From assembly GCF_001048695.1 (NCBI RefSeq), contig NZ_CVRB01000005.1, positions 1-64,000 on the forward strand: a stretch of 64,000 nt of DNA, given 5' to 3'. This stretch comes from Neobacillus massiliamazoniensis. GTDB taxonomy: Bacteria > Bacillota > Bacilli > Bacillales > Cytobacillaceae. The notes under the pieces are model-generated. The model did no database searches. It was given only the letters and a program-made list of their open reading frames with translations, and had not been told where the DNA came from. Shown here piece by piece: positions 1 through 64,000 of this stretch (positions are counted from its first letter, which is position 1; every line of letters starts with the position of its first letter). The translations under genes and the position numbers were made by a program.

Positions 1-2345
<2,345 letters not shown>

Positions 2346-2420
2346 TTGATTTAGCTCGAATTTTACGTTGGCTCGTGTTCTCTATTAATAATAGAAGAAA
2401 CACGATAATTATTGTTTGTT

Positions 2421-2454
2421 GACGTTTTTGTTTGTTTAGTTTTCAAAGAACAAT
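2421..2454 (-). promoter_or_regulatory. rrn leader boxA-like antitermination region
   Basis: Minus strand TGTTCTTTGAAAACTAAAC lies between the promoters and 16S and matches the conserved rrn leader block of Bacillus. Confidence 0.55.
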
Positions 2455-2481
2455 ATCACTTATAAAAAGTGACAGGAATAT

Positions 2482-2510
2482 ATTTTATCACATTCCTCAG
2501 ATTCTAACAA
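2482..2510 (-). promoter_or_regulatory. rrn promoter P3
   Basis: Minus strand TTGTTA (2505-2510), a 17-bp spacer and TAAAAT (2482-2487). It is the promoter nearest to 16S in a tandem series of three. Confidence 0.7.
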
Positions 2511-2568
2511 TCATAATTTTTTCCAATTACAATTGGCTTTCGCGCTCTTTTTTTAGAGCAACTTTTAC

Positions 2569-2597
2569 ATAATATCACATTGTTCACATTAAAGCAA
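2569..2597 (-). promoter_or_regulatory. rrn promoter P2
   Basis: Minus strand TTGCTT (2592-2597), a 17-bp spacer and TATTAT (2569-2574). Confidence 0.7.
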
Positions 2598-2653
2598 GAG
2601 AAAGTTTTCTTCCAATTGTTTGCTTATCCACTCTTTTAAAGAGCAACTTTATT

Positions 2654-2682
2654 ATTTTAACACCTGCGGTGTTCATTTGCAA
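2654..2682 (-). promoter_or_regulatory. rrn promoter P1
   Basis: Minus strand TTGCAA (2677-2682), a 17-bp spacer and TAAAAT (2654-2659). It is the most upstream of the three rrn promoters. Confidence 0.7.
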
Positions 2683-3012
2683 CAGATTTTTTTATTCTAC
2701 AATAATCATTTGTACATCTTTCACATCGTTTTCCGATTTGAATTTAATCGCTCCACCCATCATTGATCCATTAACGGGTTACCGTCAGGAAAATGCGGAT
2801 TTACAACGTTAAGCGTACAATGTCAAATACTTTTTTCAAGTTTTAAGGCAACTCAAATTTCCGTTTATACAACTATCCATGCTCTGCCCCTACCGCTGAT
2901 TTTCACTTCTTTCCCCTGTATATCCAGGATTTTTAGACTGTAAATGTCTAATGGCTCTCAGGTCAGTATCCTGGGCATAATACAGGTTATATACATTTGA
3001 GAGAGGGATAGT
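2683..3012. other. stretch with no recognised gene
   Basis: This lies upstream of the rrn promoters. I see no convincing ORF or RNA gene. It forms the border between the rRNA operon and the accessory region. Confidence 0.5.
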
Positions 3013-3195
3013 ATGAGGCTAAGAAATGGAGATTTTTATACAAATGTTTTTACCAATAAGTTATATAGGTTAAATGAAGATAAAGATAGCAACTGGTACT
3101 TGAGTTCGCGTGATGAAGAAGGTTATCATGAAACAGAAAAGATATCAGGGCGTGATATGATTAGATTGGTAGAAGGTAGGTATAAAAAAAAATAA
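3013..3195 (+). CDS. small hypothetical protein (60 aa)
   Basis: A charged soluble 60-residue protein with no family that I recognise. An AGAGGGA ribosome site lies 4-5 bases before the ATG. There is no signal peptide or membrane segment, and the C-terminus is lysine-rich (KKK). It is the first gene after the rRNA operon and reads away from it. Confidence 0.5.
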   Translation: MRLRNGDFYTNVFTNKLYRLNEDKDSNWYLSSRDEEGYHETEKISGRDMIRLVEGRYKKK

Positions 3196-3333
3196 AAAAG
3201 CTACCCTATTCCTGTCATAGTACCAGTAATCAGATTTTTTTAGTGGAAAGTAGATAAAACATGAAACAATATAAGATGTTCCAAGGAAAAAATCGCCTTT
3301 ATGTCGAATATAGTAGATAAAGGGGATTATCCA

Positions 3334-3543
3334 ATGAATAAAGTTGAGTTATTAAAAAAATTACTAAATAGTAGTCGAGGTAATTTGTTTTCAATAGAGA
3401 TTCCTACTACAAAAGAAAATGAAAATAAGATTCAAGAATTGGTTAAAGTATTAGAAACAGAAAAAAGAATTAAATTAAGAGAATATGTACAGAGAGAATA
3501 CTCAGTTTACTTACATGGAATAATTAAGTATGCATCCGAATAA
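3334..3543 (+). CDS. small hypothetical protein (69 aa)
   Basis: An ATG at 3334 is chosen because AAAGGGG precedes it at proper distance; the upstream ATG at 3301 has no ribosome site. The protein is short, helical and lysine/glutamate-rich, and I do not recognise a family. Its stop codon lies inside the stem of the terminator that follows. Confidence 0.55.
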   Translation: MNKVELLKKLLNSSRGNLFSIEIPTTKENENKIQELVKVLETEKRIKLREYVQREYSVYLHGIIKYASE

Positions 3544-3556
3544 TCGGATGCTTTTT
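3531..3556 (+). terminator. rho-independent terminator
   Basis: GCATCCGA / TCGGATGC stem with a short loop, followed by TTTTT. It ends the 69-aa gene. Confidence 0.85.
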
Positions 3557-3685
3557 AATGGAGTGATTCACCATGGGGTTCTTCAAGTTATACAGTAAGC
3601 CAAGATGGGCATAGAATTTTTATGAGATTTTAGAAATTGTGAACCTTCATAACCCATAGAGCCAATAAGTCCTTTGGTCATCTAT

Positions 3686-3795
3686 TTTCTTAAATTAACC
3701 CGCTTCGTTAGTCGAATAAGCAAAAGGATCGCCGCAACAATGCCCGTTGTTCAACTCTTGCACCCTTTAGTTTAAGTGTAATTGTTCACAAACTT
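3686..3795 (-). repeat. hairpin module (standard type)
   Basis: First site TTAAATTAACCCGCTTCG-TTAGTCGAATAAG, then a degenerate GGATCGCCGC stem, then TTCAACTCTTGCACCC-TTTAGTTTAAGTG running into TTCACAAA. The gene to its right ends inside this last motif. Confidence 0.7.
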
Positions 3796-4188
3796 GTTAA
3801 TTAAATAGTTACAGCTATTTTTTTCAATCGCCATACGCAAGTTCGAGATAACTCCAAGAAGCAATACTAACGAACAAACCATTTTTTCAAAAGGTGTTCC
3901 AAACAATTGTTGTATAAATCCAAAAGACCAAAGTACAACAATAAACCAACATATAACGGTTATTCCTCTTTTGTATTTATATAGTTTAATTCTACCAACA
4001 ATCAACGTAAAAACTACTCCAATAATAGAAATAACGATATTTATAACAGATATTGGTAGCTGTTCAGCGAATGATTCAGACCTTCCACCATTAACCCATG
4101 TAAATGGAATACTTTTGCTTATAATAAGAAAGTGGATTAAGATAGTCAAAGAGTAAAAAATAATTCCCATAAATACAGCAGTTTTCAT
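3772..4188 (-). CDS. hypothetical integral membrane protein (138 aa)
   Basis: Four hydrophobic helices are visible: roughly residues 3-25, 47-67, 75-97 and 103-122. Between helices 1 and 2 is a polar stretch with FTWVNGGRSESF. I do not recognise the family. The stop codon lies a few bases inside the adjacent hairpin module, so the gene abuts the repeat directly. No operon partner is present. Confidence 0.6.
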   Translation of the reverse strand: MKTAVFMGIIFYSLTILIHFLIISKSIPFTWVNGGRSESFAEQLPISVINIVISIIGVVFTLIVGRIKLYKYKRGITVICWFIVVLWSFGFIQQLFGTPFEKMVCSLVLLLGVISNLRMAIEKNSCNYLINKFVNNYT

Positions 4189-4375
4189 ATTAATTTTCCT
4201 GAGTTTTTCTAAAATAAAATCACCTCATTTTTCTTCCTGTTTTAATTTTATTTAATCCAGTAATATACTATTCCTATATCTCTTACCATCTGACAGGTAA
4301 CTGAAAGTAAGTTTTCGAAGAGTTATCAAAAATCACCATTATTCTTAAACAGAGCAAATAACATCGGCTAGGTAT

Positions 4376-4520
4376 TCTTGTTGAACTAAACTGCCCTTTT
4401 CTGACATAACTTACAAATTCAAGATGCCCCTTTTAATTTCCTTCCTCACTCTACAATCTGCCCTTAATATAAAGAAAGAGCGTAATTCTTGCTGCAGAAT
4501 TGCGCCCTTTAATGGAATAG
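4376..4520 (-). repeat. hairpin modules, including a GCGCAATTCT-type terminator
   Basis: A right-end motif (GTTGAACTAAACTGCCC) is followed at 4451-4520 by CTACAATCTGCCC, a strong stem (GCGTAATTCT / AGAATTGCGC with loop TGCTGC) and CCTTTAATGGAATAG. Read on the minus strand, the stem is followed by TCTTTCTTT, a terminator. Confidence 0.7.
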
Positions 4521-4661
4521 CTAAAATAGGATCTCAATCCTAAAATCACCTAATTTATAATATAATCGCAGGAAAGAACAGCAAAAATTTTGAGTGGATC
4601 TATGCAAACATAAGAAAAGGAGCTTTATATCTAGGCTCCTCATTTGATTCTTCACTTGTTC

Positions 4662-4919
4662 TCAAGATATATTTTTACGATGGCGAATTTTGTAAATTAT
4701 CATAGCAACTAGATTAGAAGGCAGAGTCAAGAAACTTCCTTGAACACTATAATGTAATTCTTGTTCCTCAAATGACATGCGATCATATAGATCATTTTGC
4801 GATAATTTGGCTTTTTCACGTCTTTCTTTCATTTCAGAAATGTAGGAGTATTGAACCGGAATCATGATTAGAAAAAAAAGAACTAAAACTGAAACAATAA
4901 CGATTGTAACTAAGTCCAT
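4662..4919 (-). CDS. small membrane protein, unknown (85 aa)
   Basis: One N-terminal membrane helix (about residues 3-24), then a basic charged segment (EMKERREKAKLSQ) and an amphipathic C-terminus. AAAGGAGGGAACAAAT precedes the ATG. I recognise no family. It stands alone between hairpin modules. Confidence 0.6.
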   Translation of the reverse strand: MDLVTIVIVSVLVLFFLIMIPVQYSYISEMKERREKAKLSQNDLYDRMSFEEQELHYSVQGSFLTLPSNLVAMIIYKIRHRKNIS

Positions 4920-5120
4920 ATTTGTTCCCTCCTTTAATAATGCTTGTTAATAATATTTACGATTTACAGACGGTTAAATTTCTAACTTTTTAATAAAATT
5001 ATATTAATAACCCGCCCTATCACCGTGAATCTCCATTTACCTAATTATACCATATTTAGAGGAAAGTGGGGTGACACTCTTTACCACTTAACATTATTTT
5101 TTACTTGAAGAGGAAAAAGG

Positions 5121-5165
5121 TGACCTTCGTTATTGAAGAATTGCGCCCGATAGTTGAATAGCAAG
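5121..5165. repeat. hairpin module fragment
   Basis: CCTTCGTTATTGAAGAATTG, then CGCCCGATAGTTGAATAGC. This is the right half of a GCGCAATTCT-type unit without its left half. Confidence 0.55.
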
Positions 5166-5227
5166 GATAAGCAAATTTATTTTCGTAAATGGGTAAAATA
5201 AGAAAAAACCTATAAGCGAGGTTCTCT

Positions 5228-5623
5228 ATGAAAAAAAGCCTTGTAATATTAATCGCTTTCCTGACTCTTTTCTCTTATTCTCCCGTCCAAGCCGAAACCG
5301 TAACAAAAAATGATATACAGTTGCGTGATGACTTGATTTTCATTATGCTTTATCCCTCAATTCAACAGGAATTAAAGAAACAATATGGCGAAATTAAACA
5401 AAATTATTGGGGTAAAATAACCCAAATTAAGAAGCTGCCAATAGGCACTTACTTATTTAATGTCACAGTGCAGGTAACAACATTTGAAGGTGCTCACAGC
5501 CCTCCCAATGATTTAGTGACAATCACTTTTAGTAATGAAAAAACCATAGAGTGGCAGGCTATTGATTTCAAAAGAAGAAGGTTAAAGCCGAATGAAATAA
5601 CTAAATGCAGACATTCTTTGTAA
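5228..5623 (+). CDS. secreted DUF3888-type protein
   Basis: 131 aa with a typical signal peptide (KK, hydrophobic 4-17, cleavage near VQA-E at 22-23). The mature part begins with LRDDLIFIMLYPSIQQEL, the pattern of Bacillus DUF3888 proteins, which are exported proteins of unknown role. There is no lipobox, so the product is secreted or wall-retained. It is a plus-strand gene among minus-strand neighbours and stands alone. Confidence 0.7.
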   Translation: MKKSLVILIAFLTLFSYSPVQAETVTKNDIQLRDDLIFIMLYPSIQQELKKQYGEIKQNYWGKITQIKKLPIGTYLFNVTVQVTTFEGAHSPPNDLVTITFSNEKTIEWQAIDFKRRRLKPNEITKCRHSL

Positions 5624-5650
5624 AAGAGTGTCTTTTTACTTGGGTTATAT

Positions 5651-5727
5651 TCTTCAACTAAATGGCCCTTTACATAAAGAAAGAGCACAATTCATTCTGC
5701 AGAATTGCGCCCGATTATGGAAGAAGC
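5651..5727 (-). repeat. hairpin module, GCGCAATTCT type
   Basis: TTCAACTAAATGGCCC, TTTACATAAAGAAAGAGC, a stem of CACAATTCA / AGAATTGCGC, then CCGATTATGGAAGAAG. On the minus strand it reads as a terminator with a TCTTTCTTT tail. Confidence 0.7.
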
Positions 5728-5792
5728 GAAAATTACTTTCGAGTATTTCCTAATGATTTAAATGTATTTTTTCTTTGGAATGTGCAATATTA

Positions 5793-6362
5793 TTAATTCC
5801 TATTCAAATGATAGATTAGTTGCACAACGCCCGACGAGAACGTTCTTGTATTAACCATTTTTAAATTAAATCTCTGGTTTATATCAATAAACAACGGTTT
5901 TCCTTCTCCCAAAATAACAGGGTGAACAGATAATCTAAATTCATCAACAAGCCCTAAATTGATAAAAGTTGTTATAAGATTGCTTCCACCATATAGCCAG
6001 ATATCTTTACCAGACTTATTCTTTAATTTATTTACTTCTTCAAGAATATTATCATTTATGAATACTGCTTTATTATCTGTCCGTCTTTGCGTTTTGGAAA
6101 ACACGTATTTTTCTTTACTATGAACTAATTCCCAAAATTCTTTTTCAGTATCAGTATCTTCAATTTCTGGAGTAAATTGGCCCCATAAATCGTAGCTTTT
6201 TCTTCCATATAAAATAGTATCAATTTGATTTAAGAAATTAATAAAACCCATCTCAGAGTCCATGATACACCAGTCAACTTCCCCATTTTTTCCCTCAATA
6301 AACCCATCTAAAGTTACTGCTAAATCTAAAATTATTCTTCTTGGTCCTACGTTTTGGGACAT
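5793..6362 (-). CDS. dihydrofolate-reductase-fold protein (RibD C-terminal domain family, YyaP-like)
   Basis: 189 aa. The start of the domain (RRIILDLAVTLDGFIEG), the ILYGRKSYDLW motif and the DIWLYGGSNLITTFINLGLVDEFRLSVHPVILGEGKPLF block (shown here as separate known blocks of the family) identify the RibD_C/DHFR fold. Members are NAD(P)H-dependent reductases of mostly unknown substrate. GGGAGG lies 7 bases before the ATG. The gene is divergent from the WYL regulator at 6717, which may control it. Confidence 0.85.
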   Translation of the reverse strand: MSQNVGPRRIILDLAVTLDGFIEGKNGEVDWCIMDSEMGFINFLNQIDTILYGRKSYDLWGQFTPEIEDTDTEKEFWELVHSKEKYVFSKTQRRTDNKAVFINDNILEEVNKLKNKSGKDIWLYGGSNLITTFINLGLVDEFRLSVHPVILGEGKPLFIDINQRFNLKMVNTRTFSSGVVQLIYHLNRN

Positions 6363-6431
6363 AATTCTTCCTCCCTTTAATCAAATAGATATAGCCTTGG
6401 TGTAGTAATGTAACCAAATATTACTTTAATC

Positions 6432-6604
6432 ATTAGCGGACATTAAAACGAGAAAAAGTAATAGTGAACCTCCATTTTTTCTGCCGTGCCCCTACATACA
6501 AGGAGAAATTTTGACTTCATATCCATTTACCTAGATAGAGTATGTCCCCTAAGTAATATTAGTAGACATCGTAAATAAAAATTCATGCTTGTATGTCCGC
6601 TAAT
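6432..6604. repeat. 12-bp inverted repeats 149 bp apart in a divergent intergenic region
   Basis: ATTAGCGGACAT (6432-6443) and ATGTCCGCTAAT (6593-6604) are perfect inverted copies between the divergent reductase and WYL-regulator genes. They may be paired operators of the regulator or the ends of a small MITE-like insertion. Confidence 0.6.
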
Positions 6605-6716
6605 ACATATTGCTTAAATAAGTTACATTGCTACATATACACATAGTATAATACTTAATGATGACATCTATTGTCATAATTAAATATCATTAAAATAATC
6701 ATTTAGGTGGGTAGTT

Positions 6717-7703
6717 ATGCGCGCTGATAGGCTTATTTCCATTTTACTTCTGCTGCAACATAAAAGAAAATTGACAACAAGAGAATTAGCCAAGGACTTA
6801 GAGGTAACTGAACGTACCATTCATCGTGATATGGAAGCATTGAATGCAGCAGGTATTCCTGTTGTGGCTGAACGCGGTAAGGCAGGAGGGTGGAGATTAC
6901 TTAAACAATATCGAACAAATCTAACTGGTATGAAAGCCGATGAAATTAAGTCTTTGTTTATTTCACCGTCAATCCAGTTGCTCACAGACTTAGGTTTAAC
7001 AAAAGATTGGTATGAAGCACGACAGAAAATACTGGCTTCAATTCCAAGCTCCTTCCAAATAAATTCCGATGATATATGGAACCGAATCCATGTTGATACA
7101 AGTGCTTGGAGACAGTCAACTGAAAAAATGGAGTCATTCAAAATTTTGCAACAAGCCATTTGGGAAGATCGGAAATTACAATTGAATTATGAACGGGCAG
7201 ATGGGGAGTATGTTGAACGAGATGTTAACCCTTTGGGGTTGGTTGCTAAAGGCAGCACGTGGTATTTAATCGCGTTATCAAAAGATCAAATTCGAAATTA
7301 TCGAGCATCCAGAATCAAATCTGCTCTATTAATGAGTGAAACATTTACGCGACCAAATGACTTTAATTTAGCTCAATATTGGAATAGCTCAACACAAGAA
7401 TTTATTAAAAACCTACCAAGATATGAGGTAGATGTTGAAGTATCTCCTATTATCGTTCAAAGAATTAAGTTCACTGGACGTTTTGTACAAATATTAAAAA
7501 TTGAATCTCCCATAGAAAATGGATGGACTCCAATAAAGCTGTGTTTTGATACAGAACAAGAAGCCAAAGAGTATATTCTGGGTTTTGGGAATCAGATAAA
7601 AATCATAAGACCTAACACTTTAAAGCAAGTTATATTTGATATGGCAAGGGCTGTAATCGATTTTTATGATCAAGAGAATCAAATGGAAAATAAAATGTCC
7701 TGA
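6717..7703 (+). CDS. HTH and WYL-domain transcriptional regulator (YafY/DeoR-like)
   Basis: 328 aa. The N-terminal winged helix (residues 1-60, LTTRELAKDLEVTERTIHRD, then GGWRLL) is of the HTH_11 type. The middle has the WYL domain with NPLGLVAKGSTWYLIAL near 175-190, and there is a C-terminal WCX-like region. WYL proteins bind nucleotides or other small ligands and control defence and stress genes. GGTGG precedes the ATG. Divergent from the reductase gene, with the paired inverted repeats in between. Confidence 0.88.
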   Translation: MRADRLISILLLLQHKRKLTTRELAKDLEVTERTIHRDMEALNAAGIPVVAERGKAGGWRLLKQYRTNLTGMKADEIKSLFISPSIQLLTDLGLTKDWYEARQKILASIPSSFQINSDDIWNRIHVDTSAWRQSTEKMESFKILQQAIWEDRKLQLNYERADGEYVERDVNPLGLVAKGSTWYLIALSKDQIRNYRASRIKSALLMSETFTRPNDFNLAQYWNSSTQEFIKNLPRYEVDVEVSPIIVQRIKFTGRFVQILKIESPIENGWTPIKLCFDTEQEAKEYILGFGNQIKIIRPNTLKQVIFDMARAVIDFYDQENQMENKMS

Positions 7704-7792
7704 AAGTAGAAAGACATTTTATTCTACTTTCCTTTTGTTAAAAAGCAAACTTATAAACACTTTTTATTCCACAAAATGGAACTAAAATGGAA

Positions 7793-7840
7793 AAAGCACT
7801 TTCCTTATTACAGGAAAGCGCCCTTTTACTGAATAAAGGA
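7793..7840 (-). terminator. hairpin-module terminator
   Basis: AAAGCACTTTCC / GGAAAGCGC stem, then CCTTTTACTGAATAAAGG, the left-end motif of the repeat family. On the minus strand the stem is followed by TTTTTCC and would terminate the MmcQ/YjbR gene. Confidence 0.6.
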
Positions 7841-7892
7841 TATGAAAATGGACTGCTGAATCAGCACATAGTATTTCAATTTGGCCTAATAA

Positions 7893-8252
7893 CTACTTTG
7901 CAATAATCTGTTTTTGGGCTTTTTTAGTTAATTTTTCAAAAACTAAATTATAAGAATGCAGAATTAGATTTTCTAATAAATCAAAGGGAAGATTTGAATC
8001 AATATAAACAGAGTTCCAATGTGTTTTATTCATATAATAGCCAGGGATAATACTTTTATAGGTTTCTCTTAACTCTTCGGAACGATTAGGTTCGCATTTT
8101 AAAGTAATAATAGGCTTCCCTTCAGAATCTCCGCCTAACATTGCAAACATCTTCCCACCAACATGATAACGATCTGCTTGCCAATCTACTTGGTAATCAT
8201 GTGTTGTACCAGGTAATGTCATACAAAATGATTGTAGTTTTTCTTTTTCCAT
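7893..8252 (-). CDS. MmcQ/YjbR family protein
   Basis: 119 aa. The start LPGTTHDYQVDWQADRYHVGGKMFAML and the central LKCEPNRSEELRE, then IIPGYYMNKTHWNSVYID, are the standard blocks of the CyaY-like YjbR fold. Members are small proteins of uncertain biochemistry, sometimes described as DNA-binding. The length is usual and AAGGAGC precedes the ATG. It is a single-gene unit between hairpin modules. Confidence 0.9.
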   Translation of the reverse strand: MEKEKLQSFCMTLPGTTHDYQVDWQADRYHVGGKMFAMLGGDSEGKPIITLKCEPNRSEELRETYKSIIPGYYMNKTHWNSVYIDSNLPFDLLENLILHSYNLVFEKLTKKAQKQIIAK

Positions 8253-8360
8253 TAAAAGTGCTCCTTTTTATAAAATGAACATTAACAAACCAAAGTTTAT
8301 TTTCAGTATCATTAAAACCATAATTACTAATTTCTATTTCCATTTCTAAAAATCCTTTTT

Positions 8361-8437
8361 ACTCCATAATCTGGCCCTTAACATAAAGAATGAGCGTAAT
8401 TCTTGCTACAGAATTGCGCCCGATCGTAATAGAATAA
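8361..8437 (-). repeat. hairpin module, GCGCAATTCT type
   Basis: CCATAATCTGGCCC, TTAACATAAAGAATGAGC, stem GTAATTCT / AGAATTGC, then GCCCGATCGTAATAGAATAAC. It is close in sequence to the modules at 4451, 5651 and 60532. Confidence 0.7.
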
Positions 8438-8562
8438 CTGAGTAGCTTCTATTAGCTGGTTTAATTGAACAAGGAAAAAGGCTTCGGAAGCAACCTGGCC
8501 TTAAACAATTGTACCCCGTAAGAGAAATAAGATTTTTCCTTTTGATTTAGATAAGGGGTGGA

Positions 8563-8987
8563 TTAATGGAGGAACTCATCGAGTTTAACAATGTAATCAA
8601 TTTCGTGAAGTTCCTTATTTACCTCCTGTATGTATTGTGTTACCGCTTCAACTAATACAGTTGTGGTAATGTATTTGTGTGCTTCAAACTCCTGCCAAAT
8701 TGAATAAATTCTCCAATAGTCATTACCTTCATAAAAGAAATTGAGTATTGTCTCATCATGGTCAATTGTGTCGTAGTCCATATTTTCTCTAAGAATTCTG
8801 CGAATCTTTTGCAACCATTCACCTAGTTGGATTCCTAACTAGCAAGATTGACATATGGGTCATGAAAAAACAATTTTTCATCTACAAAAATGTTTAAAGC
8901 ACCTTCTATAAAACCATTTTCGTAAGCAGTGTATCCTGGTCCATTAGGTACATTTTTATCTAAAACAAACGAGAATCTAACATTCAT
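8563..8987 (-). pseudogene. hypothetical protein gene split by a frameshift
   Basis: The reading frame from 8987 (SD GGAGAGTG) gives MNVRFSFVLDKNV through HDPYVNLAS and stops at 8835. The next frame continues with IQLGEWLQKIRRIL, through YDTIDHDE and YWRIYSIWQEFE, to 8563. The parts join at NLA / IQLGEW, so one frameshift near 8835-8840 has split a protein of about 140 aa. I do not know its function. The parts look conserved, so the damage may be recent. Confidence 0.65.
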
Positions 8988-9129
8988 AAAATCACTCTCC
9001 AAGGGAAATATTCTACACTGGGTCAACGATTCCCTCTTCTTCAAGTAACCTTCCCGTTAGTGCAATTAGAAAGCTGCTGTTGCTGGCAGCAGGATCTTAA
9101 ACTCTTGTACCGTTTGCTTAAGAAGAACA

Positions 9130-9747
9130 TTAATTAAAATACTTATCCAACCTCTTTTGAATTTCGGGGAGTAACATATACTGGTCGTGTTTTCTTCTTT
9201 CAATTTCTTTAATACCAAGTTCAAGAATTTCTTTTGCTTTTTCTTTTTGTCCTGAAATTAGGTAAAAATCAGATACTTTGTCATAAAAAACAATTATCTC
9301 TTGAGAAGCATATTCCGCCGCAATATTCCAATCGCTTATATGCGTATAATAGGGGATTCCAACATTTAATACATTATGTACAAATTCATTAAATTCGGCT
9401 ATATCAGATTCAGAATTAGTAAGTGTAAAATGTTGTTTGTAAACCTCCCTAGTCCATCCTGGAACATTATATTCTGACGCACATACAATTACATTATTTA
9501 CTGGCTTATTTCCCCATTGTTCTTTAAACCATTTTGAGTATTTTTTTGATGAGACATCCCAAATTGTCCAGAATTGGCAATAATCTTCCGCATTCCATTG
9601 ACTACGTGAAAAGCTAAAAGTTAGTTCAAAATCCCCTTTTGTTCGTGAAAATTTAGGTACACTTTTTGCATATCGGAAACCTAATTTTTGTAACTCAGCG
9701 ACTAATTGATTTTCTATATAATGGTTTAATAATTCTTTTGGTTTCAT
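9130..9747 (-). CDS. DUF4304-like protein
   Basis: 205 aa, soluble. The N-terminal half (LQKLGFRYAKSVPKFSRTKGDFELTFSFSRSQWNAED, in parts) resembles DUF4304 proteins, which are often found near polymorphic toxins and may be immunity proteins. The C-terminal half is helical (EKAKEILELGIKEIERR). AAAGGAG lies 7 bases before the ATG. It is a single gene between two hairpin modules. The role is inference. Confidence 0.6.
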   Translation of the reverse strand: MKPKELLNHYIENQLVAELQKLGFRYAKSVPKFSRTKGDFELTFSFSRSQWNAEDYCQFWTIWDVSSKKYSKWFKEQWGNKPVNNVIVCASEYNVPGWTREVYKQHFTLTNSESDIAEFNEFVHNVLNVGIPYYTHISDWNIAAEYASQEIIVFYDKVSDFYLISGQKEKAKEILELGIKEIERRKHDQYMLLPEIQKRLDKYFN

Positions 9748-9810
9748 AATGATACTCCTTTACATTATCACCCATTTCCTTACTAATTTCTCCAACTAAA
9801 AAGGAAATCC

Positions 9811-9920
9811 TTCTTCAACTGAACCTTTAGTTCAAAAAGAAAAAGCTGCCTCGACGACAGCTCCGATCATTAACTCTTGCACCCGTTAGCGTAAGAACAC
9901 AATATTACAAACTATTGTGA
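9811..9920 (-). repeat. hairpin module (standard type)
   Basis: CTTCAACTGAACCTTTAGTTC, then the AAAAAGCTGCC / GACAGCT terminator stem (on the minus strand AGCTGTC...GGCAGCTTTTTC), then TTAACTCTTGCACCCGTTAGCGTAAG. Confidence 0.8.
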
Positions 9921-9941
9921 ACTAAAGCTGTTTATTCATTA

Positions 9942-10349
9942 TTAATCTTCATCTTTATTTCTCTGTTCCGACCAATCCCAATAGGCATCATAAACCTCAT
10001 CGTGGAGAAATCCCTCGTTCTCTTCTTCTTCTTCATTAGGCTCGCTAAGTGTTAATCCAAGCCAAGTATCATAAAGCTCAACAACTTCTGGGTCAGTTAC
10101 AGCGTCCAATAAGGAAAAAGCATCGTGAAATGCCCCAAGAATAGTATCTCTAACTGTTTTTTCAATAGCTGATAAGGCTACATCATCAAATTTACATTTT
10201 TTTAAAGCAGCTACTTCTTCTTCGCTCAATTTAAACTCATCCCAAACAATATTATCTTCGGATGGGCTCACTAAATGATTTCGTATCTCTTCTGAACTAT
10301 TTTTAATTATCTCGTGTAGTTCAATTAAAAATATTTTTCTTGGGTCCAT
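9942..10349 (-). CDS. acidic hypothetical protein
   Basis: 135 aa starting MDPRKIFLIE. This ATG is chosen because GGAGTCGACA precedes it; a TTG four codons upstream overlaps its own ribosome site. The protein is strongly acidic, with EEEEENEG near 110 and a DED end, all-helical by appearance and probably cytosolic. Family not recognised. Acidic single-gene proteins of this size are common as toxin-immunity proteins, but nothing proves that here. Confidence 0.55.
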   Translation of the reverse strand: MDPRKIFLIELHEIIKNSSEEIRNHLVSPSEDNIVWDEFKLSEEEVAALKKCKFDDVALSAIEKTVRDTILGAFHDAFSLLDAVTDPEVVELYDTWLGLTLSEPNEEEEENEGFLHDEVYDAYWDWSEQRNKDED

Positions 10350-10417
10350 TGTCGACTCCAACCTCCGTTTGTTTAGAACTTTTTAAGTAATCTATTTCGT
10401 CATTGTATAACTATAAT

Positions 10418-10514
10418 TCTTCATTACAGGAATGCTGACCGATAGTCCAATAAGAAAAACTGCCGCAAACGACAGCTTTGAACTCCAACTCTTTCCTCTG
10501 GTAGTTGAATAAAG
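10418..10514 (-). repeat. hairpin module (standard type)
   Basis: TTACAGGAATGCTGACCGATAG, TCCAATAAG, AAACTGCCGCAAACGACAG stem, GAACTCCAACTCTTTCC, TGGTAGTTGAATAAAG. The next gene ends 6 bp after it. Confidence 0.7.
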
Positions 10515-10519
10515 TAAAA

Positions 10520-11137
10520 TTATTTATCTTTAAAAACCTTATCGATTTTTTCTCTATCGTAATCTAAAATCCAATCTTTGTATGTTATATAAATATTCTT
10601 GATACTTTCTATTTTTGATGCAATTAAATCACATCCCCTATCATCATAAATATGAAAAATAGCTCCTTTATTAAGATTAACAAAATATATAGGAGCCATA
10701 TTTGTATTAAAATATGCTTTTAATAATGATGATATTTTTAAGTCTTTTGATTTACATTTCATTGTATAACGTAAAGTACACCATTCATTATCTTCATCTT
10801 CTTCTAGATTCTGAAAGGGTAATTCATGAATTTGAATTCGATATTTATCATTTTTATCTTGGAGATATGAAGTGAAAAATTTAGTTTTATACTTGTTTTT
10901 AAATCTTTTTTTTATTAGGCGATCATCATATGAAACCAAATAAATTTCATCGTTTTTATCGTTTATAGATTTAAATAGCGTTAATGCCCTTTTATAGACA
11001 CGTTCCATATATTTAATATCATTTTCTTCTTTTGGATCTCCTAATTCAAAACGAATACCAATATTCCAATTATAAAATAAGGGTGGGCATATTGGTAAAT
11101 TAGGAAAATTCCTATCAAGATATTCATCTAATAGCAT
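10520..11137 (-). CDS. DUF3885 family protein, copy 1
   Basis: 205 aa. The family blocks are NFPNLPICPPLFYNWNIGIRFELGDP near the start, FHIYDDRGCDLIA near 160-175 and the terminal YKDWILDYDR. DUF3885 proteins are cytosolic, of unknown function, and occur repeatedly in accessory regions of Bacillus. Two paralogs are at 37587 and 52854. GGGAGGAAAAT precedes the ATG. It lies between hairpin modules. Confidence 0.85.
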   Translation of the reverse strand: MLLDEYLDRNFPNLPICPPLFYNWNIGIRFELGDPKEENDIKYMERVYKRALTLFKSINDKNDEIYLVSYDDRLIKKRFKNKYKTKFFTSYLQDKNDKYRIQIHELPFQNLEEDEDNEWCTLRYTMKCKSKDLKISSLLKAYFNTNMAPIYFVNLNKGAIFHIYDDRGCDLIASKIESIKNIYITYKDWILDYDREKIDKVFKDK

Positions 11138-11176
11138 ATTTTCCTCCCTTTATTTGTTCTCTAATTACGCCAACAG

Positions 11177-11680
11177 TTAGTTGAACAAGGAATCAAGTTT
11201 CAGCTCGCTAAAATTCTTTCTAAGTTTCGGAAAAACCTGTTTCTCAAAGATTCCTTTAGTCCTTTCAGTTACAAACATTGCTACATATTCATCATTTTCA
11301 TCTTCATCTGTAACGTGTTCCACTACATAAATCAAGTAGTTATAACTTTCTATATCACTACCAGATGGTACAACATAAAATAGGGAATTAAGCCCTTCAT
11401 TTTTAATTATCTTAATTAACTCCTGTTCATTTTTGGGTCTATACCAATAAACATTTTTGTGCGTCACATCTTGAAAAGTCCAAGTTTCACTTTTAAACAC
11501 AGTTCTATTTAGAATGAAGTCTTTCCACTCTTTCTCATCATTTCTCAAATTCACTTCAAAATAAGGAAATAACAGGTCTTCAACACTATTTGCAAAACAT
11601 CTATAAAACTTAGCTGATTCTGTGTATCCCAACTCAAAATTCCTAATCGTAAAATGAGGTGATTTGCCCACTACCTCCAT
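11177..11680 (-). CDS. hypothetical cytosolic protein
   Basis: 167 aa starting MEVVGKSPHF. This start has GGAG 8 bases upstream, which the ATG 14 codons earlier lacks. The sequence is mixed alpha/beta with aromatic strands (VYWYRPKNEQEL) and an acidic stretch VTDEDENDEY near 125. Family not recognised. The hairpin motif AACAGTTAGTTGAACAAGG lies at its 3' end. Confidence 0.55.
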   Translation of the reverse strand: MEVVGKSPHFTIRNFELGYTESAKFYRCFANSVEDLLFPYFEVNLRNDEKEWKDFILNRTVFKSETWTFQDVTHKNVYWYRPKNEQELIKIIKNEGLNSLFYVVPSGSDIESYNYLIYVVEHVTDEDENDEYVAMFVTERTKGIFEKQVFPKLRKNFSELKLDSLFN

Positions 11681-11740
11681 AAGAACAACTCCATTTTTTT
11701 GTAAATTCCTTATTAAAATCATAGCACATTAAAGAGTCTG

Positions 11741-11850
11741 GATCTTCAACTAAACTGCCCAGTTAGTGGAATAAGAAAAAAAGCTGCCGAAGCAGCTGGT
11801 GATTTTAAACTAACGCACCCCTTTTGTTTCAGTACAATATTTCACAAACT
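11741..11850 (-). repeat. hairpin module (standard type)
   Basis: TTCAACTAAACTGCCC-AGTTAGTGGAATAAG, an AAGCTGCCGAAGCAGCT stem (a minus-strand terminator with a long T tail), TTAAACTAACGCACCCC, GTTTCAGTACAATATTTCACAAA. Confidence 0.8.
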
Positions 11851-11923
11851 TACTTTGAATAAGAAAAAGGCTGTTAAGACAGTCTTACCTTATAAAATCT
11901 ACATAGTTGTGTAAAATTTTTTA

Positions 11924-12598
11924 TTATGTTCCTTGTATTTGAGTTTTTATAACTAAACAATCCTTGCAAAAATGATAGAAAATATTCATTTCTCCAAATT
12001 GAAAATCGACGACAGAAATAAGTTCCTGTTCACCAAGGTCTTGAGTTATTGTGGCAATGTACTTCATTTCTTGGTTACAAATCGGACAGTCTAAATCTTC
12101 AGGGACTTCATCATACAAAGGGGCACCCAAAAATCTACATAAATATTCCGAACCAAATAAATCAAAAGCCCTATCATAATTATCTTCATTAGTTGGAATA
12201 TCCTCGACCATCATTTCAATAAGTTTTACATTTGTCCTTGGAAGTGGTACTGGTAGCATATATTCCTCATCTTGAACCCAATCTTCCGTATTTTCTTGAC
12301 TTATTACTTGAATGGATTTACCTCCATTACTTAACTGGAAATATTGAGGCTCCCACACCATCGAACAGTTCAAGCAAGAAACTAACGGTAAAACGTTTAG
12401 TCCTTCAGCTTTTATTTCGAAAAGTCTTTCATCTATTAAATCAAAACAAAATATTTGATGTATTTTCTCCCCGCATAATGTACAAACAGGCAAATCACAA
12501 TCTTGACCACCAAAATAGTGATTATATTCATCGGTTCCTTCTATTACCCTGTACCCTTTTATACCTTTCCAGTGCTTCCCATAAGGTTTCTTTGTCAT
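11924..12598 (-). CDS. four-CXXC putative zinc-binding protein
   Basis: 224 aa starting MTKKPYGKHW, with GAGG 7 bases before the ATG. Four CXXC pairs are visible: CTLC (about 40), CLNC (about 76), CPIC (about 175) and CKDC (about 214), enough for two zinc ribbons. Members of such families are unknown Bacillus cytosolic proteins. It shares this style with the protein at 16663, which also has paired CXXC motifs. No toxin or partner gene is adjacent. Confidence 0.65.
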   Translation of the reverse strand: MTKKPYGKHWKGIKGYRVIEGTDEYNHYFGGQDCDLPVCTLCGEKIHQIFCFDLIDERLFEIKAEGLNVLPLVSCLNCSMVWEPQYFQLSNGGKSIQVISQENTEDWVQDEEYMLPVPLPRTNVKLIEMMVEDIPTNEDNYDRAFDLFGSEYLCRFLGAPLYDEVPEDLDCPICNQEMKYIATITQDLGEQELISVVDFQFGEMNIFYHFCKDCLVIKTQIQGT

Positions 12599-12663
12599 AT
12601 TAAATCCTCGCCTAAGTAAATATAAATTCAAAACATTATTAAATTCTATATTCCGTTTATTAT

Positions 12664-12760
12664 TTCCTTCTTGTGCTATCCTGCCACGTTAGTACAAAAA
12701 GAAAAAAGGATCGCCGCAGCGATTCCTTCTTTATCTCTTGCACCTGTTAGCTGAATAACA
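12664..12760 (-). repeat. hairpin module with compensated arms
   Basis: TTGTGCTATCCTGCCACG paired with TTAGTACAA: arms TTGTGCTA / TAGTACAA, unlike the common TTCAACTA / TAGTTGAA yet still pairing. Then GGATCGCCGCAGCGATTCC (terminator stem on minus) and CTCTTGCACCTGTTAGCTGAATAAC. Confidence 0.8.
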
Positions 12761-12794
12761 AAAATAGTGGAAATGCTCCTTCATTCTAAGCTTT

Positions 12795-13259
12795 TCAAGT
12801 TTCTTTTAATTGCTTTTTAGCTTCTTCCACGATTTGAGTTTTCAATTCTTCCTCGGAAACATTATCTGTGTTATCACCATAACGGAAGTCATCTATCTTT
12901 TCACTAATTTCATACCAAATTGATAATTCGTCATTATTGGAATGCTCCCTAACAACCTCATATATTTTATAAGCAATATCAATAGCTGTATTTTCATCAT
13001 TTATTATTTTTATTAACAATTCCCATATATAATATTTTGCACACTCTTCGTGTATAGGCTTTATTATATTAAGTTCATTTGAAGCCCTCATAAAATAATC
13101 TTCTACTTCAAAAATATTAAGGGGCTCTTTTAACGAAGAAAGAATATTTAAAGACTTAGCGGAGCAACCGTCCATCAACATTTGAATTGCCCAATCAACA
13201 TAGTCAACTGGCTTGACATCGCTTTCATATATTTTATAATACAAAATTTTAGTATCCAT
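12795..13259 (-). CDS. hypothetical helical protein
   Basis: 154 aa starting MDTKILYYKIYESDVKPVDY; GGGAG lies 7 bases upstream, better than for the ATG at 13304. The protein is all-helical and acidic, without membrane segments. I have no certain family; the pattern (DYVDWAIQML, then SLNILSSLKEPLNIFEVEDYF) belongs to a conserved unknown group in Bacillus. Single gene between hairpin modules. Confidence 0.6.
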   Translation of the reverse strand: MDTKILYYKIYESDVKPVDYVDWAIQMLMDGCSAKSLNILSSLKEPLNIFEVEDYFMRASNELNIIKPIHEECAKYYIWELLIKIINDENTAIDIAYKIYEVVREHSNNDELSIWYEISEKIDDFRYGDNTDNVSEEELKTQIVEEAKKQLKET

Positions 13260-13297
13260 TTCTTTGCTCCCAAATAATAAGTTCTGGATCTTTCCTA

Positions 13298-13401
13298 CTA
13301 TCAACTATCCTTTAGGTCAAAATAGACTGCCGCAGCAAGCATCAAGTTACTTTTACATCTTAGCTACATCTTGAACTAAAGCTAACAGTTTGTTTAAGAA
13401 G
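13298..13401 (-). repeat. hairpin module, degenerate
   Basis: ATCAACTATCCTTTAGGTCAAAATAG, ACTGCCGCAGCAAG, then TTGAACTAAAGCTAACAGTTTGTTTAAGAAG. The terminator stem is poorly conserved. Confidence 0.55.
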
Positions 13402-13410
13402 ATTGTTTTA

Positions 13411-13920
13411 TTATACTTCCTCTTTTTGGACCGTTCGATTAATGAATGAAATAGTTGGAGGCTCTGTAGATACCACATCAATTATGTGGTTTAAAGCATT
13501 TATCCCATAATGTTTGAATGGTCCAGGATGATCATCGGAAGCAATGGTGCTTACTTCAATAAAATCCAAATATCTGGATTTCGAGTAAATAGAGAAAACT
13601 CCTCCCTCAAAGACCTCGTACTCATCTAATATAGTAAAGCTTTCGTTTCTTACAGAGTATGCTATGTACCAATCAAATTCGATTTGAAGAATGGGGAGAG
13701 TTTGGTCCACATCTATTGAATGACAATCTTCAATAACAACATCTCCAACTTGAATGCCTTCCGCTTCGTCATTAACTTTGCACCGTTCTATTTCAAGAAT
13801 TAATTTGTTATCTTGAGGTTCATATATTGAGGTTAAATAGATATAGCCTTTATACTCAATCAATTCTTCATATAGCACAATATCCCCCCTTATTAATGAA
13901 TACATTGGCTTTCTATTCAA
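13411..13920 (-). CDS. hypothetical protein
   Basis: 169 aa (164 if MYSLIRGDIV at 13905 is the start; both lack a good ribosome site). Mostly beta strands and acidic; family not recognised. Group II intron copy A ends 31 bp upstream. Just after the intron, AGAAGGAG precedes an ATG at about 13940 that reads only six codons before a stop, so the true 5' end of this gene may have been disturbed by the insertion. Confidence 0.5.
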   Translation of the reverse strand: MNRKPMYSLIRGDIVLYEELIEYKGYIYLTSIYEPQDNKLILEIERCKVNDEAEGIQVGDVVIEDCHSIDVDQTLPILQIEFDWYIAYSVRNESFTILDEYEVFEGGVFSIYSKSRYLDFIEVSTIASDDHPGPFKHYGINALNHIIDVVSTEPPTISFINRTVQKEEV

Positions 13921-13950
13921 CAGAAAGGGACATTTCTCCTTCTTAAAGAA

Positions 13951-14444
13951 GTCGAGTAGAAAGGAACCTCTCCACCTTACGGTAGATTGTGTTCCTCCCC
14001 CTCACAGAACCGTGCTTGCGCTATTAACGCACACGGCTCCTCCTAGTTACCATTCACAAAACCTTGTTTCCTTGCTTTTTATCGCTTGTACACCATACTC
14101 TTCTAACAAGAAAAGGCCGGTAGGGTCTCCCGAGTTGCCGTATCATATCAATGTATAACGTGCCAAGGTCTCTGACTCCAGAGAGGTTTTACCCTTCTTG
14201 CCTTTAACGAAAGATAAAATGTAGCTTTCTGCTGTGCGTAAGGCATCAGCCCTCTCGATTTACTAACATTATGGAGCTCAATCCCTTCAACCATTTGACT
14301 TTCGGCCCGCCACCTAACTGTCTACGCTTAAAGACTAAAGTTACCTTTAGCCCTCCAAGACTCGCTACGAGCGAATGGCTAGTTCTTACTCGACGGGAAT
14401 CCCACCCGCTATATGATACGACCTAAGCTCGGCCGCACACGCAC
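13951..14444 (-). mobile_element. group II intron, ORF-less derivative, copy A (494 nt)
   Basis: On the minus strand it begins GTGCGTGTGCGGCC at 14444 and ends CTACTCGAC at 13951, as group II introns do. Domain V is at 14007-14039: stem GAGCCGTG / CACGGTTC with the AGC triad, a 2-nt bulge, TGCG / CGCA and a 7-nt loop. Domain VI with a GTAA loop follows. No reverse transcriptase is left. The 5' exon is CACTTAAACTAACGG, the arm of the intergenic hairpin, so it sits in a hairpin site. Its 5' 375 bp match copy B. Confidence 0.85.
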
Positions 14445-14705
14445 CCGTTAGTTTAAGTGTAAATATTCACAATCTTTTGTTACCTCAACAAAATCTGATC
14501 CCTTAATATGTAGGGGCATATCAAAAAGACGCCTTCTTACTAAAGAAAAACGCCCTTTTGTTGAACAAAGAATAAATAACACGATTCAACAAACCTTCCG
14601 TTCGTGCATAATAAAAAATCAACCTTAGAAAAATTGCACTCGATCGTGAAAAAGCGATGCCTTCTTCCGACATCGCACCCTTTCGTTTAGTTTAAGTTCA
14701 CTGAC
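14445..14705 (-). repeat. hairpin modules around intron A and before the EmrE-type gene
   Basis: CCGTTAGTTTAAGTGTAAAT, TTCACAATC directly beside the intron; then AACGCCCTTTTGTTGAACAAAG (14548) and a minus-strand terminator GCGATG / CATCGC at 14654-14677 with CACCCTTTCG and TTTAGTTTAAG. The last gene's stop codon lies in that final motif. Confidence 0.7.
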
Positions 14706-15661
14706 TGTTTAAAATGACTTTTCTCTTTTCGATTTGAAACATAACTATGTAAAATCATGCCAAGAATGACAATAAAAATACCGCACCAAGATAATGGAGA
14801 AGGAATTGGGATCGACAAAAATAGCAGTTCCCCAGCTAGTGTAAAAATCACTTCCATTGATTGCGTTGCTTCAACAGAAGCTAACTTTTGCATATTTCCT
14901 CTTACCATATCTGTCGCTTTGAAAAATAGAACAGTGGCAATGACTCCAGAACAAAGTGCCACCAATAAAGATTGAAGACTCTGCCCCTTACTTGGTAATC
15001 CTACGGTATAAAAGCCATACAAGGAAAGCAAAAACCAGAATGGAAGGCTTGCAAGGGTCATTCCTAACATCCGTTGATAAGCATCTAAACGCCCTTCACA
15101 CACATCCATCATTTTTCGATTCCCTAAAGGATAGGCAAATGATGCTAGTAGAACAGGAATAACTCCCAATAATAGATTTTTTAAAGAAAGGTGTTTAGCC
15201 TGTTCCATTTGCATTAAAACAATACCTAACAGAATAATAAGTGACATGATAAGACCTTTCAGGGGAATTTTCCCTCTCATCTGTAAAGGTCCATTCTTTG
15301 TGTATTTCATTTCAAAAAATAACGGTGCAAGTAAAGTACCTGAAATAATAGTCAATTGCCATGTTCCAGCAATAAGCCAACCAGGTGAATACGCAGATGC
15401 AAAACACAAGGGGGCATAGAATAACCCAAATCCCACAGAGCCCCATAAAACCCATGTTCCTGGTTGTTTTCTCATTTCGTTAAAGAGTGGCCGTAAATTT
15501 TTGCGAATTAGTACAATACACAAGAGAAACGGGGCCATAAAGATATATCGAAGCGAAGCGCTCCAAATCCAACTGCCACCAGACAGCTCCATAGATGCAT
15601 TGAGCACAAATGTAAAAGCAAAAAAGAAGGCTGCAGTAATACCGATTAAAATGGGTTGCAA
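14687..15661 (-). CDS. multidrug-resistance-efflux (EmrE-domain, DMT superfamily) transporter
   Basis: 324 aa with ten membrane helices. The start (ITAAFFFAFTFVLNASMEL, GGSWIWSASLRYIFM) and the central blocks match the PF13536 multidrug-resistance efflux group of Bacillus. It begins with TTG, preceded by GAGGTG 7 bases upstream; this ribosome site overlaps the stop codon of the GntR gene (6-bp gap), so the two are translationally coupled and in one operon. The substrate is unknown; control by the GntR partner is likely. Confidence 0.85.
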   Translation of the reverse strand: MQPILIGITAAFFFAFTFVLNASMELSGGSWIWSASLRYIFMAPFLLCIVLIRKNLRPLFNEMRKQPGTWVLWGSVGFGLFYAPLCFASAYSPGWLIAGTWQLTIISGTLLAPLFFEMKYTKNGPLQMRGKIPLKGLIMSLIILLGIVLMQMEQAKHLSLKNLLLGVIPVLLASFAYPLGNRKMMDVCEGRLDAYQRMLGMTLASLPFWFLLSLYGFYTVGLPSKGQSLQSLLVALCSGVIATVLFFKATDMVRGNMQKLASVEATQSMEVIFTLAGELLFLSIPIPSPLSWCGIFIVILGMILHSYVSNRKEKSHFKQSVNLN

Positions 15662-15667
15662 CTGAAT

Positions 15668-16369
15668 TCACCTCGGCTCCGTTTGTTGCGTTAGTATTTC
15701 GCCAAGACTTAGCCAGTTTTCTTCTACAAGACGGACAACTATTTCGCATTCCTTATTTTTACAAGCTGATATAATTTGATTGTGTTGCTCAACCGAATAT
15801 AACCCTTTTTGGGTAATAAATTGTGAAATCTCTAATCGCTGGATTTTAGGTATACTACGTTCTAATGCGAATAAGATTTCAGGGTTTCCAGCCACGTCTA
15901 AGAACACATTGTGAAAAGCTGTATCTGCCTCAATAGCCTTAATAACGTCGCCTTTTTCAATTGAAAGCAGCAAAGCCTTATTACTAAACTCTAATTCCTC
16001 CAGATCCATTTCCTTTAATAATGGACATGCAAGTCGAGCAGCTAAAGCATGTAAAACTGCTACAACCGTAAAAGCATTTTTCGCCTCCTCTAATTTTAAT
16101 GGTGCTACACGAGTAGATGACCCTGGAAGTGACTCAACAAGTCCCTCGTCCTCAAGTCGTTTAAGTGCTTCCCTAACAGGGGTACGACTAATTCCAAACC
16201 TTTCTGCTAATTCTTTGTCATTTAAGCGTTCTTCTGGTTGTAATTCCAAATTAATAATCGATTTTTTTAAAGTTTGATATACTTCATCTCTAAATGACAA
16301 ACGTTTAATTGGTTTTATTATGTCTTTTTCCATAAAACCAATATATCGCATATTAGTTTTCATTACCAT
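15668..16369 (-). CDS. GntR-family regulator of FadR/FCD type
   Basis: 233 aa. The winged helix is at about 22-90 (LNDKELAERFGISRTPVREALKRLEDEGLV in two blocks), and the C-terminal all-helical FCD effector domain follows, with an acidic/His set (DTAFHNVFLDVAGN near 148-160) typical of a metal-binding ligand pocket. The start is uncertain: GTG/ATG near 16369 and ATG at 16333 both lack strong ribosome sites. It is the first gene of the operon with the EmrE-type transporter, which it probably controls. Confidence 0.85.
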   Translation of the reverse strand: MVMKTNMRYIGFMEKDIIKPIKRLSFRDEVYQTLKKSIINLELQPEERLNDKELAERFGISRTPVREALKRLEDEGLVESLPGSSTRVAPLKLEEAKNAFTVVAVLHALAARLACPLLKEMDLEELEFSNKALLLSIEKGDVIKAIEADTAFHNVFLDVAGNPEILFALERSIPKIQRLEISQFITQKGLYSVEQHNQIISACKNKECEIVVRLVEENWLSLGEILTQQTEPR

Positions 16370-16416
16370 ATTATTTAGTTGTGACTTTTGCTTAATAAGC
16401 CTTATTCAATTAAATA

Positions 16417-16552
16417 GCCCGATTGTTGAAAAAAAGCTAATGACGATTGTTCAACTATCCTGCCAGTTAGCACAACAAGAAAAAGGGATCGCGGCAGCGG
16501 TCCCTTCTTTAATTCTTGCCCCCGATAGCGTAAGTACAATTTTTCACAAACT
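16417..16552 (-). repeat. hairpin modules (two linked)
   Basis: CCCGATTGTTGAAAAAAAG, then TTCAACTATCCTGCCAGTTAGCACAACAAG, terminator stem GGGATCGCGGCAGCGGTCCC at 16485-16504 and TTGCCCCCGATAGCGTAAG with TTTTTCACAAA. Confidence 0.8.
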
Positions 16553-16662
16553 CCACTCCATTACATATAAAAAAGTCCTCATAATGCCTGCCCAAACCAG
16601 ACACTCAGCGTTTGACCACCATCTAATAGAAACTCCTCTTTATACTCCCACGGTACTTAGTT

Positions 16663-17454
16663 TTAAATGAATATGGGTTCGTATCTAATTCCCCGTACCT
16701 TGGCAGAGATGAGGATTTGTCGAACCAGTTGCGAAATAATTATCTTACGCCGAGGAAAGTACCCTTCACCAAAATATTCCGAGGTATAATTTAAGTCTTT
16801 GTAATTATCCCAAGCTCCAATTCTGTAACTAAGAACAGAGTCCATTGATTTCCCATAGCTTTTGAATCCACAATTGGAGCAATCAATGGCTGGGATTAAC
16901 TTTGTTTGTAATGGTGGAAGCTCATTAAGAGGTACTAATTGGTAGGCAATTTCCTGTATATCCTTTTTCGTATACACTGGTCGGTAACTAATTCCTGTAA
17001 CAGAATGTGCATCAAACAGCCGCTTGATTTTAGATGAAATTAATAATTCGGATTCCCAAGACATAAGGAAATCGCGATTTCCAACACTGCTCTTCCGTAT
17101 CATAAGGTCGTTGGTCTGATTTATATATGCATTACACTCATTACAGGATACTGAGAAGTATTTATCAGGCTCTTCCGAATAGGGGTTTAGATCTTGGTAC
17201 GCCGGATATAGAGCCAGTAATAGTGCCGACTCAAACTCTTTTTTGCTAAACTCCACACGTCTCAGCTCTTTTACCTCTACACCAACCGTAAGCAATTCAT
17301 CCTTTAGCCGGTTATATTCAGGTAGGTCTGAGTACATACGTACTGATGTACCATCTCTTTCCTTCAGGACGTGATTGTAACTATCTAGAATCGAATCAAT
17401 AGCATCTTTATAATTGGATGCATCTATGCAAAATATCGTTGACAGAATTCGCAT
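16663..17454 (-). CDS. hypothetical two-CXXC protein
   Basis: 263 aa with CNEC (about 104-107) and CSNCG (about 191-195), a likely zinc-binding pair. The N-terminal third is an alpha/beta segment beginning MRILSTIFCIDASNYKDAIDSIL. GGGAGG precedes the ATG at good distance. I do not recognise the family; the layout of two spaced half-ribbons recalls accessory 'double-CXXC' proteins found with toxin systems. Single gene between hairpin modules. Confidence 0.6.
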   Translation of the reverse strand: MRILSTIFCIDASNYKDAIDSILDSYNHVLKERDGTSVRMYSDLPEYNRLKDELLTVGVEVKELRRVEFSKKEFESALLLALYPAYQDLNPYSEEPDKYFSVSCNECNAYINQTNDLMIRKSSVGNRDFLMSWESELLISSKIKRLFDAHSVTGISYRPVYTKKDIQEIAYQLVPLNELPPLQTKLIPAIDCSNCGFKSYGKSMDSVLSYRIGAWDNYKDLNYTSEYFGEGYFPRRKIIISQLVRQILISAKVRGIRYEPIFI

Positions 17455-17520
17455 ATTTAATTTCCTCCCAGTTCTTTTTCACAGTTTTAGAGTTAAATAT
17501 TCCACAACAAATATGGAATT

Positions 17521-17610
17521 CCTTATTTAACTACCACGTTAATTCAACAAGAAAAAGCTGGCTTGATGACAGCCGAACTTAAACTCAAGCCCCCTTTAGT
17601 TTAACAAGGG
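17521..17610 (-). repeat. hairpin module (standard type)
   Basis: ATTTAACTACCACG-TTAATTCAACAAG, AAGCTGGCTTGATGACAGC stem, TTAAACTCAAGCCCCC-TTTAGTTTAACAAGGG. Confidence 0.75.
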
Positions 17611-17658
17611 CCATACGCATTTTATTAAATGATTTTTTACCAGTTTACTAGTTAAGGA

Positions 17659-17687
17659 TTGACGAAGAAATATCCTTCTGGTATATT
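17659..17687 (+). promoter_or_regulatory. promoter of the SAM riboswitch transcript
   Basis: TTGACG (17659-17664), a 17-bp spacer and TATATT (17682-17687), about 35 bp upstream of the riboswitch. Confidence 0.75.
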
Positions 17688-17720
17688 TTTATAAATAATT
17701 AAAATGACCATATTAAAAAC

Positions 17721-17825
17721 TCTTATCCAGAGTGGCGGAGGGACAGACCCTATGAAGCCCAGCAACCTTCAAGTTTTACTTGAAAAGGTGCTAATTTCTG
17801 CAGAATTGTTTCTGGAAGATAAGGG
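17721..17825 (+). ncRNA. SAM-I (S-box) riboswitch
   Basis: The S-box blocks are in order: CTTATCCAGAG, GGCGGAGGGA, CAGACCC, TATGAAGCCC, AGCAACC, an AAGGTGC partner, and the closing P1 strand GATAAG. SAM binding favours P1 and so the terminator at 17848. The 3' P1 strand (AGATAAG) is also complementary to CTTATCT in the terminator, the expected antiterminator pairing. Confidence 0.95.
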
Positions 17826-17847
17826 GAGGAATGAAATAGTTTGTTAT

Positions 17848-17885
17848 GACCTCTTCTTATCTATTGTAGAAGAGGTTTTTTTATT
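17848..17885 (+). terminator. riboswitch-controlled terminator
   Basis: ACCTCTTC / GAAGAGGT stem followed by TTTTTTT. It lies between the S-box and the truncated aspartokinase gene. Confidence 0.9.
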
Positions 17886-17939
17886 TGGAATATAAACGAG
17901 GAAATAATAAAAAGTTAATGACTATTAGGGGATGATGAG

Positions 17940-18548
17940 ATGAAGGGCGTAAACTTTAGAGAGAGTTCATTAGCATCAGATACGTTAGTAAAAACAAACT
18001 TAAAAAATACAACTAAACCTGCCGTCTCAGGTACTATAATGACTAATACTCATAATAATAAAAATGAACCATTAGTTGAAATCTCCAGTGAAAATAATTT
18101 TTGCAGCATTTATATTAGCAAGTATAGAATGAATAAAGAAGTTGGCTTTGGAAGAAAGCTGCTTCGGATCCTTGAAGATTTTCAACTTTATTATAGGCAT
18201 ATGCCATCGGGGGTTGATGCTCTTAATCTTGTTTTACATGAAAATCAATTAAATCAGATAATAGAAAGTGAACTAATACAACGGATACGTACGGAACTTT
18301 CGGCAGATAAAGTGACTATTGAACGTAATCTTGCTTTAATTATGCTTATCGGAGGAAAAATGCATCATAATGCTGACACCATTGCCAGAGCAGCGAGGGT
18401 TCTTGCAGAAAAAAGAATTAATATTGAAATGATACATATGAATCAAGGATCATCTCAGATAAGTTTAGTATTTAGTGTAAAGGCTCATGATGAAAAAAGA
18501 GCTGTATCAGCAATCCATAATGAATTTTTTGAAAGTGTGTCGATTTGA
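17940..18548 (+). CDS. aspartokinase lacking the kinase core (start plus ACT domains)
   Basis: 202 aa; full aspartokinases have about 400-450. Residues 1-18 (MKGVNFRESSLASDTLVK) align with the start of type-III-like aspartokinases, where KFGGSSLAS is normal; here the catalytic Lys and both Gly are replaced (N and RE). Residue 19 onward corresponds to the segment at the end of the kinase domain (NTTKPAVSGT), then two ACT domains (VEISSENNFCSIYISK, then LIMLIGGKMHHNADTIARAA). AGGGGATG precedes the ATG. The regulatory part could still bind lysine or pair with another aspartokinase, like the beta subunit of LysC; catalysis is impossible. Confidence 0.85.
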   Translation: MKGVNFRESSLASDTLVKTNLKNTTKPAVSGTIMTNTHNNKNEPLVEISSENNFCSIYISKYRMNKEVGFGRKLLRILEDFQLYYRHMPSGVDALNLVLHENQLNQIIESELIQRIRTELSADKVTIERNLALIMLIGGKMHHNADTIARAARVLAEKRINIEMIHMNQGSSQISLVFSVKAHDEKRAVSAIHNEFFESVSI

Positions 18549-18636
18549 AATATTAATGATTTCCTACAGGTAATAAAAGAGCATATATTATGACTAATAG
18601 ATGCTCCTTTTCTTTTTGTTTTCATTAACGATAACT

Positions 18637-18745
18637 TCCTATTAAATTAACCTGCCAAGTTAGCACAATAAGAAAAGCTGCCTCAATGACAGCTTTGATC
18701 TTCAACTCTTGCACCCGTTACTTTAAGTGTATTATTTCACAATCT
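18637..18745 (-). repeat. hairpin module (standard type)
   Basis: ATTAAATTAACCTGCCAAG-TTAGCACAATAAG, AAAGCTGCCTCAATGACAGCTTT stem, CTTCAACTCTTGCACCC-GTTACTTTAAGTGT, TTTCACAATC. This is a good type example of the full module. Confidence 0.85.
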
Positions 18746-18810
18746 CTTCTCCACTTAAAAATTATTAAAAACATTTATGAGTACTTTAGTAAGTTTTCAA
18801 TAGATTTTGC

Positions 18811-19233
18811 CTATTTTACTCGTTGAAACATCGGATGACTTTCTTTAAATTGAACTAAATCCCATAAGTTTCCGTATAAATCTTTAAATACAGCAACAAT
18901 ACCATATGATTGTTCTTTTGGTTCTCTAACGAATTCAATTCCTTTTGTCATCATATCATTATAGTCTCTCCAAAAGTCATCTGTCCCAAGGAAAAGAAAA
19001 ACTCTTCCTCCTGCTTGATTTCCAATAAAAGATATTTGTTCTGGTTTTGAAGCCCTTGCAAGTAATATTGTAGTTCCAGACGAGCCGGGTGGGGATACTA
19101 CTACCCAGCGTTTATCTTGCTCTGGTTGGTATGTATCTTCAATTAACGTAAAATGAAGTTTTATTGTGTAAAACTCAATGGCTTCATCATAATCTTTAAC
19201 AACCAAAGCAATATGTACAACAGATTGTATCAT
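18811..19233 (-). CDS. VOC (glyoxalase/bleomycin-resistance fold) protein
   Basis: 140 aa starting MIQSVVHIALVVKDYDEAIEFY, with AAGGG before this ATG. Two beta-alpha-beta-beta-beta modules end in FKDLYGNLWDLVQF. The His of HIALVVKD and the acidic residue of DLVQF are the usual metal-ligand positions, although Asp/Gln replace the common Glu. Such proteins act in resistance or aldehyde detoxification; the substrate is not predictable. Single gene. Confidence 0.85.
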   Translation of the reverse strand: MIQSVVHIALVVKDYDEAIEFYTIKLHFTLIEDTYQPEQDKRWVVVSPPGSSGTTILLARASKPEQISFIGNQAGGRVFLFLGTDDFWRDYNDMMTKGIEFVREPKEQSYGIVAVFKDLYGNLWDLVQFKESHPMFQRVK

Positions 19234-19367
19234 TTTATTAACCCTTCTTTCTTCGTAAAACATAAAGCCTTACGCCATAAATTATTATAGTGTTCATCTT
19301 TACAGAGTTTTTCAGATAAATTATACCATTAATGTTGACTTATCTAACTATTAATTTATTGAATTTT

Positions 19368-19460
19368 CTTATTTCACTAAACTGTCCTTTACTTGAATAA
19401 CGATAACGAAAAAGAACTGCCGAAACAGGCTATCCAAATGACTTTCTTAGTTGAATACGA
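19368..19460 (-). repeat. hairpin module, degenerate
   Basis: TTTCACTAAACTGTCC-TTTACTTGAATAACG, AACTGCCGAAACAGG, CTTTCTTAGTTGAATACG. The esterase gene's stop codon lies in the last motif. Confidence 0.6.
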
Positions 19461-20364
19461 TGGATGCGACATCTTGAATCATCTTTCTGCTTGCTTTACT
19501 GATGCCGGCAAGCTGAAAGAATCCATGGTTTACTCCAAGATACCTTCTGCATTGTGCCTCAACACCTGATTCCAACAAACGATGATATAATGCCTCTCCC
19601 TCGTCGACCAGAGGGTCAAATTCAGCAGTAATAATGTGCGTTTCCGGAAGACCTTCGAAATCATCACGGTATAACGGGCTTGCTTCTGAGTTATCAGGAG
19701 GCAGATTTGATAAATATGCCTCAAAGCCACTTAGTAAAGCGTCCCGTGTAATCACATAATCATCGCCAAATTTTTTATAACTGTTGCTTGTACCTTTCGC
19801 ATCAAGCATTGGATAAATGAGAACTTGCCGTTTCGGCATCCAATGCCCTTGTTTTTTTAATCGTAGACAGGTAACCAAAGCGAGATGCCCGCCTGCACTG
19901 TCGCCAGCGATTGTGATGTTGTCCGGGTTCCCTCCCCAGGATAAGGCTTGTTCACGGACGATGTAGGCAGCCTTGACGGCATCGTCATGAGCTGCTGGAT
20001 AAACATGCTCCGGAGCCAGTCGATAATCAACAGCGATGACAAGAGCGCTGCCCAAATTAGCCAACTGGCGTAATTGACGATCGTGAGTTTCAAAATCACC
20101 ACTGACAAAACAGCCTCCATGATAATAAACCATAACTGGGAGATTAATTTTTTCAGATGGTTTATATATACGAAGCCGTATGCCTTCAATAGTTTGTTCA
20201 AAAATATTCCATACTGAGACTGCTTCTCCGGCTAAGTCGATAGTACTCAAATATCCTTGCCTACGCTCTTGCATACTTTGCTTCCTTGCCGATGGACGCC
20301 CACTTTCAATAAATTGGGAGACCAGTTTTCGAATACCCGGCTCCAGATAGTTTAAATGTGTCAT
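19447..20364 (-). CDS. alpha/beta-hydrolase, hormone-sensitive-lipase type esterase
   Basis: 305 aa starting MTHLNYLEPG (GGAGAGTG upstream). The oxyanion motif YHGGCFVSGD is near 70, the nucleophile motif GDSAGGHLA near 150, the acid in ITAEFDPLVDEGE near 245 and the catalytic His in YLGVNHGFF near 280. HGGC instead of HGGG is a small departure from the usual motif. The enzyme likely hydrolyses short-chain esters in the cytosol. Its base composition (about 45% GC) is higher than that of its neighbours, a sign of separate origin. Confidence 0.9.
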   Translation of the reverse strand: MTHLNYLEPGIRKLVSQFIESGRPSARKQSMQERRQGYLSTIDLAGEAVSVWNIFEQTIEGIRLRIYKPSEKINLPVMVYYHGGCFVSGDFETHDRQLRQLANLGSALVIAVDYRLAPEHVYPAAHDDAVKAAYIVREQALSWGGNPDNITIAGDSAGGHLALVTCLRLKKQGHWMPKRQVLIYPMLDAKGTSNSYKKFGDDYVITRDALLSGFEAYLSNLPPDNSEASPLYRDDFEGLPETHIITAEFDPLVDEGEALYHRLLESGVEAQCRRYLGVNHGFFQLAGISKASRKMIQDVASIVFN

Positions 20365-20522
20365 TTTGAATTCACTCTCCAAATTTTTTTCACAAAAATA
20401 TCCACCTCGTAAAGCTAAGAAATTTATTTTGAATAAAGTTTTCCATAAAGTAACTCTAATTGATTTTTAAGCTCTTTATTCTCTTTTTCCAATTCCCTCA
20501 CACGGTTTTTTAGGGTTTTAAA

Positions 20523-20690
20523 TTATAGCTCCTGTATTGGAGTACTTTCTCTACGGGGTATCATTATCGGATACATAGCGGAGATAAAGGCTAAAACTAC
20601 CATAATACCAGCTACCCATGTGTTGATAGTTACGGAATAGTGGTCTACAAGTAAACCACCAAAACCAGAACCTAAACAATCTAGAATTCT
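20523..20690 (-). pseudogene. C-terminal remnant of an MFS transporter
   Basis: The minus frame reads GSGFGGLLVDHYSVTINTW, then VAGIMVVLAFISAMYPIMIPR and stops at 20523. These are the last one and a half membrane helices and tail of an MFS protein; the rest is missing upstream at about 20690. It lies between the esterase and an intact MFS gene, to which it is not obviously similar. Confidence 0.6.
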
Positions 20691-20942
20691 TTCACATTAC
20701 AAAATATTCCTTTATAGCTACATATTTAGTTGCAACCTATGAATATAAATGAAAAGTAAACTGACTATTTATTCTTAAATCTCCTTATTTATCGACTCTG
20801 CCTAGACAAGACCCTGCAGGAAGCGATAATTCTTTTTTCTTTGCATAAGGAATTCCCAAAGACTACCTAAAAGAGCGAACAAATCCGATCATATCAGCTC
20901 TGTTCGCCTACCTATTAATAATCTAGTTTTAAATTTCCATTC

Positions 20943-22121
20943 TTATACTGTTTCCTTCATTAAGAAAGCCAATCGATAAAATACTAGACTGAATAGGAAA
21001 ATTACAGCCATGACAATATACAATTCAGATGAGAAATGAATGAGTAACCATCCACCAAAGACAGGGCCTATGAATCCTCCTAAATTTTTAAACTGAGATG
21101 CCCCTAGATAGGTTGCTTTCTGTGTTGCTGGTGCAATTTCTTCGATCAACGCATTCATCATTGGAAATGCAAAAATTTCACCAACTGTGAAAATAATCAT
21201 ACCTACGATGAATAACCATGGTGTATGCGCAAAATTAAAAATAATAAAACCTGCTGCAAAAAATAGAATCCCAAATACTAGACTTTTCATAATAGAAATT
21301 CTTTCTGTATAAATCCCAATTGGTAATTGCAAAGCTAATACAACAATTGCATTCAATGTAATCAAAACAGAATACAGCTTAACACCATTTTCAATATTCA
21401 AATTTATGTATTGAGGTAATGTTGAGTCAAATTGAGAATAGCATAGGTTTACAAGAATTCCACCTGCAAGTAAATATAAGAGTTTTTTATCAGAAAATAT
21501 GACCTTGAACATTTGTAAAATCGTTTGTTTCTGTGCTTGATTTTGAGGTGTTACGTCATATTTTTGGAACATAAAAATCAAAAATACTCCGTAGACTGCG
21601 TACATTGTTGCTGTAATGAAAAAAGGTATTTTCGCATTGGACATGCCAGAAATCCACACTCCACATAATGGTCCAATTACTGCAGCAATATTAATCGCTG
21701 TATAGCGGAAAGAAAACAGTCTTCTTCGCTTCTTTTCCTCTGTAAAGTCAATCATTAAAGCTTGAGTTGCAGGTTCAAAAAATGATCGGCATAATCCATT
21801 GATAGCATTTAAAAGGATAAACAATTCAACTACTCCAACCGTTGCAAAACCTACAAACACTGCACTCCATATAAAAACAGTTGTAAGGATGATAAATTTC
21901 CTGCCAAATTTATCTGTTAAATATCCACCTATAAATCCTCCAACTGTTGCACATAGTTGTGCAATTCCTAGTGTTATCCCAATCATTAATGGCGATGCAT
22001 GTAATTGATTTTGTAAATAAATTGCTAAAAAGGGTATTGTCATAAAGCTTGCAATACGTGTAAAAATAGTTCCATTCAATATAATCCACACAATTGGATG
22101 GAAAAAGGAAATAAATTGCAT
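20943..22121 (-). CDS. MFS drug/solute efflux transporter
   Basis: 392 aa from ATG 22121 (AAAGGAG upstream), twelve membrane helices. Motif A is GGYLTDKFGRK (about 67-77). The sequence resembles the DHA-type exporters of Bacillus (YttB/YfmO-like), and PLCGVWISG is at the expected helix-5 position. The substrate is unknown. It lies 50 bp downstream of the truncated BrnQ gene on the same strand, so T-box-controlled transcripts could read into it unless a terminator intervenes; I see no strong one. Confidence 0.88.
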   Translation of the reverse strand: MQFISFFHPIVWIILNGTIFTRIASFMTIPFLAIYLQNQLHASPLMIGITLGIAQLCATVGGFIGGYLTDKFGRKFIILTTVFIWSAVFVGFATVGVVELFILLNAINGLCRSFFEPATQALMIDFTEEKKRRRLFSFRYTAINIAAVIGPLCGVWISGMSNAKIPFFITATMYAVYGVFLIFMFQKYDVTPQNQAQKQTILQMFKVIFSDKKLLYLLAGGILVNLCYSQFDSTLPQYINLNIENGVKLYSVLITLNAIVVLALQLPIGIYTERISIMKSLVFGILFFAAGFIIFNFAHTPWLFIVGMIIFTVGEIFAFPMMNALIEEIAPATQKATYLGASQFKNLGGFIGPVFGGWLLIHFSSELYIVMAVIFLFSLVFYRLAFLMKETV

Positions 22122-22173
22122 TAATCTCAAACTCCTTTTAAGTATTTCACTACTTTATCTAAACTTCTTTAAT

Positions 22174-22479
22174 TTACAATATGTTGGAATTACTCTTTAC
22201 ATTGGATTCGCTGTAGTTTTTTCCAGCAAATGAATACGATGCATCAAACTTTAGATTCCTCCATAAAAAACCTATAATAGCCCCAATGATTGCTGGGAAA
22301 ATCCATCCAACTCCTTCAGTATATAAAGGAAGATGACTATAAAGGTTTGTAATAAAATCTAATTGGAATTTAGCTTGTTTCAGACTATCAACGGTGCTAA
22401 TTAAGGCTGTTCCTATCAAACCACCAACATAAACAGAGGGATATCCTTTAAAGTACTTATGAATGATAGTTTTCTGCAT
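22174..22479 (-). pseudogene. brnQ: C-terminal quarter of branched-chain amino acid carrier BrnQ
   Basis: 101 aa. YFKGYPSVYVGGLIGTALISTVDSLKQ, then FYSHLPLY-like NLYSHLPLYTEGVGWIFPAIIGAIIGF, match the last two to three helices of BrnQ (about 440 aa). AAGAGGAG precedes the ATG, so a short product can be made, but it lacks most of the Na+-coupled transport core. It follows three T-box leaders. Either the 5' part of brnQ was deleted, or the short membrane piece is retained for another reason. Confidence 0.8.
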
Positions 22480-22514
22480 ATTCTCTCCTCTTTAAAATGT
22501 ACTTTTTTTCCAAT

Positions 22515-22815
22515 TAAAAACTCTCACCTCACAATCAATTAAACATTACATGTTTGTTTGATTGCCGAGGCGAGAGTATCGCGGTACCACCCAGCTTTCC
22601 TATCTTCCTCACGGAAAACAGGCTCAATAAGTCTTATTCATTAAGACTTGGGTCTGTTAACGAGACTAACCGTCACTCACTACTCTGGTCAATGACATAA
22701 CCATTTTGCAAGCAAAGCTCCAAGGCGACATTCAAAAAGAATTGACGACCGTTCTCTCAGCCAATGGAACGGATCTCTGACGTTAGGATTCTCTTTTACT
22801 ACTCCTTTTCAACGC
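22515..22815 (-). ncRNA. T-box leader, copy 3 (next to brnQ remnant), GTC/Val specifier
   Basis: The minus strand carries the T-box core GGGTGGTACCGCG at 22580-22592, the Stem I base CTAACGTCAGAGA / GTGACGGTTAG and GTC (22727-22729) in GAATGTCGCCTTGGAGC, the usual specifier setting. A terminator (CTCTCGCCTCGGCAATCAA pairing with TTGATTGTGAGGTGAGAG, then TTTTT) ends at 22515. Uncharged tRNA-Val would favour readthrough. Confidence 0.92.
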
Positions 22816-22836
22816 TAGTGTATTAAATTGTTTTTA

Positions 22837-23143
22837 AAAATAAAAACGCCTCAGCAATTATCCGGTTTACTTTTTGCAAAATCGGACAATTGCTGAGGCG
22901 AAAAAATCACGATACCACTCAACTTTCCTATCTTCCTCACGGAAAAAAGGCTCAATAAGTCTTATTCATTAAGACTTGGGTCTGTTAACGAGACTAACCG
23001 TCACTCACTACTCTGGGCAATAACATAACCATTTTGCAAGCAAAGCTCCAAGGCGACATTCAAAAAGAATTAACGACCGTTCTCTCAGCCAATGGAACGG
23101 ATCTCTGACGTTAGGGTTCTCTTTTACTACTCCTTTTCAACGC
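22837..23143 (-). ncRNA. T-box leader, copy 2, GTC/Val specifier
   Basis: Near-identical Stem I to copies 1 and 3. The T-box core has drifted to GAGTGGTATCGTG (22908-22920). The terminator CGCCTCAGCAATTGTCCG / CCGGATAATTGCTGAGGCG with a TTTTT tail is intact. The GTC specifier is kept. Confidence 0.88.
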
Positions 23144-23168
23144 TAGTGTATTAAATTGTTTTTAAATA

Positions 23169-23472
23169 TAAAAACGCCTCAACAATCATCCGGTTTACTT
23201 TTAGCAAAAACGGACAATTGTTGAGGCGAAAAAATCACGATACCACTCAACTTTCCTATCTTCCTCACAGAAAACAGGCTCAATAAGTCTTATTCATTAA
23301 GACGTGGGTCTGTTAACGAGACTAACCGTCACTCACTACTCTGGGCAATAACATAACCATTTTGCAAGCAAAGCTCCAAGGCGACATTCAAAAAGAATTA
23401 ACGACCGTTCTCTCAGCCAATGGAACGGATCTCTGACGTTAGAGTTCTCTTTTACTACTCCTTTTCAACGCT
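23169..23472 (-). ncRNA. T-box leader, copy 1 (promoter-proximal), GTC/Val specifier
   Basis: Same layout as copy 2, with core GAGTGGTATCGTG and a terminator CGCCTCAACAATTGTCCG / CGGATGATTGTTGAGGCG. The arms of the copy 1 and 2 terminators differ by paired changes (CAGC / GCTG against CAAC / GTTG), which supports the fold. Confidence 0.88.
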
Positions 23473-23504
23473 TTATAAATAATATTTAAGTTCTATAGTA
23501 AACA

Positions 23505-23533
23505 ATTATATTGACATATAATTTTTATGTCAA
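23505..23533 (-). promoter_or_regulatory. consensus promoter of the triple T-box transcript
   Basis: Minus strand TTGACA (23528-23533), a 17-bp spacer and TATAAT (23505-23510), both perfect consensus. Confidence 0.85.
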
Positions 23534-23624
23534 CACTAAAAGTCCTGATCCTGGTAACGGACCCTTCGGATTCCATTCTAAAAGTTTCTTCTGCTCTTTA
23601 ATATATTGCCAAAAGGAAATAAGG

Positions 23625-23665
23625 GCCGTTCCTCAAGTAATGCGCCCGATTGTTGAATTAGAAAT
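23625..23665. repeat. hairpin module fragment
   Basis: CCTCAAGTAATGCG, then CCCGATTGTTGAATTAG. The shifted frame that restores the FosB C-terminus runs into this motif. Confidence 0.55.
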
Positions 23666-23712
23666 CCTTTTATCGAAAAACTCCATATGTGTTTTTTCTT
23701 GTTTATAGTAAT

Positions 23713-24090
23713 CTAATCTATCTTGGATGTACCCGTATGAAATTCAAATTTATGTCCATCTGGGTCCATAAAATAGATGGACTTTTTATCTTTTTCATCT
23801 CTCGGACGACCTGACAAGATATTTACATTTAATTTCTTTAGTTTGTCGTACATTTTATCAAAATCTTCTTCTTTAATTGAAAAAGCAATATGTGTGTAGG
23901 ATTGGTGTATTTCATTACGGGGTATGTCTTTCTCTTCATTAAGAGCAAACCACATTCCATTTACATCGAAATAAGCCGTTTTCCTACCCTTTACTAATAA
24001 TTTAGCATCAAATACCTTTTTATAAAACTCAATAGAATTTTCTAAATCAGAAACTGAAAATAAAAAATGATTAAGCCCTTTTATCGACAT
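23713..24090 (-). CDS. fosB: FosB-type metallothiol transferase, C-terminal frameshift
   Basis: 125 aa; typical FosB has about 139. FosB inactivates fosfomycin by adding a thiol (bacillithiol or cysteine). All three metal ligands are present: His in GLNHFLFS (7), His in QSYTHIAF (about 66) and Glu in [10 protein letters not shown] (about 115). After HTGTSKID the frame stops; one base shift gives [18 protein letters not shown], the usual FosB tail, so a one-base deletion near 23725 has cut it. The active-site residues lie before the break, so activity may be kept. AGGTGAG precedes the ATG. Confidence 0.9.
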
Positions 24091-24140
24091 TTTCTCACCT
24101 CAATAAAAATTTCCCCTTTATTACACTATAAAAAAATTCC

Positions 24141-24165
24141 TTCTTCAAGTAACCTGCCACTTCGT
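24141..24165. repeat. hairpin site beside the IS110-like element
   Basis: TTCTTCAAGTAACCTGCCACTTCG: a right arm and loop without the matching left end; the IS110-like sequence starts just after it. Confidence 0.55.
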
Positions 24166-24219
24166 ATTATAAGGTCACCAGATATTTCTGGTTGACCATT
24201 TTTTATATGGTTATTTTAT

Positions 24220-24412
24220 AACGGTAGCCGGGGTAGAACGTACCTGCCCGTGGGGCTTTAGATCCCGTCAATTAAACAGTTCGCCCCCTACTTGTAGAAA
24301 CATGTTTGAGGCTGGTTGGGACATTGATCTCGTATAACAAGCGAAGCTATGATACTGCAAGAAGGAATTAGGGGTACCGGTGAATTTCATTATTGGAGGA
24401 GGAGATTTAAAA
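24220..24412 (+). ncRNA. candidate bridge-RNA region upstream of the IS110 transposase
   Basis: A GC-rich, non-coding 190-bp segment (GTAGCCGGGGTAGAACG through GGTACCGG) between the left end and the transposase start, where IS110-group elements encode the bridge RNA. No structure was computed. Confidence 0.4.
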
Positions 24413-25125
24413 ATGAATCCAGTCGTAGGTCTGGATGTAGCTAAAGGTGAAAGTCAGGTTCAAGCTTACTTGGAAAAGAAAAAGCCATACAAAACTAGTT
24501 TTAAAGTAACACATACCCTTGAAGGACTAGAAAGATTACACCAATTTCTAGAAGAATTGAGAGTTTAACTGGGGTTAAACCTCCAATCGTTCTCGAAGCC
24601 ACAGGGCATTATCATACGCCCGTTGTTCAGTATTTTGAGGACAGAAATTATATATTGATCATTGTTAATCCATTAATCTCTTATCGGGCGAAGAGCTCAA
24701 GTTTACGCAAAGTAAAAACAGATATAATCGATGCTAATCATCTCTGTGAATTGTACTTTAAAGAGGATTTAGAGCCATATAAAAAGCGTGGGATTCAACT
24801 CTTAAACCTTAGGAATCTTACAAGACAACACGAAAACTTAACAGGAATATTTGTACAAGCTAAGCTACAGTTTCAAGCAGTTCTTGATGAGGTTTTTCCT
24901 GAGTATAGAGGTGTTTTTGGGGATTTATATTCTGTTGTTTCTTTACTTACTCTACTAGAATATCCTACATCTAACGATGTCTTAGATGCTGAAGAAGAAA
25001 GAATAGCAGCTAGAATAAAGGAAAACTGTAATAGTCGTTCTCGTAAGTGGGCGGCTACAAAGGCAAAGGAACTGATGGCTGCTGCAGCAACCCTCGCTGT
25101 TCAACATAAGCACCCTATAGTTTAA
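24413..25125 (+). pseudogene. IS110-family transposase, frameshifted and truncated
   Basis: The start MNPVVGLDVAKGES carries the first Asp of the DEDD RuvC-like site (GGAGGAGG upstream). The frame stops at 24568; the next frame gives IVLEATGHYHTPVV (Glu) and KVKTDIIDANHLCELY (the two Asp). The C-terminal Transposase_20 domain with the catalytic Ser is absent; the ORF ends in AVQHKHPIV, the last three codons lying in the hairpin motif. Confidence 0.85.
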
Positions 25126-25214
25126 GTGTAAATCTTCACAATCTGTTTCGTAAATTAAATAAGCAAAAAGGCGATGCCTTTATTCAAGCATCGCACTCGT
25201 ATATTGAATATAAA
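25098..25214 (-). repeat. hairpin module with terminator
   Basis: TTCAACATAAGCACCC-TATAGTTTAAGTGTAAATC, TTCACAATC, then stem GCGATG / CATCGC (25171-25194), which on the minus strand is followed by CTTTTTGC, then CACTCGTATATTGAATA. Confidence 0.75.
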
Positions 25215-25215
25215 T

Positions 25216-25596
25216 TCACTTTTTTTCCATTACTGCAAAGTAATTATTTTCACAATCTGCAAAATTAAATACTCTACCTGAAGGCATATTTACAATTTCT
25301 CCGACTGTAACGTTTTTGTTTGATAAGTCACTATATAAATTATCGAAATTATTTGAGAAGAACATTAAAGAAGGTGTTCCAAGATTTAATTCAGGCGACA
25401 TTTTCGCAATAAATTCCTTATTATGGAGAATAATGCTTGTTTCAGCTTCTTTAGTTGGAGCAATTTCGATCCATCTAAAACCTTGACCATTGTCTTCCTC
25501 TGAAATTACAATAAACCCTATTTTTTCTGTCCAAAACTCCTTTGCCTCATCTTGGTTATTAACATACAACATAATTTGACCAACTTGACTAATCAT
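25216..25596 (-). CDS. VOC-family protein
   Basis: 126 aa with the full glyoxalase-like fold: IMLYVNNQDEAKEFWTEKIGFIVI, the RWIEIAP strand and the end FADCENNYFAVMEKK. The usual first-strand His is replaced (QIMLYV), so metal binding may be altered. It belongs to a common Bacillus group of unknown function. AAAGGAGTG lies a little far (12 bases) from the ATG. It ends next to a hairpin module. Confidence 0.85.
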   Translation of the reverse strand: MISQVGQIMLYVNNQDEAKEFWTEKIGFIVISEEDNGQGFRWIEIAPTKEAETSIILHNKEFIAKMSPELNLGTPSLMFFSNNFDNLYSDLSNKNVTVGEIVNMPSGRVFNFADCENNYFAVMEKK

Positions 25597-25680
25597 TGAT
25601 ATTTACACTCCTTTATATAATTAATTACAAAACTTAATGATTCTAAACTTTTCTAATCCTAAATCAGCGTTACAGTAACT

Positions 25681-26196
25681 CTACTTCAGCGACTCCACAA
25701 GCTCGTTCAAACGGTCCCAAGTTTCTGTGATGCCCTGCAGCATGCCCATGTCCATGACGTTCTTAAGGGACTCTGCGGACACATATTCAGCACGGTTTAT
25801 CAACTTCGTCTTTCCACCCAAATCGATGAATTCCAATGTGATCTCGGTGGACGGCATGGAGTCATTTAAATTGCCTTCGGCATCCGAAAAGTAATCGGTG
25901 TAGATTATTTTCTCCGGCTCGATAATCTCCTTATAAACCCCTTTGCCCCAGGATTCCATACCAAAAAATTGACCCTGATTCTGATCGACACACTTCATAC
26001 AGTAGTGCCAAACGCCTCCCGGACGGAAATCGACGGTGCAGACCGGAATCTCCCAGCCCCTCGGTCCCCACCAGCGTTTCAGATGCTCCGGCTCTTTAAA
26101 CATCTTGAATACGAGATCGCGTGGCGCATCGAAAATGCGCTCCAGTACCAGTACCCGATCGTTCTCTACTCTCGATACCATTGCGTTGTTTGACAT
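25681..26196 (-). CDS. SRPBCC / AHSA1-family protein
   Basis: 171 aa. RIFDAPRDLVFKMFKEPEHLKRWWGPRGWEIP in the first 55 residues, then FRPGGVWHYCM and the end MLQGITETWDRLNELV, mark the START-like AHSA1 group, small hydrophobic-ligand-binding proteins. AAGGAGG precedes the ATG. It is the second gene of an operon with the ArsR-type regulator (29-bp gap), a very common pair in Bacilli. Its GC content is near 50%, well above the neighbours. Confidence 0.9.
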   Translation of the reverse strand: MSNNAMVSRVENDRVLVLERIFDAPRDLVFKMFKEPEHLKRWWGPRGWEIPVCTVDFRPGGVWHYCMKCVDQNQGQFFGMESWGKGVYKEIIEPEKIIYTDYFSDAEGNLNDSMPSTEITLEFIDLGGKTKLINRAEYVSAESLKNVMDMGMLQGITETWDRLNELVESLK

Positions 26197-26225
26197 CGTA
26201 ATTCCTCCTTGAACATGAAATGATT

Positions 26226-26624
26226 TTATGATTTTTCCTTGTTCTGCAATTCCTTCAAATAATCATCTAGATTATCGAATCTTTCTTGCATCACGCGCTG
26301 GAAGGACTGTATCCAAGAATCAAGCGCTTGGAAGGGCTCTGGACGGAGCTTGTAAATGCGACGGTTAGCTTCAGCCTGCACTTCCACAATCCCGTTGTCG
26401 CTTAGCACTTTTAGATGCTTCGAAGTTTGGGGTTGCCTCAATCCCAGCTTGTCGGCGATTTCCCCCACGGTCAGGGGACCGTCACGCAAGAGTTCAACGA
26501 TATTCATACGATTTGGTTCAGACAAAGCGCTCAGCGTCGTCATGTTCACGCCCGGAATCTTCCCTGACATATTGCTCACCTCGTCTAGTGATGGTCTCCG
26601 GTAAAATAATAACTGCATCATCAC
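26226..26624 (-). CDS. ArsR-family winged-helix regulator
   Basis: About 132 aa from GTG at 26624, chosen because AGGAGG lies 9 bases before it and only about 10 bases after the predicted transcription start; ATG at 26570 (GAGGTGA upstream) is an alternative. The HTH is LSALSEPNRMNIVELLRDG, then IADKLGLRQPQTSKHLKVL. No ArsR-type cysteine metal site is seen, so it is probably of the metal-independent group that controls the adjacent AHSA1 gene. Confidence 0.9.
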   Translation of the reverse strand: MMMQLLFYRRPSLDEVSNMSGKIPGVNMTTLSALSEPNRMNIVELLRDGPLTVGEIADKLGLRQPQTSKHLKVLSDNGIVEVQAEANRRIYKLRPEPFQALDSWIQSFQRVMQERFDNLDDYLKELQNKEKS

Positions 26625-26648
26625 TAGTATTATCCTCCTGTTGAATCG

Positions 26649-26686
26649 ATTATACCTAAAGGAGAATATTCCCGTCAAGGAATATT
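26649..26686 (-). promoter_or_regulatory. promoter with a palindromic operator of the ArsR operon
   Basis: Minus strand TTGACG (26673-26678), an 18-bp spacer and TATAAT (26649-26654). Perfect arms AATATTCC (26665-26672) and GGAATATT (26679-26686) flank the -35 hexamer exactly, the expected place for autorepression. Confidence 0.8.
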
Positions 26687-26689
26687 TTA

Positions 26690-27005
26690 AAAAATAAAGT
26701 GATACCGATTCAGTGCCTAATACACAGAATCCAATCCTTCATAGGTTGAGTGAAATCGTATGTGTTCCAATCATATCATCCCGATTGGCACTTTTACTCT
26801 TCTCAATGTTTCCATTCTTGACCAATTTCTCTAATCTCCCCATTTTGACTCAATAAGAACGAAAACGATTGCGAGTAAAATGGTAAATCATATTTTACAT
26901 ACCTTATAACCATATATCTCAATAGTTATTTCCGCTTATGTAAAAATGAGCTTTAATTAAAGTTCCCTAAAACCCTGTGTTTATACGAGATGGTATACAA
27001 TTTTT
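26690..27005. other. stretch with no recognised gene
   Basis: I see no ORF with a ribosome site and no RNA signature. ATTGGCACTTTTACTC and GAACGAAAACGATTGC segments are not explained. It may be eroded coding DNA. Confidence 0.4.
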
Positions 27006-27017
27006 CCTATAAATTTC

Positions 27018-27125
27018 TACTTCCACTATCCTGAACCGTTAGCACAAAAAGAAAAAGCTGCCACAATGACAGCTCCATTCTTCAACTCAAGCTACCCGTT
27101 ACTTAAGTACACCATTTCACAATCC
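27018..27125 (-). repeat. hairpin module (standard type)
   Basis: CCACTATCCTGAACCG-TTAGCACAAAAAG, AAAGCTGCCACAATGACAGCT stem, CTTCAACTCAAGCTACCC-GTTACTTAAGTAC, TTTCACAATC. Confidence 0.8.
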
Positions 27126-27210
27126 TAAATAAAGCATATTAATATACAAGACACATATATTTAGTCATATCTTGCCCCTTCAGACCTCAAATCGATTTTG
27201 TTCTTTTAAC

Positions 27211-27237
27211 AAAAAAAGCACTCATTTTTTCGAGTGC
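27211..27237 (-). terminator. terminator of the 29-aa gene
   Basis: Minus strand GCACTCGA / TTGAGTGC-like stem (GCACTC AAAAAAT GAGTGC) followed by TTTTTTT. Confidence 0.85.
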
Positions 27238-27242
27238 CTTCT

Positions 27243-27332
27243 TTATTTTTTCTTCTGTTTTGATTTACCACCGAATAGACCTATCGCGACTGCTACCCCA
27301 ATGCCTATAGCAAACCATGCAGCGAAACTCAT
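27243..27332 (-). CDS. 29-aa single-helix membrane peptide
   Basis: The reading frame MSFAAWFAIGIGVAVAIGLF is followed by GGKSKQKKK. One hydrophobic helix has a basic cytosolic tail. GGTGGAAGTG precedes the ATG and a strong terminator follows directly, so it is very probably a real gene. Family not recognised. Confidence 0.7.
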   Translation of the reverse strand: MSFAAWFAIGIGVAVAIGLFGGKSKQKKK

Positions 27333-27440
27333 CACTTCCACCGCCTTTTTGGCTTTAAATACATTTTACGTAACTATATGCGGAAGGTTACAGCAATTTT
27401 GAGTGCCTTTTTTGCTGCCGATATTCCTCAAACGACCTTC

Positions 27441-27500
27441 TTATGTTAGATTTTTTTCTTCAAGTAAAGCACCCGTTCGTTAAAGAAGGTCTATTAATTT
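27441..27500. repeat. hairpin site
   Basis: CTTCAAGTAAAGCACCC-GTTCGTTAAAGAAGG: one hairpin site without a terminator stem. Confidence 0.6.
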
Positions 27501-27538
27501 CCATCTTTTTTATGTGCTAATTTCAATCTATTATAAAA

Positions 27539-27805
27539 CTAAAATAATGACTTAATGGATAGGAAAATACATATTACCGAACAAGCATAAAAGAGAAGAG
27601 CTGTTTTAAAATTCCTCCTAAATTTAATACCGTAAGCACAAAAGAAGATAGCCGCTGCTATTTTGGAACAACTTCGCAAATAAGCATGATTAGAAAAAAT
27701 TGAACTGCTTAAAATAATTGAAGTAAGGAGAGTTATAGAAATTAGTATTTTGAACCACAAAGGTTCATTCAGAAACACTTTAATCATAAGTTTTATCTGT
27801 TGCAT
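27539..27805 (-). CDS. small membrane protein, unknown (88 aa)
   Basis: Start MQQIKLMIKVFLNEPLWFKILISITLL at 27805 is chosen because GGGAG precedes it. Three helices are seen (about 18-36, 46-62 and 68-85), with an RRN turn at about 65. It looks like a conserved unknown Bacillus membrane family; I cannot name it. Single gene. Confidence 0.65.
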   Translation of the reverse strand: MQQIKLMIKVFLNEPLWFKILISITLLTSIILSSSIFSNHAYLRSCSKIAAAIFFCAYGIKFRRNFKTALLFYACSVICIFLSIKSLF

Positions 27806-27950
27806 GAGGGTACAACTCCCTTCAATCAATATTTATTTAATCATATGTCGATATTTTAAAAAGTATCCCCTTTTAGCCCCACGTGTATTTGGTAGTTGTC
27901 TCTCACCTTTATATATGGTTACATATCTATTACCAGTCATTTAATATCCT

Positions 27951-28015
27951 TATTCATTAACCTGCCCGTCGTTTAATAAGAAAAAATGCCAACCCATGTA
28001 AGGCTGACGCTATGT
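27951..28015 (-). repeat. hairpin module, reduced
   Basis: CATTAACCTGCCC-GTCGTTTAATAAG, AAATGCCAACCCATGTAAGGC, TATGTTCGCCTAATTC. The second hairpin is degraded and the yolD-like gene ends here. Confidence 0.55.
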
Positions 28016-28019
28016 TCGC

Positions 28020-28358
28020 CTAATTCACGACCTTCACCCTAACAATACTATCGAATGACACTCGCTCAACCCCTCCTAGCATTACCTCAATCCGCAGCTC
28101 ATGCGTAATAGGATCAACGTAATGAATGCGGCCAGTAATATCCAAAGTAAAGCCGTCATCCCAAACTGTTAGCTTTACCGAATGGTCGTACTCCATTGCG
28201 TAAATAATCCGCAGGTCGAATTCTTCCGCCTCATGTTCGTCAATGATTGGCTTAGCTTGCCGTTCAGTATATCGCCAAAAATCCCGCTGAGTTTTCGCTA
28301 GTTCTGGCAATTGAAATGCGGCTTGCCATTTCATCATTCCTCGATCTCTAATCGCCAT
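28020..28358 (-). CDS. YolD-like family protein
   Basis: 112 aa starting MAIRDRGMMKWQAAFQLPELAK, with AAAGGAGGCG before the ATG. RDRGMMKWQAAFQLPE and the later DDGFTLDITGRIHYVDPITHELRI are the YolD blocks. YolD proteins are small Bacillus proteins often coded next to UvrX/Y-family polymerase genes and linked to the DNA-damage response; here no polymerase gene is near. Base composition is near 46% GC. Confidence 0.9.
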   Translation of the reverse strand: MAIRDRGMMKWQAAFQLPELAKTQRDFWRYTERQAKPIIDEHEAEEFDLRIIYAMEYDHSVKLTVWDDGFTLDITGRIHYVDPITHELRIEVMLGGVERVSFDSIVRVKVVN

Positions 28359-28414
28359 ATAATCGCCTCCTTTATGATTATTATACACGAACAAACGTTC
28401 CGTATGTAATTAAA

Positions 28415-28480
28415 AGAAAAAGACCACTTTTTGACGGCCTTGAGTTCTGCTTATTCCATTAAAGCACAATAAGAAATTAA
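28415..28480. repeat. hairpin module, reduced
   Basis: AAAAGACCACTTTTTGACGG, TTCCATTAAAGCACAATAAG: remains of a right and a left end. Confidence 0.4.
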
Positions 28481-28591
28481 TTGTACTGCTTTTCAATAGT
28501 TCAAATAAAATAGACTAAAACACAAATCAATTCTTCCAGAGAGAGGTGCAGGTGTTTCTTTACCTATACACATTCGTCTGTTCAGTCTCCC

Positions 28592-29032
28592 TTAGCGCCA
28601 CCGTTCTCCGCGATTCTTCAGGTAGTGTGCAAACACATAGCGCCAAGGTATGATGAATGGAAAAATAACGACTATCAAGCACTCATAGGCGACCATACTT
28701 GTTGCATCGTCCATTTGACCGGAAGACCATAGTGGGAGCGCAACGATGAACAACCAAATCGTCTTCCATAACAATTCCCACAGAAGCAAAGGTAGCATTT
28801 GGAGTGGATACCGCAGCCCCAGGATTGACAGAACTGAAAAGGATGTCAGCATGCAGGCAACCACTCCATCCATTAGTTCCCAGGGCTTATCTAGATGGAA
28901 TAAATGTTGGATTACTATCGTCCATTTCACGAGAGCGAGCCCCACGATAATTAAAAGGTACAGCGCCCTCAGTAAATAAAGACGTAACAACGACACCTCG
29001 TTTATTTTCGAAGCTTCTATGTTGGAATTCAT
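28592..29032 (-). CDS. hypothetical integral membrane protein (146 aa)
   Basis: Four helices are seen (about 18-38, 52-74, 78-98 and 108-128) and the C-terminus is basic (HYLKNRGERWR). AGAAGGAGAT precedes the ATG. I recognise no family. GC content is above that of the neighbours, which suggests separate origin. Single gene. Confidence 0.65.
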   Translation of the reverse strand: MNSNIEASKINEVSLLRLYLLRALYLLIIVGLALVKWTIVIQHLFHLDKPWELMDGVVACMLTSFSVLSILGLRYPLQMLPLLLWELLWKTIWLFIVALPLWSSGQMDDATSMVAYECLIVVIFPFIIPWRYVFAHYLKNRGERWR

Positions 29033-29169
29033 TTTTTATCTCCTTCTATTAAGAAATTGATAAAGCAAAAACAATTATACTTCTTAAACTTTATGCAATC
29101 CCCCATAAAAGATTACCTTTTTTCAATAATATAAATGGCGTGAGCAATGCGAAATGTTAGTTCTAGAGC

Positions 29170-29290
29170 AAATTTCTTCTTGAACCTGCCTCTTTAGTTT
29201 AAGTACATTTCTTCACAATCTTCTATAAGTTATTCAACAATCTGGCCCGATAAAAAAGACACGCCTTTTTATATGCGTGCCTCGATTTCG
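29170..29290 (-). repeat. hairpin modules (two linked)
   Basis: TTCTTGAACCTGCC-TCTTTAGTTTAAGTAC, TTCACAATC, then TTATTCAACAATCTGGCCCG, GACACGCC / GGCACGCATATAA-like terminator stem on the minus strand. Confidence 0.7.
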
Positions 29291-29314
29291 ATTAAAGTCT
29301 AATTTATATAGCTT

Positions 29315-30152
29315 TCAAAAATATTTACTATAAAAATCGTGTCTCAATTTGCCACTTAGCTGCGCATATATTTTTGTGGTCTCACTCTTCTCATGACCAA
29401 GTAAGCTCTGAATCACTTCAAGTGGCGCACCATTGTTAATCATATGTGTAGCATAACTGTGTCGTTTTTGATGAGGATGTATACTCTTTTTTATCCCAGC
29501 TCGATTTGATATGCCTTTGATAATATATCTCAGATTATCAATACTCATACGCCTGTTTGGCCTTCTTTCCGTAATAAACAGGAATCCTCGTCATCTCGCT
29601 CATCTAGATACCTTTTTAACCAAATGGAGCAACGGGTATTAAAGTACACTTCCCTTTCTTTATCACCTTTTCCATGCACAATAACTGAATTCGCATGAAA
29701 ATTAATATCATTACGATTTAATTTTACAACTTCCCCAATACGGCAGCCAGTAGAATACATAAATTCAAATAACGCATTCTCCATAGGAGTTTGACAAGCT
29801 TCCCTAAGATGTTCAATTTCTAATTCTGAAAGAAATTTTGGAATTCTTTTACCTAACTTTGGCTCTTTTAATTTAGTAGCTGGGTTTTTATGGATAAAGC
29901 CTTCATCATGTGTCCATTTGAATAGTGATTTAATGCAACGAACTCTATGTCCTAAACTAGAAGGTTTTAAGTGATCTCCTGCCTGTATCAGATACCCTTT
30001 TAGTTTTTCAGTAGTAAACTGGCTAATATCAATATCACCAAAAAATCGTAAAAGGGATTGTATTGAAAACAGTAGGTTTTTAATGTAAGAGGTGAATATC
30101 CTTCAATTTTTTTATCTAATTGATACTTTTCCCACGTCTCTGATAATAACAT
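29315..30152 (-). pseudogene. tyrosine recombinase (phage-integrase / XerC-D type), two frameshifts
   Basis: The start MLLSETWEKYQLDKKIEGYS is at 30152. A shift near 30070 joins to FFGDIDISQFTTEKLKGYL, and LGKRIPKFLSELEIEHL leads to the catalytic Arg in STGCRIGEVVKL and the Lys in HGKGDKERE. A second shift near 29570 joins DDEDS to LFITERRPNRRMSIDN, and HPHQKRHSYATHM, LLGHEKSETTKIYA supply the His-Arg-His and Tyr. All catalytic residues are still readable, so the decay looks recent. About 275 aa when repaired. No integron-specific segment is evident. Confidence 0.85.
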
Positions 30153-30229
30153 AAATCTTTCACTCTCCCGGAATATAAATCAATTAATCTAGTTAACATT
30201 ATGGTCAAGGAGAGTCTTTTTCATACGCG

Positions 30230-30390
30230 AGTGATTCAACAATCGAAAATGAAAATAAAGTTTCAAACCTTAGGAATCCAGGAAAAACAAGAATAAGGGC
30301 ACTTTCTTTACTATAGAAAAGCGCCCGATTGTTGAAGATCATAAAATCAATCCTGCTTAAACCAGCTCACCCGTTACTTCAATAACGCTG
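30230..30390 (-). repeat. hairpin modules
   Basis: ATTCAACAATCG (30235), then GGGCACTTTCTT / AAAGCGCCCGATTGTTGAAG at 30297-30336 (minus-strand terminator) and CAGCTCACCC-GTTACTTCAATAACG. Confidence 0.65.
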
Positions 30391-30406
30391 AGAAATGAAG
30401 CCACTC

Positions 30407-30892
30407 TCAGCTTTCACATTTGGATATAGGCAAAACTGTGGAATATTTTACTTCTCTTAAAGATAAATTAGTTTGAATTCGTGATATGCCAAGCCTATTT
30501 AACTTTCTAATATAGCTACTCAATTCCTTCCGGCCTCTAATAACTACCTTTAGGAGATAATCATATTCTCCTGTTAAACAATGACATTCTAATACTTCTG
30601 GCATAGCTTTTAAGGCATATTCCAAAACCTCCAATTGTTCAGCTTGATGAATATTCGTGCTTATGAAAACATAGCAAAGTAAATCGAACCCAAGCTTCTC
30701 TTGGTTTAAAATTGCAACTTGCCTATCGATAAACCCTTCACTTTCTAATCGTTTTATCCTTGTATGTGTGGCTGGCGGGGACAAATTAACCCGTCTTGCT
30801 AGTTCAGCATTACTTAACTGAGCATCTTTTTGCATTATATCTAAAATTTGAATATCAACATCATCTAACATTTTACTTACAAAAGATTCCAT
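30407..30892 (-). CDS. Lrp/AsnC-family regulator
   Basis: 161 aa. The HTH is DDVDIQILDIMQKDAQLSNAELARRVNLS, then PPATHTRIKRLESEG; the AsnC_trans_reg (RAM) ligand domain follows with MPEVLECHCLTGEYDYLLKV. GGGAG precedes the ATG. It is divergent from an EamA-type exporter at 31145; Lrp-type genes paired this way usually control export of an amino acid that is also the ligand. Confidence 0.92.
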   Translation of the reverse strand: MESFVSKMLDDVDIQILDIMQKDAQLSNAELARRVNLSPPATHTRIKRLESEGFIDRQVAILNQEKLGFDLLCYVFISTNIHQAEQLEVLEYALKAMPEVLECHCLTGEYDYLLKVVIRGRKELSSYIRKLNRLGISRIQTNLSLREVKYSTVLPISKCES

Positions 30893-31144
30893 GTAATCTT
30901 CTCCCTTAATAATTATTCAAAATACAGGTCTTATTTAATACCTAAACTTAATTTTATTCTTTAATATCCCAATTTTTATTTGAATTATTTCAAGTTTATA
31001 GAATTATATGAAATTCCATGTTGAAAAATCAATAAAAATGTTATGATCATTAATAAATTGATGTGAAATATTCTAAATGTCATTGTGCACAATGGCTTCT
31101 ATCTTTTTCACTATAACAATGAAAAATCAAAGGAGCTAAATGGT

Positions 31145-32104
31145 ATGGCGAATTTTTATGTTTTATTGTTGCTTTTAACAAGCTTACTATGGGGAGGAAA
31201 TTTTGTAGTTGGAAAATCTCTTGTCGGTCATGCTTCTCCGTTGACCTTGACGAGCTTAAGATGGATGATTGCTATTGTTTTCCTTATACCAATGGTATGG
31301 TTTAAAGAAAAAAGGATACTACCCTCACGAGAGGCTATTGTTCCCTTATTTTTCATGGGAATCACAGGTGTTGTTTTATTTAATCTCTTTCAATTTTTAG
31401 CATTGGAACGAACAACCTCGACTAATGTTGGATTAATTTCCACATTAAATACCATCTCGATTTCCGTTTTTTCATTTATTTTTTTAAGAGAAAGAATCAA
31501 TTTGCTACAAATATTTTCAATGATTATTTCGCTTTTGGGCGTACTTCTCGTTCTTTCCAAAGGAAAGATCGACCAATTACTGGCAGTACATTTCAATACA
31601 GGCGATTTATGGATGGTGATAGCTGTATGCGTGTGGGGAATATACTCCGTATGCAGTAGGTGGGCAATGAGAACGACATCACCGTTGATGTCTACATTGT
31701 ACTCTGGAATATTTGGACTTCTCGTTCTACTTCCATTTAATTTCTTTGATTTTACTTTTTCCAATATAAATCGTTCTTTCATACAATCTATTTTATATAC
31801 AGGTGTGATTTCCACTGTCGTTTGTATGGTATTTTGGAATATTGGCATACAGAAATTAGGTTCAACAACTTCTGGAATTTTCTTGAATTTCAATCCGGTT
31901 TTCACTGCAATTTTAGCATTTTTATTTTTACGAGAACAATTGTCATGGATACAAGGAATTGGCGGATTCATTGTGATTTTAGGATGTTTTTTATTCTCAC
32001 ACTTTAAAACAAAAGCAATCTCTCAAAACAATACCGTAAGCTCCAACTTAGCACCAAATTTTAGATGTTTGGGTTATTCCCGTAGATTATTTAAGAAAAA
32101 CTGA
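31145..32104 (+). CDS. EamA/DMT-family transporter, putative amino acid exporter
   Basis: 319 aa from ATG 31145 (AAAGGAG upstream; the ATG at 31085 has none). Ten helices in two EamA repeats: LLLLLTSLLWGGNFVVGKSL begins the first, WMVIAVCVWGIYSVCSRWAM the second, and the GSTTSGIFLNFNPVFTAILAFLFLREQLS block closes it. Divergent from the Lrp-type regulator at 30407, with a 250-bp shared control region. The substrate is inferred only from the pairing. Confidence 0.88.
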   Translation: MANFYVLLLLLTSLLWGGNFVVGKSLVGHASPLTLTSLRWMIAIVFLIPMVWFKEKRILPSREAIVPLFFMGITGVVLFNLFQFLALERTTSTNVGLISTLNTISISVFSFIFLRERINLLQIFSMIISLLGVLLVLSKGKIDQLLAVHFNTGDLWMVIAVCVWGIYSVCSRWAMRTTSPLMSTLYSGIFGLLVLLPFNFFDFTFSNINRSFIQSILYTGVISTVVCMVFWNIGIQKLGSTTSGIFLNFNPVFTAILAFLFLREQLSWIQGIGGFIVILGCFLFSHFKTKAISQNNTVSSNLAPNFRCLGYSRRLFKKN

Positions 32105-32166
32105 CCGAGTTTAAGTAAGAATCTTCAGAAGGTCTTGCCTTTAATAATTTAAGTTAAATGCGTTAT

Positions 32167-32238
32167 ACTACAACCTGGCCCAATTCATTAAGAAAAGCGC
32201 ATTTCTTGCTCCAGAAATGCGCCCGATTGCTGAAGATC
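32167..32238 (-). repeat. hairpin module, GCGCATTTCT type
   Basis: TACAACCTGGCCC, AATTCATTAAGAAAAGCGC, stem GCGCATTTCT / AGAAATGCGC with loop TGCTCC, then CCGATTGCTGAAG. The stem differs from the GCGCAATTCT modules by paired changes. Confidence 0.75.
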
Positions 32239-32431
32239 AGGGTTTTGCCATAATTTGATTACTATATTTAATTTGTGATACGGTTCCCCGCACCTGTCTA
32301 ACCAGCAGTTGTGTTGTAAATATTTGCAAAAGGTAAACCATCATGACTTATAGGGAATCATCCTCAGTTATCAGGGAATTACAGGCATCTTCACTCCACT
32401 CAATTCATCTTCTACAATATATTGAATATAG

Positions 32432-32661
32432 TCAAAAAAAATCAAAATCACCTTTTAAATAATGACATAGCAAATCCTTATTTCCTGCATAACCGGTTAA
32501 TTTCTCATTTGAACCGATTACTCTGTGACAAGGAATGACGATACTTAATTTGTTTTTCTCATTTGCACTTCCTACAGCTCTGATAGCTTTTTCATTCCCA
32601 ATGGAAACGGCGATATCCTTATAGGACCCCGTTTCCGCGTAGGGAATTTCTATTATGCTTC
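32432..32661 (-). pseudogene. remnant of an O6-methylguanine-DNA methyltransferase (Ogt)
   Basis: The minus frame reads IIEIPYAETGSYKDIAVSIG, NEKAIRAVGSANEKNKLSIV, then the acceptor motif IPCHRVIGSNEKLTGYAG and stops after KDLLCHYLKGDFDFF. The catalytic Cys motif PCHRV is kept, but the N-terminal half has no start or frame upstream of 32661. It is a fragment, not a working gene. Confidence 0.8.
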
Positions 32662-32713
32662 TCTTTCACTTTACTTAGTGCCTCACACCCTTTAGAAATA
32701 ATTGTAAAGCCTA

Positions 32714-32768
32714 TTGACGTGTAACCATGTATTAGTGTACTATTCTATTAGTACACTAATACATGGTT
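32714..32768 (+). promoter_or_regulatory. promoter with a 46-bp perfect palindrome
   Basis: TTGACG (32714-32719), an 18-bp spacer and TACTAT (32738-32743). Arms AACCATGTATTAGTGTACTA (32723-32742) and the exact inverse at 32749-32768, 6-bp centre. The -10 lies at the palindrome centre, so binding by the YtrA-type regulator would block transcription. Confidence 0.85.
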
Positions 32769-32786
32769 ATTGGAGGTTATATATAT

Positions 32787-33563
32787 ATGTTAGCTTTTCA
32801 AGGTCTATTGAAAAAGGACTTTGGCATCTCAAAATTTTGGTTTCTTTTATGGCTTATTTTCCTGGCTGTTTTTTTGCTTATACCGTTTGCACTAGAGATT
32901 TATTATCATATGCCGCTAAAAATTCTTCCTGTCGCGGTCCTAATGTTAATCGGATTTCACGCGTTTTTCTTACCGGCAATGTTATTGTCTATGCTTCGTT
33001 TGGAAGGAAAGACACAATTGTGGCTGTATAATCCGCAAAACAGTAAAGCACTATTTTTATCAAAAATGGCTGTTTGCTCTATTTATCAACTGATTGCTCA
33101 AGTGTTTTTAACAGGAGTCGGCTTAATTATTTATCAATTTTATAAAAATCATATCTATATTGAAGCGGCTGATTTGTTTATGGGAATTACAGTATTCAAT
33201 GTCGGTTTACTGTTGTTCGGTTTATATGTTTCTTGTTGGGCCATTTTCTATTGGACTGTTTACCATTCCTTAGGGAAATTTCCAGCGGTTAAAAATTGGC
33301 GCTGGCTTGTTCTTCTTCTTCTATTTTTTGTTTTTAATACCATTACAGCCCTTTTGGCTAAGATTGAATTCTTAAAAGAAATAGTGAACAAATGGAAAAT
33401 TCCTATATTGATGAATGTAAATGGTGATTACAAACGAGAAGGATGGGAAATCTATTTGAATTCCACGGATATTCCAGTGGTGGGACTTGTTATTTATGTA
33501 ATCGTAGCGTTCAGCTTATTCCTTATTTCTTGTTGGTTACTCGACAGAAAAGTTGAGGTGTAA
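32787..33563 (+). CDS. ABC transporter permease-like membrane protein (first gene of ytr-like operon)
   Basis: 258 aa from ATG 32787 (GGAGG upstream). Six to seven hydrophobic helices, starting LAFQGLLKKDFGISKFWF, with the ABC-2-like layout; the segment SMLRLEGKTQLWLYNPQN between helices is basic and polar. It opens an operon followed at 6 bp by the GntR gene. It likely forms the membrane part for the ATPase at 33937. Confidence 0.8.
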   Translation: MLAFQGLLKKDFGISKFWFLLWLIFLAVFLLIPFALEIYYHMPLKILPVAVLMLIGFHAFFLPAMLLSMLRLEGKTQLWLYNPQNSKALFLSKMAVCSIYQLIAQVFLTGVGLIIYQFYKNHIYIEAADLFMGITVFNVGLLLFGLYVSCWAIFYWTVYHSLGKFPAVKNWRWLVLLLLFFVFNTITALLAKIEFLKEIVNKWKIPILMNVNGDYKREGWEIYLNSTDIPVVGLVIYVIVAFSLFLISCWLLDRKVEV

Positions 33564-33568
33564 CAGGC

Positions 33569-33940
33569 ATGACAAAAGATTTTCAAACATCTAAACCTAT
33601 ATATATCCAAATAGCTGATCATCTATCATCCCAAATTGTAAGAGGCGAAATGAGGGCAGGAGAAAAACTGCCATCTGTCCGTGAAATGGCCATTAATTCA
33701 GGTGTCAACCCTAATACAATCCAAAGAACCTATAGTGAGATGGAGAGGATGGGAATCGTGGAAACAAAGCGGGGACAGGGGACATTTGTCACAGAAAATG
33801 AACAAGTATTAAAAGAGTTAAAAATTTGTCTACAAACCGATATTATTGATGCCTTTGTACAAAACATGAAAGAGCTGGGTTTTTCACAAGAGGAAATGGT
33901 GGAAGGCTTAGAGCAGTACTTTAGGAGGGATCAAGAGTGA
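33569..33940 (+). CDS. GntR-family regulator, YtrA subfamily
   Basis: 123 aa: a wHTH ([59 protein letters not shown]) followed by a short two-helix dimerisation tail, the size and form of YtrA. YtrA-type regulators repress their own ABC operon and respond to cell-wall-active compounds in Bacillus. The palindrome at 32723 is the likely site. It overlaps the next gene by 4 bp. Confidence 0.92.
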
Positions 33941-34644
33941 CCGTTAAACTACTTAATGTTTCGAAACGGTATGGGAAAGATTTTTCATTAAAAAATGTAT
34001 CCCTTACATTTGAAACAGGGAAAATTTATGGGTTGTTAGGACCGAATGGCAGTGGAAAGTCGACGACATTAAAAATGATTGCAGGCCTGGTCTATCCTAA
34101 CAATGGAACAGTTGAAGTGGACGCTGAAGAGGTGACAAGAAAAATTTGTAAGAAAGTGGCTTATTTAACGGAACTCGATATGTTTTATCCATCCTTTACT
34201 GTGGGTAATATGATTGAATTTTATGCTTCTCAATTTTCCGATTTTGATATGGAGAAAGCTGAAAATCTTTTAATCGATATGAAACTCGATCGGGCAAAAA
34301 AAATTAAGCAATTGTCTAAGGGAAATCGCGGCAGATTAAAATTAGTTTTAGCATTATCAAGGAAAACACAGGTTTTACTATTAGATGAACCATTCTCTGG
34401 ACTTGATCCAATGGTTCGCGATTCTATTGTGAAAAGTTTATTATCATACATTAATTTTGACGAGCAAACCGTTATTATTGCCACACATGAAATCGATGAA
34501 ATTGAACCACTTTTAGATGAAGTGATTGTGATTTTTCAAGGGGATATTATCGGCCAGAAAAATGTCGAAACCCTTAGGGAAGAAGAAGGGTTATCCGTTC
34601 TGGAATGGTTTAAATCCACGATGGTACAAATGGAGGGGAATTGA
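33937..34644 (+). CDS. ABC transporter ATP-binding protein (YtrB-like)
   Basis: 235 aa starting with GTG overlapping the previous stop. Walker A is GPNGSGKST (about 35-43), the signature is [11 protein letters not shown] (a degenerate LSGGQ) at about 127, Walker B LLLDEPF is at about 148 and the switch His at 185 (ATHE). The degenerate signature (SKGNRG) is usual in YtrB-type ATPases. It probably pairs with the first permease (32787). Confidence 0.92.
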
Positions 34645-35556
34645 ATGAGTAGTCCAGTTTTAGAATTGAAGAAAGTTTCAAAGGTAATTAAAGGGAAAAA
34701 GATCATTGATGATTTAAGCTTCGCCATTGAAGAAGGAGAAGTATTTGGCTTTTTAGGGCCAAATGGTGCAGGGAAAACAACGACCATCCGCATGATGGTA
34801 GGCTTAATGGGGATCACTTCCGGTGAAATTTTGATTTGCGGTAAGAGTGTGGAAAAAGAATTTGAGGAAGCAATTAGGAATATTGGTGGGATTGTTGAAA
34901 ATCCCGAGTTATATAAATTCCTAACCGGGTATCAAAATTTGATGCAATATGCCCGAATGGTAAAGGGAGTTTCTAAGCAAAAAATAGAGGAAGTTGTAGA
35001 GTTTGTCGGCTTAAAGGATCGGATTCACGATAAAGTGAAAACCTACTCCCTTGGAATGAGACAGCGTTTAGGGTTAGCTCAAAGTCTGCTCCATGATCCA
35101 AAGGTGATGATTCTGGATGAACCAACTAATGGCCTTGACCCAGCCGGGATTAGAGAGATTCGTGATCATTTGAAAAAATTAACGAAAGAAAAAGGGATGT
35201 CCGTTATCGTCTCCAGTCATCTATTGTCTGAAATGGAAATGATGTGTGACCGAATTGCGATTATTCAAAATGGAAAGCTCATTGATATTCAAAAGGTCCA
35301 TGATACGCAGGAAAGTAAACAGAAATATTTCTTTGAAGTGGATATAAAAAATATCGCGATCCTTAAGAGTCAAGGTATTTCGTATGAAAAAGTGGACAAT
35401 GGGATCGCCATAGAGATGGAAAAAGACGAGGTACCAAATATGATTCAATTGTTAATCGAAAAAGGGATCCGCATTTTTGAAGTAAAACCAATTGCTAAAT
35501 CGTTAGAAGATCGTTTCTTAGAAGTCACAACACAGGGGGAAAAGCTTCATGCCTAA
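34645..35556 (+). CDS. ABC transporter ATP-binding protein (BcrA-type)
   Basis: 303 aa; its ATG follows the previous stop directly. Walker A GPNGAGKTT is at about 40, signature YSLGMRQRLG at about 135, Walker B MILDEPTNGLDP and the switch SSHLLSE at about 190. The C-terminal 80 residues are the extra domain of bacitracin/lantibiotic-type exporters. It overlaps its permease gene by 8 bp. Confidence 0.92.
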   Translation: MSSPVLELKKVSKVIKGKKIIDDLSFAIEEGEVFGFLGPNGAGKTTTIRMMVGLMGITSGEILICGKSVEKEFEEAIRNIGGIVENPELYKFLTGYQNLMQYARMVKGVSKQKIEEVVEFVGLKDRIHDKVKTYSLGMRQRLGLAQSLLHDPKVMILDEPTNGLDPAGIREIRDHLKKLTKEKGMSVIVSSHLLSEMEMMCDRIAIIQNGKLIDIQKVHDTQESKQKYFFEVDIKNIAILKSQGISYEKVDNGIAIEMEKDEVPNMIQLLIEKGIRIFEVKPIAKSLEDRFLEVTTQGEKLHA

Positions 35557-36502
35557 ACTCATTGTTAATGAATGGATCAAAATTTTTAAACGTCCAGGCA
35601 CTTTTGTAATGATTGGTTTGCTGGTTCTTAGTGTCATTGCTACAGGGGTTCTAACCAAGGTATATAGCAATAACAAACAAACTGCTAATCATCAGTGGGA
35701 ACAACAGGTAAAGCAAGAAATTAAGGAGTATCAAAAACAAATAAAGGAACTTCCGTCCACATCCGTAAATGTTAAAAAAGATTTAGAAAGAAAAGTTGCA
35801 ATTGATCAATACCGTTTGGACCATAAAATCCCTCCAACCAAAGAGACAACAGGGTGGACATTTATCAAAGACAGCTCTGCTCTTATTTCGTTTGCAGGTT
35901 TATTTACAATAATTATTGCTGCTGGTATTGTCGCAAGTGAATTTAGTTGGGGAACGGTCAAGCTACTGTTAATTCGACCTATAAAAAGATATAAAATACT
36001 ATTATCTAAATATATGACGGTTATCTTATTTGACCTTTTTATGTTGGCAATTTTATTTGCTAGTGCCGCTATTTTAGGGTTTGCTTTATTTGGAACAGGC
36101 GATGGCAATAATGTGCATCTTGCCTATTCAAATGGCAGTGTAGTGGAACAAAATATGTTCCTTTACTTAATAAAAACTTATTTATTGGCGTCCATTGATG
36201 TTATCATGATTACCACAATGGCATTTATGATATCCGCTGTATTTAGAAACAGTTCTATGGCGACTGGATTATCCATTTTCCTTTTATTTATGGGAGGAAC
36301 GATCACGTCTCTGATCGCATCCCGGTATGATTGGGCAAAATATATTTTATTTGCCAACACAGACTTAACCCAATATTTTGATGGTGTCCCATTAGTCAAA
36401 GGTATGACGGTAGGATTCTCGGTTATCATGTTGTTAATTTACTTTTTCGTCTTTCAGCTATTGGCTTTTAGGGTTTTTACCAAGAGGGATGTAGCTGCGT
36501 AA
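35549..36502 (+). CDS. ABC-2 type permease
   Basis: 317 aa. Helix 1 is at about 18-36, followed by a long extracellular polar loop (about 37-105, rich in Lys/Gln), then five helices ending in the LIYFFVFQLLAFRVF region. This is the form of BcrB/ABC-2 permeases for antimicrobial-peptide or lipid exporters. It is the last gene of the operon and is followed by a hairpin at 36519. Confidence 0.9.
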   Translation: MPKLIVNEWIKIFKRPGTFVMIGLLVLSVIATGVLTKVYSNNKQTANHQWEQQVKQEIKEYQKQIKELPSTSVNVKKDLERKVAIDQYRLDHKIPPTKETTGWTFIKDSSALISFAGLFTIIIAAGIVASEFSWGTVKLLLIRPIKRYKILLSKYMTVILFDLFMLAILFASAAILGFALFGTGDGNNVHLAYSNGSVVEQNMFLYLIKTYLLASIDVIMITTMAFMISAVFRNSSMATGLSIFLLFMGGTITSLIASRYDWAKYILFANTDLTQYFDGVPLVKGMTVGFSVIMLLIYFFVFQLLAFRVFTKRDVAA

Positions 36503-36518
36503 ACAGAAAAGTCATTTG

Positions 36519-36546
36519 GAGGAGCATTCATATAGAAATGCTCCTC
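36519..36546 (+). terminator. hairpin after the ABC operon
   Basis: GAGGAGCATT / AATGCTCCTC perfect stem, 8-base loop; the following T tract is weak (ATTTGTAT). Confidence 0.6.
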
Positions 36547-36655
36547 ATTTGTATATCACTTACGTTCACTTCAGCCTTCGATTATCTGTAAATGTTAAAA
36601 TAAATACCGCCTCTATTTATGGTAAGGTTCCCCACTATTAATGCTAAATTACTTC

Positions 36656-36875
36656 CTCAACAATCTGGCCCGATTGTGGAACTATAGGTATTTTCCCAGA
36701 TAGCCCCTCAACCCTCGAATCGTTTCCAACACCCTCTTAACCTTTTTTCTATCTATCATGCCATTTTTGGACTTACCTCCAATACATTAATAGCTGCTAT
36801 TATAGCAATAACACTCTCAAGTTCCACAAAAATAAGCGTTAATTCGTAAAATAAGCGTTAAGCCTTCTTGGATCA
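36656..36875. repeat. R2 repeat, copy 1 (about 220 bp)
   Basis: It starts in the hairpin arm CCTCAACAATCTGGCCCG and ends CCTTCTTGGATCA, exactly at intron B. Internal landmarks: AACCCTCGAATCGTTTCC, TTAATAGCTGCTATTATAGC and two direct copies of AAAATAAGCGTTAA. Other copies are at 55136 and 59847. Confidence 0.85.
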
Positions 36876-37562
36876 GTCGAGTAGAAAGGAACCTCTCCAC
36901 CTTACGGTAGATTGTGTTCCTCCCCCTCACAGAACCGTGCTTGCGCTATTAACGCACACGGCTCCTCCTAGTTACCATTCACAAAACCTTGCTAATCTCT
37001 TAGGATCAGATTTTGCTATTCTGCTATCCTTACTAGTTTTGTCTCCATTTATTATTCCTACCTCTGTGTGTAGTAAATGTGTCCCTAGCAAGGGCGAAAA
37101 CTGGTAGCCAGCCTTTCCTCCATCGGCATTACCCAACTTCATTGGTACTACGCTGCTATCCGACTCCCTAACATCGGCATTTGGTTTCCTTGCTTTTTAT
37201 CGCTTGTACACCATACTCTTCTAACAAGAAAAGGCCGGTAGGGTCTCCCGAGTTGCCGTATCATATCAATGTATAACGTGCCAAGGTCTCTGACTCCAGA
37301 GAGGTTTTACCCTTCTTGCCTTTAACGAAAGATAAAATGTAGCTTTCTGCTGTGCGTAAGGCATCAGCCCTCTCGATTTACTAACATTATGGAGCTCAAT
37401 CCCTTCAACCATTTGACTTTCGGCCCGCCACCTAACTGTCTACGCTTAAAGACTAAAGTTACCTTTAGCCCTCCAAGACTCGCTACGAGCGAATGGCTAG
37501 TTCTTACTCGACGGGAATCCCACCCGCTATATGATACGACCTAAGCTCGGCCGCACACGCAC
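36876..37562 (-). mobile_element. group II intron, ORF-deleted derivative, copy B (687 nt)
   Basis: Minus-strand start GTGCGTGTGCGGCC at 37562, end CTACTCGAC at 36876. Domain V at 36932-36964 is identical to copy A. Relative to copy A it keeps about 200 extra bases, including a relic of the reverse transcriptase start (METKLVRIAE at 37048, then a stop). The 5' exon is TACACTAACTGG; the 3' exon is TGATCCAAGAAGG, the end of R2. Again it sits between hairpin motifs. Confidence 0.85.
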
Positions 37563-37586
37563 CCAGTTAGTGTATAAGGAAGATTA

Positions 37587-38210
37587 TTACATCTTGAAAA
37601 TGCCATTAAAATAATCACGCCAATAATCAACCAACCATTTATTATATTTACGATACATATGTATCAGTTTCGTAACCTCATTAGAATGGATTATACAACC
37701 TCTATCGTCATACATATGAAATATTAAATCCTTCTCGGTGCTAATGAAATAAACAGACTGTCCAATTGAAGGTTCTCTACCTTGTTCATAATTTCCAATT
37801 CCCTCAAGAATAGCCTTGTAAGTAATAGACTTCACTTGTGAGTACACAATTTTCACATTGTATTCCTGCTTAATTTCAATTGTTTGACCAGCTATTTCAT
37901 CATAATCCTCATCAAATTCGAACAAAGTTTCTACTTCAATATTATGATCTTTTACTAATTGATACACATATTCTGGAGTGGTATTTCCAAACATTATATC
38001 CTCATTCATTCCCCAATCTTTTATATAAACATAAATATAATCTTCTGGATGGAACACTTCTTCAAACAATGTAATAACTCTTGTAACAACTTGATTGATT
38101 CTTTCATCCGTTCCATTTTCAAAGGGCTCACCTAGTTCAAACCTTAGATGTACATCGCTTGTTAGATTAGGAAAATTTCTTTGTATGTACTTAAATATTC
38201 GATCCTTCAT
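37587..38210 (-). CDS. DUF3885 family protein, copy 2
   Basis: 207 aa, more divergent than the copies at 10520 and 52854. It keeps RNFPNLTSDVHLRFELGEPF at the start, FHMYDDRGCIIHSNE at about 165 and YNKWLVDYWRDYF at the end. It lacks the CPPLFYNW-type loop seen in the others. Cytosolic and of unknown function. Intron B lies 24 bp downstream of its stop codon. Confidence 0.82.
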   Translation of the reverse strand: MKDRIFKYIQRNFPNLTSDVHLRFELGEPFENGTDERINQVVTRVITLFEEVFHPEDYIYVYIKDWGMNEDIMFGNTTPEYVYQLVKDHNIEVETLFEFDEDYDEIAGQTIEIKQEYNVKIVYSQVKSITYKAILEGIGNYEQGREPSIGQSVYFISTEKDLIFHMYDDRGCIIHSNEVTKLIHMYRKYNKWLVDYWRDYFNGIFKM

Positions 38211-38270
38211 TGGGGTTACTCCTTAAAAAATTATTTCTTGCCTATTTAAATTCGATACAGGTGTCTATGT

Positions 38271-38350
38271 TTCCTTGTTCAGCTAACCTGCTTCGTTACT
38301 TGAACAAGTAATAGCAATCCTTCGTTATTGAAGCATCGCCCCCGTTAAAT
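38271..38350 (-). repeat. hairpin module with GTTACTTGAAC arm
   Basis: TTGTTCAGCTAACCTGCTTCG-TTACTTGAACAAG, then CAATCCTTCGTTATTGAAG, CATCGCCCCCGTTAAATC. Confidence 0.65.
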
Positions 38351-38367
38351 CTATTAATAAGATAATG

Positions 38368-38691
38368 TCACCTTTCTGCCCAATTCTTAAAAATCTCAAG
38401 TAATTCCTCTAAATTTGTTGGTCCACCTGCACCAATAAAACGTCGATTTTCATCTTCATTTTCATCTTCAAAGATAACCTTACATTGAACCCAATCGTGT
38501 TCAGTACGTTCGATATTAACTTCTTCAAACACCTTGCTTTCCAGGTCTGTCTCATCCAAATCAATTTTTACATACCAACCAGGATTATCAAGGGTAGTAA
38601 TACTAATACCATTAATATCTTGCCAGCCACTCCATTCATCGAAGTCACACTGTTTCGAGTACCAATTTTGAATCCAATTAATAATATTAAT
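38368..38691 (-). CDS. Imm53-like protein with an apparent ATT start codon
   Basis: Reading from 38691 gives (I/M)NIINWIQNWYSKQCDFDEW through DNPGWYVKIDLDETDLE to GGPTNLEELLEIFKNWAE, 107 aa, the full Imm53 pattern. GGTGAG lies 5 bases before an ATT codon where homologs would have ATG; the next ATG is 44 codons further in, in the middle of the domain. Imm53 is an immunity family of polymorphic toxin systems. Either ATT is used weakly or the gene lost its start by a point mutation. Confidence 0.7.
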   Translation of the reverse strand: MNIINWIQNWYSKQCDFDEWSGWQDINGISITTLDNPGWYVKIDLDETDLESKVFEEVNIERTEHDWVQCKVIFEDENEDENRRFIGAGGPTNLEELLEIFKNWAER

Positions 38692-38748
38692 CTATCTCAC
38701 CTACTTTGGTATTTATTTTATCCACAAAAGGAGTATCTTTTCCTTTTC

Positions 38749-38840
38749 CTATTAAACTATCCTGCCCTTTAGTTGAATAACAAAAAAAGGGCAGCTGCCG
38801 CAACTCCGTCTTCTGCTCAAGCCCCCGTTAGCTCAATAAG
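38749..38840 (-). repeat. hairpin module (standard type)
   Basis: TATTAAACTATCCTGCCC-TTTAGTTGAATAAC, AAAAAGGGCAGCTGCCGCAACTCC, TGCTCAAGCCCCC-GTTAGCTCAATAAG. The last motif is the left border of the duplicated SUFU unit. Confidence 0.75.
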
Positions 38841-38844
38841 AAAT

Positions 38845-39393
38845 TTATATGACTGAAGTCCGTTCCAAATCAAAAATATTGATTTGATTTTCATCAAATA
38901 GTTCTTCTAAAGCCTTTAATCCGTTTTTATCCGCATAATTTTTTTCTTCTTCTGAAATTGGAATAGCCATTAACCAAGCCACTTGCTTCTTCTCAAATTT
39001 AATTGTTTTCAACTTATTTTCCCAAAGAAAAGGAGAAAGGAATAAAATATGCTTCATATGTCTATCTGGGAGATACATTTCAATTACGCCCTTAAAGATA
39101 GTTCCTAATGAACATTCAAATTTAGAATTGATAATATTGGGAAAACATTCAAAATCACTTGCACCCACCAATTCAGCTCGTAATGGTATCCTGTTACCCT
39201 CGTATCCAATTGAGAAATCAGATAGACCAAGGGTAGCATATGATAAAATACCTTCAAAATTTCTATCTTCACAAGAAAGAATATCGACTGAACTTATATT
39301 GTTATCATCCCAATATTTAAAAACTTTGGGCTTTCCTTCAAATGCATTAAGTGCTGTCCTAGCAATAACCTTATTTTCTTCTGATACAGTCAT
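38845..39393 (-). CDS. SUFU-like (suppressor of fused domain) protein, copy 1
   Basis: 182 aa. The layout VFKYWDDNNISSVDILSCED, LGLSDFSIGYEG, PIRAEL-like PLRAELVGAS and the final MAIPISEEEKNYADKNG is that of bacterial SUFU-domain proteins, which act as immunity proteins in toxin loci. Nearly identical to the gene at 57881 but with an 8-residue in-frame deletion (LSTCAFN lost after PNI). Soluble, acidic. No toxin is visible near it. Confidence 0.78.
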   Translation of the reverse strand: MTVSEENKVIARTALNAFEGKPKVFKYWDDNNISSVDILSCEDRNFEGILSYATLGLSDFSIGYEGNRIPLRAELVGASDFECFPNIINSKFECSLGTIFKGVIEMYLPDRHMKHILFLSPFLWENKLKTIKFEKKQVAWLMAIPISEEEKNYADKNGLKALEELFDENQINIFDLERTSVI

Positions 39394-39483
39394 TAAAACT
39401 TCCCCAATTCTTTTTTACATTAAATATATCATTAGTGCTTATTTAACTCCCTCAGTTTAATACGATTTTCTCCCGAATACTCG

Positions 39484-39796
39484 CTTATTCGCAGGATTTC
39501 ATACCCCTTTAATTAGGTTTAACGGATAAATGAAATGATTTCAGATCATTATGGCTACGTGAAGGCATAGTGAAATAATGGAGTATACCATCACTCCACA
39601 TTTTACCATATGATGTACATTCTCCACGCCGCCCCTGGAGGCTTTCCCTCCCATGTCTCAACGGGTCATTCGCCCTATCATTCCTTCGTCATGCCTATTC
39701 CAAGGGGTGGAGGCCAGTTATGCTAAACTAATGGGTCAGTGCCCTTATGTGTAAGAAATCTGGTACTCCGTACATTTTTGAAATCCTACGAATAAG
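39484..39796 (-). ncRNA. candidate bridge-RNA region of the IS110/IS1111 element
   Basis: CTTATTCGCAGGATTTC (39484-39500) and GAAATCCTACGAATAAG (39780-39796) pair in 16 of 17 positions and enclose a GC-rich noncoding block (GGCCTCCACCCCTTGG and GGGAAAGCCTCCAGG on the minus strand). It lies 3' of the transposase, where IS1111-type elements encode the guide RNA. Structure not computed. Confidence 0.5.
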
Positions 39797-39875
39797 CCAA
39801 CATTCGGTCAAAACAGTTTGTTATTTCTTAAGTTTTCATCCAAAAAGAGGACGATAATTTTATATTTTTAAGTTA

Positions 39876-41150
39876 TTAAGCCGCAATAGGCAATAATGGT
39901 TGGAGTTTATCAGGACAATAAGATTCATTACGTCGAGAAATACCCACAAAAATTCTAGCTAACTTGCCCACTAACTTCATTATTGATTTCATTTTCTTCA
40001 TTTTCTTAACTTTAACATTATGAGTGTGTAATGCTTTAAATTCTGGGTTGTTCGCTACTAGACTCATAGTTGCTAAGAAGAGAAAACGCCGTAGTCTCGA
40101 CCTTCCACGCTTTGAAATGACAATTTGTCCTTTCCACTTACCTGAACTTGCTTCGGCTAAGTGTAATCCTGCATGTCGAAGTAGAGAATTACCATGAGAA
40201 AAGTTACTTAGATCTCCAGCCTCGCCTAATATGCCAGCTAAAGAAATTTCACTAATTCCTTTTATGGTAAGTAACTTCTTGGCGAATGGAATCATATTTA
40301 ATACTTCGACCAGTTGTTTTTCAACTTTTTCGAGTTGTGTTACAGCTAAATCATATTCTTCTAATAGTTGCTCAAGGTGAAATTTATACGCATCAAGGGC
40401 TTGTCTTGTACCAACGGATTTCCTAGCTACTTGGAGGAGTAATATAGCCTTTTTTAGTCCAGGCTGCCTCTTCATAATTGATTTCCAACCTACAATAACG
40501 TCGTGAGGTTGAAGTTTTTCTAATTCCACCGGGGATGGGAATAAACGTAGAGTTGCGATTGCCCCTTTACCTTTAATATCTTTAAATACCTGTCTCAATT
40601 CTGGAAAAACAATATCAACCCAACGATTTAATTGATTAATAGAACTAACGAGGCGTTTAACTACTACATCACGGTTTGACATAAGAACTCTTAGTTTTTC
40701 GAATGATTCTGATGCGTACCTAACTTCAGAGTAGTAACCGTTCTTCACCATATCAGCGATAACTAGTGCGTCCTTTTTATCGCTTTTTGATTGAGTATTA
40801 TCACGGTTTTCTTTATTCCTTTTTACTAAATGAGGGTTTACTGTTACGACTTCTATATTTTGTTTAGATAGCCATTTTGAAAGATTGATCCAGTAATGTC
40901 CAGTTGGTTCCATCCCAACTATAGCTTCATCTAGGTTGTTTAATCTTTGTAGATTTTTCATCCATTTTAGTAAACTAGCAAATCCCTCTTCATTATTTTT
41001 AAATATAAGTGGATCTCCAATCACTATTCCACGGAAATTAACAGCTCGAGCTACATGTAATTGTTGAGCAATATCCACACCGACAATAAGATGTTTAACG
41101 GAAATTCTTTCTATTAGTTGATTTTGTTTGTTTTGCATTTTAAACTTCAT
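39876..41150 (-). CDS. IS110-family transposase (DEDD recombinase), full length
   Basis: 424 aa from ATG 41150 (AGGAGG 9 bases upstream, better than 41198). The RuvC-like domain holds Asp in LIVGVDIAQQLHVA, Glu in VGMEPTGHYW and the Asp pair in SKSDKKDALVIADM. The Transposase_20 domain begins LLTIKGISEISLAGILGEAG and has the catalytic Ser region EASSGKWKG. A lysine-rich tail (KVKKMKKMKS) follows. It recombines DNA with the help of a bridge RNA. No frameshift. Confidence 0.93.
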   Translation of the reverse strand: MKFKMQNKQNQLIERISVKHLIVGVDIAQQLHVARAVNFRGIVIGDPLIFKNNEEGFASLLKWMKNLQRLNNLDEAIVGMEPTGHYWINLSKWLSKQNIEVVTVNPHLVKRNKENRDNTQSKSDKKDALVIADMVKNGYYSEVRYASESFEKLRVLMSNRDVVVKRLVSSINQLNRWVDIVFPELRQVFKDIKGKGAIATLRLFPSPVELEKLQPHDVIVGWKSIMKRQPGLKKAILLLQVARKSVGTRQALDAYKFHLEQLLEEYDLAVTQLEKVEKQLVEVLNMIPFAKKLLTIKGISEISLAGILGEAGDLSNFSHGNSLLRHAGLHLAEASSGKWKGQIVISKRGRSRLRRFLFLATMSLVANNPEFKALHTHNVKVKKMKKMKSIMKLVGKLARIFVGISRRNESYCPDKLQPLLPIAA

Positions 41151-41252
41151 AGTAGGGTTCCTCCTATAGGTGTGAGTTAGAGTGGTGTCTATACTCATAT
41201 CTTACTGAGGAGCCCTATTTTTTTCAAAGTCGAAAAATAACGATCTACAGGA

Positions 41253-41290
41253 ATGCTAAACTGCCACGTAAGTTGAACAAGGAAAGAAGC
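41253..41290. repeat. hairpin site at the IS right flank
   Basis: GCTAAACTGCCACG-TAAGTTGAACAAGG: the half of the site that the IS110 element has split off. Confidence 0.6.
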
Positions 41291-41440
41291 AATTTAAAAA
41301 AATGATTTCTATTTAAATAGTACCTAAATTACATTTAATAAATTTAACCTTAACCCGAAATCAAAATGTAATTTTTCTGTCACCGTAATACAGTTGTTGT
41401 TAAGAATGTGAAAGTATAAACTTTACTTACTATTTGAGGA

Positions 41441-41776
41441 GTGATTAAGCTGAAAACAGTAACCGTGGATGAACTAAAATTCAAGAAAAAATTATCTATG
41501 ATTGAGCAATTTACACTCAAAGATTTCCTATTTAAATGGGTTGGTAGACCACCAGAAGGATTAGATGATTTTCTACCACTTGAGTACATAGAAAGTGTCT
41601 TTCCGAGGATGGAGGCAAAACAGGTAACAACCTTACTCATTAATGGGGATGAACATTTCAGATATGCGACAATAACAGAAGAAAATCAAATTGTTATTGG
41701 TGTTTTAGATTCGAATAAAGAGTTAAAGCATAGAATCATTTCTCTGGATGAGGTTTTAATAGGTAAGCACTTGTAA
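41441..41776 (+). CDS. hypothetical protein
   Basis: 111 aa, soluble, mixed alpha/beta (FKWVGRPPEGLDDFLPLEYI near 30-50, then two hairpin-like strands). The start is uncertain: GTG at 41441 overlaps its GAGGA site; a TTG/CTG slightly downstream fits better. Family not recognised. A strong terminator follows the stop. It lies between two IS110-family elements. Confidence 0.55.
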   Translation: MIKLKTVTVDELKFKKKLSMIEQFTLKDFLFKWVGRPPEGLDDFLPLEYIESVFPRMEAKQVTTLLINGDEHFRYATITEENQIVIGVLDSNKELKHRIISLDEVLIGKHL

Positions 41777-41790
41777 GGTGCTTACCTATT
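41759..41790 (+). terminator. terminator
   Basis: ATAGGTAAGCAC / GTGCTTACCTAT perfect 12-bp stem with loop TTGTAAG; it overlaps the end of the 111-aa gene and is followed by a weak T run. Almost symmetrical, so possibly bidirectional. Confidence 0.75.
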
Positions 41791-42000
41791 AACTTTTCTC
41801 TGCCCAATTTGTATACTTCCCCATAAAGTTTTTACTTAATTCTTCAGTTTAATTATTAAGGCTTCTTCATCATCCTCCTCCATTAGTCATAATGAACGAA
41901 ACGGCTCCCATCGCTTAACGTAGGTTGCACTTGGTCATAATGTTACTACCCAAAAATAAAACCAAGTGTAGAGCTACACACGAAAAGGAGCCGTATATTA

Positions 42001-42815
42001 TGAAGGATGTACAAAAATATGTTGGTTTAGACGTATCTAAAAATGCAATTGCTGTTTCAATTGCTGATCCTGGTCGAAGTGAACCTAGATTTCATGGAAC
42101 TATTCAAAATAAACCAGAAGAAATTCGCAAGTTAATGAAAAAATTAGGAAATCCTGAAAACCTACTTGTGTGTTATGAAGCAGGATCTACAGGTTATGGA
42201 ATTTACCGGTTACTTCTATCAATGGACATTGAATGTATGGTTGTAGCACCCTCTCTTATTCCTAAACGTTCTGGAGACCGTGTCAAAACAGATAAAAGAA
42301 TTGAAGTTCAAATCCATGAAGAAGCACTTCAAAGTGAACACGCCCCTGTTATTCAAGCACTACAAACATTAAGAGGGGTTGCAGAAGTAACTGCCGTTAC
42401 CTTGGTAGCTGAAATTGGACAGTTTTCTCGTTTTTCTAACCCAAGACAATTGATGTCATATGCTGGACTTGTTCCTAAAGAATACTCTAGTGGATCAAGT
42501 CGTTGGCAAGGTTCAATTACGAAAACGGGAAACTCTCAAATCCGTCGTTCGATAGTAGAAGTTTGTTGGTCTTATCGGCATCGACCATCTCTTAAAGGTG
42601 AATTGCTTAAACGCCAAGAAGGTCAAAATAAAGAGGCAAAACGTATTGCTTGGAATGCTCAACACCGTCTTCATATGAAATATCACCGTATCTCTGCTAA
42701 AGGAAAAGGTGGAAAAATAGCTGTTGTAGCTGTCGCAAGAGAATTACTTGGCTTTATTTGGGCTATCGGTTGCGCTATTGAGGATAAACAAATAAGTGAA
42801 TTAAAAGTTTCTTAA
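42001..42815 (+). pseudogene. IS110-family transposase, in-frame internal deletion
   Basis: 271 aa against about 400 for relatives. VQKYVGLDVSKNAIAVS (Asp) and YEAGSTGYGIYRLL (Glu) are intact. After DRVKTDKR, at about 42299, where RDALRLA and a long helical region should follow, the frame joins directly to IEVQIHEEALQSE and a complete Transposase_20 domain (LRGVAEVTAVTLVAEIG, SSGSSRWQGSITKTG). The two distal Asp residues are lost. AAAGGAG precedes the ATG. Confidence 0.88.
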
Positions 42816-43071
42816 CTAGATTGAAGATGTAATTCGTAATTTCTATATTCTATATTTATGATTAGTTTTAAGATTGAAGATTTGGTACGAAGGCAAATCC
42901 CCGTGAAGGAGAACCCTCATGTTGAACTATGCACTAGGTCTATGAACCGAATGTGCGCCGTTAGTCCGAGGCAGCTCCGTGACGGATGGAGTGAAATGTG
43001 GTACCCAACCCACGCATATCAGTTTGTATACCACCGTCAGCGTTTTTGCCTTCGTGCCAAGTTTTTAAGGT

Positions 43072-43190
43072 TATCCTGTTCAACTTTCTGCATTGTATCC
43101 ATTTCGGATTTAGCTTATCAAGGGAAAGTACGCCCTTGACAAGCTAAATCCGAAAGGATATTTGGTCAATAAGTTGAACAAGGGATAACT
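43072..43190 (+). repeat. long hairpin in the 3' part of the IS110-like element
   Basis: Arms 43103-43124 and 43133-43154 pair at 21 of 22 positions (TTCGGATTTAGCTT / AAGCTAAATCCGAA) around an 8-base loop. Outer arms TTATCC / GGGATAAC and GTTCAACTT / AAGTTGAAC extend it after bulges. The outer arms resemble the genomic hairpin sites. Confidence 0.85.
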
Positions 43191-43256
43191 CTATTCATAC
43201 TGAATAAAACACCATTTAAAAACATTTGGGTGTGGTGGGTTGACAGTTTCGTTCAT

Positions 43257-43412
43257 ATCAGTTCAATAAGAGAAAGCCTCCAAGAAATAGCAGCTGGGTC
43301 TTCAAGTATTGCTACCCATTAATTTAAGTATAATCCTTCACAAACTAACAAATCGGCTGAATAAAAAATGGCATTACCCCATTATGGAAGTAATGCCCCT
43401 AGTTAGTGAAAT
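43257..43412 (-). repeat. hairpin modules with two terminators
   Basis: CAGTTCAATAAG, a CCAAGAAATAGCAGCTGGG part, CTTCAAGTATTGCTACCC-ATTAATTTAAG, TTCACAAA; then stem GGCATTAC / GTAATGCC (43369-43398) followed on minus by ATTTTTTATT and CCTAGTTAGTGAAATAG. Confidence 0.7.
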
Positions 43413-43420
43413 AGTCTTTT

Positions 43421-43807
43421 TTAAATATTGGTAAATGTATGCCCTTCACTCTCTAAAACCAACCTTGCTTTTTCTATATAATGACTTTTAACAAGCAAGT
43501 AATCAGTATTAAAAGTAGAGATAGCAAAAATGCTAATTTTATTTTCTGCTAATGGATTAGCTAAAGAAGCTAATATACCTGTTAATCCGAAGTCTAAAAT
43601 ACCTTCTACTTTAATACATTTCCAATCATTTTCAACTTCCATAAATTCTTGGTTAAACGGTAAACATTCAGAAGGACATACAATTGAAAGCTCCTCGTTT
43701 GTTCGGGTAATAGAAAATACATCACATTTAGTTGCCCACAATGGCATTGTTTCAGTTGGGGGAATTTTAACAATAGAAAAAGTTGAATTTAAAATTTTTA
43801 AATTCAT
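43421..43807 (-). CDS. ACT-domain-containing protein
   Basis: 128 aa. FSITRTNEELSIVCPSECLP and the second half VEGILDFGLTGILASLANPLAENKISIFAISTFNTDYLLVKSHYIEKA (in blocks) form two ACT-like units of the CASTOR/ACT_7 type, small stand-alone regulators that bind amino acids. GGAGTGATGACAAA precedes the ATG. Role inferred from the fold. Single gene between hairpin modules. Confidence 0.85.
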   Translation of the reverse strand: MNLKILNSTFSIVKIPPTETMPLWATKCDVFSITRTNEELSIVCPSECLPFNQEFMEVENDWKCIKVEGILDFGLTGILASLANPLAENKISIFAISTFNTDYLLVKSHYIEKARLVLESEGHTFTNI

Positions 43808-44017
43808 TTTGTCATCACTCCATTTCTTTGTATATGTTTTAACAGTGCTTATATTATTTTGGAATTACATTGCATCTTTGTCTCCAACCAATTGGATGAA
43901 ATCCAAACCAACCAAGTGTTATATGTTCATTTGATTCTCTTCCAAATATGTTTATAAAAAATTGTAAAAACAATAGCCAAATAAATAAATAATTCATTTG
44001 AACCCTTTTTGCTCATT

Positions 44018-44112
44018 CCTTGTTAAACTAACCTGCCAGTTTGTTGAATAAGAAATGGGGTTGCCGCAGCAACCCCACTGTTCAACTCAAATATCCGTTA
44101 ACTGAAGAAGGG
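44018..44112 (-). repeat. hairpin module (type example)
   Basis: GTTAAACTAACCTGCC-AGTTTGTTGAATAAG, a perfect terminator stem GGGGTTGC / GCAACCCC at 44057-44076 (minus-strand tail ATTTCTTATT), CTGTTCAACTCAAATATCC-GTTAACTGAAGAAGG. Confidence 0.85.
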
Positions 44113-44137
44113 ACGACTATGCCCCATGTTGAATAAT

Positions 44138-44521
44138 TCAAACAAAATATTTCTCCATTGGGTCCCAATAAAATTTATACCACCCAGTATCAATCATATC
44201 TTTCATTTCTTCGGGATAGCCTGTATGGTTAAAAACAAGTATTGTCCCAGATCCTTGTTCCTTGAGTTCGTATTTGACAATCGAATAATCATGTTCCTCC
44301 CAATTCGCGCCACGCCAAGCTTGAACGATTATTTTGTCTGGTACTAGCTCGATATTACGTCCTGTAACCCCTCCGCCGAAACACGAGAAAAAACCGCCTA
44401 CTTCGTTATTTATCTCAGCAGGTGCTCCGCTCATCTTGCTAAATTCCTCGGCATTCGTTAAAGTCTCGTAAACACGTTCTGGACTAGCATTTAACTTGAT
44501 TTCGTGATGAATAACTGACAT
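44138..44521 (-). CDS. SRPBCC / AHSA1-like protein
   Basis: 127 aa. IHHEIKLNASPERVYETLTNAEEFSKMSG and the later IVQAWRGANWEEHDYSIVKYEL, with end GWYKFYWDPMEKYF, fit the START-like AHSA1 fold. It binds an unknown hydrophobic ligand. AAGGAGG precedes the ATG. Not adjacent to a regulator, unlike the copy at 25681. Confidence 0.88.
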   Translation of the reverse strand: MSVIHHEIKLNASPERVYETLTNAEEFSKMSGAPAEINNEVGGFFSCFGGGVTGRNIELVPDKIIVQAWRGANWEEHDYSIVKYELKEQGSGTILVFNHTGYPEEMKDMIDTGWYKFYWDPMEKYFV

Positions 44522-44650
44522 TCTTGAATCCTCCTTAAAAAATATCGAAGTTTGACGGTCTTAACATACCCTGATTACTAATGAGATATAACGAAAGCTA
44601 AGTATTTTTTCGCATACCACTGGCGTTCCACAATTAGGATCTGGATTCTG

Positions 44651-44740
44651 TTGCACATACCTGCTTCGTTAGTTGCATAAGAAAAAAAGATCGCCGGCAG
44701 TAGTCCTATCTTAAACTCTAGCACCCTATAGTTGAATAAG
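44651..44740 (-). repeat. hairpin module (standard type)
   Basis: TTGCACATACCTGCTTCG-TTAGTTGCATAAG: outer arms TTGCA / TGCAT pair though they differ from the usual. Then a degraded GATCGCCGGC stem, TTAAACTCTAGCACCC-TATAGTTGAATAAG. Confidence 0.7.
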
Positions 44741-44761
44741 AAAATAGCGAAAACAAGCTTA

Positions 44762-45031
44762 TTATGAGTTAAATAAAATAATAAATAAAATATCAATTAC
44801 CACGGTAAGAATTAAAGAAATAAGCTTACTCCACCATTTTTCTTTAGAGAATATAAAGATTACAGCAGCAATCGTAAAAAACAACCACTTTGATGCAATT
44901 ACACTAAAGTGGAATGTATTGGGTAAGATAACAGTAGTTGAATAAAGCACTACTGCTAAAATTAATGAATTAATGATAATCCTTAACGCCACCAAAAAAA
45001 TCACACTACCTTTGTTGTTGAACTCAAGCAC
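44762..45031 (-). CDS. small membrane protein starting inside a hairpin site
   Basis: 89 aa with three helices (about 9-30, 46-62 and 68-86). The first codons (GTG, then LEFNN) lie inside the hairpin sequence (GTTGAACTCAAGCACCC on plus). An internal GTG with AAAGGTAG before it, at about residue 9, is a better start. Either the gene was trimmed at the repeat or its real start is internal. Family not recognised. Confidence 0.5.
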   Translation of the reverse strand: MLEFNNKGSVIFLVALRIIINSLILAVVLYSTTVILPNTFHFSVIASKWLFFTIAAVIFIFSKEKWWSKLISLILTVVIDILFIILFNS

Positions 45032-45050
45032 CCGATAGTTGAATAAGTAC
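45015..45050. repeat. hairpin site between two genes
   Basis: GTTGAACTCAAGCACCC-GATAGTTGAATAAG: one site without a terminator; the two flanking genes are only 20 bp apart across it. Confidence 0.7.
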
Positions 45051-45051
45051 G

Positions 45052-45495
45052 TTATAATTTCTCGATAGAAAATTCTAAATCAGTAAAGTCAGTTTCAAAA
45101 CCATAATCATTGCATTTATAAATTAAAACACCATCTTCTTTTTCATCAATTAACATTCCCGATGTATAACCTTGTGACTGCATTCCTTTCCCTTTATCCC
45201 AAATATTATAAACGCTTAAATTACCGTCTCTACTAAAGCATTTACAAATAACTTCTTTTGGTGCGGTATCTTCCCAAAGCGTAACACTTGGAAATATTTC
45301 TTCACTTAATTCTGGGATTACAATTCCTTTGTCTGTTCGCAACCATAAACCTTGTCTATGAGGTGTACCTTTACTAATGAATTTTACTCTTATTAGTTGT
45401 CCATCCATTATGTTTTGTACATCCCAAAGGATTACATTATCCAAGCCTTTCTCAGCAAACGCTTCGTTATATAATCTTGTTTGACCTATTTCCAT
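45052..45495 (-). CDS. hypothetical protein
   Basis: 147 aa, beta-rich and soluble (GLWLRTDKGIVIPEL, then SVTLWEDTAPKEVICKCFS). GAGGAAATT precedes the ATG. I do not know the family. The 5' flank contains TATTAAATATATCAT followed by TGTGCTTATT, very close to the 5' flank of the SUFU gene at 39393, so the two units may share an origin for their promoter ends. Confidence 0.6.
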   Translation of the reverse strand: MEIGQTRLYNEAFAEKGLDNVILWDVQNIMDGQLIRVKFISKGTPHRQGLWLRTDKGIVIPELSEEIFPSVTLWEDTAPKEVICKCFSRDGNLSVYNIWDKGKGMQSQGYTSGMLIDEKEDGVLIYKCNDYGFETDFTDLEFSIEKL

Positions 45496-45540
45496 AATTT
45501 CCTCACTTTTAACGTTTTTATATTAAATATATCATCTGTG

Positions 45541-45613
45541 CTTATTGAACTAAACTGCCACTTTAGTTGAATAACAAAAAAGCCACCAATTATGGCAGCT
45601 GGATCTTCAAACA
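45541..45613 (-). repeat. hairpin module; its terminator unit recurs at 52289
   Basis: TTGAACTAAACTGCCA, then 45561-45610, fifty bases identical to 52289-52338 (from CTTTAGTTGAATAAC through GCCACC / GGCAGCTGG to TCTTCAA). Intron C follows at 45614. Confidence 0.85.
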
Positions 45614-47374
45614 GTCGAGTAGAAGGGAGCCTTTTTACCTTGCGGTAAATTGAACTCCACCTCCCTCACAGAACCGTGCTTGCACTATTAATGCACACGG
45701 CTCCTCCTAATTATCATTTACAGAATGTAGCTAATTTCTTTTCTTAAATCATATATATTCACTTTTATTCTTGGTGAAGGTAGTGGATATTTATTAAGAA
45801 AGAGTCTGAATTTATCCCATGTAAAGGATTTCCTTTGACTTCTTCGGTTAAGCCATTTAAACAGTAACCTTTCTATTTTGTCTTTGAAGTTGTTTACATT
45901 TTGGGTATTATCAGTGACGCAATAATAGTTGTAATAACCTATCAGTGATCGTTTAAATCGATCCATAATAATATGAATATCTTTATTTCGATTACTCTTC
46001 AGCCATTCTTTCGTTTCTTTTAGTTTGCCTTGGACTTTCTTCCTGCTTGATTTCCTTTTCACACGGAAGTTTCCTTGTTTGCTCTTCCCACAATAGTGCG
46101 TAAAACCAAGGAAACCAAAGGTTGCTGGTTTATTTCTCCCCTGTAGATTTGTATTTCTCTCCGCAAACCTCCCGAAGGGAATGATTTTGGTCTTATCCTC
46201 AGCTATTTCCAGGATAAATTCCTTTAATCATAACTTTAATGAATGGAAGAATTGCTCAGCTTCACTTTTATATTGAAAACAACAAACAAAATCATCCGCA
46301 TACCTCACTATGTATGCCTGTCCTTTGCACTGTTTCCTAACCCTTTTCTCAAACCATAGGTCGAGTACGTAATGGAGATATACATTGGCTTTCGGCCCGC
46401 CGTCGGGTAGAAAACAGGCGCGCGCAGTTGTTTAAAACCCACGTTTCCAGTAGCCCCCCTACGATCCCGGACGGTCGAATTTCCCGAGTCCGGTTCTGAC
46501 CTTGGATTAATCACCTACAACGCCTTCCCAATTAACCGTAGGTTTAAATGTCGGTACACATATTCCCCCATCAGTTAACGGTTTACCTGTAAGCTAGTTA
46601 GAATATTGATATTAGCTCTGAGTCTTTATCTTTTCTAACATTCCAAGTGCCCAGAGGTCCTTCGCTTTATCATAGGTGTTACCTAGATAAAAGTGTAATT
46701 TCCTTACACTTAGAAAGGCATTACCCTCCCCTCTTAGCTACTACGACCTCATGCGCCAGTCCTAAATCATCTTGCCATCTTCTATTGTGCCTCATATATG
46801 ACAAGTCTTTATTGATTAGTACCTTCTCAATTTGAAGTAGGACCTTCCCGTCGTTATCTCTAAGAATCTTTCCACAGATGCCAGAACCCGTACCCCGGCT
46901 GCTCTTACGGTGCTATTGACCGTTTCTTCCCGTAAGACATCGGTCTTCCCTCGTTAGATAAAGGTCGACGCAAGGCAAATTATCCCTCCAACAGTTTCTT
47001 TGAGGGGCGTAGATTTCGGGATTGCAGTATTCGTTAAATCCTTCTGGCCTCCGTGTTTGCTCGCCACACAGACTGTTCCGACCTTATTCCCTCTGTGTAG
47101 AATAGGCCGCCGTGACTTTTACTTCCAAGCAGAACGCAGTTCGTTACCTCCCCACGCATTGGATATGCTAGTCATCCGAATCGGTCAATTGATGACAGGA
47201 GACTTTCACTCCATAAGATTCTCAGCCTTGACGGCTGCTCCACCTAACTGTCTACGCTTAAAGACTAAAGTTACCTTTAGCCCTCCAAGACTCGCTACGA
47301 GCGAATGGCTAGTTCTTACTCGACGGGAATTCCACCCGCTATATGATACGACCTATGCTCGGCCGCACACGCAC
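45614..47374 (-). mobile_element. group II intron, decayed, copy C (about 1.76 kb)
   Basis: Minus-strand start GTGCGTGTGCGGCC at 47374, end CTACTCGAC at 45614. Domain V at 45671-45703 has TGCA / TGCA where copies A and B have TGCG / CGCA, a compensated change. It keeps the 3' half of the reverse transcriptase. The 5' exon reads TTTCACTACCGG, the 3' exon TGTTTGAAGATCC; both are hairpin-module sequence. The 46.4-47.2 kb part is structured intron RNA, with rearrangement. Confidence 0.85.
45718..46387 (-). pseudogene. group II intron reverse transcriptase/maturase, 3' part with stop codon
   Basis: In frame from about 46387: NVYLHYVLDLWFEKRV, the active-site motif VRYADDFVC (46291-46302), a TGA at 46228-46230, then LKEFILEIAEDKTKIIPFGR and the maturase part IGYYNYYCVTDN, LLFKWLNRRSQRKSF, ending at 45718. 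The front half (fingers and GTPQGG region) is deleted; it joins GGPK directly to ANVYLHY. It cannot make active enzyme. Confidence 0.88.
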
Positions 47375-47391
47375 CCGGTAGTGAAAGAACA

Positions 47392-47622
47392 TTATTTGTG
47401 TGGTAAGGGTTTTTCAGGGCGATTAGGACAGTATGTAAAATCAGGATCACTGCATTTGGATTCAGTCCAGTTATTACATTGAGGACAAAAATAAGCATCA
47501 AAATCTTCATAGTATATTAAATTACATTTGCAATCAGAACAGCTTTGGTTTTGGTCAATGTGACCATAAAATTCAAAGTCACTAATTATTAACTTGTCGT
47601 CATCCTTCACTTCAATTTTCAT
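47392..47622 (-). CDS. small zinc-ribbon protein
   Basis: 76 aa. SCSDCKCN (28-35), YFCPQCNNWTESKC (45-58) and TYCPN give seven Cys, enough for one or two zinc sites. GGGGA precedes the ATG. A unit of one gene directly beside intron C (18 bp from its start site to the stop codon). Function unknown. Confidence 0.65.
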   Translation of the reverse strand: MKIEVKDDDKLIISDFEFYGHIDQNQSCSDCKCNLIYYEDFDAYFCPQCNNWTESKCSDPDFTYCPNRPEKPLPHK

Positions 47623-47766
47623 AAATTAGTCCCCATCTTTTATTAAGGCTGTTTTCGTAAAGTTTGTTGTTTTCAAGTGGTCTTGATTTGCAAGATGCAC
47701 ATACAGCTCAAAAATATTTAGTTTCGATTAACTAATTCAAAATTTCATTTAGAGGATTAGCAATAT

Positions 47767-48054
47767 CTACCAAAAAAATCCTATACTAAATCGCCTATCA
47801 AAAGTTTTATAATTTGAAATTTCCACATAATATTTCGAAACTTTTGTAGAGAGTTCTAGTTTTATTGCGAATGGACGCAAATCTTTTTGTAATTGTCTAA
47901 TACAAAAAAATAGATTGCCTCCTTTTTCAATAGAATTTTTACAGGACAACAAAACATTTCTTTCCTGTTCCAATGTGTTCGGGTCTAAAACCAAATCATA
48001 TATGTCATTCAAAACCTTTTGCTCATCTATTTTCAGCTTGTTTTTTGCTGACAT
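47767..48054 (-). CDS. bacteriocin-immunity-like protein (enterocin A immunity family)
   Basis: 95 aa starting MSAKNKLKIDEQ (GGAGG 7 bases upstream). A four-helix pattern with LVLDPNTLEQERNVLLSCKNSIEKGGNLFFCIRQLQKDL, then PFAIKLELSTKVSKYYVEISN, matches EntA_Immun-type proteins that protect against class II bacteriocins. No bacteriocin gene is near, as is common for orphan immunity genes. Confidence 0.78.
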   Translation of the reverse strand: MSAKNKLKIDEQKVLNDIYDLVLDPNTLEQERNVLLSCKNSIEKGGNLFFCIRQLQKDLRPFAIKLELSTKVSKYYVEISNYKTFDRRFSIGFFW

Positions 48055-48129
48055 TTGCCTTCCTCCTTCTTGCATCTAAAATCCAAAACAACTCGATGAT
48101 AGTCCAACATACAATATTTGTTATGATTA

Positions 48130-48860
48130 AGAATAAAGTAATTGCACTTATTTAATCTGAAAACTAAAGTTTGGTCCTCCAAACGGTGCTGATACCACCA
48201 CATTAGCTACAACATTGACTGTGTATGAACTATATTTACTTCTCTTTTTGAATTAGGCTATTATAAATTTTCTTACTTTACATTTATGCACTTTTAAACA
48301 TCTCAACCGTTGAATGATTTGATTTTTCACAAGCAGAAATAAGCATTTGTTCAACTCTTTTTTCAAATGCTAAATTTTTACCTAATTCGAGCCAACGGAA
48401 CCAATTAAAACACCCGTTAGCCATCCATGAAGCGCAAAAATCAGCGCTTCACCACAGAGAATGAAAATGGGTCAGGCAGTCTATATTGTTTTAATGCTGG
48501 CGAAGAAGGTCTTTGAACTATGGTGCCTTTGAGCCCACCCGTTAGTCTGACTCCAACGACCACGGTGTACCACCGACTGTCGCGCCCTTTAGGGGTAGCA
48601 CTCATGGGAGATTAATCCTTTTTCTGGTTGTTGCGCCAGCTTTACCTGATTTTATTTTAAGTAGAAAGGTATTACTATTCGTTTTACCAGCCAACCTTAT
48701 ATCGTTCCTTCATGAGGCTCAGCCTTTTTTTAAAAACTGGTTTTTCTGGGTCTGTTTTTTCATGCCCTTTTTCATTTTTTATTTTCATGGGAGTTGAATA
48801 AAACAATGCTGTTGAAACAGCCTTGTTAAGGAAATAATACGTAGATTATTGTCTAATTAT
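48130..48860. other. 700-bp stretch without a convincing gene
   Basis: It holds isolated hairpin-site motifs (AACACCCGTTAGCC at 48411, GCCCACCCGTTAGTCTG at 48533), a stem GAAGCGC / GCGCTTC at 48427-48451 and a GC-rich patch (48545-48610, GCGCCCTTTAGGGGTAGC) that looks structured. I see no ORF with a ribosome site. Confidence 0.45.
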
Positions 48861-49193
48861 CTACCCGTTTATATCATTACTGGTTCTTTCAAAACATAAA
48901 TTAACTGTGCGTTCATTTGAACGAGTTCGATGCATTGTATTAGCTGGAATTGTAAATATTTCACCTGGTTTAAGAGATACTGTTTCATTGTTTTCTAAGT
49001 CTATAAATAGTTCACCTTCTAATACATAAAATAATTCATCGCAATCCTCGTGTTTATGCCAGTGAAATTCCCCATTTATAACGGCTATTCTAAGAGCGTG
49101 GTCATTAACTTCGCTTACGATAAAATTAGTATAATCCGTTTGGTCTTGGATTAATTTATGTAGATTAAAAACTTCTAATTGTCTTTTTTTCAT
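48861..49193 (-). CDS. cupin-domain protein
   Basis: 110 aa. Cupin motif 1 is GEFHWHKHEDCDELFYVLEG, with the His-His-Glu set, and motif 2 PGEIFTIPANTMHRTRS, with His. These are the four usual metal ligands. Small single-cupin proteins like this bind or isomerise small molecules. AAAGGGG precedes the ATG. Single gene between modules. Confidence 0.9.
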   Translation of the reverse strand: MKKRQLEVFNLHKLIQDQTDYTNFIVSEVNDHALRIAVINGEFHWHKHEDCDELFYVLEGELFIDLENNETVSLKPGEIFTIPANTMHRTRSNERTVNLCFERTSNDING

Positions 49194-49257
49194 ACTGTTT
49201 CCCCTTTAGAAATTTTATTCTTAATTAGACTAAATTCGACAATAATTTGAAATAGTC

Positions 49258-49376
49258 CTTCTTCAACTATCCTGCCACGTTAGTTAAATAACAATAATTA
49301 AAATGACTGCCGAAACAGTCCCCCGTTGTAAAGCTAAAGCCCCCGTTCGTTTAGTTTAAGTAAATTTCTTCACAAG
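49258..49376 (-). repeat. hairpin module (standard type)
   Basis: CTTCAACTATCCTGCCACG-TTAGTTAAATAAC, GACTGCCGAAACAGTC stem, CTAAAGCCCCC-GTTCGTTTAGTTTAAG, TTTCTTCACAAG. Confidence 0.75.
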
Positions 49377-49482
49377 TGCCTTTTTTCTGCAACAAAACTT
49401 ATTTAATTTTTAGTATAATAACTTTAATTAATTTAATTATTTAAAGAGGTTTATAATAAAAGGTGGAAAGTGAGAGATTGTT

Positions 49483-50085
49483 TTGAATCCTGTGAAGGAA
49501 AAGATTAGTCAAGCATTTGATAACGTCAATGACGATTATTCCCCAATTGTTGAACAAGCTAGAAGGTATCTAAAATATGCGTCTTTGATCGATTTAGATG
49601 AATCATTTAAAATGGGTCATCAACCTTGGGAAGGTCCATATAGTTTCGCCGTGACTTTATATCAACCTGCGAAAAAAAGTTGGCTTGGAAAGTGGATTCC
49701 GAAGGAATATCAGAACTTCCTCTTGACATTTAACGGTTGTTTCATTCACGGTTTCTGTCTCTATGGATTGCCACCCTCAATGCAAAGAAAAACACCATTG
49801 ATGAACCGTAAGGTTCTAGAATGTCTCAGCTTGCAAGAAGCAAACTTGTCCTGGATTCACGGATATAATGTGGATAAAAACGAGTGTTTTCATTTTGGGG
49901 GGAGAACTTATACATACGAAGAGAATGTTGGCTATTTCATTCGAAACAAAACGAACATCATATGTGCAAGAAATAACGGTGAAATCATTGGAGAATGGAA
50001 CGATTTCACAACCTTTCTTCAAGATGAGCTTGAAGTGGTAGAAGCGATGATGAGAGAAAAAACACCAGAAGACTGGTGGAGTTAA
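49483..50085 (+). CDS. SUKH-like (SMI1/KNR4) protein
   Basis: 200 aa from TTG 49483 (AAGTGAGAG upstream). YQNFLLTFNGCFIHGFCLYGLPPSMQ fits the SUKH pattern of 'LP..Y..FL...NG' with a following loop; the C-terminal half has NVGYFIRNKTNIICARNNGE, IGEWNDFTTFLQDEL, the usual SUKH end. SUKH proteins are immunity proteins for nuclease toxins. Plus strand, unlike most of its neighbours. No toxin is near. Confidence 0.8.
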   Translation: MNPVKEKISQAFDNVNDDYSPIVEQARRYLKYASLIDLDESFKMGHQPWEGPYSFAVTLYQPAKKSWLGKWIPKEYQNFLLTFNGCFIHGFCLYGLPPSMQRKTPLMNRKVLECLSLQEANLSWIHGYNVDKNECFHFGGRTYTYEENVGYFIRNKTNIICARNNGEIIGEWNDFTTFLQDELEVVEAMMREKTPEDWWS

Positions 50086-50128
50086 AATCGTTTTTCTTTA
50101 ATGTGTTTGAATAAAGAACGAATTAAAA

Positions 50129-50156
50129 GAATAGTGTGCCGATTGGCACACTATTC
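50129..50156 (+). terminator. symmetrical hairpin after the SUKH-like gene
   Basis: GAATAGTGTGCC / GGCACACTATTC perfect 12-bp stem with loop GATT; the T tract is short. It may act in both directions. Confidence 0.65.
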
Positions 50157-50159
50157 AAT

Positions 50160-50240
50160 TATCCCGACCGTATTGCGAATTATGAAAAAAGGCTGCTATA
50201 GCAACCATGCTGTTCAATTAAAGCCCCCGTTTGTTTAATA
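50160..50240 (-). repeat. hairpin module
   Basis: ATCCCGACCGTATTGCG, AAAGGCTGCTATAGCAACC, CTGTTCAATTAAAGCCCCC-GTTTGTTTAATAAGG. The stop codon of the repaired LRR frame is in the last motif. Confidence 0.6.
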
Positions 50241-51046
50241 AGGTTGATTTGAACTTATTTCGTATTTCTTTTGAAACACTTTAAATTGTTGTTCATACTT
50301 CTGTAGCTTTTCAATATCTATAGATGAATTAAGAATGGCTTTCGCTTCCCAATAACCATAATATCTTTGCCATCTATCGGGTCATTCAGTTTAACGAATG
50401 GTTGAAAGTATTCGCATTTAGTTTGAGGGAGTACAACTGACAGCCTCGCAAACTCTTCGGTTGGAAATTGATTCGATAGTTCAAGCTCTAATAAATTCTT
50501 TAAGTAAGATATAGGCTCTAAGGACTCATCTTTCAGTTTAATATTTGATAACCCCAATATTTTAAGGCTTTGAAGATTTTTAATTGGACTAAGTGTATTA
50601 ATAATTAAGGTATTCCAAATACCTCCTGACAAATTTAATTCTTCTAAATAACTGCAAGATTCAATCGGGTCTATTTGGTTTAATCGCTTAAAATCTTCAA
50701 TAGAAAGGTATTTCAAATTAGGATTTTTAGACATATCCCATAATTTTGTTGCTTTGGGATTCCAACAAAGATACAACTTTTCTACGTTTTCAAGCCGTTC
50801 TAAAGCCGATAAGTCTTCCACTCTCATTTCATAAATATATAATGTTTTAGGGTTAATGGAGTTAATAATTAAATCAAATTCTTTTTGATTAACAGTGTAT
50901 ATCCACACTGTTTCAATATGTGGTAAGTTACTCAAATGCTGAAGATTTTGAGTCTTGCCTTGTAATGCAATTTCTGTTGGAGCTTCTTTTATGTCTTTCA
51001 AATCCTTAACAAATTTTGGTTGCTTTCCTGTAGGAAATAGTAGCAT
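50235..51046 (-). pseudogene. leucine-rich-repeat protein with a late frameshift
   Basis: The first 242 aa (stop at 50318) have five to six LRR-like units (for example LSALERLENVEKLYLCWN, CSYLEELNLSGG, LKNLLELELSN). After GKRKPFL the frame ends in IHL. One base shift continues NSSIDIEKLQKYEQQFKVF to a stop at 50235 inside the hairpin motif. The repaired length is about 270 aa. Such short LRR proteins occur in toxin-immunity loci. GGGGGATTGAA precedes the ATG. The 242-aa product could still fold. Confidence 0.75.
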
Positions 51047-51141
51047 TTCAATCCCCCGTTAAGAAAAAATATTTAAGACGGTTTCGATAATTCAAAAACA
51101 GGTATATCTCGGTATTAATTTCAACATCACTCATTTCGTTT

Positions 51142-51238
51142 CCTTCTTACACTAAACTGCCAGTTAGCACAATAAGAATATGAGTTGCTGCCGCAACTCA
51201 CTATGATCTTGAATTATTGCCCTGTTTGCAAAATAAAC
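51142..51238 (-). repeat. hairpin module (standard type)
   Basis: TTACACTAAACTGCCAG-TTAGCACAATAAG, stem GAGTTGC / GCAACTC (51182-51199), CTTGAATTATTGCCC-TGTTTGCAAAATAAAC. Confidence 0.75.
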
Positions 51239-51245
51239 ACAATTT

Positions 51246-51620
51246 CTATCCAATAATTGATTTAGCTCCAATTTTCCAATTCATAAAAAGGTTTATGTCA
51301 TTTATTGCATCAATTATTCTCCAGTTGAATTTCTGATTTTCTCGAAGTTCTTTTAATACGATTGGTTTAACAATGTGCTTTTCTAACATACCTTTTGTTC
51401 TTGCGATATATGCAAATCCTAACACAGCGTTTGCTCTTATTAGTGGATTCTCGTGTTCAGATAACCTGGCACATATGTCCTGTACATACTTCCAGTTTAT
51501 ATGATACTCTCCAACAGAAAGAGGAAGGGTAATAAGTTCATCAATTACATTCCTATTGAGAATATCTCTTATTTGGTCATTAGAAAACTCTTCAAGTGGT
51601 TTGTAAATCCGCTTTTTCAT
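51246..51620 (-). CDS. HEAT-repeat-like helical protein
   Basis: 124 aa. VQDICARLSEHENPLIRANAVLGFAYIAR near 45-75 is a clear HEAT-type helix pair, followed by LEKHIVKPIVLKELRENQK and FNWRIIDAINDINLFMNW. It probably belongs to the small helical immunity-like proteins. The ribosome site (AAGGTGTTG) is rather far from the ATG. Single gene. Confidence 0.7.
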   Translation of the reverse strand: MKKRIYKPLEEFSNDQIRDILNRNVIDELITLPLSVGEYHINWKYVQDICARLSEHENPLIRANAVLGFAYIARTKGMLEKHIVKPIVLKELRENQKFNWRIIDAINDINLFMNWKIGAKSIIG

Positions 51621-51689
51621 CCAAAATAATCAACACCTTAATAATTTCATTACATTAATAAAAATATTCTAGATAATATTAGATATTTC

Positions 51690-51780
51690 CTTCACCCCTT
51701 AACTTACCGTCGAGTTTATCCAATAAGAAAAAGAGTTGCTGCCACAACTCCTTTTTTACTCTTCCACCCTTTGAAGAAGA
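51690..51780 (-). repeat. hairpin module
   Basis: CACCCCTTAACTTACCG-TCGAGTTTATCCAATAAG, AAGAGTTGCTGCCACAACTCC stem (a minus-strand terminator with a TTTTTC tail), CTCTTCCACCC-TTTGAAGAAG. Confidence 0.65.
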
Positions 51781-51786
51781 AACTAC

Positions 51787-52218
51787 TCAATACTTAACTA
51801 TATTTAGCCATTGACCATCGGGACCAACGGTTATATGAGGAACCTTATTTAATTGAAACATTTTGTAAATGTCCAAATTCTTCTTGGATAATTTACTTAA
51901 TTGTTCTGATACATCAGTCTCGGAAAAAATCAGATAATCCATTGTAGACCGTAAATAAAATTCATAAATATATCGTTTTTGACTGTCTTTTACATAACCC
52001 ATATAGCCCATTTCCCTTGGAAAAGTACTTGGTAACTGGAATTTATTAACTTCAATAAAGTCATTTGAAAGTTCATTTAATAGGTCTTGTTCATTTTCAG
52101 GAATAATCGCATAGATATAACAATCTTGCTTGTAAATGCTATTGATTATGCTAACAAACTCTTGTTCATCAATTTCTTCATCGAGTAATATTTCCTCTTT
52201 TTTCGGAATGCTTCTCAA
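51787..52218 (-). CDS. hypothetical protein
   Basis: 143 aa beginning with TTG (GGGGTGATT upstream). Acidic start (EEILLDEEIDEQEF), then alpha/beta with FPREMGYMGYVKDSQKRYIYEFYLRS and an end HITVGPDGQWLNIVKY. It is a single cytosolic unit; I cannot name the family. Confidence 0.55.
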   Translation of the reverse strand: MRSIPKKEEILLDEEIDEQEFVSIINSIYKQDCYIYAIIPENEQDLLNELSNDFIEVNKFQLPSTFPREMGYMGYVKDSQKRYIYEFYLRSTMDYLIFSETDVSEQLSKLSKKNLDIYKMFQLNKVPHITVGPDGQWLNIVKY

Positions 52219-52268
52219 TGCCCAATCACCCCTTTTTTATGATTATACAATTAGACTGGAGATGTTTC

Positions 52269-52365
52269 CTTCTTCAAGTAACCTGAAACTTTAGTTGAAT
52301 AACAAAAAAGCCACCAATTATGGCAGCTGGATCTTCAAGCAACTCTACCCTTTAGTTAAAAAAGG
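52269..52365 (-). repeat. hairpin module; contains the second copy of the 50-bp terminator unit
   Basis: TCTTCAAGTAACCTGAAA, then 52289-52338 identical to 45561-45610, then GCAACTCTACCC-TTTAGTTAAAAAAGG. The outer flanks differ from those at 45541, so the unit itself has been copied or moved. Confidence 0.85.
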
Positions 52366-52760
52366 TTTCCATTAATATAACCTTCAACAGATTGTAAAAA
52401 GCCAGATTCCGCTTTAATGAAAGCATTAATGGTTCCAGTTATTTCGATTTGTAATAGGTCTGACTCATCTTTATTAATTTCAATGTTTCCTCTGAAATCT
52501 TGAGAGCCTGATTTTAAACTTAGCTCTCGGATAGCTGTAAAATCCAATCTAACATTTATGGTATTATAGCCTTGTTTTACCCACTTTTCAGGTGGATTAT
52601 CTGCATAATACGGCATATCAAAAGAGATTGAAACTATTTGTCCCTCATCTTGGACAGAGAATTCTCCAATCCGCACATTTTTTAGTTCTGGTACGTCATT
52701 ATATAAGTTTTTAAGAAAATGAGTTCTTTCAAGAGCAGAATACCACAAATAATTTCCCAC
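52356..52760 (-). CDS. Imm50-like immunity protein
   Basis: 134 aa. The start YLWYSALERTHFLKNLYNDVPEL, the strand ISFDMPYYADNPPEKW and AIRELSLKSGSQDFRGNIEI are the Imm50 blocks. Imm50 proteins neutralise contact-dependent or secreted toxins. It starts with GTG and has a weak ribosome site. Its stop codon lies inside the hairpin motif (TTTAGTTAAAAAAGG), so the unit is tightly packed. Confidence 0.85.
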   Translation of the reverse strand: MGNYLWYSALERTHFLKNLYNDVPELKNVRIGEFSVQDEGQIVSISFDMPYYADNPPEKWVKQGYNTINVRLDFTAIRELSLKSGSQDFRGNIEINKDESDLLQIEITGTINAFIKAESGFLQSVEGYINGNLF

Positions 52761-52802
52761 CTTACAACGTAAATTTGGATCGTTTTACCCCCGAATAAAG
52801 CC

Positions 52803-52860
52803 TTTCCTTATTCAACTAATCTGCTTCTGTTAGCTGAAGAAGCAGATTATGTTCTACTTA
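52803..52860. repeat. hairpin site
   Basis: TTATTCAACTAATCTGCTTCTG-TTAGCTGAAGAAGCAG; the DUF3885 gene ends within it. Confidence 0.65.
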
Positions 52861-53504
52861 AACAAAAGATCAATTCTTTTGCGATCATAATCTAATATCC
52901 AATCATTAAATTCTTCATAAAGATAACGAATCCCCTCTTTATCGGCTGCTATAATATCGCATCCACGATCGTCATATAAGTGGTAAATTATTTTTTTAGT
53001 TAGATTAATAAAATAAATTTCATATCCACTTTCTTGATTATTTTTCAAAATAGTAGATGAATGAGCAAAGTCCTCATAACAAATAGCTTTTAATAGTGGG
53101 ACATACCTAATAGTGTTTTTTTTGCACTGAAGTATAAATCGATGAATAACCATCTCATCTGGTTCATCTTCGAAGACTAAAAGCTGATGCTGTAATTTGT
53201 ATAATAGATCTTTATCTTTTATATACTTCTTATAAACATTTAAAGGTTTGGTCTGGAGAAAGTGATTGTTACTTGTAGTGAGCACATCGGTAACCAGCTG
53301 AATCTCATCTCTATCATCAAATACCTTTTTAAACAAAGAAATGGAACGTTGAAAAGTTTGTTTCAAATTTTCATTTTTATAGTATGGTATTTTCGGATTT
53401 GAGATTTCGAACCTAACGCTATTATTCCAACAATAAAATAAAGGGGGTACTAAAATTAGCCCCTCAAAATTCTCATTTAGAAATGAATATAGATTTCTAA
53501 TCAT
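52854..53504 (-). CDS. DUF3885 family protein, copy 3
   Basis: 216 aa starting MIRNLYSFLNENFEGL (GGGAGG upstream; the frame is open further up to 53531). It resembles the copy at 10520 closely: VPPLFYCWNNSVRFEISNPKIP, IYHLYDDRGCDIIAADKEG and the end FNDWILDYDRKRIDLLF. Function unknown. Three divergent copies in one array suggest repeated capture rather than recent duplication. Confidence 0.87.
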   Translation of the reverse strand: MIRNLYSFLNENFEGLILVPPLFYCWNNSVRFEISNPKIPYYKNENLKQTFQRSISLFKKVFDDRDEIQLVTDVLTTSNNHFLQTKPLNVYKKYIKDKDLLYKLQHQLLVFEDEPDEMVIHRFILQCKKNTIRYVPLLKAICYEDFAHSSTILKNNQESGYEIYFINLTKKIIYHLYDDRGCDIIAADKEGIRYLYEEFNDWILDYDRKRIDLLFK

Positions 53505-53569
53505 TATTCCTCCCATCAGGTTTATTAACAAAAACCGTAAATAAATATCAATGTGTTACTAATGACATT

Positions 53570-53620
53570 TTGTTCTTAAAGTATCGCACCCCGTTAGTTT
53601 AAGTGAAAACCCCCACAATC
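53570..53620. repeat. hairpin site
   Basis: TTCTTAAAGTATCGCACCCC-GTTAGTTTAAGTG, then CCCACAATC. Confidence 0.65.
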
Positions 53621-53722
53621 TTTTTTTTACCTTGGCTCTGTTAAATTTTAATGTTGATAATAGTGTAGAAATAAAGGAAAAGCTCTAATTAATGGTTTTT
53701 CCCTTTATTCATACACTATCGG

Positions 53723-54232
53723 TTAGTTCAAGAAGGTTTTTTCTTTGCTATCCGTGCTATATAAATCTATTCTTTCTTTCACATTGGCACTCTTACCTAT
53801 ATCCCACCATTCAACAATCATATAAATATCGCTAACTTCATTTAGTGTGATAGGGTCTCCATTTTTGTTCAAATATACTCCACCTTCGATTGCTCCCGTT
53901 GTTTTTTTTGCAATATCAATTCCTGCACCATTTGCCGAACCAGAATGTACCACTATATCTTTACCGTTAATAACTGCGTGGGTTTCAAATTGAAAAGAAT
54001 CTGTGATGTATTCATTTGCATTTTTCATTTTCAAAGTTCCATTACCTGCTTTAAAGTTTTCTGGTGTTATCATAACTTCATATCCAGTTAATTTCCAAGT
54101 TTGACTTTCTCCCATTAATGATAAATAGTAATGATTTATAACTGATTTCTCATTACTGTTGCATCCAGAAAGTAAAAGAATTAATAATACCAAACTGAAT
54201 AATTGACTGAATTTTGCTTTTCCTAATAACAC
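53723..54232 (-). CDS. lipoprotein, unknown
   Basis: 169 aa starting with GTG (GGGGAG upstream). Signal FSQLFSLVLLILLLSGC with the lipobox LSGC (Cys at about 24), so it is lipid-anchored outside the membrane. The mature part is beta-rich (WKLTGYEVMITPENFKAGNG, YMIVEWW). Family not recognised. It lies between hairpin modules; the first cytosolic-to-surface exception in this part of the array. Confidence 0.75.
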   Translation of the reverse strand: MLLGKAKFSQLFSLVLLILLLSGCNSNEKSVINHYYLSLMGESQTWKLTGYEVMITPENFKAGNGTLKMKNANEYITDSFQFETHAVINGKDIVVHSGSANGAGIDIAKKTTGAIEGGVYLNKNGDPITLNEVSDIYMIVEWWDIGKSANVKERIDLYSTDSKEKTFLN

Positions 54233-54287
54233 AATCTCCCCCCTCTGCTATCACATTTTCATTATATATATACCATATTTTCCCTCT

Positions 54288-54325
54288 AAGGAACTGTCCG
54301 TTCAACTCCCAGTTAGTGAAACAAA
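54288..54325. repeat. hairpin site
   Basis: CCGTTCAACTCCC-AGTTAGTGAAACAAAC. Confidence 0.6.
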
Positions 54326-54330
54326 CATGG

Positions 54331-54973
54331 TTATGTACTCAAATCTATTTTTTCCCATTCTTCACCAGGAGTAACGACCCATTCGAGTGCTTTTCTTCTT
54401 TCCATAATCGTGCCTTCGTCAAGCTTATTATGTTTTTTCCCATTTAATCGTGCATCGACTAAATACCAATGAAGCCTATAATATAAATCGACTTGTTCAT
54501 ATATTTCCTTATAATTTCTCGTAAGTGTTTGAGCTTCTAATGTAGAAAAATCTTGCTTTTTTTTAACATCTGGAATCATTTGGATTAAGTTATCGCCTAC
54601 GGGTTCATCTATGCGAAAGTTATTGTTTATACCTAAGACCCAAACTAAAGCCCACAGGCTTTCAACATACCATTTTAACCTCATTATCTCTGTTGGCGTA
54701 ACATCTATCTCACTTTTCTCTAAAATACCCTTTTCAAACTCTGTGATATATTGAAATAAATCCTGTTCTTCTATCCATCCTTTAATTATAGATGGAGGGG
54801 CTTGATGTGCAATATAAACCATTCCAGCCATAATGGTTACTCTTTTAATAATTTCATCGCTATTCCGTACACCTTGATAATCAATTATAGGTAAGTTTGG
54901 GTTAATTTTCGCCCCATATTTTTTGATTTTTTCTTCTGATTTGTTCCTTTAATTCAAAGAAATTTAATTCCAT
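54331..54973 (-). pseudogene. DUF4272 family protein, N-terminal frameshift
   Basis: ATG at 54973 (GGTGAAG upstream) gives MELNFFELKEQIR; after a shift in an A-rich tract near 54925 the frame continues KKIKKYGAKINPNLPIID, VRNSDEIIKRVTIMAGMVYI and then the DUF4272 core (LKWYVESLWALVWVLG, LYYRLHWYLVDARLNGK, VVTPGEEWEKIDLST). A shorter product could start at 54831 but would lack the first 50 residues. Function unknown. Confidence 0.78.
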
Positions 54974-55047
54974 AAACTTCACCCTATTTCCGAAGTTTTT
55001 TCAATTTAAACTTTTTTCGTTAGGTCAATAGTTCTACAAAAAGTGCG

Positions 55048-55110
55048 TTAATCCTTCTTCAAGTAACCTGCTACGTTACTTTAAGTATATAGTTTCACAA
55101 TCTCTCCTAA
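55048..55110. repeat. hairpin site with strongly compensated arms
   Basis: CTTCAAGTAACCTGCTACG-TTACTTTAAGTATATAG, TTTCACAATC. Arms CTTCAAGTAAC / GTTACTTTAAG differ from CTTCAACTAAC / GTTAGTTGAAG at matched positions. Confidence 0.8.
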
Positions 55111-55135
55111 ACTCTAACCTAGATACCTTGGTGTT

Positions 55136-55349
55136 GTTCAACAATCTGGCCCGATTGCCGAACAATTGGTATTTTCCCAGATAGCCCCTCAACCCTCGAT
55201 TCGTTTCCAAACCCCTTTTTACCTTTTTTCTATCTATTATGCCGTTTTGGGACTTAGCTCGGACTAACCCCCAATACATTAATAGCTGCTATAATAGAAC
55301 AAAATGAGCGTTAATTCTTAAAATAAGCGTTAATCCTTCTTAAAGTAAA
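55136..55349. repeat. R2 repeat, copy 2
   Basis: It begins TTGTTCAACAATCTGGCCCG and ends CGTTAATCCTTCTTAAAG. It has an extra 11-bp segment (GCTCGGACTAA) against copy 1 and lacks the CAATAACACTCTCAAG part. Confidence 0.85.
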
Positions 55350-55405
55350 ATGCCACGTTCAATAAGGAAAATACGTCTCCACTTATAGTAGAAACGCACC
55401 CTTTG
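55338..55405. repeat. hairpin module
   Basis: CTTAAAGTAAAATGCCACG-TTCAATAAGG, CGTCTCC, CGCACCC-TTTGAAGAAAG. Confidence 0.55.
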
Positions 55406-55445
55406 AAGAAAGTATCAATTTGTGTCAAATCAATATCCTAATTCG

Positions 55446-55472
55446 AAGACGTTTCTCGTCTTTTCGCTTTTT
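55446..55472 (+). terminator. terminator-like hairpin upstream of the DUF421 gene
   Basis: AAGACG / CGTCTT stem, then TTCGCTTTTTT. It may close a short upstream transcript or attenuate the DUF421 gene. Confidence 0.4.
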
Positions 55473-55550
55473 TAATTGCAGAATAAAGGGTTGCTGTAAG
55501 AACATACTATCCCAAAAGGACTATCAGAATATTATAAGGGAGAAACAGCA

Positions 55551-56243
55551 ATGCCAGTATTTGTTGAAGTCATCTTTCGAACATTTACCGCTTTTATTCT
55601 ATTATGGGTATTTGTCCAGCTGCTCGGTAAACAGACCATTGCACAGAAGACCTATCACCTTTATATCGCTTCCATTACGATGGGGACAATCGCAGGAAAT
55701 CTGGCATTCAATATTAAAATAAAGTCCCTGTATTTTATCATTGCAATTTTTTTGATGGGGTTCGTCGTTTTTATGCTGAATCTGGTTGCAGTTCGAAATC
55801 CGCGCTTCCGGAAATGGATCGCTGGAGAACCGGCTGCCTTAATTCAAAATGGACAAATTCTCGAAGAGTCAATGGAGCAAGCGAGGTATTCATTGGATTC
55901 CCTTAAACAGGCTTTGCGTGGCAAAGATGTCTTTAACATCGAAGATGTGGAATTCGCTATTTTAGAGATAGATGGCTCACTCTCTGTATTAAAAAAACCC
56001 CAATACCAAAATACCACCAAGCAGGATTTAAATTTTCTACCTCTTGCTGAAACTGTACCGGTAGAGCTGATCTATGAAGGGAATATCTTATATGAAAACT
56101 TAGCCAAACACTCCTATGATGAAGAATGGTTAATGGCTGAGCTTAAAAAAAGAAACCTTGCTGTTTTTGACATTGCGTATGCTGTCGTAGGAACAAAAGG
56201 AAATTTGTATATTGATTTGTTTCGAGATCAATCAAATAATTAA
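55551..56243 (+). CDS. DUF421 / YetF-type membrane protein
   Basis: 230 aa. Three helices at about 5-24, 36-55 and 60-80, then the two-part cytosolic domain with GEPAALIQNGQILEESMEQARYSLDSLKQALR and a YDEEWLMAELKKRNL end. YetF-family proteins are common in Bacilli with several paralogs per genome, some linked to spores. GGGAG precedes the ATG. Plus strand, with its own leader. Confidence 0.92.
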   Translation: MPVFVEVIFRTFTAFILLWVFVQLLGKQTIAQKTYHLYIASITMGTIAGNLAFNIKIKSLYFIIAIFLMGFVVFMLNLVAVRNPRFRKWIAGEPAALIQNGQILEESMEQARYSLDSLKQALRGKDVFNIEDVEFAILEIDGSLSVLKKPQYQNTTKQDLNFLPLAETVPVELIYEGNILYENLAKHSYDEEWLMAELKKRNLAVFDIAYAVVGTKGNLYIDLFRDQSNN

Positions 56244-56372
56244 TTCATTTACTTTTGCCATTAAAAAATTCAGTAAGATAACTGGATTTGAAATTCTTAT
56301 ATCTGTTATCCTAAAAAAACCTAAAACTCCATTATAATTTATTATTCAAACTGCACTTTAACTGATTAAAGA

Positions 56373-56500
56373 CCAAAAAAGAGCGCAATTCATACTTCAG
56401 AATTGCGCCCTTTAATGGAATAACAAAAATATGGTTTTAGACCTAAAATCATTTTATTTTTGTTGAACTAAAGCCCCCGTTAACTTAAGTACAATCCTTT
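56373..56500 (-). repeat. hairpin modules, GCGCAATTCT type plus a second site
   Basis: GATTAAAGACCAAAAAAGAGC, stem GCGCAATTC / GAATTGCGC, CCTTTAATGGAATAAC; then TTGTTGAACTAAAGCCCCC-GTTAACTTAAGTAC, TTTACAATG. Confidence 0.7.
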
Positions 56501-56543
56501 ACAATGTTTTTGTACCTTACCATTAATGTAACTCGGAAAATAT

Positions 56544-56975
56544 TTAGTATAAAATAGGGAAATTATCTCCTTCACCAAGAAGAAATATTTTCAAGTCCAC
56601 GTCATATTCAGCTCCGTTCTCAGGAATAAGTTCTTCAGCTATGTTACATATACACTCAGAAATTTTTAAAAAGTCATTTAAGCCTTTATCAAGCATCTTG
56701 TTAAAATTCGACCATATTATTGCAACTTTTTCCGAGTGTAACCCTTCTATACCTCCCCATAAGGAATCGGTAAATGAATCGTAGTTAACATTACCACTCA
56801 ACGGTGGGTCAAGTGGTATTTTTTGGCTTACAATCCCTTTAAAGAAAGTTATTTCGTCTAAAATGTTACTACCATTAAGTCTTATAATGTAGAATTTTTC
56901 CACATTTAAAATCTCGATTAGCTTATTTACAGATAATCTATTTACTGTTCTTATTAGGGGGAAATTTAAATTCAA
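56544..56975 (-). CDS. barstar-family protein
   Basis: 143 aa from TTG 56975 (AGGAG 8 bases upstream; GTG at 56984 overlaps it). NVEKFYIIRLNGSNILDEITFFKGI, then PLDPPLSGNVNYDSFTDSLWGGIEGL and EKVAIIW, are the barstar-fold blocks: an RNase inhibitor that blocks barnase-type toxins. No barnase gene is in the window. Confidence 0.85.
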   Translation of the reverse strand: MNLNFPLIRTVNRLSVNKLIEILNVEKFYIIRLNGSNILDEITFFKGIVSQKIPLDPPLSGNVNYDSFTDSLWGGIEGLHSEKVAIIWSNFNKMLDKGLNDFLKISECICNIAEELIPENGAEYDVDLKIFLLGEGDNFPILY

Positions 56976-57031
56976 AATATACACTCCTATTTACTGGTAC
57001 GATTTATTAACAATTATAGCAAAAAAACTCA

Positions 57032-57124
57032 TTCCTTCTTAAAGTAATCTGAAACTTTAGTGCAATAAAAAAGCTGCCAGTATTGACAGCCCGTTCTTTA
57101 GAGAATGCCCTATTTACACAAGAT
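57032..57124 (-). repeat. hairpin module
   Basis: CTTCTTAAAGTAATCTGAAAC-TTTAGTGCAATAA, AAGCTGCCAGTATTGACAGC stem, AATGCCC-TATTTACACAAG. Confidence 0.6.
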
Positions 57125-57159
57125 AATGAATGATAGATACATTAAACAGAGTGAAATTT

Positions 57160-57792
57160 TTAATCCTTCGATATTAAGTCAATTACCTCTCTGATTAATT
57201 CCTTTGATAAATCCATATCATTTTCAAAAATATAATTTCTTTCTTCATTTAACGAATATCTAACTACTCTGTCGTACATTATTACAATTACTTCATCAAA
57301 TATAATCTTGTATTTACTCTTAATCTTATTTAGTCCTTCAATAAAATAATTATGATCATCTTCATTGTTTAAAAATACACTTATAGGAGTACAGCAAAGA
57401 ATATTTTTATTAAATAACGTATAGTTTTTATTAAGTTTAATAAACTTCTTTTCAATACCTTTAAGAATAATATCGTGAATGTCCCTACTAGATGACGATT
57501 GAATCAATACACCATCACTATAAATTTTCCCATCTCTTTTATACTTCTCATAGCTATATTTATCTCCTAATTTTTCTCTACTACCATTATTAGCGATATT
57601 CTTTAACAGGTTTTGATCTTCATTAGAAGGAGTTGTAGCTTCAATTCCAACCTTTTCAACATTTTTCTTCCAAATTATAAAGTCAGGACTTTCAAATTTA
57701 ATTACCTCATATTCTCTATAGTTAAAAATTACTCGATATAATTCCATACAATAGAACTCTGACTGTAACTTACTTAATTCCAATTTAATCAC
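57160..57792 (-). CDS. hypothetical protein, possibly of the restriction-endonuclease-like fold
   Basis: 210 aa from GTG 57792 (or TTG 57783 with GGGTG). In the first 60 residues, REYEVIKFESPDFIIW, then KKNVEKVGIEATTPS recalls the 'D...(E/Q)xT/K' arrangement of PD-(D/E)XK folds, as seen in some accessory nuclease-like proteins; this is only a pattern. The C-terminal half has helices and YKIIFDEVIVIMYDRVVRYS. No neighbour helps. Confidence 0.5.
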   Translation of the reverse strand: MIKLELSKLQSEFYCMELYRVIFNYREYEVIKFESPDFIIWKKNVEKVGIEATTPSNEDQNLLKNIANNGSREKLGDKYSYEKYKRDGKIYSDGVLIQSSSSRDIHDIILKGIEKKFIKLNKNYTLFNKNILCCTPISVFLNNEDDHNYFIEGLNKIKSKYKIIFDEVIVIMYDRVVRYSLNEERNYIFENDMDLSKELIREVIDLISKD

Positions 57793-57837
57793 CCTATCTC
57801 TAATTACACTTTACCTTTTGTTGTGTTCTATAAATGT

Positions 57838-57880
57838 ATAGCTTAATTGAACAAATGCACCCGTTAGCTCAATAAGAAAT
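57838..57880. repeat. hairpin site at the left border of the SUFU unit (copy 2)
   Basis: CTTAATTGAACAAATGCACCC-GTTAGCTCAATAAG. From GTTAGCTCAATAAG onward it equals 38826 onward; before it the two loci differ. Confidence 0.8.
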
Positions 57881-58453
57881 TTATATGACTGAAGTCCGTT
57901 CCAAATCAAAAATATTGATTTGATTTTCATCAAATAGTTCTTCTAAAGCCTGTAATCCGTTTTTATCCGCATAATTTTTTTCTTCTTCTGAAATTGGAAT
58001 AGCCATTAACCAAGCCACTTGCTTCTTCTCAAATTTAATTGTTTTCAACGTATCTTCCCAAAGAAAAGGAGAAAGGAATAAAATATGCTTCATATGTCTA
58101 TCTGGGAGATACATTTCAATTACGCCCTTAAAGATAGTTCCTAATGAACATTCAAATTTAGAATTGATAATATTGAATGCACAGGTTGATAAAATATTTG
58201 GAAAACATTCAAAATCACTTGCACCCACCAATTCAGCTCGTAATGGTATCCTGTTACCCTCGTATCCAATTGAGAAATCAGATAGACCAAGGGTAGCATA
58301 TGATAAAATACCTTCAAAATTTCTATCTTCACAAGAAAGAATATCGACTGAACTTATATTGTTATCATCCCAATATTTAAAAACTTTGGGCTTTCCTTCA
58401 AATGCATTAAGTGCTGTCCTAGCAATAACCTTATTTTCTTCTGATACAGTCAT
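57881..58453 (-). CDS. SUFU-like (suppressor of fused domain) protein, copy 2
   Basis: 190 aa, the longer copy of the gene at 38845, with a few substitutions and the residues ILSTCAFN that copy 1 lacks. The missing 24 bases in copy 1 lie between short repeats (GATAATATT), so copy 1 is probably the derived form. The identity goes on through the 5' flank to ATTTAACT at about 58507 and stops there. Confidence 0.8.
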   Translation of the reverse strand: MTVSEENKVIARTALNAFEGKPKVFKYWDDNNISSVDILSCEDRNFEGILSYATLGLSDFSIGYEGNRIPLRAELVGASDFECFPNILSTCAFNIINSKFECSLGTIFKGVIEMYLPDRHMKHILFLSPFLWEDTLKTIKFEKKQVAWLMAIPISEEEKNYADKNGLQALEELFDENQINIFDLERTSVI

Positions 58454-58497
58454 TAAAACTTCCCCAATTCTTTTTTACATTAAATATATCATTAGTG

Positions 58498-58592
58498 CTT
58501 ATTTAACTAAATAAACTGCCACGTTAGTACAATAAGTTCAACAAAAAGAAGCGTTATTTTTCTTGGATAAACGCCCCTGTTAGCTGAATAAG
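58498..58592 (-). repeat. hairpin modules at the right border of the SUFU unit (copy 2)
   Basis: TTATTTAACTAAATAAACTGCCACG-TTAGTACAATAAG, a GCGTTATTTTTCTTGGATAAACGCC stem, CCTGTTAGCTGAATAAGG. Confidence 0.7.
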
Positions 58593-58601
58593 GAATATTT
58601 T

Positions 58602-58783
58602 TTAATGTACCCCAGCAAAGACACACATAAATGTAAAAATAAAAAAGAAAGTAAGGACAGCACCGAGTAATACTTGATTTCGAGTATCCTTTTCACCTTT
58701 TATTTTCTTTAACAAAAAAGCAAGGTTTAGAAACCATAGGACTCCTAACATCGGTATTACAAACAATAAAAAAATAGAACCAT
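58602..58783 (-). pseudogene. small membrane protein, frameshift in a T run
   Basis: AGGAGG precedes an ATG at 58783 that reads MVLFFYCL and stops. With one more T in the seven-T run near 58770 it reads MVLFFLLFVIPMLGVLWFLN, then KKIKGEKDTRNQVLLG and a second helix ending FMCVFAGVH (60 aa, two helices). The defect may be a mutation, slippage site or sequencing error. Confidence 0.6.
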
Positions 58784-58851
58784 AGGCTACCTACCTCCTA
58801 ACTTTATGATTTTCCTTATGTATTCTATTCTGCCTCCATTGTAAATTTCCC

Positions 58852-58900
58852 TTTTTCTTCAACTAACCTGCCACGTTACTTTAATAAGAAAGAGCATTTT
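58852..58900. repeat. hairpin site
   Basis: CTTCAACTAACCTGCCACG-TTACTTTAATAAG, with AAGAGC after it. Confidence 0.7.
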
Positions 58901-59130
58901 CCTTGTTCTAGTGTTGCACTTGGTAGTGTTAGTAAATGACTGGTTAATGTAGTTTTTAACAAAACCAATTTATACTAGTTGCAGTTTTATAATCCTCTTC
59001 AAACACTCCGTATTTTACAATACCAATAATGTTTTAGATTTTTCACACAATTTTAACATCATAAATAAAACAAATAATGGTATAATTTTTGAAAAGGCTT
59101 ACAATCGTTGAAGTTTGAGGTGAATAGATA

Positions 59131-59382
59131 ATGGATTTCTATGAAAAGTTACCTGTTGATTTTTTAATTCATTTTTATAATGACATTATTAAAAATATTG
59201 AAAAAGATATTCTTTCAAAAAATATGTATTATGAATTAGGCATAATTATTTCTGTTGCTAATCGGAGAGGAATTTCCTTAGACCATCCTTCTGATTTTAA
59301 TGAAGTGATTAATCAGAAAGTCTTAAATGATTTATTACAATCGGGACAAGTTGGTACAGGGGGTTGTTCTCAGATTGCCTAA
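59131..59382 (+). CDS. small hypothetical protein (83 aa)
   Basis: GAGGTG precedes the ATG. Helical first half (DFLIHFYNDIIKNIEKDILS), then ELGIIISVANRRGISLDHP and an end with two Gly-rich turns (GTGGCSQIA). The helical region may be a dimerisation segment. Family not recognised. A terminator follows at 59450. Confidence 0.6.
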   Translation: MDFYEKLPVDFLIHFYNDIIKNIEKDILSKNMYYELGIIISVANRRGISLDHPSDFNEVINQKVLNDLLQSGQVGTGGCSQIA

Positions 59383-59449
59383 GCCTTATAATTTTATAAT
59401 TTCAAAAAATGTACTTCTATTAATAAAACTGACTTTAAATAATAAAAAT

Positions 59450-59481
59450 AGGTGCTACCAGATAAGGTAACACCTTTTTTA
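59450..59481 (+). terminator. rho-independent terminator
   Basis: AGGTGCTACC / GGTAACACCT stem, loop AGATAA, then TTTTTT. Confidence 0.88.
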
Positions 59482-59496
59482 TGCCCAAATTTTTAG

Positions 59497-59530
59497 TTAA
59501 AGCACTCCGATAGTTTAATAAGAAAAAATA
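59497..59530. repeat. hairpin site
   Basis: TTAGTTAAAGCACTCC-GATAGTTTAATAAG. Confidence 0.55.
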
Positions 59531-59585
59531 CACACGTTTACCATTTTTAACAATTTTGCTAATATTTAGAAAAAAGGAGGATTAT

Positions 59586-59690
59586 ATGAAAATGAATGTA
59601 TTTTCTATTTTTTTAATACTAATTGGCGTAATAATCGGTGCACTCGGTTATTTTTTCTTCACAAATGTATTTATACCCAATATGATGTAA
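59586..59690 (+). CDS. 34-aa single-helix membrane peptide
   Basis: AAAAAAGGAGG precedes the ATG at ideal distance. The product MKMNVFSIFLILIGVIIGAL has GYFFFTNVF and a short polar end: one membrane helix. A terminator starts four bases after the stop. With its own ribosome site and terminator it is very probably expressed. Family unknown. Confidence 0.72.
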   Translation: MKMNVFSIFLILIGVIIGALGYFFFTNVFIPNMM

Positions 59691-59693
59691 TTA

Positions 59694-59718
59694 CCTCAGA
59701 ATCCTCTGAGGTTTTTTA
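59694..59718 (+). terminator. rho-independent terminator
   Basis: CCTCAGA / TCTGAGG stem, loop ATCC, then TTTTTTAT. Confidence 0.9.
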
Positions 59719-59751
59719 TATAGGACTGAACTTAAAAAAAGTCCATTTCTT

Positions 59752-59805
59752 ATTACACTAAACTGCCCCTTTAGTTTAAGTGAGAAATTTCACAATCTCG
59801 TTCTA
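59752..59805. repeat. hairpin site
   Basis: TTACACTAAACTGCCCC-TTTAGTTTAAGTGAG, ATTTCACAATC. Confidence 0.7.
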
Positions 59806-59846
59806 TAGTTTATTTCAACAGAAATTCCAATTTTATTGAAAACGTT

Positions 59847-60057
59847 CCTCAACGATCTGGCCCGATTGCTGAACTATTGGTATTCACCTCAACCCTCGAA
59901 TCGTTTCCAAACCTCTCTTAACCTTTTTTCTATCTACCTTGCCGTTTTTGGACTTACCCCCCTATACATTAATAGCTGCTAAAATAGCAATAACACTCTC
60001 AAGTTCCACAAAAATAAGCGTTAATTCTTAAAATAAGCGTTAATCCTTCTTGGATCA
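59847..60057. repeat. R2 repeat, copy 3
   Basis: CCTCAACGATCTGGCCCG through CTTCTTGGATCA. It is closest to copy 1 (same CAATAACACTCTCAAG part) but lacks TTTCCCAGATAGCC near its start. Confidence 0.85.
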
Positions 60058-60095
60058 ACGCCCTCGTAAGCTTAAGTGTTATATTTCACAATGTT
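60045..60095. repeat. hairpin site next to R2 copy 3
   Basis: CTTCTTGGATCAACGCCCTC-GTAAGCTTAAGTG, TATTTCACAATG. The stop codon of the 86-aa gene is inside it. Confidence 0.6.
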
Positions 60096-60332
60096 ATTAT
60101 ATTTTTTTCCTTTATACCTTTTTATCGCATAGAAACACAAGATATATATCACTATAGAAATAACCCATCCAAGAATACTTTTGCTACGAATATTAATACC
60201 GTTGGCACGAAGACACGATAAAGTTAAAACTGAAAGGACAACAGAAATTAGATAAGAAATTAATAGATTATAAAAAGTCATATCCCTCTTGGTTGGTTCC
60301 CCTTTTTCAAAAAAAAATTCTAAAATTCGCAT
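60072..60332 (-). CDS. small membrane protein, unknown (86 aa)
   Basis: AAAGGAGGTG precedes the ATG. Two helices (about 24-42 and 54-70) and a basic C-terminus (KRYKGKKYNN). Family not recognised. Packed directly against a hairpin motif. Confidence 0.65.
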   Translation of the reverse strand: MRILEFFFEKGEPTKRDMTFYNLLISYLISVVLSVLTLSCLRANGINIRSKSILGWVISIVIYILCFYAIKRYKGKKYNNIVKYNT

Positions 60333-60458
60333 TAATTACACCTCCTTTATTTAAGATAGCTTTAATAAATGCAATCCTTTTTATATTCTTAATTCCCGTT
60401 ATATTGTATTTTTGGCTTTTTAAAATTAATATTATTGTCAAATTACTAACTATCTTTA

Positions 60459-60700
60459 TTAAACTATCCTGCCCTGTTACTTTAAGTAAAAAGTTTCACA
60501 ATCACTTCTAAACTTTAACCTAGATATCTAGGTGCTGTTCAACAATATGGCCCTTAACCTAAAGAAAGAGCACAATTCTTGCTGCAGAATTGCGCCCTTT
60601 AATGGATTAACAAAAATATGGTCTTAGCCCTAAAATCATTTCATTCTTGTTGAACTAACAATCCCGTTTGTATAAGTATATATGTTCACAAACGGGTATT
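60459..60700 (-). repeat. cluster of three hairpin modules
   Basis: TATTAAACTATCCTGCCC-TGTTACTTTAAG with TTTCACAATC; GTTCAACAATATGGCCC with stem CACAATTCT / AGAATTGCGC (60565-60595); GTTGAACTAACAATCCC-GTTTGTATAAG with TGTTCACAAA. All on the same polarity. Confidence 0.75.
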
Positions 60701-60728
60701 ATTTAGTTTTGAATTCTAGAAAAGATAT

Positions 60729-62123
60729 TTATCCAACAATCTCCTCCTCAATGGTACTCTCTGTAAAATCCTTTTTTTTGATTTTATATCCTATATATAG
60801 AATCAAAAACCATATAGGTGCTACAACTAATGCTATTCGCATGTCCTTAATAAATCCCATTAAGACAATGACAAACGCTAAAAATGTTAATGCTAAATAG
60901 GTTGAAACTGGATATAACGGCATTTTAAATGCTAGTTTTTCTATTTCCTTTTTTGTTTTTGATTGTCTGAACTTTAATTGTGTAATCAGGATAATCGTCC
61001 AGCTTGTAATAACCGAAACCGTGGCAACAGAAGAAATATACAGAAACACTTTTTCAGGAACAATATAATTCAAAACTACTGCGACTAATAAAAACAATGA
61101 AGAGAACAGGATTCCACGTCTCGGACTACCATTCTTGCTAAGCTTTCCGAAATATTTCGGACCGTTATTTTGCAGTGATAAATTGTATAGCATTCTTCCC
61201 GAAGCGAATAACCCACTATTAAAAGCAGATAATGCTGCAGTTATGACAACGAAGTTAATGATTTGAGCAGCACCAGGGATTCCAACTTTGGCAAAAATCA
61301 ATACAAACGGGCTACCATTCGTGCCTACCTCATTCCAAGGATATAAAATCATCATGACTCCTAATGCACCAATATAAAAAATTAATATCCTCCAGATGAC
61401 ATTGTTGATAGCTAACGGAATGGATTGTTGAGGATTTTTTGCTTCCCCTGCCGTAATTCCAACTAATTCTACCCCGCCAAATGAAAACATCACGAGGACC
61501 AATGACATGATCATACCGTTGATTCCATTTGGCATGAATCCTCCATGCGTCCAAAGATTGTCAAAACCGATTGGATGTCCTCCGTTACCAATTCCCAAGA
61601 AGATGATTCCTAATCCGAGGAGAATCATTCCGATAATGGCTACAACTTTAATCAGTGCAAACCAGAATTCAAACTCTCCATATGCTTTTACATTAGCAAG
61701 GTTTATCATTGTAATTACGATAAGTACAGCCAATGCTGTCAGCCAATGTGGAATTTCAGGAAACCAGTAATTCACATAAACACCAACCACCGTTATTTCT
61801 GCCATCCCAACGACAACCCACATAAACCAATAGGTCCAGCCAGTTAAATACCCTGCAAACGTCCCCAAATATCGATGTGCATATGTACTAAATGAACCTG
61901 AAACCGGTTCATCCACAGCCATTTCCCCAAGCGCTCTCATAATAGTAAAAATAACCAATCCTCCGACTAAATATGAGATCAAAATGGATGGACCAGCCAT
62001 TTGAATGGTTGCACTGGAGCCATAGAACAATCCAACTCCAATTGCACCTCCAAGTGCAATTAACTGGATATGCCTATTGTCTAAACCCCGTTGAAGTCTC
62101 TTATTTTGATTAACTTTACTCAA
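60729..62123 (-). CDS. amino acid permease (APC superfamily, AAT type), probably for phenylalanine or aromatic amino acids
   Basis: 464 aa, twelve helices, beginning LQRGLDNRHIQLIALGGAIGVGLF, the AAT-family start, and with the substrate loop GAIGVGLFYGS and the conserved GEMAV, GSFSTYAHRYLG. TTG is the start, with AGGAGG 9 bases upstream. The T-box leader with a TTC specifier directly upstream implies induction when Phe-tRNA is uncharged, so uptake of phenylalanine is the likely role; the family alone would not tell. Confidence 0.9.
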   Translation of the reverse strand: MSKVNQNKRLQRGLDNRHIQLIALGGAIGVGLFYGSSATIQMAGPSILISYLVGGLVIFTIMRALGEMAVDEPVSGSFSTYAHRYLGTFAGYLTGWTYWFMWVVVGMAEITVVGVYVNYWFPEIPHWLTALAVLIVITMINLANVKAYGEFEFWFALIKVVAIIGMILLGLGIIFLGIGNGGHPIGFDNLWTHGGFMPNGINGMIMSLVLVMFSFGGVELVGITAGEAKNPQQSIPLAINNVIWRILIFYIGALGVMMILYPWNEVGTNGSPFVLIFAKVGIPGAAQIINFVVITAALSAFNSGLFASGRMLYNLSLQNNGPKYFGKLSKNGSPRRGILFSSLFLLVAVVLNYIVPEKVFLYISSVATVSVITSWTIILITQLKFRQSKTKKEIEKLAFKMPLYPVSTYLALTFLAFVIVLMGFIKDMRIALVVAPIWFLILYIGYKIKKKDFTESTIEEEIVG

Positions 62124-62171
62124 TCATTATTCCTCCTTAAATTATTGCAAGTTCTATAAGAAACAAAAAAT

Positions 62172-62440
62172 AAAAAAAACGCCCTTTTGGATTAACCAAA
62201 AGGACGATTCAACTCGTGTTACCACCTTTAATTCATAAGCAACTCATATTGCTTACCTTCGTAAGTACAGTCATCTGACGATACTTTAGCACATGATTAC
62301 GGATGCTAATCCGGTGTAGCCTACTAAGGAATCCTATTCAGTACACAGCTCCAAGATGAATTCACAATCGTTCAACATGCACCTCTCATCAACCGGTAAC
62401 TTTCTGTCTGTTTGCATGATTGCTACTATTTCTTATCATA
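62172..62440 (-). ncRNA. T-box leader with TTC (Phe) specifier
   Basis: The minus strand has the T-box core AAGGTGGTAACACGAG (about 62213-62228, with AACACG where CCGCG is common), the specifier TTC (62358-62360) in GAATTCATCTTGGAGC, and a terminator CCTTTTGG / CCAAAAGG at 62178-62202 with a T8 tail. Upstream Stem I elements (GTTGATGAGAGGTGC) are present. Confidence 0.9.
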
Positions 62441-62540
62441 GCCTTTGTTCTTATACCCCGAAATGTTTTAAACAAATCTTCGTAATGCAAATATTAATTA
62501 TTTTTTATTTTATCGATTAATTTAAATTTGTCAATATAAA

Positions 62541-62750
62541 ATGTTCTTCTTCAACTCCCTCAGTTTAATACGATTCTCTTTAAATATGTTATTCAAGAAT
62601 ATGGCCCTATACAAAAGAAAGAGTGTTGTTTTGAAATTAAGTTAAATCAAAAACACTCGCAATCTTATATTTTATGATAAATAAAAAGTTACTAATTATA
62701 TATTCTCTTCCTTTTGTATACCCACCGTTAGCACTCAATTATGACGTAAA
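62541..62750. repeat. hairpin sites
   Basis: CTTCTTCAACTCCC-TCAGTTTAATACG (same motif as at the IS left border, 39448), TTATTCAAGAATATGGCCC, a GAGTGTT / AACACTC stem, and CCCACCGTTAGCACTC. Confidence 0.6.
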
Positions 62751-62819
62751 TCACAGCAAAAAATACAAGACAAGATATACTTAAAGAATTAAGACATCAT
62801 AGGAGTAGGAGTAACTGTT

Positions 62820-63581
62820 ATGACAAGGTATGAACAACAAAGAAATTTTTTAAAGTCTCACTTTCTTGAATTTAAACATATTAAAACAGATAAGATAAAA
62901 GGGCTTCCAAAACCACCAATTGATAAGCCCTATGACTCGTCATCAATAATTATTGATCTTCCAAAGGTTAACGAGAACGTTATCAAGGAAGAAAATATTT
63001 ACGAATGCATTAAGGGAAGAAGAAGTACGAGGTTTTATTCTGAGGAAAGTTTAAGTCTTGAGGAGTTATCATATTTATTATGGGCTACCCAAGGGATTAC
63101 AAGCACCACTAAGACTGGACTTACTCTTCGAACTGTACCGTGCAGTGGTGCAACACATACATTTGAAACATATTTATTCATAATGCGAGTGGATGGAATA
63201 CGAAAAGGAATTTACAGATACCTCCCAGTGGAACATAAGCTCCTATTTATGTTTGAGTTAGATGAAATCGATCAAAAGATTGATGCTATTACTTTAGATC
63301 AGCCTTTTGTCCCTAATTTCACTAAAAGGGCTGCCGTGGTGTTTGCATGGAGTACAATTCCATATCGCTCCGAATGGAAGTATGATATTTCTGCCCATAA
63401 AAAAATTCTCATAGATGTTGGACATGTATGCCAAAACCTTTATTTAGTAAGTGAATCTATTGGAGCAGGTGCTTGTGCTATCGGAATCTATGATCAAAAG
63501 TTGATTGATGAGGTTTTGGGATTAAATGGTGATGAAGAATTCATCCTCTACCTTGGTGCGGTTGGGAAAAAACGAAAATAA
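62820..63581 (+). CDS. SagB/ThcOx-type nitroreductase-family dehydrogenase
   Basis: 253 aa. The FMN-binding start is IKGRRSTRFYSEESLSLEELSYLLWATQGI; next are RTVPCSGATHTFETYLFI, the region YDISAHKKILIDVGHVCQNLYLVSESIGAGACAIG and the end LYLGAVGKK. SagB-type enzymes oxidise azolines to azoles in peptide natural products, but many stand-alone members have unknown substrates. No YcaO/cyclodehydratase gene is seen here. GGAGTAACTGTT precedes the ATG. Confidence 0.9.
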   Translation: MTRYEQQRNFLKSHFLEFKHIKTDKIKGLPKPPIDKPYDSSSIIIDLPKVNENVIKEENIYECIKGRRSTRFYSEESLSLEELSYLLWATQGITSTTKTGLTLRTVPCSGATHTFETYLFIMRVDGIRKGIYRYLPVEHKLLFMFELDEIDQKIDAITLDQPFVPNFTKRAAVVFAWSTIPYRSEWKYDISAHKKILIDVGHVCQNLYLVSESIGAGACAIGIYDQKLIDEVLGLNGDEEFILYLGAVGKKRK

Positions 63582-63602
63582 TACAAAGCATATTGAATTA
63601 AG

Positions 63603-63638
63603 AAAAAAATCCATTCAGCCTTATTGAATGGATTTTTT
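63603..63638. terminator. bidirectional terminator
   Basis: AAAAAATCCATTCA / TGAATGGATTTTTT stem with loop GCCTTAT: T tracts in both directions. Confidence 0.88.
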
Positions 63639-63754
63639 CTAATTGTACTTTGTTATAATTACTGTATCATTTTGAGCTCTTTTTACATACAGGGACTTTT
63701 TTCGGATAAATATTTAATACGCTCTTGTGTTTTTAATTAATAAGTTCCTTAGAA

Positions 63755-63949
63755 TTAATTAAAGCTTGTAGATAGGAGCTCTTCTTTACCTTTATATAGT
63801 GAACCTTTCATTAAGTCTGCTTCATTAGCTACTTCACTAATGAACGTAGCATGATAGCCCTGTTTCATAGAAAATTTAATCGCAGCGTTTCGAATGTTTT
63901 CTTTGGCTGCCAGACGAAGGCGTTCAATCTATTCCGGAGTCCTTGACAT
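63755..63949 (-). pseudogene. TetR-family regulator remnant
   Basis: ATG 63949 reads MSRTPE and then TAG where QIERL is normal; the frame goes on IERLRLAAKENIRNAAIKFS, QGYHATFISEVANEADLMKG, SLYKGKEELL and ends at 63755. It is the TetR HTH with the usual YYHF part of the recognition region shortened. The ligand domain is missing. It may be cut further by the deletion at 63755. Confidence 0.8.
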
Positions 63950-64000
63950 AGTAAACTTTTCATTCCTTCATAAAACCAGTAATTTGACGATATAGCGTCT

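Follow-up and report, generated by a model that had tools for sequence, protein, structure and literature searches.

The span at 3686..62750 picked out by the first-pass annotation, in 64,000 nucleotides of Neobacillus massiliamazoniensis DNA (GCF_001048695.1, contig NZ_CVRB01000005.1, 1..64,000 of the forward strand; hereafter the window), is an array of repeated sites of one polarity, with cassette borders at core sites and with a recombinase family linked to these sites. The array very probably belongs to an integron-like cassette system of Bacillales, carried by soil relatives of Bacillus, in which a dedicated Xer-type recombinase acts at simple core sites to move the cassettes. The system is different from integrons: the resemblance lies in the layout and the parts are not the same.

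Core sites and their polarity

A covariance model trained on 17 window sites detected 31 full-length sites in the window at E ≤ 0.01, those 17 among them, and all 31 lie on the minus strand; the best plus-strand match (59711-59782, E 0.023) overlaps a minus site. The first-pass annotation had described one polarity on the plus strand with no inverted sites; the single polarity held and the direction did not, as the sites read minus, like most window genes. Iterated nhmmer finally gave 56 minus matches at E < 0.05, a number that includes partial and overlapping matches; the earlier figure of about fifty modules is therefore fair. It also gave 18 plus matches, all 18 overlapping minus matches, as expected of palindromic arms. 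Across the whole genome, 149 matches reach E ≤ 1, and 24 of 24 genomes of the genus, this one counted, have matches at E ≤ 0.01.

The core site consists of imperfect inverted arms of 13-14 bp (CTTATTCAACTAAC / GTTAGTTGAAGAAG) flanking an asymmetric spacer, GGGTGC or GNGGCAG. What had been annotated as one or two hairpin sites, often with a terminator, resolves into a full module in which a left core (GGGTGC) and a right core (GNGGCAG), two versions of one core site, enclose a terminator element of ~50 bp; a shorter variant (CAATCGGGCGCAATTCTGC..GAATTGCGC..GGGCCAG) is also present. In the examples read, sites stand at gene ends and stop codons fall in or near the left motif (e.g. gene 3772-4188). 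For covariation and motif counts, 331 of 627 aligned sites were kept (unique, near full length). Base-pair covariation was confined to the central stem, which with its T run is terminator-like (0/500 permutations reached the observed pairing), whereas the arms showed none, the permutations reaching their observed pairing numbering 94 (A-B), 419 (C-D), 480 (A-D) and 496 (B-C) of 500. RNAalifold on 17 sites returned three stem pairs and no more. We had favoured a nested-hairpin, attC-like fold at first and abandoned it because the arms lack covariation; the earlier view of hairpin ends as a functional feature is not supported by the same data.

The covarying stem with its T run and the location at gene ends would suit ordinary terminators, a repeat family between genes that vary merely by homologous recombination. 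We give this explanation very little credence. Arms and spacers outside the stem are conserved, so that ordinary terminators do not explain the sites fully; the site strand is uniform (445 of 448 sites, in 55 site-bearing stretches, are on the strand of their stretch) although the longest ORF is opposite to the sites in 79 of 353 units; in many genera the sites go together with a single recombinase family; and the borders described below fall at cores whose length seems insufficient for homologous recombination.

As a marker of the replication terminus, the B. subtilis dif motif was absent from genomes G019 and G005, gave a weak match with three mismatches in G022 and was found in G012; the pattern search found it in 1 of 10 genomes. 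The terminus was placed by GC skew instead, by which 79/79 and 60/62 sites of two complete chromosomes are aligned with replication. Palindromic ends and replication-linked polarity are features of single-strand transposons, and the sites resemble them in both. Mobile hairpin units of the REP/RAYT or IS200/IS605 kind, which a Y1 transposase would move in single-stranded form, are nevertheless the least probable source of the array, as the enzyme linked to the sites has a Phage_integrase (tyrosine recombinase) domain.

Table 1. Features of the window. R1, bit score in the search with the covariance model from 17 window sites.
Feature	Position	Strand	Evidence
Full site, two cores and terminator stem; array edge adjoining rRNA	3687..3779	-	R1 75.1 bits
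Short-type site	5098..5158	-	nhmmer E 1.8e-10
Short-type site	5653..5722	-	nhmmer E 1e-7
Site	8444..8531	-	R1 28.3 bits
Full site	9037..9125	-	R1 63.7 bits
Full site	9811..9898	-	R1 66.8 bits
Site	10424..10513	-	R1 43.6 bits
Full site	11742..11835	-	R1 73.7 bits
Full site	12668..12759	-	R1 84.7 bits
Group II intron inside left core (GGGTGC/intron, by eye)	13951..14402	-	Rfam RF00029/RF02005
Full site	16447..16537	-	R1 73.8 bits
Full site	17520..17608	-	R1 64.8 bits
Full site	18639..18730	-	R1 82.7 bits
IS110-family remnant between core parts	24161..25089	+	PF01548; copy in L053
Left half-site adjoining IS110 remnant	25038..25129	-	R1 26.8 bits
Full site	27018..27110	-	R1 75 bits
Broken tyrosine recombinase, frameshifted, diverged copy, strand same as sites	29318..30063	-	PF00589 pieces; frames
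Short-type site, start side of recombinase remnant	30286..30336	-	nhmmer E 2.6e-5
Short-type site	32172..32234	-	nhmmer E 2.8e-7
Group II intron inside left core (by eye)	36876..37520	-	
Site	38275..38357	-	R1 43.1 bits
Full site	38749..38840	-	R1 70.9 bits
SUFU-domain gene unit, copy 1	38821..39448	-	95.7% to 57857-58508; borders at core parts
IS110-family element ending in core parts (by eye)	39438..41290	-	PF01548, PF02371
IS110-family element region	41880..43270	+	PF02371, PF01548; copy in L061
Site adjoining IS110	43240..43331	-	R1 28.6 bits
Full site	44020..44110	-	R1 77.4 bits
Full site	44648..44740	-	R1 68.7 bits
Unit, other flanks than its copy L044:17453-17784 (same genome, contig C3)	44708..45039	-	98.8% identical; both borders at left core
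Single-core junction, upstream border of unit 44708-45039	44954..45047	-	R1 29.9 bits
Site split by group II intron	45542..45652	-	R1 48.2 bits; Rfam intron match
Group II intron with maturase remnant inside left core (by eye)	45614..47332	-	
Full site	49259..49358	-	R1 69 bits
Full site	50151..50242	-	R1 63.3 bits
Full site	51144..51237	-	R1 56.4 bits
Site	51695..51783	-	R1 35.4 bits
Full site	52270..52364	-	R1 66 bits
Site	55055..55166	-	R1 28.2 bits
Site	56393..56492	-	R1 28.8 bits
Full site	57036..57126	-	R1 55.6 bits
SUFU-domain gene unit, copy 2	57857..58508	-	95.7% to copy 1, 38821-39448
Site	58499..58592	-	R1 32.6 bits
Unit in three contexts of own genome: window, L045, L052 (among the matches listed)	58845..59518	-	
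Site; downstream end of unit 58845-59518	58855..58935	-	R1 39.2 bits
Site	59750..59844	-	R1 30.9 bits
Site	60456..60567	-	R1 27.1 bits

Cassette borders at the cores

For the comparison of homologous segments in different contexts we kept the 643 of 1430 BLAST rows that spanned 200-6000 bp at ≥75% identity and had sites in the query, which gave 257 distinct pairs at ≥80%, 23 of them scorable at the 5' side and 58 at the 3' side. The interior of the bordering site was common (>0.85) in 12 of the 58 pairs at the 3' side and in 1 of the 23 at the 5' side, the baseline for random site pairs having a median of 0.61 and a 99th percentile of 0.81. The sole pair with a common 5' interior is the single-core border of unit 44708-45039; the 46 of 58 pairs in which the 3' interior is not common comprise left-core borders, IS or introns, unsorted. 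Analysis of gains and losses with conserved flanks between relatives (98 gaps, 70 of them distinct) revealed a core at all three junctions in 11 of the 70 gaps, L158/L159, L201/L186, L129/L125 and L151/L177 among them, while 6.3% of random positions have a core within 45 bp. Core-bordered gain or loss was also seen by eye in L195/L197 (one flank 99% identical) and L137/L125, which fail the 45-bp criterion or the threshold at one junction. In the other 59 gaps at least one of the junctions has no core; many of these are intron- or IS110-internal. Near-identical cassettes in different contexts and gains or losses between relatives thus break at cores, so that cassette borders lie at sites as in integrons, and the gain and loss of units at the motifs that had been anticipated does occur. 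With the same cassette in several contexts, gain and loss at sites, one polarity and a recombinase at the sites, the first-pass reading as a cassette array is borne out. PADLOC returned nothing for 10 cargo proteins.

A linked Xer-like recombinase

The tyrosine recombinase whose co-occurrence with the sites the annotation had proposed to look for was found: a Xer-like family of ~280 aa, represented in 15 or more named Bacillales genera, with sites within 6 kb at 77 of 79 named loci (the exceptions being L191 and L192) and with 540 of 560 sites at these loci opposite to the gene. Its Phage_integrase domain scores 140.6 bits (PF00589), and R140, H230, R233, H256 and Y265 are invariant in 8 aligned recombinases; these R, H-x-x-R, H and Y we take to be the catalytic residues of a tyrosine recombinase. 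An AlphaFold model from the 8 sequences (mean pLDDT 44) was set aside. Of the genomes searched from other genera, the four with ≥3 sites all have an intact homologue (65-83% identity). Among site-bearing genomes, a recombinase match at E ≤ 1e-30 was absent from G003, G006, G014, G018, G019, G021, G023, G025 and G028; G001 and G009 have broken pieces only, G010, G011 and G031 distant relatives only (30-38%), and the recombinase search found none in G026. Every copy found in the N. massiliamazoniensis genome is broken, and the window copy is frameshifted, its two pieces having 65% and 76% identity to the recombinase of L121, in agreement with the statement that no intact integrase is present here. 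Given that all these copies are broken, the array may now be frozen or served in trans.

Reading by eye of 24 loci chosen from the 79, mostly with flanking sites, put a GGGTGC-type left core on one side of the gene and a GGCAG-type right core on the other in ~21, and the stretch between the recombinase start and the right core is conserved in most of the 24; in L212 the recombinase lies between cores in the other direction. In a set of 20 loci, recounted by eye, the gene was bracketed on both sides in 10, on one side in 5 and on neither in 5. Close sites on both sides were detected at 22 of 79 loci at E ≤ 0.05 and at 40 at E ≤ 10. In Peribacillus frigoritolerans, two plasmids that hold recombinase remnants differ little in gene order, and a dense array is not apparent in either. 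Viral contigs hold 3 recombinase relatives, one of them close (71%) with a site match nearby (L222), and 4 phage records hold relatives of 34-35% identity.

These features suggest how the system would work. Cassettes lie between direct repeats of one short core site, and the recombinase, ~280 aa with conserved catalytic residues, is itself carried between two cores; a left core, the ~50-bp terminator element and a right core make up the full module. The enzyme is inferred to bind the core arms, with strand exchange in the spacer. A cassette would exit in circular form and be taken up by another core, where the asymmetry of the spacer would allow a single orientation. More tentatively, the arrays may represent an independent, undescribed cassette class of Bacillales in which the recombinase is a cassette spreading through the chromosome and cassettes insert in a manner coupled to the replication fork, which would leave the arrays of either chromosome arm pointing with replication, perhaps via a Xer-like enzyme using the single-stranded lagging-strand template. 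If 15 or more named genera have a separate system with a recombinase of its own, this would explain how these bacteria store and shuffle dozens of accessory genes, and it would offer an independent counterpart of the integron, with an enzyme-site pair open to testing. Because the polarity is aligned with replication, the way in which fork direction sets cassette orientation can be tested directly.

Relation to integrons and to pdif modules

Like integrons (IntI, attI, attC; sedentary chromosomal, CALIN), the arrays consist of small, mostly single, unrelated genes between directly repeated sites of one polarity, with borders at sites and a tyrosine recombinase transcribed mostly against the array. 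This layout of two simple sites, common polarity, cassettes and an opposed recombinase could be that of a true integron cassette cluster (CALIN) with folded single-stranded attC sites whose IntI was since lost, and the group II introns and IS110 elements in the sites resemble the attC-specific relatives that insert in integron sites. Such a cluster is nonetheless highly unlikely. Three of the recombinases score 86.7-95.5 bits with the IntI model TIGR02249 (cut-off 265), as against 200-213 bits for the linked enzyme with the XerA/C/D models, and nothing in the N. massiliamazoniensis genome exceeds the IntI cut-off. The L121 enzyme falls below all curated Xer cut-offs as well (XerC 205.9/335.15, XerD 200.5/329.6, XerA 212.5/220 bits). 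The attC core consensus is GTTRRRY / RYYYAAC; GTTRRRY occurs in 1/331 sites and RYYYAAC in 0/331, the commonest 7-mers at the cores being TTTAGTT and GTTAGTT (D) and AACTAAC (A, C). Unlike in integrons, covariation is seen in the stem alone and not in the arms, the recombinase, with a core on each side, is present in several copies per genome and does not head the array, and no attI platform was identified apart from a possible candidate, the conserved stretch between the recombinase start and the right core. The annotation was therefore right that this is no standard integron. A passage of PMC9024848 gives for Firmicutes, by IntegronFinder 2.0, one complete integron (Limnochorda pilosa) and a few CALIN, and reports complete integrons there as extremely rare.

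Acinetobacter plasmid dif (pdif) modules likewise are gene modules between short two-arm Xer-type core sites, which insertion sequences target in one orientation (PMC10132070, PMC6449649). In those modules host XerC/XerD act on dif-like sites, whereas the sites described here are linked to a different recombinase family. By eye, the cores bear no likeness to B. subtilis dif. Site orientation alternates in pdif modules, whereas the cores of one array here point one way and the arrays span tens of kb of chromosome. IS1111-attC elements and group IIC-attC introns insert in attC; similarly, at the family level, IS110-family elements and group II introns are repeatedly found in the sites of the present system, the target here being this core instead of attC.

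Anatomy and replication-aligned polarity of the sites

Read in site direction, each site runs from an A arm CTTAAACTAAC through the spacer GGGTGC to a B arm AATAGTTGAAGA, a GC stem with a T run, and a right half made of a C arm CTTATTGAACTAAC, the spacer GNGGCAG and a D arm GTTAGTTGAAGAAG. The left core (A-B) and the right core (C-D) each carry imperfect inverted arms flanking a similar asymmetric spacer and appear to be variants of a single core; the left spacer was exactly GGGTGC in 189 of 331 unique sites. Mutual information and permutation tests confined base-pair covariation to the middle stem, the four possible arm pairings being no better than permuted partners, which suggests that the arms are putative protein-binding repeats and the stem a likely intrinsic terminator. 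TTGTGAA or a near variant precedes left cores, nearly always at one fixed distance (e.g. window 3780-3795 and 11830-11845). This motif, found before 106 of 120 sites with the A arm ACTTAA versus 17 of 289 other sites, may be a candidate accessory binding site.

With R1, a covariance model made from 17 sites, 31 window sites were detected at E<=0.01 (including the 17 training sites), 31/31 on the minus strand; 16S and partial 23S rRNA adjoin this array. Contig C5, whose first 64 kb form the window, belongs to a 5.6 Mb genome in which 149 of 150 scored candidates matched at E<=1, grouped as long single-strand runs: minus throughout C5, plus at 119-638 kb of contig C3 with a single weak minus exception, and minus at 697-776 kb of C3 with a single weak plus exception. 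Sites occur in 55 of 61 stretches extracted from eight genomes of the genus; of the 448 sites in these 55 (E<0.001), 445 lie on the strand common to their stretch.

Two complete chromosomes, G019 and G005, have dnaA at base 22. In G019 the 69 sites up to 3.076 Mb are all plus and the 10 sites at or beyond 3.300 Mb are all minus, and 60 of 62 G005 sites (E<=1e-4) are consistent with a strand switch after 2.7605 Mb. In the stretches read, the GC skew reverses at ~3.18-3.20 Mb and ~2.76-2.78 Mb, respectively, that is, between the plus-site and minus-site regions of both chromosomes. Setting the terminus at the exact midpoint instead left 66/79 and 60/62 sites in agreement, or 8/8 and 9/10 when counted by cluster. 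The sole two G005 sites opposed to replication (contig C1, 5126340-5129282) lie at one end of a minus cluster and perhaps reflect a local inversion. Among the matches listed for G016, another complete chromosome, a minus site at 6.059 Mb lies near plus sites, so exceptions to polarity exist. In integrons, placing the recombinogenic strand on the lagging-strand template favours folding (PMC8946536); a similar coupling could possibly cause the polarity here, selection being a possible alternative cause.

Cassette borders and gain or loss

Among homologous segments placed in different contexts, the 3' site interior was kept in 12 of 58 and the 5' site interior in 1 of 23, judged against the 99th percentile of random site pairs (0.81 identity). 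The sole 5' case involves a border with a single core, the downstream portion of which is part of the unit; the remaining 46 of the 58 segments either end at a left core on the 3' side or are themselves an IS or intron. Alignments of units found in different contexts switch sequence at the spacers. Within the same genome, window 58845-59518 was found again at two loci (L045 and L052) and window 44708-45039 at another on C3 (L044; 98.8% identity), and the SUFU gene unit has two copies within the window. Units extend from left core to right core, left to left or right to right; either core can therefore act as a breakpoint.

Comparison of relatives revealed gain or loss with both flanks kept, the empty form being arm-core-arm versus arm-core-cassette-core-arm when filled. 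The locus pairs are L195/L197 of Psychrobacillus (flanks 99% and 87%), L158/L159 of Paenisporosarcina, both within one genome, L201/L186, L137/L125 and L129/L125. A PSSM placed a core at all three junctions in 11 of 70 distinct gaps, and 6.3% of random positions have a core within 45 bp. The 11 include L158/L159, L201/L186 and L129/L125 but not L195/L197 or L137/L125, each of which misses the mark at one junction. Many of the remaining gaps are internal to group II introns or IS110 elements.

The linked recombinase and its distribution

The window tyrosine recombinase is frameshifted (29318-30063), and all other family copies found in this genome are also broken. Recombinase proteins scored 200-213 bits against XerA/C/D models, under every cut-off, and 87-96 bits against the IntI model; the catalytic residues were invariant across 8 aligned sequences. 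Scanning 40 genomes gave matches of at least 62% identity in 14, this one included, and one additional match of 40% in G020; by eye, sites lay on both sides of the recombinase at 10 of 20 loci, on one side at 5 and on neither at 5.

In a scan of named records the best 80 of 118 matches were kept (79 loci), whose titles name Neobacillus, Peribacillus, Cytobacillus, Mesobacillus, Ectobacillus, Metabacillus, Domibacillus, Niallia, Psychrobacillus, Sporosarcina, Paenisporosarcina, Viridibacillus, Lysinibacillus, Virgibacillus, Oceanobacillus, Gracilibacillus, Aquibacillus, Alkalihalobacillus and unclassified Bacillus and Paenibacillus. Flanking sites were found at 77 of these 79 loci, 540 of 560 sites being on the strand opposite the recombinase gene. 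A site abuts its stop side at 46/79 loci and its start side at 34/79 (plus one on the gene strand), with both sides abutted at 22/79, or 40/79 at E<=10. By eye, in 24 picked loci, the gene sits between GGGTGC and GGCAG, the slot elsewhere filled by a ~50-bp terminator element; in three of these (L164, L168, L161) the right core was not recognisable. More diverged copies have the orientation of the sites: the window copy, L212, which lies between both cores, and L213 and L220, judged by their nearest sites.

A sample of 250 genomes from the class contained 9 with sites, this one included (R1, E<=1e-5), and 24/24 genomes of the genus had them (E<=0.01); thus the system is concentrated in the genus and sporadic elsewhere. 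All four other-genus genomes of the class sample with at least three sites have an intact recombinase homologue (65-83%). By contrast, genome searches found no close recombinase in G025 (6 sites), G028 (4 sites) and G031 (12 sites), and the 40-genome scan gave no match in G026 (3 sites). Within the genus, an intact or close recombinase was missing in 9 of 24 genomes (G001, G003, G006, G009, G014, G018, G019, G021, G023), and G010 and G011 have distant ones only. By analogy with the CALIN of integrons, arrays lacking a close recombinase would either be relics or be acted on in trans.

The recombinase occurs on 8 of 72,556 plasmid records (E<=1e-60). One, recorded as Arthrobacter citreus (L226; CP053689.1), has a recombinase at 65.6% next to a group II intron and a run of small genes in one orientation; this host name may be wrong, because the other seven plasmids come from Bacillales. 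Among the titles and abstract starts listed from open PMC papers, preprints excluded, on integrons, attC or cassette arrays of Bacillaceae, Bacillales, Firmicutes and Bacillus, none described the system; an earlier description is possible.

Units and cargo

Inter-site units (n=361) have a median length of 709 bp. In 274 of them the longest ORF shares the strand of the sites and in 79 it lies on the opposite one (8 have no ORF), so the polarity of sites is stricter than that of genes. A Pfam scan covered 50 window proteins, 46 after IS110 and maturase pieces were set aside, and 13 of these 46 gave no match. Matches include RibD_C, a WYL regulator, YjbR, glyoxalase/VOC, AHSA1, cupin, EamA, MFS, SUFU, Imm50, DUF3885 (three times) and leucine-rich repeats. 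Window sites are interrupted by three IS110-family elements and three group II introns, whose insertion points were placed by eye. The three DUF3885 genes in one array would fit repeated acquisition of a single cassette family.

Selected features of the window array
Feature	Position	Strand	Remark
DUF3885 gene	10523-11137		
DUF3885 gene	37590-38210		
DUF3885 gene	52857-53531		
T-box leaders, three similar, in tandem	22563-23477		adjoin fragment of branched-chain amino acid transporter
SAM riboswitch	17720-17825	plus	within array, upstream of ACT-domain gene
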